Shown here one piece after another: positions 1 to 43,637 of a stretch of DNA of 43,637 nt. The stretch is from the NCBI GenBank assembly GCA_025361625.1, contig JANYKL010000149.1, positions 1 through 43,637 of the forward strand. Reading direction: 5' to 3'. The notes beneath the pieces were generated by a model that worked only from the letters and a program-made list of their open reading frames with translations, was not told where the DNA came from and ran no database searches. The position numbers were made by a program, and so were the translations under genes. The stretch is from Acidobacteriaceae bacterium. Its GTDB lineage: Bacteria > Acidobacteriota > Terriglobia > Terriglobales > Acidobacteriaceae. Position 1 is the first letter of the stretch, and each line of letters begins with the position of its first letter.

Positions 1-528
1 CGCAATCATTTCAAGGGCGGTAGTGAAGGCGTGTCCCGCCCGGACCGCGCGCGCCAGGGTATCGATTGCGGCGGGGAATTGCTCTTCAAATTTCTTAAAT
101 CGCTTCGATCGCAGATGTGACGCGTAGGCATACGGTATAAAAAATCCCACCAGTATGCCAAGCCAGCCATAAAGCAAATTGCCCCCCCAAGCCGCGGCTA
201 GTAAGGCACACACAACTGCTGAGATGGCGCACAGCATCAGGAAATTGCCGGCCCTCAGGTCAACGTTGCCCTGAGCAAGAGTTTTTCGCAGTTCTGAAAC
301 CCGATCCGAGCGCCGCAGATAACTGTCAAACGCGGGGATGCCGCTCAGCAATTCATCACGCAAAATTGCGCGATCTCCAACCGCTGTAGCATCGCGAACT
401 TGGTCGTTCGAGAGGCGGTTTCGCAGGACTCGGGACTGTGCTTTTCGCTGATCGAAAAGGGAAATGGCTGCGAACGCCAGTAGCGTGACAACGATAAAAA
501 CCAGAATCGCGAGGATGAAAATCGACAA
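1..528 (-). CDS. tadB: Tad pilus inner-membrane platform protein TadB (partial)
   Basis: First 176 residues of a T2SSF/TadB-type platform protein; the C-terminal part lies beyond position 1. Platform proteins sit in the inner membrane and couple the CpaF ATPase to pilin extrusion. Visible: an N-terminal membrane segment (residues 3-22), a charged cytoplasmic stretch, two more membrane segments (about 81-100 and 105-120), then the family motif FPAAIDTLARAVRAG with HAFTTALEMI at the window edge, which is the conserved start of the T2SSF domain. No ATG fits; the best start is TTG at 528, which follows the cpaF stop by three bases, so translational coupling is likely. I translated this frame by hand because it lacks an ATG. 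Confidence 0.88.
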   Translation of the reverse strand, partial: MSIFILAILVFIVVTLLAFAAISLFDQRKAQSRVLRNRLSNDQVRDATAVGDRAILRDELLSGIPAFDSYLRRSDRVSELRKTLAQGNVDLRAGNFLMLCAISAVVCALLAAAWGGNLLYGWLGILVGFFIPYAYASHLRSKRFKKFEEQFPAAIDTLARAVRAGHAFTTALEMIA

Positions 529-531
529 GCC

Positions 532-1827
532 CTACACCTCCATCCGCGATTCGAACAGCGCAGGGCTTAGACGGCATCCAGCAGTCGCCAAACGTTCGGC
601 GAAATGCGGCGCGACGCCGGTAGAACGGAACACGCCTCGGACTTTGCCGCTCTCGTCCACTCCGCTGCGCTCGAAGATAAAGATGTCTTGCAAAATGATC
701 ATGTCGTCGACAATTCCCGTCACTTCCGAAACCGTGATAATTTTGCGCGTCCCATCCGACAAGCGCGCCACTTGAACCACGGCATGCACGGCGTTCGCAA
801 TCTGATGGCGGATGGCGCGCTCCGGGATATTCAGGTTTGCCATCGAAACCATATTTTCAATACGAGCTAGCGCGTCGCGCGGAGAGTTCGCGTGCACCGT
901 GGTCAGGGAACCTTCATGACCCGTGTTCATTGCCTGCAACATGTCAAAAGCTTCCTCACCACGCACCTCGCCAACCACGATACGGTCAGGCCGCATTCGC
1001 AAACTATTGATCACAAGTTGCCGCATCCGCACGGAACCTTTGCCTTCGATGTTTGGGGGACGCGTTTCAAGGCGAACAATGTGCTCCTGCTTGAGCTGGA
1101 GCTCGGCCGCGTCTTCGATGGTTACGATTCGCTCGGAATTCGGGATGTAACCGGAAAGAACGTTCAAAACTGTGGTTTTGCCTGCGCCCGTGCCGCCGGA
1201 AATAATCAGGTTCAGTCGCCCCTTCACCATGGCGGAGAGCAATTCCAGCATCGGCTCAGTCAGTGACCGATTATCGAGCATGTTGCGAGCCGTAATCGGA
1301 TCGCGCCCGAAACGTCGAATCGAGAGGCAAGCCCCATCCAGAGCCAATGGAGGAATGATGGCATTGACACGCGATCCATCTTGCAGGCGGGCATCGACCA
1401 TGGGCGATGATTCGTCAACCCGCCGGCCGATGCGCGAGACGATGCGATCGATAATCTGCATTAGGTGCTGGTTGTCTTTGAACTTCAGGCCCGTGATTTC
1501 AAGCTTTCCCCCGCGCTCCACATAAACGCGGTCAAATCGGTTCACCAGTATGTCCGACACGGTCGGATCTTTGAGAAGCGGCTCAAGTGGGCCTAAGCCG
1601 AAAATCTCATCGAGAATTTCCCGCGAAAGTTGCTCGCGCTCCGTAAAACTTAAAGGAACAGCTTCACTATTGATTGAACTACGAATAAGAACAAGAACTT
1701 CGTCGCGCGCGGAGTCGCTGGTGGTGCGTCCGAGTTTCTCCAGATCAAGGCGGTCGAGAATCTTGCGATGCAGGTCAGACTTAACCTGCTGGTAATCGCC
1801 GCGTTCGAAAGTTTGCAGATTAGCCAT
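532..1827 (-). CDS. cpaF: Tad pilus assembly ATPase CpaF (TadA)
   Basis: Hexameric secretion ATPase of the VirB11/TadA family that powers Flp pilus assembly at the inner membrane. The 431-residue length is normal for CpaF. Visible: N-terminal helical domain with the family stretch [19 protein letters not shown] (about 78-96), Walker A GGTGAGKT at 211-218, the Asp-box/Walker B region [12 protein letters not shown] near 280, and the conserved [13 protein letters not shown] segment. It lies 88 bases downstream of cpaE and its stop nearly touches the TTG start of tadB. The ribosome-binding site before the ATG is weak, although the start matches the family N-terminus. Confidence 0.96.
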
Positions 1828-1846
1828 ATTTTCTAAACCACACGGC

Positions 1847-1882
1847 GCACTTCTTATTGCACTTCGCTTTGAACTTCGCCCC
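1847..1882. repeat. Three 12-base tandem copies upstream of cpaF
   Basis: Three back-to-back 12-base units begin at 1847, 1859 and 1871 and share the core G(C/A)ACTTC. They occupy much of the 88-base gap between cpaE and cpaF, just upstream of the cpaF start on the minus strand. Same type of short tandem duplication as those flanking mdh, icd, the P-loop kinase and sdhC. No function can be read from the sequence. Confidence 0.7.
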
Positions 1883-1915
1883 CGTCGCCGGTTACCAGTC
1901 TAGTTGGTTTAGTAC

Positions 1916-3085
1916 CTAAACGGTCTTGAAAAGCGACCAAGCCTTACGTTTTACGTCCAAATCATCTTTCGTCAGGTGGTCAGCCAGTCCGGCTATGGAG
2001 CGCGAAATCTCTGAGTTTCCCTGATCCATTAGAGGGACTCCGCAATCGATTGCCGTCGACACCGCAACGTACTGGTTGGGAATACGCCACAGAATGGGCG
2101 ATCCTATAGCCGTTTCTGCCTGACGTTCATCAAACCCAGCAATCTTGCGATAGCGGTTCAACACCAACCCGAAACGGTCTCGCGATCCCGTGTCACCCAG
2201 GTATTGCGCCACCCGGCCTGCGCTCCATAACGAGGCTACGTCCGTATGCCCGATCAACAAAATTTTCTCCGACAGATTGCTGACGAGGTGAGTTGCACTA
2301 TCCAAGCGAGAAGATACGTCTACTACCACGTACTTAAACATGCCGACTATGGTGTCGAATAGACGTGCGATGTCCGAGGTTGATTGCTCAACGATCGAGG
2401 GGAAACTTGACCCTGCAAGAACCTGCAGGCCGCGGTCGTGGCGAACCATGAAACTTTCTAACAGGGAAGAATCGAGCCGATGCAGGTTAGTCACCGCGTC
2501 CCCCACCGTGAACGACGGCCTGAGATTCAGATGCAGCGTGCAATGCCCCATTGGAGCAAGATCGACGAGCGCGGTGCTGTGATGCACTTGCAGAGCTAGC
2601 GCCAGATTGACAGCTACGGTCGTGGCTCCGCTGCCACCTTTGGCGTTGACGACCGAAAATACTTTTCCGCGAGAATTGTCCCGGCTCGGCTTTCGGCGGG
2701 TTGCCGTCAGGCGCACGAATGCATCGAGCAGATCACTGGTGCTCGTAGGTCGCGCGATGAACTCACGCACTCCCGCTCGCATCGCGCTCACGATGAGTTG
2801 CGGTTGCGTCATGGGACCGATGGCGAATACCGCGGCGTCCGGAATTTCCTGGCGCAGAAATTCAATGGCGCGAAGGGCCGTCGCGACATCGTTGCCGGGC
2901 ATATCGACGACAATAACGTCAGGAGCGAAGGCCTGGGTTTTGCGAATGACGGGATCATTCGCCGCCAGCGGCATGCTCGAATTGCTGCAGACACTACGGG
3001 CGACGCTCGTTCCATCCACCAGAACCTGCAGCACAGCACGCTGGTCGTTGTCGGTGGCGAATACCGCTACTGACAATTCCGGCAT
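1916..3085 (-). CDS. cpaE: Tad pilus assembly protein CpaE/TadZ (REC-like plus MinD/ParA ATPase)
   Basis: Localisation factor of the Tad machine; family members place the pilus apparatus in the cell. Residues 1-125 look like a response-regulator receiver fold with a possible acceptor Asp61 (DVIVVDMPG). Residues 140-389 form a MinD/ParA-type ATPase domain. The P-loop reads KGGSGATT (149-156): the signature lysine K149 is kept but the usual lysine before TT is alanine, as is common in CpaE/TadZ, so the ATPase is atypical. A plausible SD (AAGGTGG) precedes the ATG. Operon position between cpaC and cpaF supports the call. Confidence 0.94.
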   Translation of the reverse strand: MPELSVAVFATDNDQRAVLQVLVDGTSVARSVCSNSSMPLAANDPVIRKTQAFAPDVIVVDMPGNDVATALRAIEFLRQEIPDAAVFAIGPMTQPQLIVSAMRAGVREFIARPTSTSDLLDAFVRLTATRRKPSRDNSRGKVFSVVNAKGGSGATTVAVNLALALQVHHSTALVDLAPMGHCTLHLNLRPSFTVGDAVTNLHRLDSSLLESFMVRHDRGLQVLAGSSFPSIVEQSTSDIARLFDTIVGMFKYVVVDVSSRLDSATHLVSNLSEKILLIGHTDVASLWSAGRVAQYLGDTGSRDRFGLVLNRYRKIAGFDERQAETAIGSPILWRIPNQYVAVSTAIDCGVPLMDQGNSEISRSIAGLADHLTKDDLDVKRKAWSLFKTV

Positions 3086-3139
3086 GACTCTTTACCACCT
3101 TCTAAGTGTCCCCACCACATCGTTGAGATCTTGGAGGCC

Positions 3140-4585
3140 CTACGGTAAACGCTTGTCTTTCTTCTTATCGAACGCGCCTCTATCCATAAACGGCTCCGGG
3201 GCCGCGGGCGGTATCGGATTTTGTGCTGAGGGTGCAATCTTGCGCACCGTGCAAAGAACCATCAATTCAGAATTACTCTTTTGATCGCTCTTGCTTCTAA
3301 AAAATGTTCCGATGATTGGAATATCGCCAAGGAAGGGAAATTTATTTGCCACTTTCGTAACGCGATTGTCCATCAAACCGGCGATAACAAAACTCTGCCC
3401 GTCCTGCACTTCGAATTCGGTGTCAGCCTTGCGCGTGCTGATTGCGGGAATCGTTGTACCGGAGACGGTAACTGAATCAGCAAAATCTAGCGTGCTGACC
3501 TCGGGGATTACATGCAGATGAATGTTGCCGTTCGGTTGGATGATGGGCGTGAACTTCAGACGCACGCCAAACTCCCGGAATTGAATGGTAACGGTTGAAA
3601 CTCCGCCCGTCCCCGGCTGCACGACCGGGAAGGGAAATTCTCCGCCAGCAAGAAAACTCGCCTCTTTGCCGTTCAACGCAACCAGATTGGGTTCAGCCAG
3701 AATCTGCAGCAGATTATGCGATTGTAACGCTTCAATGACCAACCCCAGATGAACCTGGGGATTGAAAAAAAACATATTCAAAGCGTTGGTAATTGTCGGG
3801 ATGGCGGAAGTTGTTCCGGTTCCGTTGCTGTTCGTTGGATTCGTGATTGTCCCAGGATTGATGGAGCCAAATTGCCCTGTAGTAGAGGTTCCGATGGTGT
3901 TGGCCGCACCGGTCGAGAATAGATTGAAGCCCACCTGCGATAGCGCCGAGCGATCTACTTCCGCGAATTTAACTTCCAGCAGCACTTCATCCGCTCCGAC
4001 TGGGCCAAACGTAAGCACGTTCACCACATTTTTCGAGTAAGCAGTAGCGAGCGATCCTGCGTGCTTGGCTACATCTTCGGTGGTGACGTGGCCGGAGAGC
4101 ACAATCGCCGATCGCGAGGGGGTGACCGATATGCGCTCATCCGGAAAGAGTCGGTTCATCTCCTCGGTTGCGGCCGTGATGTCGTCATCGACTCTAAGGT
4201 CGAAACTGCGGCTACGCTCGAGTTCATCCCATATGAGGAGGGAGACTTCACCAGGGGCAAGGCCATTAACCAGCACCTGGGTCGGAGTAATGGTTAAGGC
4301 ATCCGCGACGGACGGATCGGTCACCGAGACGCGTTTCAATCTTTCCGTCGTGTTAATCAAGAGAGACTTGCCGACCATCACTCGCAGGGGAACCGCTCCC
4401 GCCGTTACCCCCGGGGCGCTCGGGGGCGGCGCCGTCGTCTGCGCCGGCGGCGCCGACTCGGTAGCCTGCGCTGTAGTTTGGGCGGAGACGCTGGTTGCGG
4501 ATTTATTCTCCGCTTCGGTTGGGCTCGCAAACATCGTCGATGCGCCTAGACAAACGACGGCAACGGCGAGTGTAAAGATTTTCAT
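3140..4585 (-). CDS. cpaC: Tad pilus outer-membrane secretin CpaC (RcpA)
   Basis: Outer-membrane secretin channel through which the Flp pilus exits. The start at 4585 is preferred over the longer frame to 4648: it gives a clean signal peptide (MKIFTLAVAVVCLGAS) and has GAGG nine bases upstream. After the signal peptide comes an Ala/Thr/Pro-rich linker, the pilus/secretin N-terminal domain (VGKSLLINTTERLKRVSV), a BON-like region, and the C-terminal secretin domain with AGGEFPFPV and GDIPIIGTFFRS. The mature protein ends in a short Pro- and Lys-rich tail. About 481 residues, normal for CpaC. It lies 101 bases downstream of cpaB and 54 upstream of cpaE. Confidence 0.95.
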   Translation of the reverse strand: MKIFTLAVAVVCLGASTMFASPTEAENKSATSVSAQTTAQATESAPPAQTTAPPPSAPGVTAGAVPLRVMVGKSLLINTTERLKRVSVTDPSVADALTITPTQVLVNGLAPGEVSLLIWDELERSRSFDLRVDDDITAATEEMNRLFPDERISVTPSRSAIVLSGHVTTEDVAKHAGSLATAYSKNVVNVLTFGPVGADEVLLEVKFAEVDRSALSQVGFNLFSTGAANTIGTSTTGQFGSINPGTITNPTNSNGTGTTSAIPTITNALNMFFFNPQVHLGLVIEALQSHNLLQILAEPNLVALNGKEASFLAGGEFPFPVVQPGTGGVSTVTIQFREFGVRLKFTPIIQPNGNIHLHVIPEVSTLDFADSVTVSGTTIPAISTRKADTEFEVQDGQSFVIAGLMDNRVTKVANKFPFLGDIPIIGTFFRSKSDQKSNSELMVLCTVRKIAPSAQNPIPPAAPEPFMDRGAFDKKKDKRLP

Positions 4586-4686
4586 GAATTCGAGCCTCTG
4601 AGGGGATGCAAGCATGGGGTCTGGAGTAAAGCTGAACCGCACAACCATAATTTATCTGGATTGCGCTCTCAAGTGGCAAAAACGGC

Positions 4687-5511
4687 TCAAAACTTTGTTT
4701 CGTCCCGTTTACTGCCGCGGATCATCTCGACCGCGTACGGCGCATTGGCTGGCGGTGTTGCTTTGGCGATTGTTCTTTTGGCCCGGGGCTTCGATTCGGT
4801 CGGCGGCGGCGTGTCCCCAACATATAACGAACTCGCTCTGGTTGCGCCGATTGCCCCCTTCTTCGTGTCCAGCGGATTTCTTAAGGAGAGTTGGATACGC
4901 CCTTCCTGAGAAACTAAGGCAAGTTTTTGCGCGTCGTCCGGCGAGACCAGCAGCGTGATCACAGGAGACGGTTGCGCCTCGGAATTTCGATCCAAACTCT
5001 TGCCCACCGCCATTACCGCGACGTTCTCGAGCACAGTTGTCGTCTGGCTATCGTTCCCTCCACTTCTAGTGCCCGTGGAAAGAACGTCAACCCGTGTGCC
5101 GGGTTGAACAAAGCCGGCTACTGAAACAACGTCATTGACCCGAACCGAAACAGCACGCATCCCCGTAGGAATCAGCGATGGCAAACCATTCCCTGATTCG
5201 AGCGACGCTAATTTGCTTGGCAGCAGGAATTCCCCCTTACTGATGGGAAAGATTACACTCCGCCCCAACACCTCGCGGGCTGAAGTGTAGGCGTTTGGAG
5301 GCACCGCCGATTGGGGAACAGTGACGGGCCGAACATTGTCAGAGCTAATTTTTACCCCAAGCTGAATATCGCTCGCGGCAACCAGAACCGTCACGCCCGG
5401 TTCAACACCCTGCCCTGAAAAAAGTCGAAGGCGGTTGTAGACGCTATAGCTGACCAGAAGTCCAACAGCGAGAGCGAGTCCTCCGATCATCAACAATCGG
5501 CTTCGATGCAT
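4687..5511 (-). CDS. cpaB: Flp pilus assembly protein CpaB (RcpC), SAF domain
   Basis: Periplasmic partner of the Tad secretin. One N-terminal membrane segment (about 7-26) anchors it. Next comes a SAF domain (about 40-105, with GVTVLVAASDIQLGVKIS), then the RcpC/CpaB C-terminal domain with a motif (RAVSVRVNDVVSVAGFVQPG) typical of the family. The extreme C-terminus (about residues 220-274) is rich in Pro, Ala and Lys and probably disordered. 274 residues is usual. GGAAGGAAGAG directly precedes the ATG. It is the first gene after the flp pilin; there is no TadV/CpaA prepilin peptidase between them. Confidence 0.93.
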   Translation of the reverse strand: MHRSRLLMIGGLALAVGLLVSYSVYNRLRLFSGQGVEPGVTVLVAASDIQLGVKISSDNVRPVTVPQSAVPPNAYTSAREVLGRSVIFPISKGEFLLPSKLASLESGNGLPSLIPTGMRAVSVRVNDVVSVAGFVQPGTRVDVLSTGTRSGGNDSQTTTVLENVAVMAVGKSLDRNSEAQPSPVITLLVSPDDAQKLALVSQEGRIQLSLRNPLDTKKGAIGATRASSLYVGDTPPPTESKPRAKRTIAKATPPANAPYAVEMIRGSKRDETKF

Positions 5512-5618
5512 TCTCTTCCTTCCGACAAGTTTAGGCGCGGATCACTTAAACGGGGCAGTCCAAACCGTTGCGTCAACGCCCGATCACGATTTCTCTTCGC
5601 TAAGCGCGCAGGAATCGA

Positions 5619-5786
5619 CTACTGGCCGACCTGGCTAGCCACAGACGAGAAGACATTGTTGGCATTGCCGCCGATGAGGCGCACCGTGCCAATAACGATT
5701 ACTAGAATCACCGCGAGCATCACGGCATATTCCGCGATGTCCTGGCCCTCTTCCGCGCACAACAAACCCTTGACCAATTCAGCCAT
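5619..5786 (-). CDS. flp: Flp/Fap-type major pilin
   Basis: A 55-residue Flp pilin. The leader MAELVKGLLCAEEG is followed by the Flp box QDIAEYAVMLAVILVIV. Cleavage is expected after Gly14, which puts Glu at +5 and Tyr at +6, the hallmark of Flp pilins recognised by TadV/CpaA peptidases. The hydrophobic helix then forms the filament core. A purine-rich SD (AAAGGGG) sits just before the ATG. It is first in the cpaBCEF-tadB gene order and 108 bases upstream of cpaB, which fits a highly expressed lead gene. A 13-base duplicated motif lies upstream at 5802-5827. Confidence 0.93.
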   Translation of the reverse strand: MAELVKGLLCAEEGQDIAEYAVMLAVILVIVIGTVRLIGGNANNVFSSVASQVGQ

Positions 5787-5801
5787 ATATGACCCCTTTC
5801 A

Positions 5802-5827
5802 CTGATTCAAATGTCTGATTCGAGATT
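5802..5827. repeat. 13-base imperfect duplication upstream of flp
   Basis: Two adjacent copies starting CTGATTC (5802-5814 and 5815-5827) in the presumed leader of the flp pilin gene, which is read on the minus strand. The 191-base gap to the next gene otherwise shows no convincing sigma-70 or sigma-54 promoter by eye. Confidence 0.5.
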
Positions 5828-5977
5828 CCTTCCCCATTCGGTAAGAATGTGGGGAGTGACAAGATTGCTCCTAGTTTCGCAGATAAGGAACCAATCCGGG
5901 AACATTTTTTCGCTTTTTTGTACAGAAACGCTCACTTTGCCACGGTCCCATTGGCCCGGTGGCTGATAGTGCGGGGC

Positions 5978-7435
5978 CTACGCCCGGCGCTTGCGAATGA
6001 ATATGACTGCCCGTGCATCGGAAAAAACGCTCTCCCAATCTGAATCGATCAAAAGTGCCTGGGTCAGCGCGCATGACGGTGGCAGCAGCACGCTATCGAC
6101 TCTCCAGTAGTCAAGGGTAGCCTTCCAATCGTTGTGGAGTTCGACGGTCCTTTCAAACTGCCGCATCACGTCGTCACCGTACAGGTCAGCACGGCCATCC
6201 ACGAAAACTCGCCAATCTGGATAAAGCTTCAATATCACGTATCCTCCCCAATCGTAATAGGCGAAAATCCGACCCCTAGACTTGGCAGAGATTAGCGATT
6301 GGATGGCGGACTCAGGATAGATCTCGGCTTCACGGATTGCCTGATGACGGCCCAGGATGACCCACTTAGATAACGCAAACGCCGCGATCAGGACTACAAC
6401 TCCAATGTCAAACAGCGGTCGGAGGCGCTCGAACCGAATTTCTACTCTCCCGGGCACCAGTGGCTGCCATCGATCGGGGATGGTGGCAATGACGGGCACT
6501 GCAAGCAAAACGAAAATAGGAATGTGCCTGGCGGCGTCGAGTGAGGCGGCTCCCGCCAAAAAGAGAGGCAGCAGCACTCGCATCTTCGGCCGCCTCGAGG
6601 AAAACGCGAGAGCGACCACGAGCACGAGCCACAGCAGAATCGTCGGCGTATAGATCAGTCGATGAAAATCGGGCGAGAACCACTCGCTGATGTAAGACCG
6701 CATGCCCGCCGAACTTAGAGTCGTAAAAGGATATCTAAAAAGTTGTGCGCCGCTCGGATTGAGTGGCACAATCGCAACCATCGCAACAAGAAGCAGGCTG
6801 ACGCGCAGGATCACCGGCCGCACATCTGCCCAGCCGGTGCCGCCGAGGGCAACCTCGCATAAGAGCCCCACGCCGTAGGCGATAAGCAAGGCCGGAGCCA
6901 GCGCAAAGCCGGCATGTAAGTTCAGCCACAGCAGGAAAACGACGGGAATCCAGAGGAGAAATTTAGGTTTCTGCTCCCCAGATTCAACCAGCCAAAGCAG
7001 CAACGCAGTGAAGGTGAAGGTAAACATTTGCGGGCGCACGCCCCAGGTCGGCGCGGCCGCCAGCGCCCCCAGGGTGGTAGCTGCCGCTGCCCAATGCGGC
7101 CGGCTCTTGCAACGAGCGTAGAGAAGCATGAATCCGGCGCTCGTAACAATCGACGAAAAGATAATCAGTGCGGTGCAGCCAAGATGCTTCCAGAGTTCAA
7201 AGAACGCGATCTCACTTAGCCATTCGTGAGATACCCAGGGTGCTCCCGCGCGCGTGAATGAAAATGGGTCGAAGTGTGGTATTTGCCCGGTTTCCATGAT
7301 CCACTGGCCGGTCCGCAGATGCCACCAAAGATCGGGGTCGATGGCATTGCGCGCCGTCATCGCCAGCAACCCGAAAAGAACGATGCCTGCAAAAGTGGCG
7401 TGACGTTGCGCACCACGATTTCCGGCGTTGATCAT
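5978..7435 (-). CDS. Polytopic membrane protein, GT-C-like
   Basis: 485 residues with roughly ten hydrophobic segments. The N-terminal part carries DPDLWWHLRTGQWI (33-46) and WVSHEWLSE (about 67-75), an Asp/His/Trp-rich first loop typical of a family of bacterial hypothetical proteins that resemble GT-C glycosyltransferases acting with lipid-linked sugars. The C-terminal soluble part contains YYDWGGYVILKLYPDWRVF and FVDGRADLYGD, also conserved in that family. The exact substrate cannot be told. It is divergent from the GT87-like gene at 7474. Classification as a transferase is inference from topology and the loop motif. Confidence 0.8.
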   Translation of the reverse strand: MINAGNRGAQRHATFAGIVLFGLLAMTARNAIDPDLWWHLRTGQWIMETGQIPHFDPFSFTRAGAPWVSHEWLSEIAFFELWKHLGCTALIIFSSIVTSAGFMLLYARCKSRPHWAAAATTLGALAAAPTWGVRPQMFTFTFTALLLWLVESGEQKPKFLLWIPVVFLLWLNLHAGFALAPALLIAYGVGLLCEVALGGTGWADVRPVILRVSLLLVAMVAIVPLNPSGAQLFRYPFTTLSSAGMRSYISEWFSPDFHRLIYTPTILLWLVLVVALAFSSRRPKMRVLLPLFLAGAASLDAARHIPIFVLLAVPVIATIPDRWQPLVPGRVEIRFERLRPLFDIGVVVLIAAFALSKWVILGRHQAIREAEIYPESAIQSLISAKSRGRIFAYYDWGGYVILKLYPDWRVFVDGRADLYGDDVMRQFERTVELHNDWKATLDYWRVDSVLLPPSCALTQALLIDSDWESVFSDARAVIFIRKRRA

Positions 7436-7443
7436 CGCAAGCG

Positions 7444-7449
7444 ATTATA
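7444..7449 (-). promoter_or_regulatory. Possible -10 box (TATAAT) in the 38-base divergent gap
   Basis: On the minus strand the bases 7449-7444 read TATAAT, nine bases before the ATG at 7435, with no good TTGACA 16-18 bases upstream. If used, the transcript would be leaderless or nearly so. The same AT-rich stretch could supply a -10 for the divergent gene at 7474. Position-based suggestion only. Confidence 0.25.
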
Positions 7450-7473
7450 GAATCAATTCGTCCAGAGCTAGAC

Positions 7474-8673
7474 ATGACACTGAACACGCTAAAACGAAAG
7501 AAGTTCGTCGTTGTTTTTCTGCTGGCGATGACTCTGTGTAACTTTATTCTCGCGTTTCAACTAATTCCCAAAGTCCGGAATGGGTATCAAGACTTCACCA
7601 TCTTCTACACCGGCGCCTTGCTGGTGAGAAGCGGGCATGCTGCTTCGTTGTACGATTTAGCCACGCAATTTCGCACCCAGCAGTTGTTCACTAACGTCCC
7701 TATACGGCTCGGGCCGCTGCCCTTCAATCATCCCCCCTTCGAGGCTCTTTTTTTCGTGCCTTTCACCTTTCTGGGTTATTGGCCTGCATATCTGACATGG
7801 ACGCTGCTCAACCTGATCATGCTCGCTGCAAGTGCCTTTGTACTGAAAACCAAGGTCCCGCAGTTCTCAGTGGTCCCCGCGGAGATTCTCGCCATCGGTG
7901 GGGTGGCTTTTTTCCCAGCAGCGATGGCCATGATTCAAGGGCAAGACGTCATAGCGCTGCTTGTGCTTTTTGTTCTGGCGATCGTCATGCTCGATCGTGG
8001 AAATGATGAGATGGCGGGTGTGCTTCTTGGTTTCGGCCTGTTCCGGCCTCAATTTGCCGTTCCGGTGGTTGTGATTCTGGCCTTTCGACGGTGGAGAATA
8101 CTGCTGGGGTTTGCGCCCGTGGCCGCGCTGCTCGGTCTGGTTACCGTATGGTTAATGGGATGGAACGGGCCTATAAACTACGTCCGCTTCGTGTTACGCC
8201 TTGAAGCGACCAAGGCCCGCGCTTACGGACCCGAGGCAGTGCCGAATCTCCGCGGTTTGATTTTGACGATACCGGGAATCTCCGCCATCGGGCGGCCCGC
8301 GCATATTCTTGTCATTGTTTCGTCGCTGCTCGTATTATTCTTCTCGTTGCGCAGGGTCGTAAAGGGCAGCGATTCGATCCTATTCGTGTCCAGCCTGGCG
8401 GTCGTGACTACAATCCTCGTTAATTTCCACTCCCTTGTTTACGACCTAACTCTTATCTTGCCGACCGCGCTTCTCCTTGTTTTTGCAACCGTGAAAGGCG
8501 AGGGAACACGCAGGGAAATACAAATCGCTCTTCTAACGGCTCTTCTATTTCTGACACCGCTTTATGTTTTCCTTTGGCTTTATGCCGAATCTTTTTATTT
8601 GTTTTCACTCGTGCTGATTTGGATTCTGATCAGAATGCTTCGGACGCCTCCTCCCGCCGAGGTGCCTGCCTGA
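7474..8673 (+). CDS. GT87-family (DUF2029) membrane glycosyltransferase-like protein
   Basis: 399-residue polytopic membrane protein with about ten hydrophobic segments. The first periplasmic loop has D40-F41 and F44-Y45 in QDFTIFYTGALLVRSG, then HAASLYD and NHPPFEALFFVPF, the pattern of DUF2029/GT87 proteins. Characterised GT87 members (for example mycobacterial mannosyltransferases) use polyprenyl-phosphate sugars on the outer face of the inner membrane; the substrate here is unknown. The last bases overlap the next gene, a second GT87-like protein, so the two are probably co-expressed. Confidence 0.85.
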   Translation: MTLNTLKRKKFVVVFLLAMTLCNFILAFQLIPKVRNGYQDFTIFYTGALLVRSGHAASLYDLATQFRTQQLFTNVPIRLGPLPFNHPPFEALFFVPFTFLGYWPAYLTWTLLNLIMLAASAFVLKTKVPQFSVVPAEILAIGGVAFFPAAMAMIQGQDVIALLVLFVLAIVMLDRGNDEMAGVLLGFGLFRPQFAVPVVVILAFRRWRILLGFAPVAALLGLVTVWLMGWNGPINYVRFVLRLEATKARAYGPEAVPNLRGLILTIPGISAIGRPAHILVIVSSLLVLFFSLRRVVKGSDSILFVSSLAVVTTILVNFHSLVYDLTLILPTALLLVFATVKGEGTRREIQIALLTALLFLTPLYVFLWLYAESFYLFSLVLIWILIRMLRTPPPAEVPA

Positions 8674-9977
8674 TTTCGAAACGTGGAATTCATTCGCAGA
8701 TTTGGATATTGGTCCTCACTGTAATCGTGTTTGCGGGCGGGTGGTCTTACATTAAGAGGGTGGTGGTGGTTCACCAGGTGCGGGAAGCGAGCCTGCGCCA
8801 GCAACCACGCGGAAATCTATCGGACCTCTACCCGAGATGGCTGGGCGCGAAGGAATTCCTTCTGAACGGACGCGATCCCTACAGCGCTGAGGTCACGCGC
8901 GAAATTCAAGCCGGTTATTACGGCAGGCCGCTTGATTCGACACGAGCAAACGATCCAAAAGACAAGGCGGGATTCGCCTACCCACTTTATGTGGCCTTTT
9001 TTCTGGCGCCGACGGTTTACTACGAATTCGCCCCTATTCAACGATTATTTTTTTGGTTGCTCGCTTTCGTTACTGTCGCCAGCGTCATACTTTGGCTGCG
9101 CCTGCTGAAGTGGGACCTTTCGCCAGTTGCGCAGTTGAGCGTAGTCGGTTTGAGTTTAAGCAGCATTGCAGCAATACAAGGACTGCAATTGCAACAAATG
9201 AGTCTGCTGGTGGCCGGACTGCTGGCGCTCGCGCTAGCCCTTTTGATTTCGGATTACCCGTGGCTGGCTGGCATCGTTCTCGCGGCAGCGACCATCAAGC
9301 CGCAGCTTACGGTCTTGCTCCTGCTGTGGCTTACAATTTGGACGATTGCAGATTGGCGACGGCGCTACCAATGGGCGGCGTCATTCGCAATTTCGCTGGC
9401 GGTTTTGATAACCCTATCTGACTGGTACCTGCCGCACTGGGTACAGCATTTCTGGCAAGGCATCCGCGATTATCAAAATTACACGGGAGCCGCATCGGTA
9501 ACGGACAATTTTCTGGGAACGCCGCTCAGTTGGTTATTGGAGCTGGTAGCGCTCGCAGCTACGGTGATCGTTGGCTGGCGTGCTCGCCACCATCCAGCGA
9601 ACAAACCCGAGTTCATTCTTACCGCAACCCTGCTGCTTGCCGTAACTGTTCTCATGATCCCCACTTCTGCTCAATATAATCAAGTATTGTTAATTCCCGC
9701 CTTACTGGTTCTAGTGCGTGAGCGCACCGTCATTCGAAGTCATAGCCTTCTCAACCGCGTTAGCTTTGTTCTGACAATGGTTCTGGTTGCGTGGCCGTGG
9801 ATTGCCAGCACAATTTTGGCCGGAATTTCCTTCATTGTGAAGGAGGACAAAATAGACCGCGCCTGGGCCGTGCCGCTTTGGACAACAATCCAAATTCCCA
9901 TCGCAGTTGCCCTCCTGATCCTTCTTCATCGCTACCAATCGACGATTGATGCTCCGGCAACGCCCGCCTCGTCGTAG
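8670..9977 (+). CDS. Second GT87-like membrane protein
   Basis: Polytopic membrane protein, about 435 residues from the chosen start. The first loop has LSDLYPRWLGAKEFLLNG followed by RDPYSAEVTREIQ and FAYPLYVAFFLAP, matching the GT87 pattern of an Asp-containing loop after the first helix. The only ATG in frame (8574) lies 100 bases inside the upstream gene, has no SD and would add a polar, unhelical leader. A CTG at 8670 has GAGGTG five bases upstream and overlaps the previous stop by three bases, so I use it; TTG at 8706 is an alternative. Start uncertain, gene sure. Confidence 0.8.
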   Translation: MISKRGIHSQIWILVLTVIVFAGGWSYIKRVVVVHQVREASLRQQPRGNLSDLYPRWLGAKEFLLNGRDPYSAEVTREIQAGYYGRPLDSTRANDPKDKAGFAYPLYVAFFLAPTVYYEFAPIQRLFFWLLAFVTVASVILWLRLLKWDLSPVAQLSVVGLSLSSIAAIQGLQLQQMSLLVAGLLALALALLISDYPWLAGIVLAAATIKPQLTVLLLLWLTIWTIADWRRRYQWAASFAISLAVLITLSDWYLPHWVQHFWQGIRDYQNYTGAASVTDNFLGTPLSWLLELVALAATVIVGWRARHHPANKPEFILTATLLLAVTVLMIPTSAQYNQVLLIPALLVLVRERTVIRSHSLLNRVSFVLTMVLVAWPWIASTILAGISFIVKEDKIDRAWAVPLWTTIQIPIAVALLILLHRYQSTIDAPATPASS

Positions 9978-10031
9978 AATGCTTTGGACGTGCCCGCTGC
10001 CGGCACGATAGCTGCAGGAGACCAGGTTTTC

Positions 10032-11681
10032 ATGTCGACTTCCTCGCACTCGGGTATTTCGAGTGTCTTTCCAAGCGCAATTTTTGTTTTGGGAGAAGAA
10101 CAGCAAACGCTCACTCTTAACCACACGCCCTATACCGTCGGGCGCAAAGTGGATCGCGATCTCGTGATTGCCGACCCGCGCGTATCACGCGAACACGCCT
10201 CCATCGTCTCTGAAAATGGAGAGTTCTATGTCGTCGATCTGGGCAGCAAGCACGGGACCTACGTCAACGGAGAAAAAATTGACCGGCAAAAGCTGCAACG
10301 CAACGATCGCCTGGAATTCGGCGCCCGCGACATTGCGTACCTGATTTTCCATCCTCTGAACAACACGTCCAACACTGCCAGAGAATTTCTCAGCCAGATT
10401 TCCGGAATTCAAATTGCCCCCGAAGCCTCCGACCTTGAAAAACTGACGCTCTTTATGGAAGCGGCCAGAAAGCTGAATACCATCGGCGTACTCGATGAGA
10501 TCCTGGTCACGTTGCTTGATGCAACGCTCAAGCTTACTCGTGCCGAACGCGGATATATTTTTCTCCGCGACACCCGAGGAGCCCTTTCGCTTTGCGCCGG
10601 CAGAACTTCTAAAGGCGAGCCCCTGCTCGACGACAAAACAATTTCGCGCTCCGTGCTCGAAGGCGCCTTGACCACCAACGAAGAATATCTCTTTACCGAT
10701 ACCAGCCAGATGCTGGACGTGAAAGAACGTAAGAGCATTGTGGCCTTTGACCTGCGCACCATCATTTGCATTCCATTGCGCAAGCCGATGGTGCAGACGA
10801 GCCGCGCCGACCAACCCGCCGGTGGACATGTGATGGGTGCTCTCTATGTTGATTCGCGATTTGCCTCGCGCGATATCAAAGGCGTGAGCCGCGACGTTTT
10901 ACACGCAATCGCAACAGAAGCAGCGCAGTTAATCGAGAACGCCCGTCTGGTACAGGCCGAAGAAGCGGGCCGCCGCTACCAGCAGGAACTCTCCATCGCC
11001 GCATCCATTCAGCAGCGATTGCTGGCCGTGACGCTGCCCGATGTGCCGTTTGCCAAAGTCAACGGACGGAATTTGTCGTGTAAAGAAATCGGCGGCGATT
11101 TTTTCGAAGCGGTCAATACTCCGCAGGGTTTGGCGGTAGTGCTCGCCGACGTGAGCGGTAAAGGAGTCTCGGCCGCTCTTCTCGCCTCCATTCTCCAGGG
11201 AATGGTCTACTCACAGCTCATCTCGGGCATGCCTCTTACCGAGATCGTGGATGCCATCAACCGCTTCTTCACCTACAAACATATCGGCGAAAAATACGCG
11301 ACCATGATCGTCACCCTCTTGCGTCCGGATGGCGACCTCGAGTACGTCAATTGCGGCCACGTGCCGCCCGTTTGGATCTGCGGCGACGAAGTGCTTCGGC
11401 CTTCCCACGGCAACTTGCCCGTAGGTCTGCTAGCGGAAGCGACCTACTCGAGTGACCGTTGCCAGATGAAACGAGGCGATAGGCTGATCCTCGTCACCGA
11501 CGGTGTGACCGAGGCCGAAAACGCGGTTGGTGACATGTTTGACAGCGAACGCCTGGAACGAGTGGCAGGGAAAAGTTCGTCCCTGGAGGACGTATTCACC
11601 GCCGTAGCAGACTTTTGCGGCGGAACTCCCCTGAACGACGATTGCACGGTCGTAGAACTTTCTTATACCGGAGAGGGATGA
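10032..11681 (+). CDS. FHA-GAF-PP2C (RsbU/SpoIIE-like) serine phosphatase
   Basis: About 549 residues with three domains. Residues 25-105: FHA, with YTVGRKVDRDLVIADPRVSR and DLGSKHGTYVNG, a phosphothreonine-binding fold. About 130-295: GAF sensor domain. About 320-549: SpoIIE/RsbU-type PP2C phosphatase with CKEIGGDFFE, LADVSGKGVSAALLAS, YVNCGHVPP, ILVTDGVTEAEN and LNDDCTV, containing the metal-binding Asp residues. Family members dephosphorylate anti-anti-sigma factors or other regulators; the target is unknown and no anti-sigma partner lies nearby. The ATG at 10032 is preferred over TTG at 9984 (AGGAG is about eleven bases upstream). Confidence 0.92.
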   Translation: MSTSSHSGISSVFPSAIFVLGEEQQTLTLNHTPYTVGRKVDRDLVIADPRVSREHASIVSENGEFYVVDLGSKHGTYVNGEKIDRQKLQRNDRLEFGARDIAYLIFHPLNNTSNTAREFLSQISGIQIAPEASDLEKLTLFMEAARKLNTIGVLDEILVTLLDATLKLTRAERGYIFLRDTRGALSLCAGRTSKGEPLLDDKTISRSVLEGALTTNEEYLFTDTSQMLDVKERKSIVAFDLRTIICIPLRKPMVQTSRADQPAGGHVMGALYVDSRFASRDIKGVSRDVLHAIATEAAQLIENARLVQAEEAGRRYQQELSIAASIQQRLLAVTLPDVPFAKVNGRNLSCKEIGGDFFEAVNTPQGLAVVLADVSGKGVSAALLASILQGMVYSQLISGMPLTEIVDAINRFFTYKHIGEKYATMIVTLLRPDGDLEYVNCGHVPPVWICGDEVLRPSHGNLPVGLLAEATYSSDRCQMKRGDRLILVTDGVTEAENAVGDMFDSERLERVAGKSSSLEDVFTAVADFCGGTPLNDDCTVVELSYTGEG

Positions 11682-11782
11682 ACTTCACGAGACGAGGTCT
11701 GCCCCATCTCTCACTCTATCGCTGACTGGACGCCAAACCCCAGCCGCTTCCTGGCATCTGACTTGATGGCGTAAAGCCGAAA

Positions 11783-13150
11783 ATGTCGAACTCCGACCTG
11801 ACCTCGCTTCTGCTCATTCTGCTGCTACTAGTCGGCCTCGGTCAGCTTCTGGGCTACCTCTTTACTCGAATGCGTCAGCCCAAAGTCGTGGGAGAGATTC
11901 TCGCAGGCATCATTTTGGGCCCGCTTCTCCTCGGAAAAATCAGGATTAGCTCAACCTCCTTCGTAGACACTGCCGCCCACCACGCGACCATTCTCAACTT
12001 CATCTACTGGCTTGGCCTGCTTCTGCTTATGTTCTTGTCGGGCGCCGAGACCCGCACGTTGTTCACCCGCGAAGATCGCAAAGACGTCACCTGGTTAGCT
12101 CTCGTAGGCACCGGCATTCCGTTTGCAATCGGTCTCGGGCTAGGGCCGTGGCTCGTTACTCCGGCATTGGCTGGCCCGGCCGGAACCAAGCTTTCGCTCA
12201 TCATTATTTTGGCGGTCGCAGTCGCGGTTACATCTGTCCCGGTCATCTCCAAAATCTTCGCTGACCTGAAAATATTGAACAGCCGGTTCGCCCGGTTGGT
12301 GCTCGGAGTCGCGGTTCTCGAAGACATTGTGCTCTGGGCCGCGCTGGCAATTGCAACTTCGCTCGCAGGGAAGGCTGCGCTCAATAAAGGCGAGATGGCA
12401 TACCACCTCATCGCCACGACTGCTTTTTTCGGACTGGGACTCACGCTTTTTCCGCGGGCAGTAAAACGAATTAATAAATTGAAAGTTAACGTCTTCGCCA
12501 AGCATGCTCCGGTCGGCTATGCCTTGGCCGTACTGTTTGCTTATTGCGTGCTGGCGGGATTGCTGCAGGTAAGCTTGGTGTTCGCCGCTTTTCTCGCGGG
12601 CTTCGCCGTCATTCACAAGAAACGAAGGCTATTCGCCGAAGCTCTCGAAGCGATTGGAAAGGTTTCGTTCGGGTTCTTCATCCCCGTCTATTTTGCCATG
12701 GTCGGATTGAAGCTTGATTTGTCCAAAGGATTTTCGTGGCGGATGCTGGCCGTATTTCTGGTCGGCAGTTGCGTGGTCAAGATTCTTTCTGTGTCGCTGG
12801 CCGGGCGGTTTGCGGGTTTCCGGGGACTCGACCTGATCAACCTAGCGCTCACAACGAACGCTCGCGGAGGACCAGGCATTGTCCTGGCAAGCGTCGCCTA
12901 CGAAGCAAGAATCATCAGCAGTTCTTTCTACACGACGTTGGTGCTCACCGCCATTCTCACCTCGCAGATGGCCGGGGCCTGGCTCGATTACGTTCTACGG
13001 AGAGGGTGGCCCTTGTTGGCCGCCGGTGATGAGCTGGCCGTGGTTGATGATCGGGCCGCTGTTGATGATCAGAACGCGACTTCGCTGCCGACGCCCACTG
13101 CCTCCGACTCCAGGCAGCCGGCACCAGGTTCAGTCACTCTCATCCCATAA
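11783..13150 (+). CDS. CPA2-family cation:proton antiporter (KefB/NapA-like)
   Basis: 455 residues with about 12 membrane helices, Na+/H+ exchanger domain of the CPA2 type. Visible family stretches: RQPKVVGEILAGIILGPLLLG (about 31-51), VAVTSVPVISKIFADL, LGVAVLEDIVLWAA, and FFIPVYFAMVGLKLDL. The Glu-Asp pair in VLEDIVLW lies where other CPA2 members place ion-binding acids. There is no C-terminal TrkA-N/RCK domain, unlike KefB/C; the tail of about 35 residues is hydrophilic. It follows the phosphatase gene by 101 bases on the same strand. Ion specificity (Na+ or K+) cannot be decided. Confidence 0.9.
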   Translation: MSNSDLTSLLLILLLLVGLGQLLGYLFTRMRQPKVVGEILAGIILGPLLLGKIRISSTSFVDTAAHHATILNFIYWLGLLLLMFLSGAETRTLFTREDRKDVTWLALVGTGIPFAIGLGLGPWLVTPALAGPAGTKLSLIIILAVAVAVTSVPVISKIFADLKILNSRFARLVLGVAVLEDIVLWAALAIATSLAGKAALNKGEMAYHLIATTAFFGLGLTLFPRAVKRINKLKVNVFAKHAPVGYALAVLFAYCVLAGLLQVSLVFAAFLAGFAVIHKKRRLFAEALEAIGKVSFGFFIPVYFAMVGLKLDLSKGFSWRMLAVFLVGSCVVKILSVSLAGRFAGFRGLDLINLALTTNARGGPGIVLASVAYEARIISSSFYTTLVLTAILTSQMAGAWLDYVLRRGWPLLAAGDELAVVDDRAAVDDQNATSLPTPTASDSRQPAPGSVTLIP

Positions 13151-13177
13151 CCCAATCCGCCGCTCGCCTGCTTGCGA

Positions 13178-13200
13178 CTTTGTAATATCTTTGTAGTTAT
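13178..13200. repeat. 11-base imperfect duplication upstream of korA
   Basis: CTTTGTA starts two adjacent near-copies (13178 and 13189) in the 179-base gap between the antiporter and korA. Adjacent AT-rich sequence contains TATAAT at 13236-13241 but without a clear -35 box at 16-18 bases, so a promoter is possible but not shown. Confidence 0.4.
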
Positions 13201-13329
13201 TAATCGCATCGTAAATAACCACGTTTTTGGACGAGTATAATCCGGATATACTTGAAGGTTTCTAATCATTCTTAATGCCCCGGCCGACGGGTTTGCTCGC
13301 TGAAAGTCTTCACGAGGAAGGGTATCGAA

Positions 13330-15186
13330 ATGGCCACTCCAGATGTCCTGCCCCATGGGTCCTCTGGCCAAACGGCGCGCAATCGTGTCGTCAACGACAT
13401 GAGTATTCAGGTCGCGACCGTGAATGGCTCAGGCTCACAGAGTTCGAACACAGTATTGCTGCGCAGCATTTTTCAGATGGGTGTGCCCATTTCAGGGAAA
13501 AATCTTTTTCCCTCAAACATTGCCGGCTTGCCGACCTGGTTTACCATTCGTGCGAATAAAGATGGATACATCGCGCGCAAAAAAGAAATCGACTTGCTGA
13601 TCGCAATGAACGCCGAGACCGCGCAAGATGACGTCAAGACTCTGGCCGCGGGTGCCGCTGTTCTCTATGACGAGCCCCTGAATCTGGATAAGCTGCGCGA
13701 GGATTTGATCTTTTATCCGGTTCCCTATGACAAGCTCACGGCAACCGTTGGCGCGGATGCCAAGTTACGTAAGCTCGTGAAGAACATGATCTACGTCGGC
13801 GTCGCGTCGCAATTGCTTGGGATAGATTTTGCCGAAGTCGAAAAGGCGATCCGCAAGCAGTTTTCGACGAAGCCAAAAGCGGCAACGCTGAATCTCTCCG
13901 CAGCGAAAGCTGGCCGCGACTATGCCGCCGCCAATCTCCAAAAGCGGGATCCCTACTACATCCAGCGCATGGAAGGTAAGACGAAAGGCAAGATCATCGT
14001 CGATGGCAACTCTGCCGCTGCCCTGGGATGCATGTTTGCCGGATGCACCGTGGTCACCTGGTATCCGATCACGCCATCTTCGTCGCTGGTTGAGACGATG
14101 ATTGAATCTATGAAGGAGCATCGCGTTGGTCCTGATGGCAAGGCCACGTTTGCAATCGTGCAGGCCGAGGACGAGCTGGCGGCGATCGGCATGGTGATCG
14201 GCGCATCCTGGGCGGGCGCCCGCTCCATGACCGCGACCGCCGGACCGGGCATCTCCCTTATGGCAGAGTTCACGGGACTTGCTTACTACGCCGAAATACC
14301 CGCGGTCGTCTGGGACATCCAGCGGGTTGGCCCTTCCACGGGCTTGCCTACGCGCACCTCGCAGGGTGATTTGTTGGCGGTTGCATTTCTCAGTCACGGC
14401 GACACCAAGCACATCATGCTTTTCCCAAGCTCGGTCAGCGAATGTTTCAGCATGGCGCAAGACGCGTTCGATCTCGCAGAAAGATTTCAGACTCCTGTAT
14501 TCGTCATGTCCGACCTTGATCTTGGCATGAATAACTGGATGTCCGATCCCTTCGTCTATCCAGAAAAGCCAATTGATCGTGGCAAGGTGCTGACCAGGGA
14601 AGATATTCAAAAAGCGGGAAGTTTTGCGCGCTACAAAGACGTCGACGGCGACGGCATCGGCTATCGAACCTTGCCCGGTACCGAACATCCCGCGGCCGCC
14701 TATTTCACGCGCGGCAGTGGCCACAACGAAAAAGCGCAGTACAGCGAGCGCCCCGATGACTTCGAACGCAACATGGAGCGCCTCAACAAGAAGTTTGAAA
14801 CCGCGCGCTCCGCGGTTCCTCGCCCCGAGCTGATGAACAGCGAGGCCAAAGATGGTGCGAAGGCAACAATTGGGATCATCGCCTACGGCACCAGCCATTG
14901 GGCGATCACCGAAGCGCGCGATCAACTTCGAGACGAATACGACCTTGAAACCGACTACTTGCGGGTGCGGGCGTATCCGTTCACGCGCGAAGTGCATGAT
15001 TTCATCGAGCGCCATGCGCGCGTTTATATCGTCGAGCAGAATCGCGATGGGCAGATGGCAAGCCTGATCAAACTCGACATTCAGCCGGAACTGGTCACGC
15101 GTCTGCGGTCCATCTGCCACATCCACGGTTTGCCTCTCGACGCCCGCTCCGTGACCGACGAGCTCATGATGATGGAGGGTAAGTAG
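13330..15186 (+). CDS. korA: 2-oxoacid:ferredoxin oxidoreductase, fused gamma-alpha subunit
   Basis: 618-residue fusion. Residues about 20-200 are the gamma domain (coenzyme A-binding type), and from about 215 the pyrimidine-binding alpha domain begins with IIVDGNSAAALGCMFAGCTV followed by TWYPITPSSSLVE. AGPGISLMAEFTGLAYYAE and RVGPSTGLPTRTSQGD are diagnostic. With KorB it converts a 2-oxoacid plus CoA to acyl-CoA, CO2 and reduced ferredoxin. The 2-oxoglutarate substrate is inferred from the nearby TCA genes; pyruvate cannot be excluded. GAGGAAGGG lies ahead of the ATG. Only one base separates its stop from korB. Confidence 0.92.
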   Translation: MATPDVLPHGSSGQTARNRVVNDMSIQVATVNGSGSQSSNTVLLRSIFQMGVPISGKNLFPSNIAGLPTWFTIRANKDGYIARKKEIDLLIAMNAETAQDDVKTLAAGAAVLYDEPLNLDKLREDLIFYPVPYDKLTATVGADAKLRKLVKNMIYVGVASQLLGIDFAEVEKAIRKQFSTKPKAATLNLSAAKAGRDYAAANLQKRDPYYIQRMEGKTKGKIIVDGNSAAALGCMFAGCTVVTWYPITPSSSLVETMIESMKEHRVGPDGKATFAIVQAEDELAAIGMVIGASWAGARSMTATAGPGISLMAEFTGLAYYAEIPAVVWDIQRVGPSTGLPTRTSQGDLLAVAFLSHGDTKHIMLFPSSVSECFSMAQDAFDLAERFQTPVFVMSDLDLGMNNWMSDPFVYPEKPIDRGKVLTREDIQKAGSFARYKDVDGDGIGYRTLPGTEHPAAAYFTRGSGHNEKAQYSERPDDFERNMERLNKKFETARSAVPRPELMNSEAKDGAKATIGIIAYGTSHWAITEARDQLRDEYDLETDYLRVRAYPFTREVHDFIERHARVYIVEQNRDGQMASLIKLDIQPELVTRLRSICHIHGLPLDARSVTDELMMMEGK

Positions 15187-15187
15187 T

Positions 15188-16246
15188 ATGGGAACGACGA
15201 ATACACAGGCCGCAACTCCTAGCTCTGCGCCGAAAACAAATCGAATCGGCTTGCAGGTCATTGACTACCGGGGCGGCAAGACGACCCTTTGCGCCGGGTG
15301 CGGCCACAACTCAATCTCCGAGCGCATCATCGAGGCCATGCACGAGATGGGAGTAACGCCGGAGCGCGTCGCAAAATTGAGTGGCATCGGCTGCTCGTCC
15401 AAGAGTCCCGCGTACTTCATGAACCGCGCCCACAGCTTCAATTCTGTTCATGGACGCATGCCTTCAGTCGCCACCGGCGCGATGCTCGCCAACAAAACAC
15501 TCATCGCACTCGGCGTCACCGGAGACGGCGATACAGTTTCAATCGGTGCCGGCCAGTTCATCCACCTGATGCGCCGCAATCTGCCGATCATCTACATCAT
15601 CGAAGACAACGGTTGCTACGGATTGACCAAAGGCCAATTTTCAGCCACCGCTGATCTCGGGTCGACTTTAAAAAGTGGCATCGTCAACGATCTTCCACCC
15701 GTCGACACCTGCGCGATGGCGGTTCAATTGGGGGCGACGTTCGTAGGCCGATCGTTCTCCGGCGATAAGCAGCAGCTTCACACCATGTTGAAGGCAGCGA
15801 TCGCGCATAAAGGTACAGTCATGCTCGACGTGGTTTCTCCATGCGTGACCTTTAACGATCACGAGGGGTCGACCAAGTCTTACAAATACGTTCAAGAGCA
15901 CGAAGAGGCGATCAATGAAGTTGGGTTTGTGCCTTCGTTCGAAGAGATCAGCGTCGATTACGATCCAGGGACAACCTTCGAAGTAACGATGCACGACGGG
16001 TCAAGTCTGCGCTTAAAGAAGATGGAAGAAGAATACGACCCCACCGACAGAATCGCGGCCGTGCACCGTCTTATGGAGGCTCACCAAAAGGGCGAAGTGT
16101 TGACTGGAGTTTTTTATATCGACTCCAAGGCTCCCAGCTTCATCGATATGCTCAACCTGACTGACCAGCCGCTGGCAACCTTGCCAGAATCCGTGACCAG
16201 ACCAGGCAGGGAAGTTTTGGCGAAGTGCATGGAAGAGCTGCAGTAA
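15188..16246 (+). CDS. korB: 2-oxoacid:ferredoxin oxidoreductase beta subunit (TPP and Fe-S)
   Basis: 352-residue beta subunit. The thiamine-diphosphate site is GVTGDGDTVSIGAGQ with the following N and IIEDNGCYGLTKGQ. Cysteines C35, C38, C69 and C219 sit at the positions that hold the single [4Fe-4S] cluster in this family. The C-terminal extension (about 240-352) is typical of the two-subunit KorAB type found in aerobic bacteria and haloarchaea. Its start follows the korA stop by one base, so the two are translated together. No ferredoxin gene lies next to it. Confidence 0.93.
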   Translation: MGTTNTQAATPSSAPKTNRIGLQVIDYRGGKTTLCAGCGHNSISERIIEAMHEMGVTPERVAKLSGIGCSSKSPAYFMNRAHSFNSVHGRMPSVATGAMLANKTLIALGVTGDGDTVSIGAGQFIHLMRRNLPIIYIIEDNGCYGLTKGQFSATADLGSTLKSGIVNDLPPVDTCAMAVQLGATFVGRSFSGDKQQLHTMLKAAIAHKGTVMLDVVSPCVTFNDHEGSTKSYKYVQEHEEAINEVGFVPSFEEISVDYDPGTTFEVTMHDGSSLRLKKMEEEYDPTDRIAAVHRLMEAHQKGEVLTGVFYIDSKAPSFIDMLNLTDQPLATLPESVTRPGREVLAKCMEELQ

Positions 16247-16264
16247 AAAAATAAAGCGTGCGGT

Positions 16265-16282
16265 GACGGGCGCGGGCCCGTC
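16265..16282. other. GC-rich perfect hairpin between convergent korB and adh
   Basis: A 7-base-pair stem (GACGGGC with GCCCGTC) and 4-base loop lie between the convergent korB and alcohol dehydrogenase genes. The run of seven A about 15 bases to the left is too far away to be a standard U tract for the minus strand. It may still limit read-through in both directions. Not a textbook terminator. Confidence 0.4.
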
Positions 16283-16351
16283 CAGCCAGCAAAGCCCCGG
16301 CATCCCGCACTCTCAATTAACAAAGCTACTCAGTAGCCAATCAAAATCGAA

Positions 16352-17374
16352 TCAGCTGCCGCCCATTGTCAGCACCACGCGAAAGCGCGCCTTGCCGGTG
16401 ATCATCTGCTGAAAACCTTCTGCTGCTTTTTCCAGCGGATACTTCTCGATCATCGGACGCACGCCCGTCAGCGCGCTGAAGTCCATCGTGTCTTCCGAAT
16501 CCGTAGCAATGCCTGACGCCCATCCCTGGATGGCCCTCGAGCCCGGAATAAGCTGAAGTGGGCTGATCGCAAGCGGCTCGGCGCTGGCGCCAACAACAAG
16601 CAATTTGCCGCCTGGAGCAAGTCCGCCCGAGAGTTGCGACATCGATTTGGAATCGGGTGCGGTTGCGAGAATCACTTGCGCCCCTCCGCGCTTCTGCAAA
16701 GCCAGCGACGGGTCTCCCGAAGAAGAATCGATGTACTCATAAGCGCCGAGTTTGCGCGCCAATTCTTCTTTATCCTTTCCACGACCTACAGCGATCGTTC
16801 GGAACCCCATCTGCCGCGCGTACTGCACGCCGAGGTGGCCGAGGCCGCCGATACCAAGAACGGCAACTAAATCTCCCGCGCGCGCTCCGGAGTGCCGAAG
16901 TGAATTGAATACCGTGATGCCGGCGCATAGCAGAGGCGCGGCGTCGGCCGCGTTAAGGCCTTCGGGAATCGCCGCGACCGCTTCCGCGGGAGTGACCACG
17001 TATTCGGCGTACCCGCCATCGTGCGTAATACCGGTAATCTTTTCGGTCTTGCAATTGATGAAGTCTCCGCGGCGACAGGGCTTGCAGGTGAAATCGTGGC
17101 CGCCATGCCAACCAACCCCAACGCGTTGCCCTTCTTTCCAATTGGTGACATCCGCGCCCAGGGCATCGATGCGCCCGGCAATCTCGTGTCCCGGGACTCG
17201 CGGATATTTAATCCCCGGCCAATGGCCTTCCTTGACCAGCGCATCGCTGTGGCAGATGCCGCAGGCCTCCACTTTTATTCGGACCTGGCCGCGAGCTGGT
17301 TCAGGAATCTCTCGTTCAACGATCTCAAAATCACCGCCCGCCTTGCCAACTTGGACTGCCTTCATTCTCGCCAT
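16352..17374 (-). CDS. Zinc-dependent alcohol dehydrogenase, MDR superfamily
   Basis: 340 residues, full length. Catalytic zinc ligands: Cys of CGICHSD, His-Glu of PGHEIAG, and Cys in LLCAGITVF. Cofactor loop: VLGIGGLGHLGVQYA, then RGKDKEE, compatible with NAD(P)H. Substrate probably an alcohol or aldehyde, not determinable. The structural-zinc loop reads HDFTCKPCRRGDFINC: three Cys remain and the expected first Cys appears to be Asp. CAGGAG stands just before the first ATG, so I keep the start at 17374. It is convergent with korB. Confidence 0.88.
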   Translation of the reverse strand: MARMKAVQVGKAGGDFEIVEREIPEPARGQVRIKVEACGICHSDALVKEGHWPGIKYPRVPGHEIAGRIDALGADVTNWKEGQRVGVGWHGGHDFTCKPCRRGDFINCKTEKITGITHDGGYAEYVVTPAEAVAAIPEGLNAADAAPLLCAGITVFNSLRHSGARAGDLVAVLGIGGLGHLGVQYARQMGFRTIAVGRGKDKEELARKLGAYEYIDSSSGDPSLALQKRGGAQVILATAPDSKSMSQLSGGLAPGGKLLVVGASAEPLAISPLQLIPGSRAIQGWASGIATDSEDTMDFSALTGVRPMIEKYPLEKAAEGFQQMITGKARFRVVLTMGGS

Positions 17375-17582
17375 CTGTGCTCCTGTTTTTTCTCATTAGT
17401 TGCGGTCTAAAGAAATGTAGATGAAGAACTGGAAGAAGCGACTCAAGCTTCATTGAAAAACTTCTTCGGCTATTGATTGAGGGACTGCGGCTGGAAGTCT
17501 CCAAAAAATAACGGCTTCCTGATTTTGAAGCACAACCGTCCCGGCGGATGGTCGAGGCGTTTTTTAAGTCCTTCCACCTTCG

Positions 17583-17828
17583 CTAACTTCCAGTTTCCTT
17601 GCCCTCGCCTTCGAACGAGTGCTCAGGGCTCTCGCTGGGCTCCGGAAAATCGGTGTCTGCTCCTTCTTGCTCCGAGCCTGTGCTGGGCGGCGTACCGTTT
17701 GGCTTGCGGTGGCCAAGCTGGCCAGCCAACGAACTATTGCTCGCCTGATCGGGACTATCCGGCTCCTCCGCTCCCTTGCTACGGTCTGGATCATTTTTTA
17801 AAGGATCACTCGCCGGTTTTAACATCAT
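17583..17828 (-). CDS. Small acidic, disordered protein of unknown function
   Basis: About 80 residues, almost free of hydrophobic residues; rich in Glu, Pro, Ser, Gly and Asp, so probably disordered and soluble. No recognised domain. Support for it being real is the strong SD: GAGGAGG is placed two bases before the first ATG (17828) and five before the second (17825), the second being better spaced. It lies alone on the minus strand between the alcohol dehydrogenase (208 bases downstream) and the YtxH-like gene. It could be a stress-induced hydrophilic protein, but nothing in the sequence proves a function. Confidence 0.55.
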   Translation of the reverse strand: MMLKPASDPLKNDPDRSKGAEEPDSPDQASNSSLAGQLGHRKPNGTPPSTGSEQEGADTDFPEPSESPEHSFEGEGKETGS

Positions 17829-18135
17829 CGCCTCCTCGCATTAACAGTAAGGTTTAACTTGGATGCTATGGCCGAGCAGACCGTTCTTGTCAGGGTTCTG
17901 TGCGGTAGTAGTTGTGAGACTCCCGATTGGTAGATTTAATAATCCATTTCCTGGAGCCCAGAACACCGTGCGGAGAACATAAGCAAGAAAAGCGAGTAAA
18001 AAGAAAACCTATAAAAAAGAGGGCGTCTCATAAAGACCAGCCGCCCTCTCGAATTCAAATTCCGTTTAAAAGTTCATCGCAAGCCAAAAAAAGCAGGTTG
18101 ATGCCACGTATTTTGCGGCCAAAGACTTAGGGCAC
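17829..18135. other. Gene-poor gap before the small acidic gene
   Basis: 307 bases upstream of the acidic orphan. It holds a strong minus-strand terminator at 18013-18049 that belongs to the YtxH/HhH gene, and therefore the orphan needs its own promoter here. A plus-strand frame (17927-18130) of 67 Lys/Arg-rich residues runs across the terminator and has no SD, so I do not call it. Nothing else is recognisable. Confidence 0.5.
18013..18049 (-). terminator. Rho-independent terminator of the YtxH/HhH gene
   Basis: On the minus strand an 8-base-pair stem (AGAGGGCG with CGCCCTCT, arms 18042-18049 and 18018-18025) with a 16-base loop is followed at once by a run of Ts (18018-18013, complement of A). 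It is 87 bases past the stop at 18136. Confidence 0.8.
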
Positions 18136-18570
18136 CTAAGCACTTTCCCGCTTTTTTCTCAGTAGTTCGTCTTTGACATGCTCTAGCGTTTCTTCCGGCA
18201 ATACGCCCTCATCAAGCACTTCTTCGGCAGAAGAATAGGGACGGTGCTTCATGATTCGGGTGGCGGTGGTCTTGCCGATTCCGTTGACGCTCATGAGTTC
18301 ATGCCGGTCGGCCGAGTTGAGAACTTCAGCAATCGCTTTGCTGTCAGCATCTTGTCCCGCCGCCGCAGCTTTATCGGACGCCCTTTGGCTCTCGAAATTG
18401 AGCATGTTTGATCGAGGGGTAGCCGTCATCTCATCGCCCTTTGCCTTAATCGTTTCCTTAATCCCCGAAACCCGCCTCCAGAGAATGTTTCGCGTCTGTT
18501 CGCGCTTCACGGGCGCAAATAAAACAGCCGCCGCAGCGCCGACTCCCAGTCCCGCTAAAAATGATTTCAT
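18136..18570 (-). CDS. YtxH-like membrane anchor with C-terminal helix-hairpin-helix domain
   Basis: 144 residues. The N-terminus (MKSFLAGLGVGAAAAVLFAP) is a short membrane segment of the YtxH/gas-vesicle-like kind, followed by a charged linker with possible coil (residues 20-75). The C-terminal half (about 80-140) is a helix-hairpin-helix domain of the ComEA/HHH_3 type: LNSADRHELMSVNGIGKTTA then RIMKHRPYSSAEEVLDEGVL. Such domains bind DNA non-specifically or bring partners together. GGAGG is eight bases before the ATG and a clear terminator follows. The combination suggests a membrane-tethered DNA-binding protein, an inference. Confidence 0.72.
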   Translation of the reverse strand: MKSFLAGLGVGAAAAVLFAPVKREQTRNILWRRVSGIKETIKAKGDEMTATPRSNMLNFESQRASDKAAAAGQDADSKAIAEVLNSADRHELMSVNGIGKTTATRIMKHRPYSSAEEVLDEGVLPEETLEHVKDELLRKKRESA

Positions 18571-18706
18571 TCTTTAATCCTCCGGAAAAGTACACATCTT
18601 TAACGATCTTTGCCCAGTTGGCCGCTCTGAACCATCGGGAGCGTACCTGAGAAATGTAAGGAATAGATGGGAGGTCGGGCTCACTTCGTCAGAGAATTCC
18701 ACAACC

Positions 18707-19321
18707 TCATTGGGACGCTACTGCACCAGCCATTTCGAGTTCGATGTTCACGACCGGTTTTACTTTCAGTAAGAAGTTGCTGGGCTCTTTCATTCCCCAG
18801 CTTATGTAAGGGACCTCAAATGTGCCGGTACCCGCCCAATGATCGCCAGTCAGTTCGGCATGTACACCCGCAGTCATCTCGTGATCAGAGCCATGGATAG
18901 ACATCGTGCCACTCACCTTCACATCGCAAGGCCCTGAGCGGCTGACGTTCCCGTAAACATGTTTCGGGCGAAAGACTACTTCAGGATATTTAGCCGTCTC
19001 CAGAATTTCTCTGTGCATGCGCTTGTCGCGCGGGCCATTCCCGCTCTGGCCACTCGTAGCGATCGCAACAATTTCTCCACCGGCATCGCCCGTCGCCGGA
19101 TTGAAGTGGAACGTGCCGCCCTTTAGAAAGAAAGTCCCGTGGACGGTGTGTAGCGAAGTGTCAAGCGTCCAGTGCAAGGTTGTTTTGTCGGGATTAATCT
19201 TTAATACGACTTCTGTCGGGACGAGCGTGGCAGTCTGTCCACGTGCGGCGACGACGCCAAAACCGAGGACAGCGACCAGTGCCGCAATCCCAACGCCGTT
19301 CACCGGATGTTTTCGCAGCAT
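18707..19321 (-). CDS. YceI-family periplasmic lipocalin-like protein
   Basis: About 204 residues. The start at 19321 is chosen over 19369 because it gives a signal peptide (MLRKHPVNGVGIAALVAVLG, cleavage likely near ARG-Q) and an AGGGA five bases upstream. The body is a YceI domain: KTTLHWTLDTSLHTVHGTF, DKRMHREILETAKYPEVVF and GTMSIHGSDHEMTAGV are family signatures. YceI proteins are beta-barrels that bind amphiphilic or isoprenoid molecules in the periplasm; the ligand here is unknown. It sits 53 bases downstream of the class III aminotransferase on the same strand. Confidence 0.88.
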   Translation of the reverse strand: MLRKHPVNGVGIAALVAVLGFGVVAARGQTATLVPTEVVLKINPDKTTLHWTLDTSLHTVHGTFFLKGGTFHFNPATGDAGGEIVAIATSGQSGNGPRDKRMHREILETAKYPEVVFRPKHVYGNVSRSGPCDVKVSGTMSIHGSDHEMTAGVHAELTGDHWAGTGTFEVPYISWGMKEPSNFLLKVKPVVNIELEMAGAVASQ

Positions 19322-19374
19322 CTTTGTCCCTGAAGTAAAGCCCGCCGTTTGAAACCTTAGACCTCGCATAAAGG

Positions 19375-20757
19375 CTAAATATTTACCGAGCGGCGCATCA
19401 TGCCGAGAGCTTCTGTCCAGAACACTGGAGAAGTCTCCGCCATCTCCACCACGCCGCGTATTGCATCTACAAACTCGTCTAATTGCTGAGTGCTCACGGT
19501 AAGAGGTGGCGCAGCTTTCAATACCATAAAGTTATTTCCGCAGATTTGCGTAAGGATATTCTTCTCGCGAAACATTCGCATCACCACAATTTGCCCAAAC
19601 ATCGCCGGATGAACTTTACGGAATGTTTCGTATAACGCCCTGAATGCCAGTTTCTTCGGAGGCACGAATTCGATACCGTTCAACAATCCCATTCCGCGAA
19701 CTTCTTTCACCATATCGAAAGGCGCCAGCGCGCGGCGCAATTGGGCGCGAAAAACTTCACCAAGTGCAAGCGCGCGCACTCCCAGTTCTTCGCGCTCGAG
19801 AACGTCCAGCGCCGCCAGTCCGGCCCGCATCGATAAACTGTTTTCGCTGAAGGTCGAGGTATGAACGATCGCACGTCTTAGCGATGAGAAAACAGCGCGG
19901 TAAATCTTCTCCGTCATCAACACCGCGCCAACCGGCATGAGGCCGCCACTCAGCGCCTTTGCCAAAATAACCATGTCGGGCTCAACCTCAAATTGGTGAG
20001 CGGCTAGAAAAGTTCCGGTGCGAAACATTCCCGTCTGCACTTCATCGAAAATTAAAAGCGTCCCGGTCTTTCGACACAACTTCTGAGCCGCCTGTAGATA
20101 GGCGCGCGTCGGAACCTGGATGCCGCCCTCAGCTTGTAACGGCTCAACCACAAAGGCCGCTTGGGCTTTTCCGCTAAGTGCCTGATCCAGAGCCTGAATA
20201 TCGCCAAATTGAATTCCGGTCGTGTCATTAAGGAGAGGGCCAAATCGTTCCCGCCAAAAGGCATCGTTCATCAGCGAGAGCGCGCCGTTTGTCAAACCAT
20301 GAAAACTGCTTTTCGCATACGCGATTCCACTTCGCGCAGTTGTAGCGCGCGCAAACTTAATCGCCGCCTCCACTCCTTCGCTTCCACTACTGCAAAATGA
20401 AACCTTCTCCAGTCCGCCACCCGCCAATGTGCAGAGGCGCCGGGCGAGATCGCCCGCAATCTCGGGTACGTGGCTTTGCAACATCGCAGGTCCGCTGCGA
20501 TCCAATTCGTCTTTTAACGCTTGAATGATATAGGGATGATTGTGGCCGGTGTTATGCACGCAGTATCCCGCCAAAAAGTCGAGGATGCGGCGGCCATCTT
20601 TTGTGAACAGTTCACAATCAAGGCAACGCTCGTACTCAACATTCATTCCCAATAAATTAAGCAGAGAAACCCACTGTGGATTGACATATTCGGCATAACT
20701 GGAGGCTGAAGATGAGAGTGTTTGCAGCGTTTCAGAAGCGACTGATGTGGTTGCCAT
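19375..20757 (-). CDS. Class III PLP-dependent aminotransferase (ornithine/HpnO-like)
   Basis: 460 residues. PLP-binding features: SSGSEGVEAAIKFAR, catalytic-region Asp in LLIFDEVQTGMFRTG, and the Schiff-base Lys in VILAKALSGG. Length and motifs place it with class III omega-aminotransferases such as ornithine, putrescine and acetylornithine aminotransferases. The HpnO-type enzyme that makes aminobacteriohopanetriol is another candidate, but no other hopanoid gene is visible here. No SD stands out before the ATG. Its exact substrate is open. Confidence 0.85.
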   Translation of the reverse strand: MATTSVASETLQTLSSSASSYAEYVNPQWVSLLNLLGMNVEYERCLDCELFTKDGRRILDFLAGYCVHNTGHNHPYIIQALKDELDRSGPAMLQSHVPEIAGDLARRLCTLAGGGLEKVSFCSSGSEGVEAAIKFARATTARSGIAYAKSSFHGLTNGALSLMNDAFWRERFGPLLNDTTGIQFGDIQALDQALSGKAQAAFVVEPLQAEGGIQVPTRAYLQAAQKLCRKTGTLLIFDEVQTGMFRTGTFLAAHQFEVEPDMVILAKALSGGLMPVGAVLMTEKIYRAVFSSLRRAIVHTSTFSENSLSMRAGLAALDVLEREELGVRALALGEVFRAQLRRALAPFDMVKEVRGMGLLNGIEFVPPKKLAFRALYETFRKVHPAMFGQIVVMRMFREKNILTQICGNNFMVLKAAPPLTVSTQQLDEFVDAIRGVVEMAETSPVFWTEALGMMRRSVNI

Positions 20758-20907
20758 GAGTTATGAGGTCAGATGCGATGCCGAACAGCGGAGATGCACC
20801 CGCGGCAACCGCGATAAGGGCACCGCCGACATACAATTCTTTACGGAACAGCGAGGCTCGTCTTTTTTGTTCCCCCGTTTCTCGCCTCTCTTCTTCTCCT
20901 TCCGCAA

Positions 20908-21642
20908 TTACTGGGGATACCACTCAAGCGTACGGACCTCGATGCCGCTACCTTCCAGCCCTTTTTTGAAGACTGAAAGATTGGAGCCGCGATAGTGATA
21001 GGGAATCACGATTTTCGGATGAAACGCTTTCACCGCTTCCGCGGCCTCGTTCGGAGGCATGGTATAAGGCAAATTCATGCAGACGAAAGCGACGTCGATA
21101 TTTTTCAGCGCGCGCATCTCTGGCACGCCTTCGGTATCTCCCGAAAAGTAGAAGCGCTTTCCGCCATAGGTGAGGACGTACCCGTTCCCACGCCCTTTAT
21201 CGTGATAAAGCTTTCCGGCGGATGGTCCGCGCACCAGGTTATAGGCAGGAATCGCTTCGATCGTCCAGCCCTGCCAGGTCTTGCTCTCACCGTTTGAAAT
21301 CGGCTTGGCGGTAGTCACCGTGGCAACCACCGCTGGCGGTGCAAAAATTTCGGTTCCGCTCTTGCTGACCGCCGCCTCCGATGCCGGATCCATGTGGTCG
21401 GGATGAATGTCGGTCACCAGGATCAAGTCGGCCTTTGGCATGGAGTTGGAGTCGAGCTTTGCAGGCTTGGCAGGATCGAGATAGATCGTTTTCCCGCCAG
21501 CCTCAATCAACGTGCTTGCGTGATAGATAGGCGTAATCTTCACATCTCCCGCAGCGGTCTCAAAGGTCTGTGTATCCGTGGAGGCAAAAACCGGAACTGC
21601 GAGGGCGAACAATAAACCGGCAATAGCGGCAAATATTTTCAT
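20908..21642 (-). CDS. Exported metallo-beta-lactamase fold hydrolase
   Basis: 244 residues. Signal peptide MKIFAAIAGLLFALAVPVFA. The body is an MBL-fold hydrolase of the UlaG/L-ascorbate-lactonase-like group: HASTLIEAGGKTIYLDP, VTDIHPDHMDP, KRFYFSGDTEG and KIVIPYHY. The metal motif reads DIHPDH where the superfamily usually has HxHxDH, so the first His is Asp. Downstream His and Asp ligands (GDT, YHY) are kept. Probably a periplasmic metal-dependent hydrolase; substrate unknown. It lies upstream of the aminotransferase on the same strand with a 150-base gap. Confidence 0.85.
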   Translation of the reverse strand: MKIFAAIAGLLFALAVPVFASTDTQTFETAAGDVKITPIYHASTLIEAGGKTIYLDPAKPAKLDSNSMPKADLILVTDIHPDHMDPASEAAVSKSGTEIFAPPAVVATVTTAKPISNGESKTWQGWTIEAIPAYNLVRGPSAGKLYHDKGRGNGYVLTYGGKRFYFSGDTEGVPEMRALKNIDVAFVCMNLPYTMPPNEAAEAVKAFHPKIVIPYHYRGSNLSVFKKGLEGSGIEVRTLEWYPQ

Positions 21643-21786
21643 GATCCGTCTAGCTTACAAAAGTCCCCCGGTCGCCGTCCAACGTTTCGCTCTCCCTGGG
21701 GACGGCATGGGCACAGGGATGCAAGTAGGGCGAATCGCCTTCGTTCAGGATGGCTCTTGGAACGACATTTGAACGATTGCGCTCCA

Positions 21787-21828
21787 ATCTCAAAGGCTTG
21801 TTGCAAGCTCTAAAAGGCTTGATGCACG
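21787..21828. repeat. 21-base imperfect tandem duplication in the MBL-egtB divergent gap
   Basis: Two 21-base units (21787-21807 and 21808-21828) share AAAGGCTTG(T/A)TGCA. They lie in the 430-base divergent region between the MBL gene (minus) and egtB (plus). The rest of this gap is AT-rich around 21830-21910 without a clear promoter. Confidence 0.55.
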
Positions 21829-21989
21829 TCTAAACCTAGTAAAACGTGATATTTGCGGACTCTTTTCGCTTCAAAAATTTCATCAAAAAAAGCCGTTTCA
21901 GAGCGACCGCCTCAAAAGCTTTCACATCTAACCATCCGCCGACTATGGTAGACAGCGCCGGCCTGTTGGGTTGGAACTAGAATTGCGCC

Positions 21990-22054
21990 ATCCATCGATG
22001 CTAGCGATCAATGATTCTAGTAATCCATGATTCTAGTGATCAATGATGCTAGCT
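21990..22054. repeat. Four-copy 16-base tandem array upstream of egtB
   Basis: Four near-copies with consensus ATC(A/C)ATGATTCTAGTG: 21990-22006 (17 bases), 22007-22022, 22023-22038 and 22039-22054. The array ends 18 bases before the egtB ATG and is close to its SD (GGAG at 22063). CTAG, normally rare, recurs in every unit. Operator array, transcript structure or slippage product; the sequence alone does not decide. Confidence 0.75.
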
Positions 22055-22072
22055 CGCAGCTTGGAGTAGACA

Positions 22073-23464
22073 ATGCCAGTCGCGGAAAGAAATATCGCCT
22101 CTTCCCACCCCCTGCTCGAGCGATTGGCAGACGCCCGTCAAAAAAGTGATGCGCTTTTTTCCCTCGTTCAGGAACAATTTCTCTATGAACGTCCAATTCC
22201 AGAGCGTCACCGCATCGTCTTCTACATCGGTCATCTCGAAGCTTTCGATTGGAATTTGCTGAACGAAAGTATCGCTCGCGTGGAGAGCACTCATCCCGAG
22301 TTTGACCGCCTCTTTGCTTTTGGAATCGATCCAGCTGGCGACGGGCTGCCGACCGACGTCCCCTCGGACTGGCCCACGCTCGAAGCAGTTCGAGCCTACG
22401 TTTCCAACATACGGAGCGCCCTTGATCAGCATTTAGAGAAAGCCATGTTAGAGAAAGCAATGATTAACCCGGAAGCTGCCGGTCGCGATGGCTTCCCGCT
22501 TGCGACACTCCTCAACGTGGCGGTGGAGCACCGGTTGATGCATGTGGAGACTCTTGCATACATGCTGCATCAATTGCCGTCGACCATGAAAATTAATCCC
22601 ACCAGCCACCAAAGAAATCTTCGAGACGTCAGCGGAATTGCGATTGAGCCCGACACCGTCGCCGTGCCCGCAGGAGTTGTAACCCTCGGCCTGCCTCGCA
22701 ACTCTAGCGATTTCGGATCGGATAACGTTTTTGGATGGGATAACGAGTTCGAAGCCAACACCCAGGAGGTTTTAGGATTCACCATCGACAAGTACAAAGT
22801 GACAAACGGTCAGTACCTGGAATTCATGGCCGCGGGCGGCTACGAAAAGCCCATGTTCTGGACCGATGAAGACTGGGAGTGGAAGTCTTCCAACGGAATG
22901 AATCATCCGGCATTCTGGCGAAAAGAGGACGACCGGTGGTACTACACGACTATGTTTGATCAAGTGCCGCTGCCCTTGGACTGGCCGGTATATCTGAGCC
23001 AGGCGGAAGCGTCGGCCTACGCAAATTGGGCAGGGAAGTGTCTTCCGACCGAGGCCGAGTGGCAGCATGCTGCTTACGGAACTCGTGAAGGGAATGAGCG
23101 CCCATTTCCCTGGGGAGATCAGGCGGCAGACTCGCCATCCGCGAAAAATCTTGGAAATTTCGATTTGCGCAACTGGGACCCGACTCCGGTCAATGCCTTT
23201 CCCGAAGGTCAAAGCGCTTTCGGAGTTCATGACATGATGGGCAACGGATGGGAATGGACGTCAAGCGTATTCGCGCCGTTCCCCGGATTCAAGCCCTTCT
23301 CGTTCTACGAGGGCTACTCCGCCAATTTTTTTGATGGAAAACATTTTGTGATGAAGGGCGGCTCGGCACGAACCGCCGCATGTATGTTGCGAAGGTCGTT
23401 TCGTAACTGGTTCCAGGCGCACTATCAGTACGTATACGCGGGCTTTCGGTGTGTCAGCCGTTAG
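22073..23464 (+). CDS. egtB: EgtB-like hercynine sulfoxide synthase (DinB plus FGE domain)
   Basis: 463 residues. Residues about 10-165 form a DinB-like four-helix domain with the iron site: His54 (YIGHLEAFDW) and the HX3HXE motif H153-RLM-H157-V-E159. About 190-463 is the FGE/SUMF1 domain with QYLEFMAAGGYEKPMFW, WPVYLSQAEASAYANWAGK and MMGNGWEWTSSVF. EgtB joins hercynine to a thiol donor with oxygen and iron. The adjacent egtD provides hercynine. A 15-base in-frame duplication encodes LEKAM-LEKAM (about 121-130). GGAG precedes the ATG. OvoA-type specificity is the main alternative. Confidence 0.88.
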   Translation: MPVAERNIASSHPLLERLADARQKSDALFSLVQEQFLYERPIPERHRIVFYIGHLEAFDWNLLNESIARVESTHPEFDRLFAFGIDPAGDGLPTDVPSDWPTLEAVRAYVSNIRSALDQHLEKAMLEKAMINPEAAGRDGFPLATLLNVAVEHRLMHVETLAYMLHQLPSTMKINPTSHQRNLRDVSGIAIEPDTVAVPAGVVTLGLPRNSSDFGSDNVFGWDNEFEANTQEVLGFTIDKYKVTNGQYLEFMAAGGYEKPMFWTDEDWEWKSSNGMNHPAFWRKEDDRWYYTTMFDQVPLPLDWPVYLSQAEASAYANWAGKCLPTEAEWQHAAYGTREGNERPFPWGDQAADSPSAKNLGNFDLRNWDPTPVNAFPEGQSAFGVHDMMGNGWEWTSSVFAPFPGFKPFSFYEGYSANFFDGKHFVMKGGSARTAACMLRRSFRNWFQAHYQYVYAGFRCVSR

Positions 23465-23521
23465 TTTGCTGTTGGGTTATTTCGCTATCGGGCTAGTATT
23501 GGTAAGGCCAAGGGGTGACAA

Positions 23522-24487
23522 ATGCTGGTTCACGCGATCAACAATGCGGCTTATGAATTCGCCTCCGACGTACGCGCCGGACTGACCAAACTGGGGCAAA
23601 AAGAGCTTTCGTCGAAATATCTCTACGACGACGTCGGCTCTGCCTTGTTCGAAGTCATCAGCCACTTGCCTGAGTATGGGTTGACGCGGGCGGATGAGCG
23701 TTTGTTGCAAAGCCACGCCGACGAGATCGTGCAGCGTCTTGACGCTCCGGTCGCGGTCGCCGAACTCGGCAGCGGCAGCGGGAAGAAGACCCGCTACATT
23801 CTGCAAGCGCTCAGCCGATGGCAGAGAACTTTTTATTACCCTGTCGAAATTTCTCGATCGGCGCTTGCCATGTGTGAGCGTGAGTTGAGCGACATCGATT
23901 CCATCAGCATCGTCGGATTTGAACGCGAGTACCTCGACGGATTACTTGAAGTCGCCGCCCACAGGCAGCGCAACCAGCATCTCTTTGTTTTGTTCCTCGG
24001 CAGCACCATCGGAAATTTTGATCGCGTCGCAGGGACGGAATTCTTACGCGAAGTGCGCAGCATTCTGCAACCGGGCGATTCTCTTCTTCTCGGAACAGAT
24101 TTGCTCAAGCCCGAATCGCAGCTGCTAAAGGCGTACAACGATGAAGTCGGAGTGACGGCGGCCTTCAATTTAAATATTCTTGCCCGCATCAATCGAGAGC
24201 TGGACGCGAATTTTGATTTGAAGCAGTTCGAACATATATCAAAAATCAACCGTGAGGCCCGCAGCGTCGAGATGCACCTGCAGTCGAAGCGCCGGCAAAC
24301 CGTGCGCGTGCCGGCAGCGGATTTGCGGGTTGAGTTTGAAGAGGGCGAAACGATCTGGACGGAAAGCAGCCACAAATACCTGGCGCAAGAGCCCTTCGAG
24401 ATGGCGAAGACAGCCGGCTTTATCTGTCAGGCACAATGGATTGATGAGCAATGGCCGTTCGCCGAAAACCTTTTCATCGCCCAGTAG
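23522..24487 (+). CDS. egtD: L-histidine N-alpha-methyltransferase EgtD
   Basis: 321 residues, the family length. EgtD trimethylates histidine to hercynine with S-adenosylmethionine. Visible: SSKYLYDDVGSALFEVISHL then PEYGLTRADERLL (about 30-62), diagnostic for EgtD; SAM motif I AELGSGSGKKT (80-90); FVLFLGSTIGNFD and LLLGTDLLKPESQLLKAYND, which form the histidine and SAM pocket in the family. The C-terminus with EEGETIWTESSHKY is also typical. It starts 57 bases after egtB on the same strand. Confidence 0.93.
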   Translation: MLVHAINNAAYEFASDVRAGLTKLGQKELSSKYLYDDVGSALFEVISHLPEYGLTRADERLLQSHADEIVQRLDAPVAVAELGSGSGKKTRYILQALSRWQRTFYYPVEISRSALAMCERELSDIDSISIVGFEREYLDGLLEVAAHRQRNQHLFVLFLGSTIGNFDRVAGTEFLREVRSILQPGDSLLLGTDLLKPESQLLKAYNDEVGVTAAFNLNILARINRELDANFDLKQFEHISKINREARSVEMHLQSKRRQTVRVPAADLRVEFEEGETIWTESSHKYLAQEPFEMAKTAGFICQAQWIDEQWPFAENLFIAQ

Positions 24488-24551
24488 GAAAATGTCGACT
24501 ACACGCAGGAGCGCAATCTCCGCTGCTGTCAGCAATCATGTTGAGCAACTT

Positions 24552-24779
24552 CTACGATCGCGCCGGTGCTTCATTCCGCCACGCCCTGATATTCATGCAG
24601 CTGAGCGCGATGCAGAAAAGATTTGCAGGAATGAATCCCAACTGCGCTGTCTTGACTCCAATGATGCACATGATGACGCAGTTCAACGTCGCCAGAAGCC
24701 AGCCTTGCCAATGATGGCGGCCAACGAGAACGGTTGACGTGATCGTCAGAACACACGACACATAATCAAGCCTGAACAC
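24552..24779 (-). CDS. Small two- to three-helix membrane protein, possibly PnuC-like
   Basis: 75 residues from a GTG at 24779 that has GGAGG ten bases upstream; an ATG at 24803 would add eight residues but has no SD. Two or three short hydrophobic segments lie around LVGRHHWQGWLLATLNCVIM and FIPANLFCIALSCMNIRAW. The G-R-x-x-W-x-G-W and final W-R-N patterns recall half-size PnuC/nicotinamide-riboside-transporter-like proteins, from memory only. It lies tail-to-tail with egtD and no partner is visible. Confidence 0.5.
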   Translation of the reverse strand: MFRLDYVSCVLTITSTVLVGRHHWQGWLLATLNCVIMCIIGVKTAQLGFIPANLFCIALSCMNIRAWRNEAPARS

Positions 24780-25005
24780 GACTAAAATGCCTCCGCAACT
24801 CATTGTGCTGGAGAGTCGCCGGTTTTTGAATGATCTTAGGGATCGTTACCGTAACGAAGGTCACGAATGGGCTGAAAGCATGGCCCCACGCCGCTTTCGC
24901 AGAGATAGGTATCGCAAAGGTCGGTGCACTTCTGGTGTTCCAATGACCTGAGATCCGGACAGGCCACGCTGTCAATGAGAATAGCGGGAAGAATAAGGAG
25001 AAATC

Positions 25006-25278
25006 ATGAAAGAAGAATGTACTCACCTCGACCAGATCAAAGTGCGGTCCACCGACAAACACGTTTGCGAAGAATGCGTAAAAACCGGGGACAAGTGGGT
25101 CCACTTGCGCATGTGCCTGGTATGCGGAAAAGTCGGCTGCTGCGACTCTTCGAAGAACACGCATGCGACCAAACATTTCCATTCGACAAAACATCCGGTC
25201 ATGCGATCAGTCGAACGCGGCGAGTCTTGGGTCTGGTGCTATATCGACGAGATTCAAGCGGGTGAGATCACAGCCTAG
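25006..25278 (+). CDS. UBP-type zinc finger protein
   Basis: 90 residues that are almost entirely a UBP-type zinc finger: CTHL, HVCEECVKTGDKWVHLRMCL, VCGKVGCCDSSKNTHATKHF, then HSTKHPVMRSVE and WVWCYIDE. The Cys/His ligands of the domain are all present. In eukaryotes the fold binds the ubiquitin C-terminus; bacterial versions are widespread and of unknown role. A perfect AGGAG six bases before the ATG. It is followed by an SDR 74 bases on, and the pair may be one unit. Confidence 0.9.
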   Translation: MKEECTHLDQIKVRSTDKHVCEECVKTGDKWVHLRMCLVCGKVGCCDSSKNTHATKHFHSTKHPVMRSVERGESWVWCYIDEIQAGEITA

Positions 25279-25352
25279 TAGACCTTCAGAGTTACTGGGG
25301 CTTTTTCAGCGTAGTCTGCATAAGGCGAAATCCGAGTAACGCGAAAACAAAT

Positions 25353-26072
25353 ATGGATCAACGATTCTTAGGGAAGGTCGCTGTAATTGCCGGCGGCACC
25401 GGGGGCTTGGGGCGAGCGGTAAGCCGAGCCTTTCTTGCTGCAGGTGCAAGAGTCATTGCCACCTACCGAAATCAGAATGAATTCGATACCCTCAAGGCCG
25501 ACGCGGGAGCCGCAGGATCATCGCTCGCCGGTTGGAAGGTGGATGTCACGGATGAAAACGACGTCCGCCAGTTTACCGACAAAGTCATTGCTGAATATGG
25601 CCGCATCGACATCTTGGTTAACGCGGTCGGTGCTTTTGCGGGCGGCACCAACCTGTGGGATACGCAACCGAAGACCTTCGATCAGATGCTGGCCCTTAAC
25701 CTGCGCTCCGGCTATGTCCAGGCGCGAGCGGTGGTCCCGACGATGCTTGAGCAGAAATCTGGTGTCATCATAAGCATCGCGTCCAAGGCTGCTGTTGACC
25801 ACGGCGCAGGAGCATCCGCTTATGTGGCCTCGAAAGCTGGCGTTGTCGCTTTGATGGATTCGCTCGCCGCAGAGGTAAAGGGAAGAGGCCTGCGGGTCAA
25901 TTCGATTCTTCCGAGCATTATCGACACCGAAGCGAATCGTAAGGCCATGCCCAGCGCCGACTTCGCCACATGGCCGAAACCGGATGACATCGCGCGGGTC
26001 ATCCTATTTTTGTGTAGCGATGAAGGGAAATTGATACACGGCGCCTCGATTCCGGTGTACGGCGAGACCTAA
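25353..26072 (+). CDS. SDR-family oxidoreductase
   Basis: 239 residues, classical short-chain dehydrogenase size. Rossmann glycine motif GGTGGLG (14-20), NAG-equivalent VNAVGAFAGG, catalytic Ser in ISIASKA and the YxxxK of AYVASK. The acidic residue that selects NAD is not apparent and the loop after strand 2 reads ATYRNQNE, with Arg favouring NADP(H). Similar to FabG-like 3-oxoacyl-ACP reductases, but the substrate is not set. A strong terminator follows. Confidence 0.88.
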   Translation: MDQRFLGKVAVIAGGTGGLGRAVSRAFLAAGARVIATYRNQNEFDTLKADAGAAGSSLAGWKVDVTDENDVRQFTDKVIAEYGRIDILVNAVGAFAGGTNLWDTQPKTFDQMLALNLRSGYVQARAVVPTMLEQKSGVIISIASKAAVDHGAGASAYVASKAGVVALMDSLAAEVKGRGLRVNSILPSIIDTEANRKAMPSADFATWPKPDDIARVILFLCSDEGKLIHGASIPVYGET

Positions 26073-26094
26073 TCATGTTCACCGGATCATCCTA

Positions 26095-26128
26095 GGGTGC
26101 AAGCGGAGACGACGGCACCCGTTTTTTT
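26095..26128 (+). terminator. Rho-independent terminator after the SDR gene
   Basis: A 6-base-pair stem (GGGTGC at 26095-26100 with GCACCC at 26115-26120) is followed by G and a run of seven T (26122-26128). It is 22 bases past the SDR stop. Confidence 0.8.
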
Positions 26129-26248
26129 CCGGTATCCGGAAAGACGCTGGAAGAGCCCGGAGCGTATTATGGCCCGATTGTCATGAACACGCAGGAGCAG
26201 CTAAAACACGCCCTTTAGCGAACTCGAACAAGATAATTTCTTAAAGCA

Positions 26249-26279
26249 AAAAGTATTTTAGGGACGGTCTTACACCGTC
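26249..26279 (-). terminator. Likely terminator downstream of mdh
   Basis: On the minus strand a 6-base-pair stem (GACGGT at 26279-26274 with ACCGTC at 26268-26263) and 5-base loop is followed after a few bases by T-rich sequence (complement of AAAAAGTATTTTA, 26249-26261). It lies 72 bases past the mdh stop, after the 12-base repeat array. The U tract is imperfect. Confidence 0.5.
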
Positions 26280-26303
26280 GCTCAACACATCTTTTCAAAA
26301 GCG

Positions 26304-27298
<995 letters not shown>

Positions 27299-27330
27299 TT
27301 ATACGGACGCGCCTTGCCGCGTCTCTACGC

Positions 27331-27354
27331 TTAACCTGCGTCTTAACCTGCGTT
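27331..27354. repeat. 12-base tandem duplication containing the icd stop codon
   Basis: TTAACCTGCGT(C/T) at 27331-27342 is repeated at 27343-27354. The second copy carries the icd stop codon (27343-27345, TAA on the minus strand) and last codons Asn-Ala-Gly; the first is a downstream duplicate with another stop. One mismatch in 12. Confidence 0.8.
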
Positions 27355-28761
27355 GACTGCGACCCGCATATTCTCGATTATGCAGGTCGCGAATTCGCTG
27401 GTTTTAACTTTGGTGGCGCCATCCATCAAACGTTCAAAATCGTAGGTAACCTTTTTCTGTTCGATAGTTCGTTCGAGACTCCGCTCAATGAGGTCGGCTG
27501 CTTCCATCCAACCCAGAAATCGAAACATCATTACTCCCGACAGAATCACCGAGCCCGGGTTAATCACGTCTTTGTCGGCATATTTTGGAGCAGTGCCGTG
27601 CGTTGCTTCGAAAATTGCATAGCCGTCGCCGATGTTTGCTCCGGGCGCGATACCCAAGCCGCCCACCTGCGCCGCACATGCGTCAGAGATGTAATCGCCA
27701 TTCAAATTAGGAGTCGCGAGCACGCTGTACTCCTCGGCGCGAGTCACGACTTGTTGGAAGATCGAGTCCGCAATGCGGTCGTTGATCATCAACTTCTTCT
27801 TCCACTCGCCTTTGCCGTGGGTGGAATAAATGGAGTCAAGAATGTTCTTAACTTCTTTGTAGACGCCCTGCCGAAACTCTTCCTGCGCAAACTCCATGCC
27901 CGGTTCAATCAGGTTGGCGTTTTCTTCGACACTGATAGCCGGTTTCTTATCTTTGTTATCGAGGATCCAGCTTTCTCGCTCGGTCACAACCTTGTCGCGG
28001 AATTCCTGGGTCGCGAGTTCATAACCCCACTTGCGAAACGCGCCTTCCGTAAATTTCTGAATGTTGCCTTTGTGAACGAGCGTCACCGTCTTGCAGTTGT
28101 TTTCCAGGGCGTGCTGAATCGCCATGCGAACCAGTCGTTTGGTTCCGGTCACCGAGATCGGTTTGATGCCTACGCCTGAGTCCAGCCGAATCTGCTTCTT
28201 GCCGCCCTTCAGCATGTCTTTGTTGATGAATTCGATCAAGCGTTTCGCGTCCGCCGTACCTTCTTCCCACTCGATGCCGATGTAAACGTCTTCCGTGTTC
28301 TCGCGGAAGATAACGATGTTCATGCGCTCGGGATGCTTAACCGGAGAGGGAACTCCGGCATAGTAGCGTACTGGCCGCACGCATGAATAGAGATCGAGTA
28401 TCTGCCGCAGCGCGACGTTCAGGGAGCGAATGCCGCCACCGACGGGCGTAGTGAGCGGCCCCTTGATGGCAACGCGAAATTCGCGAATCGCTGAAATGGT
28501 GTCATCGGGCAGCCAGTTCTCAAATTGCGTCTTCGCCTTTTCTCCCGCAAAAACTTCATACCACGATACTGAGCGCTTGCCCTGGTACGCCTTTTCTACC
28601 GCCGCATCGAACACGCGCACGGATGCCTTCCAGATGTCGCGCCCGGTTCCATCCCCTTCGATGAATGGGATGATCGGGTGATGCGGCACCGTGTATTTGC
28701 CGTGGCTGTATTCGATTCTCTGCCCGTCCGCTGGGACGGGGATACCATTGAAGGACGGCAT
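27343..28761 (-). CDS. icd: Isocitrate dehydrogenase, NADP-type
   Basis: About 472 residues from the ATG at 28761; the earlier TTG (28770) directly abuts the GGAGG at 28771-28775, which leaves the ATG nine bases away, so I start there. Isocitrate-binding stretch [20 protein letters not shown] contains the Ser that E. coli IDH kinase phosphorylates; metal-binding region [17 protein letters not shown] region [17 protein letters not shown]. Produces 2-oxoglutarate, the presumed substrate of KorAB. Upstream is a hairpin and ppiB. Confidence 0.95.
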
Positions 28762-28856
28762 GAGCGACAACCTCCGGTAGTTAACGGAACCGCGTTGAAG
28801 AAGTTTTAGAAACAGTCATTCTTTAGCAGTCAACGACGCAGCGATAGAAATGTGCG

Positions 28857-28879
28857 GGCTCGACGGGCCACGTCGAGCC
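28857..28879. other. Perfect 8-base-pair hairpin between ppiB and icd
   Basis: GGCTCGAC (28857-28864) pairs perfectly with GTCGAGCC (28872-28879) around a 7-base loop, 21 bases downstream of the ppiB stop. No T run follows on the minus strand, so it may stabilise the 3-prime end or attenuate rather than terminate. Confidence 0.5.
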
Positions 28880-28899
28880 TTTCCACACAGAATCCTGAG

Positions 28900-29427
28900 T
28901 TAGCTGCGTTCGATCGTGACTGACTTGACCTGGACATCTTTGTTTGGCTTGTCCTGGCGATTACGCGGAACTTTCGAAATCTTTTCAGCGACCTCGTATC
29001 CTTCGACTACTTCGCCAAAAATTGTATGCTTGCCGGTGAGCCAGTCCGTGTTCGCAACCGTAATAAAAAACTGCGACCCGTTCGTGTTCGGACCAGAATT
29101 GGCCATGGCGAGTTTGCCGCCCTTATCAAAGCGATGCGAGGAGCCCTTGGTTTCGTCTTCGAATTGATAGCCTGGCCCGCCGAACCCGGTGCCCATCGGG
29201 TCTCCGGCCTGAATCATGAAATCTGGAATGACGCGATGAAAAACCGTTCCGTCATACAGGCGATCTTTTGTTTTCTTGCGGGTGCTGGGATGAGTCCACT
29301 CGCGGTTGCCTTCGGATAACTCGATAAAGTTAGCAACTGTTTTCGGAGCTTCCTTCTCAAAAAGACGGCATACGATTGTGCCTTCGCTGGTTTCGATTAC
29401 TGCGTAAGTTCCAGGTGTACGAGCCAT
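28900..29427 (-). CDS. ppiB: Cytosolic cyclophilin-type peptidylprolyl isomerase
   Basis: 175 residues, no signal peptide. Cyclophilin active-site stretch FHRVIPDFMIQAGDP and GSQFFITV. Catalyses cis-trans isomerisation of X-Pro bonds. AGGAG nine bases before the ATG. A second cyclophilin with a signal peptide is encoded 84 bases upstream (29512), so the two are paralogues in tandem. Confidence 0.93.
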   Translation of the reverse strand: MARTPGTYAVIETSEGTIVCRLFEKEAPKTVANFIELSEGNREWTHPSTRKKTKDRLYDGTVFHRVIPDFMIQAGDPMGTGFGGPGYQFEDETKGSSHRFDKGGKLAMANSGPNTNGSQFFITVANTDWLTGKHTIFGEVVEGYEVAEKISKVPRNRQDKPNKDVQVKSVTIERS

Positions 29428-29511
29428 GAATTCAACATCTCCTTAAAATTTTAATCCCTGACGGGGATGCGCGGATCCCTCCGCCTCCCTGCATCAGTCT
29501 TCAGTCTTCAC

Positions 29512-30225
29512 TTACGTGGGTTTCTTTGTCGTTGCTGCTTTGGCGGCGGGTTTTGCGGAGGCCGCGCCGGTGTGGTGCGTTTCAATGTGCGTAATTTTGA
29601 TGGGCCTTATCGGGCGCTCACCGTCTTTAGCCATGCTGGCGATCTGCTTTACAAGCGCGACCGCGGCCTCGTCGCACTGGCCAAAAATCGTGTACTTGCC
29701 ATTCAGGCTGGGGTAGGGAACTTCCGTGACGAAGAATTGCGATCCGTTTGTGTCGGGTCCGGCATTCGCGTACGCGAGCCGCCCCGGACGATCGAACGTC
29801 ACGTTAGGCGACGTTTCGTTCTTAAATTTGTATCCCGGGTCCCCGGTTCCGTCTCCCTTAGGGTCTCCGCCTTGAATCATGAAACTCGGAATGACACGAT
29901 GAAAGATTGTTCCATCATAAAGCGGTACGCCATGCTTTTTTGCGTGTGAAACAGGGCTGGTCCAGTCTTTGGTGCCGTTTGCCAGCGCGACGAAATTCTC
30001 AACGCCAACGGGAGCGATCTTTGGCAACAATGTGCAGTGAAGATCTCCGGCCGTTGTGTGGATGACTGCCGAAGGCCCTGCACTCGCAGTCGTTGTAGCC
30101 GCCGCCTTGTGCGCGGGCGACGCGGCCTTTGGCTTAGTTGTAGTCTGCGGCTTGGTTGTGGTCTGCGCCAATCCCGACAGCGAAGCGCACACAATCAAAA
30201 ACGGCATTACTAATGTAAAGCGCAT
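29512..30225 (-). CDS. Exported cyclophilin-type peptidylprolyl isomerase
   Basis: 237 residues from the ATG at 30225, which follows AGGAG by five bases; longer frames to 30609 would overlap the dipeptidase gene. Signal peptide MRFTLVMPFLIVCASLSGLA, then a Thr/Lys/Ala-rich linker with TTTKPQTTTKP (about 22-50). Cyclophilin domain FHRVIPSFMIQGGDP and GSQFFVTEVPY. Ends in an Ala-, Lys- and Thr-rich tail (AKPAAKAATTKKPT). Probably periplasmic folding catalyst. Confidence 0.9.
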   Translation of the reverse strand: MRFTLVMPFLIVCASLSGLAQTTTKPQTTTKPKAASPAHKAAATTTASAGPSAVIHTTAGDLHCTLLPKIAPVGVENFVALANGTKDWTSPVSHAKKHGVPLYDGTIFHRVIPSFMIQGGDPKGDGTGDPGYKFKNETSPNVTFDRPGRLAYANAGPDTNGSQFFVTEVPYPSLNGKYTIFGQCDEAAVALVKQIASMAKDGERPIRPIKITHIETHHTGAASAKPAAKAATTKKPT

Positions 30226-30328
30226 GGATGCTCCTGGAAAATTGGCAAAGCGATTCAGGCGAACCTGTAATTGTACGACAATCTGTTGCGCACGGACGAA
30301 AGGCTCGATCCGCCTTAACTTTGCCCCT

Positions 30329-31597
30329 TCAGCGAGCCTCCCCGTGGATAGTTTGGCTCTGAAGGGTCTGGCTTCGAAGTGTCTTGCTAACGTGCTCGGC
30401 TTCCCGAAAAACTCGAAGCAGGTTTCCGCCAAGAATTTTCTTGATGTCATTCGGACTGTAGCCGCGGTCGAGTAGCGCTTGCGTAATTTTCGGCAGGTCG
30501 GCGGCTGAATCGATGCCCTGCGGCGTGGCTCCGCTGACGCCGTCGAAATCGGACCCCAACCCGACATGGTCAATGCCCGCGATTTTCGCGACGTGGTCGA
30601 TGTGATCAATCAGTGAACTCAACGGCGGACGCGGAATTTTCGCAGCCCACTCCCGCTCAACACGATCGTTATCGAGATAGGTGAGTGTCTTGCCCGAAGC
30701 TTTTATCTTTTCAGCATTGTCTTTGACGGCGGCATCGCGATTCGCCGCTTGCGCTTCAGCCGCCTTGCGATAATTTTCGTCGATGAAGGCGTTGTAGAAA
30801 TTAACTTGGACAACCCCGTTATTTTTAGCGACCGCCCGCAACATGTCGTCCGTCATGTTTCGGGGATGATCGGTCAATGCGCGTGCTGACGAGTGCGAGG
30901 CAATCACCGGAGCCTTGCTGACTTCCATCACATCAAAAAAAGTCTTATCGGCGACGTGCGAAATATCGACGAGCATTCCGAGGCGATTCATCTCTAGCAC
31001 GATCTTTTTGCCGTCGTCCGTAAGACCATTGTGGTGGGCGATCCTCGAGTCTTTGATATCACCGGAGGAATCCGCGAATTCATTGCTGTTCGACCAGCTT
31101 AGTGTCATGTAACGAACGCCAAGTCGATAAAAATCGCGCAGCAGCCGGATGTCGTTTTCAATCGAATGTCCGCCCTCAATGCCTAGCAGGGCTGCCAGTT
31201 TGTGTTCGCGATGCGCGCGTTCAATGTCATCGACGCTGAACGCCATCACCATGCGATCCGGATGCCGCGCTGCCTGCTCGTATACCGAATCGATGAGATC
31301 GAGCGTGTGGCGGGCGAAGTGGCCTTGGTTCGTCTCTGGCTCGACCCAGATTGAAAAGAATTCGGCACCCAGGTTGCCAGCCTTCGCCTTATCAAGACTG
31401 ATGTGGCCAGTATCTTTGCTATCGGTGGACCCGATGTCGTAATTCTCATCGAGAAAGCGCTGCGAAGTGTCGGCGTGCGTATCGACGACGATGGCCGACT
31501 GCTGGATTTCAAGCGCCTTCTTGCTGACGGAGTTCTGCGCTATGAGCGGGATGGCAACGGCCGCGCCAAATGCGGCGGCGAGCATGAGCTTGTTCAT
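30329..31597 (-). CDS. Membrane dipeptidase, M19 family
   Basis: 422 residues. Signal peptide MNKLMLAAAFGAAVAIPLIA. Zinc ligands: HxD in VVDTHADTS, Glu of IEGGHS, and the His residues of DISHVAD and ASHSSARAL; GSDFDGV is the family motif near the C-terminus. M19 enzymes hydrolyse dipeptides, often with a D-amino acid, in the periplasm. The C-terminal tail contains three 15-base tandem copies (SKTLR, SQTLQ, SQTIH). It lies between the kinase and the exported cyclophilin, all on the minus strand. Confidence 0.92.
   Translation of the reverse strand: MNKLMLAAAFGAAVAIPLIAQNSVSKKALEIQQSAIVVDTHADTSQRFLDENYDIGSTDSKDTGHISLDKAKAGNLGAEFFSIWVEPETNQGHFARHTLDLIDSVYEQAARHPDRMVMAFSVDDIERAHREHKLAALLGIEGGHSIENDIRLLRDFYRLGVRYMTLSWSNSNEFADSSGDIKDSRIAHHNGLTDDGKKIVLEMNRLGMLVDISHVADKTFFDVMEVSKAPVIASHSSARALTDHPRNMTDDMLRAVAKNNGVVQVNFYNAFIDENYRKAAEAQAANRDAAVKDNAEKIKASGKTLTYLDNDRVEREWAAKIPRPPLSSLIDHIDHVAKIAGIDHVGLGSDFDGVSGATPQGIDSAADLPKITQALLDRGYSPNDIKKILGGNLLRVFREAEHVSKTLRSQTLQSQTIHGEAR
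30351..30380. repeat. 15-base in-frame tandem repeat in the dipeptidase tail
   Basis: GTTTGGCTCTGAAGG (30351-30365) and GTCTGGCTTCGAAGT (30366-30380), with a weaker third copy 30381-30395, encode the tail repeats SQTIH, SQTLQ and SKTLR. Confidence 0.6.
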
Positions 31598-31655
31598 CGG
31601 AGGATTCTATACCAGACATTTTGTCGCCCCGCGCCCCGCTTTGAATGACGGCGGA

Positions 31656-32171
31656 TCAGGAAGCCGCTAGCGCCGCAAAGGCCTGTTGAACGCACTGCGC
31701 AAGCGGCAAGTCGGTATCGATGAGAGTTTTAGATCTGTTGATCGGTTCGAAGCGCGCCTTGACCTGCAAGTAAAGCTCGAATGACCGGTTGTTTGCGGGA
31801 TGGCTCGGATCAGCTTTTTCTAATCGCTGGCGCGCCGACGTTTCCGAGCATATGCAGTCAATGATTCTCCACGGTTGGCCAATGCCGTCCGCGACAGCGA
31901 GGGCGCGGTCGATCTGGTAAGTCCTGGAGAACGTCCGACCGTCAAAAAATATCGCGCGGTTCGGCGAGTGGCGGCACAAGAATCGTGCGGCATCCAGCAT
32001 GACTTCCATAACGAAATCGTCTTGCTCCAACGAATAATCGGTATGCGCTGATGTAAAGATGGCGGCGCGAATTTCATCTTTGCTAAGAATGGCGCCGTCG
32101 GTAAGGCGAGCAAGTTCGCGTGCGAGAGTGGATTTGCCGGTTCCGGGAAGTCCGGCCATCAAAACGATCAT
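31656..32171 (-). CDS. AAA_33-type P-loop kinase
   Basis: 171 residues. Walker A GLPGTGKST (7-15), SKDEIRAAIF, then IFFDGRTFSRTYQIDRAL and RIIDCICSETSARQRL, as in small nucleotide or sugar kinases and zeta-toxin-like AAA_33 proteins. Phosphoryl acceptor unknown. No antitoxin-like gene is next to it. It follows the DUF5715 gene by 49 bases, a gap that holds a 12-base duplication. Confidence 0.8.
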   Translation of the reverse strand: MIVLMAGLPGTGKSTLARELARLTDGAILSKDEIRAAIFTSAHTDYSLEQDDFVMEVMLDAARFLCRHSPNRAIFFDGRTFSRTYQIDRALAVADGIGQPWRIIDCICSETSARQRLEKADPSHPANNRSFELYLQVKARFEPINRSKTLIDTDLPLAQCVQQAFAALAAS

Positions 32172-32177
32172 CTCAAT

Positions 32178-32201
32178 AGAATTGTTAGAAGAATTGTTAG
32201 A
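32178..32201. repeat. Exact 12-base tandem duplication before the P-loop kinase
   Basis: AGAATTGTTAGA at 32178-32189 and 32190-32201, two perfect copies with no gap, directly upstream of the kinase ATG (32171, minus strand) and downstream of the DUF5715 stop. Confidence 0.8.
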
Positions 32202-32220
32202 TTAAATTTCGCGTTGAAGA

Positions 32221-33015
32221 CTAGTCGGTGGCGCTGACGGCGCTCACGACCGTACCCGGCGCCCGCATCGGCACTTCCGCGGGAATGATCGCCGAGAATG
32301 CAGTCTGCGTCTGACGCCATTCGCTGTAACGATCCGACACCATGATGTGGAAGACCCACTGGTGTCGCTCTTCTTCCGGCTCAACTAATCCCAAAGCGTT
32401 CAGGTAAAAAAGGTAATACTCGACGAAGTGAATTTGCCCTTTTGTCATGCCCCGTCGCTGCAGGTCGACCGTGATGCCGGCTAAATGCGATGATGCCGTA
32501 TCGCCTTCAATGGGAGCGGCATTGCGATTGTGGCGGCGAAGCTTCTTTTGAATCTTGACCGTGCGAACCGCAGAATTGACCTGAATTTTCTCGTGGAACT
32601 GGTGGTAGTAAACAGCAGACAGGTCCTCGACAAAGTCTCGCGTCCACGGGCGGCAGTAGCGGCGCGATGGCTCCAGGCGCCGGTCGAAGTGCAGCCCTTC
32701 GCTTTCTGCAATGGGAACCAGATCGTGCGACGCTTTCAATTGTTCAAGTTCAATGTCATCCGCGATGCGCGGTAGTTCCAGCCGGTCAACTTCTTCATTC
32801 TGTCGGATCAGGGAATCGTGCGAAGGCCGAAACATCGGATTCCACAAAAGCCGGCCAAGACTGCTCAAGTGGAGAATGTGCAGGAATCTGTGACGATGGG
32901 AACGCCGTACCGCGAAGGCACTGCCGGAAGAGCCGATCAAGATAAAACAAGCAAGCAACGCCAGGGAGCATGTTCGGCTTGCAAACCCGCTAACTCGGAG
33001 GGCCCGGCGAATCAT
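32221..33015 (-). CDS. Exported DUF5715-like protein with possible M15 peptidase core
   Basis: 264 residues. N-terminal signal or anchor (about 14-35, LALLACFILIGSSGSAFA). The conserved middle has SSHLAG (175-180) with ITVDLQ, giving an S-x-H-x-x-G-x-x-x-D pattern (His177, Asp184), and later HQWVFHIMV (218-226). That order resembles the zinc ligands of M15 D-Ala-D-Ala carboxypeptidases. The DUF5715 family name is my recollection and the peptidase role is inference. It leads a minus-strand run: kinase, M19 dipeptidase, exported cyclophilin. Confidence 0.65.
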   Translation of the reverse strand: MIRRALRVSGFASRTCSLALLACFILIGSSGSAFAVRRSHRHRFLHILHLSSLGRLLWNPMFRPSHDSLIRQNEEVDRLELPRIADDIELEQLKASHDLVPIAESEGLHFDRRLEPSRRYCRPWTRDFVEDLSAVYYHQFHEKIQVNSAVRTVKIQKKLRRHNRNAAPIEGDTASSHLAGITVDLQRRGMTKGQIHFVEYYLFYLNALGLVEPEEERHQWVFHIMVSDRYSEWRQTQTAFSAIIPAEVPMRAPGTVVSAVSATD

Positions 33016-33204
33016 AAAATATATTGTGAATCCGTCTTGATTGTAGTTTAGCCCTATACAATTTACTGAAAGAAATCGCCGTAAGCACCGTTACTTAAGG
33101 GACTTATCGGTAGTTACTATGCTCCGAAGTCGCTGATTTTACGCGCCGAACGCCTGGATCGGCGAGATCAAATCAATACATTTGTTCTGGCGAATCGACT
33201 CTGT

Positions 33205-33957
33205 TTATTTGCGAAGCAGGTCTCCAAGCGCCTGTTTCATGACCTGACCGCCAACTTCCGCAATCGATGTAGTGAGCGGAATTTCCTTCGGACAAATTTC
33301 TACGCAATTCTGCGCGTATCCGCATTCCTGAATTCCGCCATCGCCCATCAGGGCAGAGAGACGCTCGCGCTTCAATGCCTGTCCAGTTGGATGCGTATTA
33401 AATAATCTTACCTGCGAAATAGCTGCAGCCCCGACGAAGCCGGTGTCGTCGTTGAATTGCGGGCACGCCTCCATGCAGCAACAACAAGAAATACAATTCG
33501 AGAGGGGATACGACTGCTCCTGTTCCTGCATGGTCACGCGGGGCCCGGGGCCAAGGTCGTAGCTGCCATCAACCGGCACCCAGGCTTTGACCTTCTTCAA
33601 ATTCTCGAAGAGCACGCTGCGATCGACTGACAGATCTCGCACTACAGGAAATTTGGAAAATGGCTCCAGCTTGATCGGCTTCTCAAGATTGTCGAGCAAG
33701 GCAGAGCAAGCCATGCGGGCGCGCCCGTTGATAAGCATGGCGCAAGATCCGCAGATCTCCTCAAGACAATTCGCGTCATAAGTGATGGGAGTAGTCTGCT
33801 TGCCGCTGCGCGTGACAGGGTGGGCCGCGATCTCCATAAGAGCCGAAGTGACGTTCATGTTCGGCTTGTAAGGAATCTCAAACTCTTCCCATGACGCCTT
33901 CGCGTCGGGAGTGGGCTGCCGCTTAATTTTTATAATTACCGATTTATCGTTTGCCAT
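33205..33957 (-). CDS. sdhB: Succinate dehydrogenase iron-sulfur subunit
   Basis: 250 residues. [2Fe-2S] ligands in NCLEEICGSCAMLING plus the later MAC; [4Fe-4S] in CISCCCCMEACPQ, with the [3Fe-4S] ligands completed by CGYAQNCVEICP. Transfers electrons from SdhA to quinone in the membrane complex. Third gene in the order sdhC-sdhA-sdhB. The 33016-33204 gap upstream of the DUF5715 gene holds a weak hairpin (33144-33164) without a T run. Confidence 0.96.
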   Translation of the reverse strand: MANDKSVIIKIKRQPTPDAKASWEEFEIPYKPNMNVTSALMEIAAHPVTRSGKQTTPITYDANCLEEICGSCAMLINGRARMACSALLDNLEKPIKLEPFSKFPVVRDLSVDRSVLFENLKKVKAWVPVDGSYDLGPGPRVTMQEQEQSYPLSNCISCCCCMEACPQFNDDTGFVGAAAISQVRLFNTHPTGQALKRERLSALMGDGGIQECGYAQNCVEICPKEIPLTTSIAEVGGQVMKQALGDLLRK

Positions 33958-33962
33958 TGGAT

Positions 33963-34001
33963 GTCTTTTCCAAATCGTTTTTCTAAACTCTTTCCAAAAC
34001 C
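33963..34001. repeat. Degenerate 12-14-base tandem units upstream of sdhB
   Basis: Three pyrimidine-rich near-copies (TCTTTTCCAAATC, TTTTTCTAAACTC, TTTCCAAAACCTA) fill the sdhA-sdhB gap on the plus-strand reading. More degenerate than the arrays at mdh and icd. Confidence 0.5.
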
Positions 34002-34044
34002 TATTCCCGTGACCGCCTGAAATCCTGTCGCTCCAAAGCTTTTC

Positions 34045-35811
34045 TCAATATTTTCTCGGCCGCGGTGGAATCAGGCTCGCATCGACCGGCTCGAATTCGA
34101 ACTTCGGTTCGTCCAGGTCAGGTGCAAAGGTTGCTTTCGTTGTCTTCATCCAATTCTTGTCGTCGCGTTCAGGGAAGTCGGGCTTGTAGTGCGAGCCGCG
34201 AGATTCGTCGCGCATGGCTGCTCCCTGGGCTATGACTCGAGAGAGTTGCAGCATGTTATAAAGTTGGCGCGTGAAGGCGATGGTGGTGTTCGCCCATTGC
34301 GAGCGGTCACTCAGATTAATCTTGTCAAACCGATGAAGCATGTCGACGAGCTTCCCGTCGGTCTCTTCGCACTTCTTGCTATAACGGATGACGGTGCAGT
34401 TCTCCGTCATCATGGCCCCGAGCTCACGCCACAACAGAAATGGATTCTCGGTCCCGTCGGCCTTCATGAGACGCGAGTTGATGTCCTGCTGGCGTTTGCG
34501 CTCGGCGTCAAAATGCCCGTTGCTGGCAGCGGCTTGCAAACTCTTCGCATACTGCACCGCGTTCGGGCCGGCGGTGAAGCCCCCGAAGATGCACGATACG
34601 AGCGAGTTTGCGCCCAGGCGATTCGCTCCGTGATATTGGTACTCAGCTTCTCCGGCAGCGAAAATTCCCGGAACATTGGTCGCTTGCTTATAGTCAACCC
34701 ATAGCCCGCCCATCGTGTAGTGCATGCCCGGGAAAATTTTCATCGGAGTATCGCGCGGATCGTCGCCGACAAACTTCTCGTAGATTTCCAGAATACCTTC
34801 GAGCTTGCGGTCGAGGGTCTTGCGATCGATGTGGGTAAGGTCGAGATAAACCATCGGCTTGCCGTCGATCCCGAGATTGTGTTCGTACACCACTTTAAAG
34901 ATCGCTCGCGTGGCGACGTCGCGTGGCACGAGATTACCGTATTTCGGATACCACTCTTCGAGAAAGTACCATCGATCGCTTTGCGGAATCGATTTCGGAT
35001 CGCGCTTGTCCCCTTGCGTCTTCGGAACCCACACGCGGCCGCCCTCTCCACGCGCCGATTCAGACATCAGGCGAAGTTTATCTTCTCCCGGAATGCACGT
35101 CGGATGGACCTGAATGAACTCCCCGTTCGCGTAATAGGCGCCCTGCTGGTAGAGCGCCGATTGGGCTGAGCCCGTGCATACGACTGAATTTGTCGATTTA
35201 CCGAAGATAGCGCCGCATCCGCCGGTAGCAACGATGATTGCATCAGCGGGAAAAGTGCGAACTTCCATGCTGCGCAGGTCCATGGCGCAGATGCCGCGGC
35301 AGGTGCGGGTTCCGTCAAGCACTGCGGAAAGGAATTCCCAATGCTCGTATTTCTTGACCTTGCCTTCAGATTCGTAGCGCCGCACTTGTTCGTCGAGGGC
35401 ATAAAGAAGCTGCTGCCCGGTCGTGGCCCCTGCAAAAGCGGTTCGGTTGTAGAGCGTCCCGCCGAAGCGCCGGAAATCAAGCAGTCCCTCGGGAGTGCGG
35501 TTGAAGGGGACTCCCATGCGATCGAGAAGATCGATAATGCCGGGGGCCGCATCACACATGGCCTTCACGGGCGGCTGGTTTGCGAGAAAATCACCACCGT
35601 AAATTGTGTCGTCGAAATGCTTGAAAGTGGAATCGCCTTCGCCCTTAAGATTTTTCGCCGCGTTGATGCCGCCCTGCGCGCATACCGAGTGCGAACGCTT
35701 CACCGGGACGATCGAAAACAAATCAACCTCGCCGCCCATCTCGGCAATCTTGATGACGGCTGCGAGCCCCGCCAGTCCGCCCCCTACGACGATAATTTTC
35801 GGTGCTGCCAT
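34045..35811 (-). CDS. sdhA: Succinate dehydrogenase flavoprotein subunit
   Basis: 588 residues. FAD motif GGGLAGLAAVIKIAE near the N-terminus; covalent-flavin His in RSHSVCAQGGINA; active site region with HYTMGGLWVDY and GANRLGANSLVSCIFGG. The short form (about 590) and the neighbouring single-subunit cytochrome b place it with the Bacillus/epsilon-type complex rather than the proteobacterial type. Oxidises succinate to fumarate. 87 bases separate it from sdhB. Confidence 0.96.
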   Translation of the reverse strand: MAAPKIIVVGGGLAGLAAVIKIAEMGGEVDLFSIVPVKRSHSVCAQGGINAAKNLKGEGDSTFKHFDDTIYGGDFLANQPPVKAMCDAAPGIIDLLDRMGVPFNRTPEGLLDFRRFGGTLYNRTAFAGATTGQQLLYALDEQVRRYESEGKVKKYEHWEFLSAVLDGTRTCRGICAMDLRSMEVRTFPADAIIVATGGCGAIFGKSTNSVVCTGSAQSALYQQGAYYANGEFIQVHPTCIPGEDKLRLMSESARGEGGRVWVPKTQGDKRDPKSIPQSDRWYFLEEWYPKYGNLVPRDVATRAIFKVVYEHNLGIDGKPMVYLDLTHIDRKTLDRKLEGILEIYEKFVGDDPRDTPMKIFPGMHYTMGGLWVDYKQATNVPGIFAAGEAEYQYHGANRLGANSLVSCIFGGFTAGPNAVQYAKSLQAAASNGHFDAERKRQQDINSRLMKADGTENPFLLWRELGAMMTENCTVIRYSKKCEETDGKLVDMLHRFDKINLSDRSQWANTTIAFTRQLYNMLQLSRVIAQGAAMRDESRGSHYKPDFPERDDKNWMKTTKATFAPDLDEPKFEFEPVDASLIPPRPRKY

Positions 35812-35880
35812 GTCTTATGAAATCCAATCTGCCTGACTACCTGGCTAAAACCGTCCAAGTGCTGACACCATTCTTGACTC

Positions 35881-35912
35881 AGCGACTGCTAAATCAAGCG
35901 AGTGCTAACGTA
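35881..35912. repeat. 16-base tandem duplication spanning the sdhC stop codon
   Basis: Two 16-base near-copies (35881-35896 and 35897-35912), beginning AGCGA(C/G)TGCTAA. The second holds the sdhC stop codon (35905-35907). Confidence 0.65.
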
Positions 35913-36648
35913 CCGCAATATTTGCTGTGGAACTCGTGTCCGGCGCTTGATAAGGCGCTCGCAAAAATCCGTAAACGCTCACGGCTCCGATGAGAATCAG
36001 CCCGAGAGCCAGAGCGAAACAAACATATCCGAATCGCCGCCGCGCCCTCTCTCCGGTGGTAATGCCCCACTTCGCCGCGAAGAGCCACAATCCGTAGCTG
36101 AAGTGCCACGACGCCGCGATAATTCCAGCGGCATAGAAAATGATCATCCACGGATTTTGAAATTCTCCCTGCACCTTGGCGAAGGCCTGCATCGGATGCG
36201 TCGGCAGATGCACGCCAGAAAAGCGCAGGTGCCACGTGTGCTGCACCATGTAGACGAGCGCTATGATTCCGGTCCAGCGTTGCGAGGTGTAAAGCCAGTT
36301 GCCGCTCCACGGATAACTCGCCACATTCGTTTCACCCTGGTACCAGATGTAGATGCCGTAGAGGCCGTGATAAAGAATCGGAATCCAGATAAAAAATATT
36401 TCGAGAAGAAGCACTCCCGGCAAGCCGTTAAGAAACTCGACCTGCTTTCCGTAGGCGACCGGCCCTTTCCACGCTTCGGCGTTGGAAATGAAATGCTCAA
36501 GGAGAAAAGCGCCAATAGGAATGACGCCGCTCAGGGAATGCAACCGGCGCAGAAGAAACGAGGTGCCTTCTCCTGCGCGCAGCGGCGCCACACCCTTTTT
36601 TACGACATGGGTTGGCGGCGGTGCGGCGGGACTGGCGGTCGATGCCAC
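35905..36648 (-). CDS. sdhC: Succinate dehydrogenase cytochrome b558 subunit
   Basis: 247 residues, five membrane helices. Probable haem ligands: His in RRLHSLSGV, LEHFISN, MVQHTWHLRF and ASWHFSYG, matching the two-haem cytochrome b558 type. It anchors SdhA/B and passes electrons to quinone. First gene of the sdhCAB unit, with 93 bases to sdhA. Confidence 0.94.
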   Translation of the reverse strand: MASTASPAAPPPTHVVKKGVAPLRAGEGTSFLLRRLHSLSGVIPIGAFLLEHFISNAEAWKGPVAYGKQVEFLNGLPGVLLLEIFFIWIPILYHGLYGIYIWYQGETNVASYPWSGNWLYTSQRWTGIIALVYMVQHTWHLRFSGVHLPTHPMQAFAKVQGEFQNPWMIIFYAAGIIAASWHFSYGLWLFAAKWGITTGERARRRFGYVCFALALGLILIGAVSVYGFLRAPYQAPDTSSTANIAVR

Positions 36649-36725
36649 GATGATTGCTCCTTACGATCCGGTGTGATGAACGGCAGAACTAAAACTAACT
36701 AGTATCGGATTCCATGCGAATGGAG

Positions 36726-37352
36726 TCAAGCCGAGGTCGTGCGATACCAATGCAGAAATGCTCGGAACGCTTCACCCCTGTGGCTGAATTGCGCTTTCTT
36801 CTCGGGAGTTAATTCCGCCAGCGTCTTGCCAATTTGAGGAAAATAAAATAATGGGTCGTAGCCAAAGCCATTGTGGCCACGCGGCTCTTCCAGAATAAAT
36901 CCTTCGACCGTGCCTCTAAAAGTCTGCATCGTCTGGCCGTCGCGAGCAACAGCAATCACGCAGACAAATCGCGCCGTGCGTTTTTCGGAAGGGACGGTCA
37001 CCATCTCGCGCAACACTCTTGCATTATTCGCATCGTCGTCGTGAACGGCATTCGCAGCGCGCGACTCCTCAAGGGCGTAGCGCGCGGAGTAAATTCCAGG
37101 TGCGCCGTTAAGCGCGTCGATCTCAAGGCCGGAGTCATCTGCGATCACAAGTTCGTGCGGAGCCGCCTTGCTGTAGGCTTCCGCTTTTTTACGGGCGTTT
37201 TCCTCGAACGTCTTACCATCTTCGACTACCTGCTCGAGCAAACCGAAATTCGGCAGCGTCGCGACCGTAACCCCCTGGGCAGCGGCTGCTCCCACAAAGT
37301 CGCGGACTTTTCCGGCGTTCGAAGTTGCCACGAGAACGGTGTGAGGTTTCAT
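36726..37352 (-). CDS. rdgB: XTP/dITP diphosphatase (RdgB/HAM1)
   Basis: 208 residues from the ATG at 37352; a start at 37436 would overlap the upstream gene by 74 bases. SNAGKVRDF near the N-terminus, DDSGLEIDALNGAPGIYSAR and GHNGFGYDPLFY are diagnostic. Removes non-canonical purine nucleotides such as dITP and XTP. Eleven bases after the upstream membrane protein, suggesting co-transcription. Confidence 0.94.
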   Translation of the reverse strand: MKPHTVLVATSNAGKVRDFVGAAAAQGVTVATLPNFGLLEQVVEDGKTFEENARKKAEAYSKAAPHELVIADDSGLEIDALNGAPGIYSARYALEESRAANAVHDDDANNARVLREMVTVPSEKRTARFVCVIAVARDGQTMQTFRGTVEGFILEEPRGHNGFGYDPLFYFPQIGKTLAELTPEKKAQFSHRGEAFRAFLHWYRTTSA

Positions 37353-37362
37353 GAAATCAATA

Positions 37363-39171
37363 TCAGCTCTGCCAGCTTTGGCGTGGTTGAACTTTCTGGC
37401 CTCTAACGTGAGTGGCATAAATCCAGGCGCCCGCAATGATCAAGAGGCTGATCAGCGAAATGATCATTCCGATGATGCGGTCGTTGCTTCTGCGAAAGCG
37501 TATTCGCACGTCGTTTTCTCCTCTCGAAATTGGAAGCGACATCAATCCAGTTGCCTCCGTGCTCGCGCTCCCAACAACCTTGCCATTCACCGAAACCTCC
37601 CACGCCGGATAATTAAAAAGCCTGACCACTATGTTCATCGGCTTTTTTGACGGAACTGTAAAGTGAATTCTTTCGGCTTGCCATTCAATAATCTTGCTCG
37701 GCAATGCGCGTCCCGATTCGTCGCTGACGCGAGCAATATCTCGCTTTAGTTCGGAGGCGTCCGCGCCCGCGGGGACATATTCTCCAGTACCTTCGTAGCC
37801 CGTGCCATTTTCCATGAAGTCGCTCATCTCGCGGATGTCGGCAGCCGTGTCCCACCATGGCGGTTGCGTCAGGTGGCCGGCAGTCAGCAACGTCAGCAGG
37901 AGCAGTCCGCACACAAGCAATCTCGGGAACCAGCGTCTGGTGGCCATCGCCAACAGCATCGCAAGCGCCGCATTCAAGCAAAGCAGCCAGCGGAAGGGAA
38001 GCTGCACGTACCGCAACTTTGGTAAATGCTGCCACACTGGATTGGTCTGTGACAGCATGAGGAAGCCACTGCCCAAGCCCCACATCGAGAAAAGCAACCA
38101 TCCCGTGGAGGCGGATTTGATAGTCGTCCCAGGCACCGGCCCGGCAAGCGCAGAGCGGTTCCGTCGCGCGCGATAAATCCGAGACTGCGCGACCGCGAGA
38201 CAGAGCGCAAGTATTTCGGCCGAAGCCAAAACCGAAACCAGAGCATTAAAGCGGTTGTGATCCGGATCCTGGATGGTCGTGAATAAAAAATTGTCTTGTG
38301 GGCGCACTCCTGGAGACAAAACCTCGCTGATATTGACCCAACGCTGCTCGTAGATGGCCGGCAGAAGATAGAACCCGACGAGTCCCATTGCCATCACAAT
38401 CGCGCCAGCGGTTGCCAGCAGGGGGCGCGAGAGTTCCTGCACCCAGGCGACGTCCGAAGATATTCGCTTGCGCACGACGAGTCGCAGGGCGAAAAATACC
38501 GCAAGCGCCGCCACTGAATAATGGATCATGACGGCCGCCGGCAGATTGGTTAACCAGGCCGCCGTCAAGGCGAGAGTCAAGCCGACGGCTGAAGCCGCAA
38601 ATTCACGTGGCGCCACGCCGCCTTTTGACTCAAGATCACCCTCCGCAATCATGCTCTGTTGCTCAAGCGAAGCATTGTTAAGGCGCACCACGTAGAGCAA
38701 GACTAGCGGTATAACCGCGCCAGCCAGCAGTTCCGCGAATGCGCTCCGCCAATAAACGATTAAGAGATGGTAGGGATTGAGCGCATAAAACATCGCCGCG
38801 AACATCGCATCTTTTTTTCGCAACCATTGGCGCGCCAGGCGATACATGCTCAAGCCGGCAAGCGTCAGTACCCCCCAGCAATAGACGCCGGGCACGACGC
38901 TCCAGGGAAGAACCGACCCTAGCGCCGCGCCGATCGTCCATGAAGCAGGCGGATAAAACAAGAATCGAGGGTCGCCGTAACCCCAGTTTGCAAGTGCTGC
39001 CCATCGCGGAAAAGCCACGCCATGTTTCCATTGGCTAGCTACATCCATCCACGAATAAACATGAAATTCAAAGTCGTGCCCCGACGGATTGCCATACCAA
39101 AAAAAAGGAGCGACAGCTAGCAAGCAGATTCCTGCCAGCACCAAGGCGCGCGCAGTGGGCTTCTTAAACAA
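37363..39171 (-). CDS. Large polytopic membrane protein, PTPS-related (PF10131) GT-C type
   Basis: 602 residues with about 12 hydrophobic segments. N-terminal loop GNPSGHDFEFHVYSWMDVAS and WGYGDPRFLFYPPASW fit the membrane 6-pyruvoyl-tetrahydropterin-synthase-related domain family. NPYHLLIVYWRSAFAELLAG is the second conserved block. The C-terminal beta-rich part (about 470-570, with LFNYPAWEVSVNGKVV) is periplasmic. Despite the family name these proteins are probably GT-C transferases acting on lipid-linked sugars; substrate unknown. Confidence 0.85.
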   Translation of the reverse strand: MFKKPTARALVLAGICLLAVAPFFWYGNPSGHDFEFHVYSWMDVASQWKHGVAFPRWAALANWGYGDPRFLFYPPASWTIGAALGSVLPWSVVPGVYCWGVLTLAGLSMYRLARQWLRKKDAMFAAMFYALNPYHLLIVYWRSAFAELLAGAVIPLVLLYVVRLNNASLEQQSMIAEGDLESKGGVAPREFAASAVGLTLALTAAWLTNLPAAVMIHYSVAALAVFFALRLVVRKRISSDVAWVQELSRPLLATAGAIVMAMGLVGFYLLPAIYEQRWVNISEVLSPGVRPQDNFLFTTIQDPDHNRFNALVSVLASAEILALCLAVAQSRIYRARRNRSALAGPVPGTTIKSASTGWLLFSMWGLGSGFLMLSQTNPVWQHLPKLRYVQLPFRWLLCLNAALAMLLAMATRRWFPRLLVCGLLLLTLLTAGHLTQPPWWDTAADIREMSDFMENGTGYEGTGEYVPAGADASELKRDIARVSDESGRALPSKIIEWQAERIHFTVPSKKPMNIVVRLFNYPAWEVSVNGKVVGSASTEATGLMSLPISRGENDVRIRFRRSNDRIIGMIISLISLLIIAGAWIYATHVRGQKVQPRQSWQS

Positions 39172-39377
39172 TCGTTCGGTGTTCTTCCTTATGTCGGGCT
39201 TGCGGGCTCACAAGCTCAAAGTGACCACCCCCGGCGACCGGAAGCGATCAGCAATTCTATTGCATGGCCAACGAGAGAGGGTGAGCCGCGGAAGGAAGCA
39301 GCGACTTCATCGTGGGTTAAATCGTGAGGGCGGGAGCGCTAGGGACAAAGTCCTAAGACTTGGAAGGTTCGAGCAAA

Positions 39378-40517
39378 CTATTCGCTGACGCTGACGGCCG
39401 TACGCTGGCGATGCAGTTCGGAAAGAAATTCCTCTTCTTCGAGCGAACTGCCAGAGCGCAACAACTCAAGCAAAGGATCGTCCTCTTCGCGGCCTTCGTC
39501 CCCAACCAATTTCAGGTCGGCTCCGGCCGCGACGAGCGAGCGTGGAGAAGTCTCAAGCTCCGGAGTAACTCCCGGCTGGGCAGTTAAGAAATTGATAAAT
39601 TCGCCCACCGTCTTGCGTTGTTCTTCAGTGCGGCTGGGGAACTCGATGCCCATGCCGCGACCGGGATGCATCACTCGCACCAGGCCCTCGGCATGAATTT
39701 CCATGCCTGAAGCGCGCAGGCAAAGATCAACCGCCGAAGATTGAGGAAACGGCGAATTGGTTTGGACGTAACAGCCGCCCAAACTAAGATCCGTTAATTG
39801 GCAATGAGTGACGGCTCCGGCTTCATCCGGAATAGCGTCCTGCAAGTGCGACCCGAGCCAGGCGGCCATACTCTCACGCATCTTGGCGTCCAAATCGAGA
39901 AAACGCAACCCGATTTGGCCGTTGGCAGTGGCCCAAGCGACCTCAGTGCTGCTTTCGATTCCACGGCTCGCTTCTGGCAGTTGAAACGTCACTTGAGCGA
40001 GTGTGCCGCGTTGCAGTGGCTTAGCTGCGAGTACATCCATGCCGCCCACGCTTAGGTCGAGCAGTATTCCCTCAACCTCCTCAGCGTCCCCGACCTTAAG
40101 TGAAACGGGAGCCTGAACCGCGACTCGCATGGTCTGCCGACGTTCGCGCTTTAAGAGAGACGTTGCCGCCCGCAGCGTATTCTGTGTCTGGTCGAACGAA
40201 AGCGGTTTTACGAGAATAAAATGCGCCCCAGCTCCGAGAATCTTGCGAATGGCAGAAGAATCCTGCAGCAGCGCCACGGTGACTGGAGCCTTAAGATCCG
40301 GTCCGGCAAGCTTCTGGCAGGCCTCGAGCATCGAATTAGCGCCCTCGGGATCGTCGAAGTCGACGATGACCTGGTCGTAACGACGCTCCGTCAAGCGAGC
40401 CATGGCCACGTCGGCGGCGTTGAGCCGCTCAACCGCCACCCCAAGATGCGCCTGGACCTTTATGAGGGTCTCAGCCGCAACGTCGTCCTTCGATACTAGA
40501 AGTGCCTGCAAGATCAT
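39378..40517 (-). CDS. REC-PilZ-PilZ protein, likely c-di-GMP responsive
   Basis: 379 residues. Receiver-like domain (1-115): acidic pair near D11-D12, acceptor Asp53 (VIVDFDD), Lys104 in LVKPLS. PilZ 1 (about 123-215) has R127-x-x-x-R131 and D154-x-S156-x-x-G159, the c-di-GMP binding residues. PilZ 2 (about 235-330) keeps D243-x-S245-x-x-G248 but lacks RxxxR and may not bind. The C-terminal 50 residues are acidic with a Glu run. Encoded 32 bases after a small coiled-coil protein. Confidence 0.85.
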   Translation of the reverse strand: MILQALLVSKDDVAAETLIKVQAHLGVAVERLNAADVAMARLTERRYDQVIVDFDDPEGANSMLEACQKLAGPDLKAPVTVALLQDSSAIRKILGAGAHFILVKPLSFDQTQNTLRAATSLLKRERRQTMRVAVQAPVSLKVGDAEEVEGILLDLSVGGMDVLAAKPLQRGTLAQVTFQLPEASRGIESSTEVAWATANGQIGLRFLDLDAKMRESMAAWLGSHLQDAIPDEAGAVTHCQLTDLSLGGCYVQTNSPFPQSSAVDLCLRASGMEIHAEGLVRVMHPGRGMGIEFPSRTEEQRKTVGEFINFLTAQPGVTPELETSPRSLVAAGADLKLVGDEGREEDDPLLELLRSGSSLEEEEFLSELHRQRTAVSVSE

Positions 40518-40549
40518 TGACTGTGTCTCCCTGCCTTAATGCCGCTGTA

Positions 40550-40807
40550 TTACGGCCAGCGAGGAGTCGTATTGCGTGCCGCCTTCGGCGCCGATGACGA
40601 CTGTGCACCGGCTTTGGCCGACATCGCGCCCGAGTTCTCGTCATCAACCTCTGCGAGAACGGCGCTATCGTCTTCATTGTCATTTTCGGCGAGCAGCGGA
40701 GCTACTTCGCGCAGTTTTTCGGCTGCCTGCTGCAACATTTCAATCTGTTTTCCGAGCTGCGCGTACTGCGCCTGCTTCCTTCGCAACACCTCATGGATGT
40801 CTTTCAT
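40550..40807 (-). CDS. Small coiled-coil protein upstream of the PilZ gene
   Basis: 85 residues from the ATG at 40807, which has GGGGGA four bases upstream; the longer frame to 40852 lacks this. Residues 1-35 (HEVLRRKQAQYAQLGKQIEM then LQQAAEKLREVAPLL) are heptad-like coiled coil; the rest is acidic and Ala/Ser-rich. No recognised domain. Its closeness to the REC-PilZ-PilZ gene (32 bases) suggests a partner or adaptor. Confidence 0.6.
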   Translation of the reverse strand: MKDIHEVLRRKQAQYAQLGKQIEMLQQAAEKLREVAPLLAENDNEDDSAVLAEVDDENSGAMSAKAGAQSSSAPKAARNTTPRWP

Positions 40808-40983
40808 GTGTCCCCCTAGGCCCAATCTAGGTTCGTATAAGCCGATGGTCAACGTGAAAGGAACATGGCGGGATTACTCAGGTAATCCACTGCGGCGTGC
40901 AGCTATGACTGTTTTCGAAGCCCGTCGAAGGGAGGCTTTTTGGCTTGGTGCCGTCCACGCTTACCCGCGCCAGTAGGCAGCGT

Positions 40984-41014
40984 AAAAATCAAAAGCCCCG
41001 CCTTTCGGCAGGGC
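40984..41014 (-). terminator. Rho-independent terminator of the PEP-CTERM gene
   Basis: On the minus strand a GC-rich stem (arms 41014-41008 and 41001-40995, GCCCTGC with GCGGGGC, one mismatch or wobble) and GAAA-like loop is followed by T-rich sequence (complement of AAAAATCAAAA, 40984-40994). It lies 38 bases past the stop at 41053. Confidence 0.85.
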
Positions 41015-41052
41015 TCTGAGTGAGTGTGTTGACGGTGGTAGGTGTAAATGCG

Positions 41053-41652
41053 TTATGCGCGCATCAGCTTACGACGGAACATGCCGGCGATGCCGACCAA
41101 TCCCGTTCCAAGAAGCCCGAGTGTTCCAGGCTCTGGAGCCTCGACACTGGAGCTCCCAGCGCCAATATGACCGATTCCACCTGCCCACTGTGCGTTGGTG
41201 CTGTACAGGGTCTCCGTCGTCATCCCAGTCACGAGATGGCCGTTATACATGCCTTGAATCTGCCCAGTCAGCGTCCACACAACACTGTGAGGCAGCTGGG
41301 AGACGAGCTTCAAGGTAATTGGACCAACAAAGCTGCCGGTGAAAATCGTGCCGCGCGGCTGCCCGTATTTACCCATCGAAGTGATGGTAAAGGTCGATCC
41401 GACTGAAGAAAGCGTTCCCCCGGTGGCCCAGGAGCCAGAGGTCAAGCCGCCGGTGGTGAAGTTAACGTAGCCAAGATCGTGCCCCTTTGGAGCAGTGATT
41501 CCGTTAAAAGACATCAATTCCGAACCTTTCGAGACAATGCCCGAGTTCGAAACTGAGATTGTGCCGTACTGATTGGTGAGCGTGATCGTTCCCGCCCACG
41601 CGCCTAACGGCAGTGCCAACGCCAGAATTGCCAAAACTACCACTCGCCTCAT
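41053..41652 (-). CDS. PEP-CTERM sorted exported protein
   Basis: 199 residues. Signal peptide MRRVVVLAILALALPLGAWA. Body beta-rich, Gly/Thr/Ser-rich and without a recognised enzyme domain. C-terminus: APEPGTLGLLGTGLVGIAGM followed by FRRKL, that is PEP motif, hydrophobic helix, and Arg cluster, the PEP-CTERM signal recognised by an exosortase. Such proteins go with exopolysaccharide production. GGAGG nine bases before the ATG; terminator downstream. No exosortase gene is in this window. Confidence 0.9.
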   Translation of the reverse strand: MRRVVVLAILALALPLGAWAGTITLTNQYGTISVSNSGIVSKGSELMSFNGITAPKGHDLGYVNFTTGGLTSGSWATGGTLSSVGSTFTITSMGKYGQPRGTIFTGSFVGPITLKLVSQLPHSVVWTLTGQIQGMYNGHLVTGMTTETLYSTNAQWAGGIGHIGAGSSSVEAPEPGTLGLLGTGLVGIAGMFRRKLMRA

Positions 41653-41895
41653 TTGTAAATTCCTCCAAAATTTCTTACTTCCCCAGAAACTGGTAGGGGG
41701 CTGGTTCGCGTCCCACCAAATGTCGCCGGTCTATCTAAAGCACTTTCTATTCCATAGTACGAAAGAACTTGTAGTCCATTGCTATCAATACCTTATGGAT
41801 ATGAAACCCGGTGCTTTTAGCAGTCTGTATGCAACAAGGTGCACAGTCGCAAAACGCAGTGGCATTGACTCCTAAGGTATTCACTTTAGTACATA

Positions 41896-41931
41896 CAGGG
41901 GAAACCCTGTAGCCCACTACTTTCGTAGTCG
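41896..41931. promoter_or_regulatory. Two adjacent dyads upstream of the PEP-CTERM gene
   Basis: TACAGGGGAAACCCTGTA (41896-41913) is a perfect 7-base-pair inverted repeat around GAAA. Five bases on, ACTACTTTCGTAGT (41918-41931) is a perfect 5-base-pair inverted repeat around TTTC, extended by flanking GCC/GGC with one mismatch. Both lie about 245-280 bases upstream of the PEP-CTERM ATG, in the 372-base gap shared with the threonine dehydratase. Candidate operator pair or transcript hairpins; a third dyad, GTGACAGGTCAC, is at 41968-41979. Nothing else coding is visible in 41653-42024. Confidence 0.55.
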
Positions 41932-42024
41932 GCCGTTTGGCGCGAGCCTTTAAAACTAACACCGTTTGTGACAGGTCACTATTGCCTAAATTGGTTCGCC
42001 TTTGGAGTCTGCAACCCTTGGAAA

Positions 42025-42996
42025 TCAGGTTTTCAACTTCGGAAACAAAGCTGGGTCCAGGTTGCCGCCGCTCACGATCGCCACGTTGACCGATCTGTCA
42101 GGCAATTGAGACCTTCGGAAGAGGAATGCCGCTGCCGCCACCGCCCCGCTCGGCTCCGCCAGGGTCTTCGTATTTGAACCGAGAACACGCATCGCCTCTC
42201 CAATCTCCTCCTCCGTCACCGTCACTATGTCGTCCACGTAGGCTTGGATGTGCTTGAAATTCTGGGCCCCGACGCTTTGCGTTCGAAGGCCATCGGCGAT
42301 GGTTTGGGAAACCAATCCCACCGGGGACGAGACGACATGGCCGCTGCGCAGGCTGGCCTGGGCGTCCGATGCAAGTTCAGGCTCCACTCCGATCACCTTT
42401 ACGCGCGAGCCCGAACCAGAATCAGCGCTCAGTTTGATCGCCGCAGCCACGCCGCTGATCAGTCCTCCGCCTCCGACCGGCACCAGCACCGTTCCAACTC
42501 CGGGCAAATCCTCAAGAATTTCGAGTCCGACCGTCCCTTGGCCGGCGATGATCTTTTCATCGTCGTACGGAGGAACGATGGCGTATCCGTACTGTGTGGC
42601 TAGTTCCTCGGCACGAAGCCGCCGCTCTTCACTCCCCGGACCGACAAGGACGATCTCAGCTCCGAGCTTGGCTGTGGCCTCGATCTTGTTCTTAGGAGCA
42701 TTACCCGGCATCACGATCACCGCCTTCGTCCCCATCGCCCGCGCGGCGTACGCGACTCCCTGGCCGTGGTTGCCGCTGGAGTAAGAAATCACACCGCGGC
42801 CCCGCTCTTCTGCAGTGAGGGAGGCGACTTTGTTGTAGGCTCCGCGTAACTTGAAGGCGCCAATCGGCTGCAGATTTTCAAGTTTAAGAAAGAGTTTGCG
42901 CGGATCGTCACTTGTCGTCCACTCAAACAGAGGAGTGCGAACAGCAATGCCTTGCAGCAAAGTTTGGGCAGCAAGTATGTCGGCTAGAGTCACCAT
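42025..42996 (-). CDS. Threonine/serine dehydratase-like fold-II PLP enzyme
   Basis: 323 residues. PLP Lys in GAFKLRGAYNK, phosphate-binding SSGNHGQGVA and glycine loop GGGGLISGVA. Length without a C-terminal ACT domain fits catabolic threonine dehydratase (TdcB-like) or serine racemase rather than biosynthetic, feedback-regulated IlvA. Produces 2-oxobutyrate or pyruvate plus ammonia. 372-base gap downstream to the PEP-CTERM gene, 125-base gap upstream to RNase J. Confidence 0.9.
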   Translation of the reverse strand: MVTLADILAAQTLLQGIAVRTPLFEWTTSDDPRKLFLKLENLQPIGAFKLRGAYNKVASLTAEERGRGVISYSSGNHGQGVAYAARAMGTKAVIVMPGNAPKNKIEATAKLGAEIVLVGPGSEERRLRAEELATQYGYAIVPPYDDEKIIAGQGTVGLEILEDLPGVGTVLVPVGGGGLISGVAAAIKLSADSGSGSRVKVIGVEPELASDAQASLRSGHVVSSPVGLVSQTIADGLRTQSVGAQNFKHIQAYVDDIVTVTEEEIGEAMRVLGSNTKTLAEPSGAVAAAAFLFRRSQLPDRSVNVAIVSGGNLDPALFPKLKT

Positions 42997-43121
42997 TGAA
43001 CCACCAAAACGTAGGACATCATATGCTAGCGCAACCGAACATTCACGCCCTGGGCGCCAGGCATAACCACTGGCTTATTTCGTCAGATGAAACTCGATGG
43101 GCAAGGATAAGGATCTTGAAG

Positions 43122-43637
43122 CTAGATCTCTAAGATCACCGGCATGATCAGCGGTCGGCGTTGCGTCTGCCGCGAAATGTAGCGCTTCAGATCAGTGCGA
43201 ATTTTTTCTTTGATGACTCCGTAATCCGCTTTCTCTTCGGCGCTTGAAGCGTCGAGCGTCTCCGTCACAATTTCTTTGATACGCGCCGTAACCCCGTCCT
43301 CACCCGGATTGAAGCCGCGCGTCACGATCTCGGGTGAAGCCTCGACTCGCCCGGTTAGCTTGTTGATGGCAATGACCGGCATCACGAATCCGTCTTCGCT
43401 GAGATGGCGGCGATCTTTGATGACGATGTCTTCGACCACGTCCGTGCGCGATCCGGAATCGATGCACACACGACCGACGTTGACTCGCCCCGCTTTGCGT
43501 GCGCCGTGTTCGTCGATTTCGAGAACGTCGCCGCTCTCGATCAACATCACCTTGCCGACCGCTCCCGTCATCGCTCCGGCTAACTCGGCGTGCAGCTTGA
43601 GTTGGCGATATTCCCCGTGGATGGGAATGAAATATTT
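43122..43637 (-). CDS. rnj: Ribonuclease J, C-terminal part
   Basis: 171 residues visible; the N-terminus is beyond position 43637. The frame is open to the edge. It begins KYFIPIHGEYRQLKLHAELA, the signature of the RNase J beta-CASP region, followed by DIVIKDRRHLSEDG and a C-terminal domain with RGFNPGEDGVT and RRPLIMPVILEI. RNase J is a 5-prime exo- and endoribonuclease for mRNA decay and rRNA maturation. Confidence 0.94.
   Translation of the reverse strand, partial: KYFIPIHGEYRQLKLHAELAGAMTGAVGKVMLIESGDVLEIDEHGARKAGRVNVGRVCIDSGSRTDVVEDIVIKDRRHLSEDGFVMPVIAINKLTGRVEASPEIVTRGFNPGEDGVTARIKEIVTETLDASSAEEKADYGVIKEKIRTDLKRYISRQTQRRPLIMPVILEI

Follow-up and report, generated by a model that had tools for sequence, protein, structure and literature searches.

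Short tandem duplications between the genes of a soil acidobacterium exceed chance and probably derive from an ordinary duplication process filtered by selection

We report here that the sampled DNA of a soil acidobacterium (genome G000, 630 kb sampled of 3.83 Mb, i.e., 3,829 kb) is much richer in short intergenic tandem duplications than expected by chance. In the intergenic DNA (98.9 kb) there are 48 tandem duplications of 11-25 bases against 3.8 in dinucleotide shuffles, a 12.6-fold excess, and 24 against 0.8 when at most one mismatch is allowed; genes were called with a simple hexamer-based caller, by which small genes are missed and so counted as intergenic. A rate no higher than that of random sequence, the result by which a sequence-only reading of this DNA had proposed to be judged, is thus not what was found. 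We put at roughly 75% the probability that these repeats reflect an ordinary but rather active process of short duplication, by slippage or template switching, which is filtered by purifying selection. Chance in sequence of this composition would account for three of the eight spots listed by the sequence-only reading, but for the whole set it is rejected by the above counts and is next to impossible.

The window (the whole stretch of 43,637 nt that was analyzed) was scored spot by spot against 200 dinucleotide shuffles of its own intergenic DNA (34 segments, 5,847 bp), the expectation for each spot being how many repeats of the same or a higher score a shuffled set contains on average (Table 1). 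Seven repeats in this intergenic DNA reach a score of at least 10, against 0.18 expected in shuffles. Four of the eight previously listed spots are beyond chance, one is marginal and three are at chance level, and the repeats which had been named at mdh and icd both proved strong. The repeat at 1847 is a tandem array of period 12 as had been described, but in place of three copies it has about 2.75 imperfect ones. Each unit of the mdh array contains GTTTAG on the minus strand, while the icd unit, ACGCAGGTTAAG, occurs twice on the minus strand and doubles the stop codon.

Table 1. Repeats in the window and their expectation in shuffled sequence. The names mdh, icd, and sdhC are those of the sequence-only reading, and egtB-like and cyclophilin-like were given by eye; no family search stands behind any of them.
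Position	Strand	Repeat	Score	Expected	Context and remarks
1847-1882		12-bp imperfect tandem array, about 2.75 copies	11 at lag 12	0.06	19 nt upstream of gene 532-1827(-)
5802-5827		chance-level repeat		7.1	
13178-13200		chance-level repeat		7.1	
17985-18020		16-bp imperfect duplication	10 at lag 16		not listed previously; TRF
21787-21828		21-bp imperfect duplication	13	0.00	between divergent genes 20908-21642(-) and 22073-23464(+)
21990-22054		16-bp array, about 3.5-4 copies	22.5	0.00	ends 18 nt upstream of gene 22073-23464(+) (egtB-like); TRF
22433-22462	+	15-bp in-frame duplication (LEKAM LEKAM), one mismatch in 15			inside gene 22073-23464
25162-25194		18-bp imperfect duplication	10 at lag 18		not listed previously
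26300-26361	-	12-bp degenerate array, about 5 units	13.5	0.00	runs out of the mdh stop codon
27330-27353	-	exact 12-bp duplication doubling the icd stop codon		0.00	about half within icd; TRF
30131-30167	-	18-bp duplication (multiple of three), 2 mismatches			CDS match inside gene called as 29512-30225 (cyclophilin-like); TRF
32178-32201		exact 12-bp duplication	12	0.00	6 nt upstream of gene 31656-32171(-); 24-mer unique in the genome
33963-34001		chance-level repeat		2.0	
35881-35912		16-bp imperfect duplication, marginal	9.5	0.28	spans the stop of gene 35905-36648(-) (sdhC)

The sequence-only reading had seen in these repeats a genome-wide habit of adding sequence at gene borders. The excess extends across the sampled genome and behaves like a product of mutation; the border preference did not hold up, as the duplications are spread evenly inside intergenic DNA, with 24 of the 46 flanked matches lying no more than 40 nt from a gene border, where 23.0 are expected, and nine within 10 nt (8.8 expected). 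Starts, stops and divergent promoters were likewise not preferred in the intergenic placement test. The contrast is with coding DNA, where duplications are about five times thinner: the rate is 0.24 per kb between genes, and within genes it is 0.036 per kb for in-frame and 0.009 per kb for out-of-frame duplications. This contrast is explained by selection and not by border targeting; repeats appear to sit at gene borders because selection keeps duplications out of genes, and between genes, where they would do little harm, they seem to be tolerated.

The duplications found in genes are biased toward units which keep the frame. With at most one mismatch, multiples of three make up 19 of 24 coding against 12 of 24 intergenic duplications, a difference that is not significant at 0.05 for this genome alone (Fisher p 0.07); in a species of the same genus, G008, the figures are 9 of 10 against 4 of 18 (Fisher p 0.001). 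Intergenic lags of 11-18 account for 42 repeats and lags of 19-23 for four, while in coding DNA lags 12, 15, and 18 are represented by 10, 15, and 11 repeats and lags 13, 14, 16, and 17 by 2, 0, 0, and 1. The coding size peak is modest, since the further multiples of three at 24 (8), 42 (9), and 45 (13) are populated too. Arrays of 7-8 bp are nearly absent (lag 7, two; lag 8, none in 99 kb) in this spectrum, whose 12-base windows barely register two-copy units below about 10 and which sets no lower size limit.

The rate of duplication is elevated but is not special to the lineage. In the other genomes, of which 80-273 kb each were sampled, six species of the same genus have 0.32-0.76 duplications per kb of intergenic DNA, G008 being the densest (0.76) of seven sampled same-genus genomes, against 0.13 per kb in E. 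coli and 0.10 in Sinorhizobium (S. meliloti). A replicon of the betaproteobacterium Cupriavidus metallidurans reaches a comparable 0.48 per kb (8 matches in 16.6 kb), and three of the four Acidobacteriota sampled outside the family (G049, G050, and G066, not G093) share the excess, although G+C-rich 12-mers make up some of the intergenic matches in G066 and C. metallidurans and may be missed coding sequence. The only sampled genome of the same family but another genus (G084) is low. It should be kept in mind that shuffle means are noisy: E. coli stood at 2.4 times its shuffles in one run and at 4.2 in another, G021, with 0.32 per kb, at 3.1 and then, with more sequence, at 5.7, and G084 at 1.2 against 10 (one match). 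A habit, or mutational mechanism, peculiar to this lineage which adds repeats at gene borders could draw on the same-genus densities above those of E. coli and S. meliloti and on a mild border excess in 80 pooled loci from relatives (53 of 95 within 40 nt against 41.9 expected, and 23 of 95 within 10 nt against 14.4). The densities in C. metallidurans and in Acidobacteriota outside the family, the uniform placement in G000 and the occurrence of duplications in genes too make it very improbable.

A second possibility is that the arrays are regulatory, serving as tandem sites to which DNA- or RNA-binding proteins would attach close to starts and stops. The array at 21990-22054, just before gene 22073, is a near-palindrome with a predicted hairpin fold of -32.7 kcal/mol (z -3.6), and pairs of the TTGACCATGGT type with 13 bp spacing lie 2-9 nt from the next called gene at six loci of relatives (L070, L089, L091, L092, L094, and L099; in L098 the next gene is 573 nt off). 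A similar 14-bp pair, ATTACGACCATGGT, lies 18 nt before a gene in G000 (L145, 17806-17833). In a Beggiatoaceae genome, the TAACTGA heptads that precede starts have been proposed as sites of a translational regulator (PMC4679880). Against this, the arrays share no common unit, only five pairs among the 48 having a common 8-mer where random intergenic windows average 4.4; starts, stops and divergent promoters are not favored in G000; the arrays are not conserved at the orthologous sites examined; and duplications occur within genes as well. The motif CGTTTA was considered, being present in 4 of the 48 arrays with 0.27 expected, but it was chosen after a scan of all k-mers, and sharing is at chance level. 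A regulatory origin is therefore disfavored in general and appears unlikely; the arrays are presumably without function for the most part, and a few single ones may be regulatory.

The joints of the duplications bear on how a slippage or template-switch step would compare with end joining, in which fill-in of staggered breaks is followed by ligation through Ku/LigD, so that the overhang is doubled. Nine exact intergenic duplications have a mean of 2.7 extra matched bases at the joint, and four of the nine have none; Ku-dependent fill-in was proposed because microhomology is weak, and staggered-end fill-in would indeed give little of it. Ku was found in G000 and in 32 of 41 genomes searched. 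However, G008 has no Ku match (99% completeness) and yet is the densest of the seven same-genus genomes, which argues against a requirement for Ku, and G021 (96% complete) also has none; end joining is accordingly a very poor candidate. Footprints of transposable elements, i.e., target-site duplications left by precise excision, have in their favor that some target-site lengths overlap the unit lengths of 11-18 bp, but a single element does not explain arrays of three to five copies or such widely spread lengths, and we regard this origin as even less probable. A hairpin-templated origin was dropped for G000 because none of 63 arrays has an inverted partner within 250 bp (random intergenic spots, 2.5%). 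In the pooled loci of relatives 23 of 171 arrays have one (random 9%), and by genome the counts are 4 of 13 in G016 (random 14%), 9 of 15 in G010 (27%), and 11 of 14 in G049 (47%). The fold of L156 3045-3180 gave z +2.2 on a segment that ended before the second arm.

Comparison with relatives is consistent with ordinary slippage or template switching as the source. At three sites with readable orthologues the second copy is lacking in relatives: the LEKAM doubling in all 22 orthologous loci covering the site (24 fetched), the G007 orthologue showing an exact five-residue gap; an EQKF doubling on L139 in all 11 other same-genus genomes covering the site; and the icd stop duplication in all 26 icd ends examined (80 loci fetched). 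In the 600 nt searched upstream of the G007 orthologue no array was found, whether for 21787-21828 or for 21990-22054. For the sdh locus, the relatives' DNA matches at no more than 82%. Copy number differs at two loci between G004 and G010, an 11-bp duplication being present in one species only and an 18-bp array differing by one copy; such differences are probably gains rather than losses. On the other side, not all arrays are young, since four of the 13 listed for G004 are common to G010 by reading, several others not being decidable. Among 36 alignable intergenic gaps of 11-18 bp in three same-genus species, whose overlapping pairs make the gaps not all independent, two are tandem duplications (0.28 expected), and therefore most short intergenic indels among these species are of another or unresolvable origin. 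A looser comparison of 17 locus pairs, in which whole-locus alignment left too few usable gaps to polarize changes, gave one of 8 intergenic and two of 10 coding gaps of 11-18 bp as tandem duplications.

Bacterial VNTR or minisatellite loci vary in copy number within species; the 18-bp array of G010 and G004 is similar in this respect, but copy numbers in the arrays studied here are mostly low. Cyanobacterial STRR heptads are short direct repeats between genes with one recurring unit, unlike the arrays of G000, which each have their own local unit and share 8-mers at chance level. The Beggiatoaceae TAACTGA repeats are likewise short, direct and intergenic, but as described there they too have one recurring unit (PMC4679880). 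Earlier work outlined in the same report describes long SSRs (simple sequence repeats) with units of 5-11 nt, heptads being commonest, which are patchy across phyla and favor multiples of three in coding DNA, and for which slippage has been proposed (PMC4679880). The 7- and 8-bp arrays of the relatives fit this description, whereas G000 has almost no such arrays, longer units and often two copies. In the sections of a prokaryote survey on close pairs of identical 10-mers (cd10g50, within 50 nt), such pairs are mostly over-represented intergenically and weakly under-represented in genes (PMC4060949), a pattern that G000 resembles in its excess between genes and depletion within them. Table 2 of that survey gives Acidobacteria 1.50 and 2.25 for the clustered repeats 6n6g24 and 8n4g24, and its whole-genome value for exact tandem pairs with units of 9, 10, and 11 nt is 0.00 (normal); units of 12-18 nt, the commonest in G000, fall outside the tandem patterns listed there (PMC4060949).

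The process we favor would run as follows. While DNA is being replicated or resynthesized in repair, the nascent strand would re-anneal, or the polymerase would switch template, one step back, so that some 11-18 bases are copied twice; a second slip would add copies to give arrays of three to five, and point mutation would then make the copies diverge. Coding and non-coding DNA would be struck alike, selection would remove copies that break the frame and thin the in-frame ones from genes, and the surviving duplications would gather between genes and across stop codons.

An impression of border repeats can thus come from selection and not from targeting. A much less probable reading is that species of one acidobacterial genus build up sharply different kinds of short duplication, with direct units of 11-18 bp lacking inverted partners in G000 and, in sister species such as G008, also units of 7 and 8 bp as mirror arms of long hairpins. 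If true, this would suggest that the replication or repair machinery contains a heritable switch controlling how far a template switch steps and which strand it takes. Should the contrast in unit size extend to whole genomes, a clade with many sequenced members would offer a way of mapping the determinants of duplication step size in bacteria.

The genome that holds the window, G000 (3.83 Mb in 196 contigs, of which the window is contig C83), was sampled as 630 kb, namely the window and 40 other stretches, and searched for tandem pairs of units 11-25 bases long, with mismatches ≤p/6, p being the unit length. Its 98.9 kb of intergenic DNA contained 48 tandem duplications compared with a mean of 3.8 in ten dinucleotide shuffles; at one mismatch or fewer the counts were 24 and 0.8, and a smaller preliminary scan had given 31 and 3. 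The rate therefore clearly exceeds that of composition-matched random sequence, and to this extent the sequence-only reading, which had seen many short repeats at gene borders, was right. Scored against shuffles of the window's own intergenic DNA, the repeats it had reported at mdh and icd are both strong, while four of its eight other spots lie beyond chance (≤0.06 expected), one is marginal (0.28) and three are at chance level (2.0 to 7.1). The attribution to Acidobacteriota is also correct, since MAGs carrying the labels Acidobacteriaceae, Terriglobales, Terriglobia, Candidatus Sulfotelmatobacter and Candidatus Korobacter are among the relatives at the mdh locus.

Repeats added at gene borders should crowd at starts and stops inside intergenic segments, and those of G000 do not. 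Among the 46 matches flanked by genes on both sides, 24 lie ≤40 nt from a border (random placement within the same segments predicts 23.0), with a stop codon at this distance in 17 (15.6 expected) and a start in 14 (13.1 expected). Density per kb was similar in co-directional (0.53), divergent (0.46) and convergent (0.49) segments. Some repeats do touch stop codons, and that of icd doubles the stop codon itself, but such contact is expected when short intergenic segments are struck at random. In the 80 pooled loci of relatives, borders were modestly enriched (53 of 95 at ≤40 nt, 41.9 expected).

Duplications also occur inside genes. At one mismatch or fewer, 531 kb of G000 coding DNA held 24, of which 19 were multiples of three, as against 12 of the 24 intergenic ones (Fisher p 0.07); in G008, of the same genus, the fractions were 9/10 and 4/18 (p 0.001). 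Rates per kb in G000 were 0.036 in frame and 0.009 out of frame in coding DNA and 0.24 in intergenic DNA, the coding rate in all being about five times lower. The commonest unit lengths, 12-15 between genes and 12, 15 and 18 within them, overlap, and further coding lengths divisible by three are occupied as well (e.g., 45, with 13). This is the pattern that a process acting everywhere, followed by a selection filter, should leave.

The duplications are local, and several are missing from relatives at the sites compared. The 15-bp in-frame duplication that doubles LEKAM in the protein of gene 22073-23464 was present in none of the 22 orthologous loci covering the site (24 fetched); the nearest by protein identity (G007, 77%) has an exact five-residue gap there, as have L221 and L226, and a scan reaching 600 nt upstream of that gene in G007 gave no array. 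Likewise, the doubled EQKF of an L139 protein was seen in none of 11 other same-genus genomes covering the site, a stretch of generally variable length, and the icd stop duplication in none of 26 relatives' loci examined at the same place (80 fetched), five of which possess another array in the icd-mdh interval. G004 and G010, two species of the genus, differ at two places: only one of them has a certain 11-bp duplication, and their copy numbers of an 18-bp array are one apart. Unit sequences are not shared beyond expectation (5 array pairs with a common 8-mer, 4.4 expected from random intergenic windows).

We regard slippage or template switching in the course of synthesis as the most parsimonious explanation, with a probability of about three in four. 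Duplications would arise by either route while DNA is synthesised; the process would strike everywhere, and selection would then filter the survivors. In its review of prior work, a paper on heptad repeats treats 5-11 nt repeats and polymerase slippage (PMC4679880). Ku-dependent end joining could also make such duplications, but the excess persists in G008 and G021, both without a Ku match in a gene-content test, and G008 is the densest of the seven same-genus genomes sampled. Other results go against a simple duplication story: when G004, G008 and G010 were compared, 36 intergenic gaps of 11-18 bp could be aligned and just 2 of them proved to be tandem duplications (0.28 expected), which makes duplications a minority of short indels at this distance; among 13 arrays listed for the pair G004 and G010, 4 occur in both species by our reading and several others are unreadable; and 4 of 9 exact duplications have no microhomology at the joint.

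Density per kb of intergenic DNA was 0.49 in G000, 0.32-0.76 in six same-genus species (G003, G004, G008, G010, G016, G021), 0.07 (1 match) in one genome of another genus of the family, 0.09, 0.36, 0.43 and 1.02 in four other Acidobacteriota, 0.13 in E. coli K-12, 0.10 in S. meliloti pSymB and 0.48 (8 matches) in the C. metallidurans megaplasmid, with wide confidence ranges for small samples and, in C. metallidurans and the acidobacterium G066, some matches that may be missed coding sequence. Comparable densities in C. metallidurans and several other Acidobacteriota argue against a mechanism special to the lineage. According to a prokaryote genome survey, repeated 10-mers lying close together are mostly over-represented in intergenic DNA, but for exact two-copy tandem units of 9-11 nt its counts in Acidobacteria are normal (PMC4060949). 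Among the papers listed, PMC4060949 included, titles and abstract openings revealed none dedicated to tandem repeats or duplications in Acidobacteria, most subscription journals lying outside the coverage.

A regulatory role fits only a few arrays. It is favored by the array before gene 22073, which folds well (z -3.6) and is a possible leader hairpin, and by paired TTGACCATGGT-like palindromes close to certain genes. The latter recur across species, in most cases within a few nt of the called gene that follows, and look like a true regulatory site. Dispersed repeats on L164 and L166, with many matching places in G004 and G008, are REP- or MITE-like.

Coordinates of hairpins, palindromes and dispersed repeats (hairpins are examples; others exist)
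Stretch	Positions	Feature	Remark
Window	21990-22054	16-bp array	near-palindrome, GCTAGC ends
L145 (G000)	17806-17833	TTGACCATGGT-like pair	13-14 bp apart
L070, L089, L091, L092, L094, L098, L099		TTGACCATGGT-like pairs	13-14 bp apart
L164	7738-7829; 8330-8394	dispersed repeats	match both strands of same places
L164	8411-8452; 9561-9898	dispersed repeats	
L166	5998-6066; 8399-8459	dispersed repeats	
L267	17537-17608	long hairpin	folded whole
L268	15602-15673	long hairpin	folded whole
L272	15330-15428	long hairpin	folded whole
L191	1522-1591	long hairpin	
L268 (G008)	9734-9779; 18240-18294	Acido-Lenti-1 RNA matches	above gathering score

Between the genes of same-genus relatives lie long hairpins with arms built from 7- or 8-bp units in tandem. 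Their number, with the intergenic DNA covered in kb, was 14 (47.6) in G008, 6 (22.3) in G004, 5 (39.9) in G010, 4 (24.5) in G016, 2 (15.2) in G003 and 1 (25.3) in G021, and the distant acidobacterium G049 also has them, 4 (13.8), segments longer than 1,500 nt being covered to 1,500 nt. The three folded whole reached -48.6 to -60.1 kcal/mol (z -7.3 to -9.7) and had no Rfam match at gathering score. None was present in the 98.9 kb of G000 or in 38.4 kb from E. coli. G000, whose sample lacks these hairpins of its sister genomes, is also smaller (3.83 Mb at 95.7% completeness, compared with 4.2-6.1 Mb for 13 same-genus genomes of at least 90%).

As a whole, the idea of a gene-border habit special to this lineage is not supported. 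The excess of tandem duplications is real and statistically strong, yet it is an ordinary genome feature, and the long hairpins with 7- or 8-bp-repeat arms in the relatives are a more unusual one than the duplications of G000.
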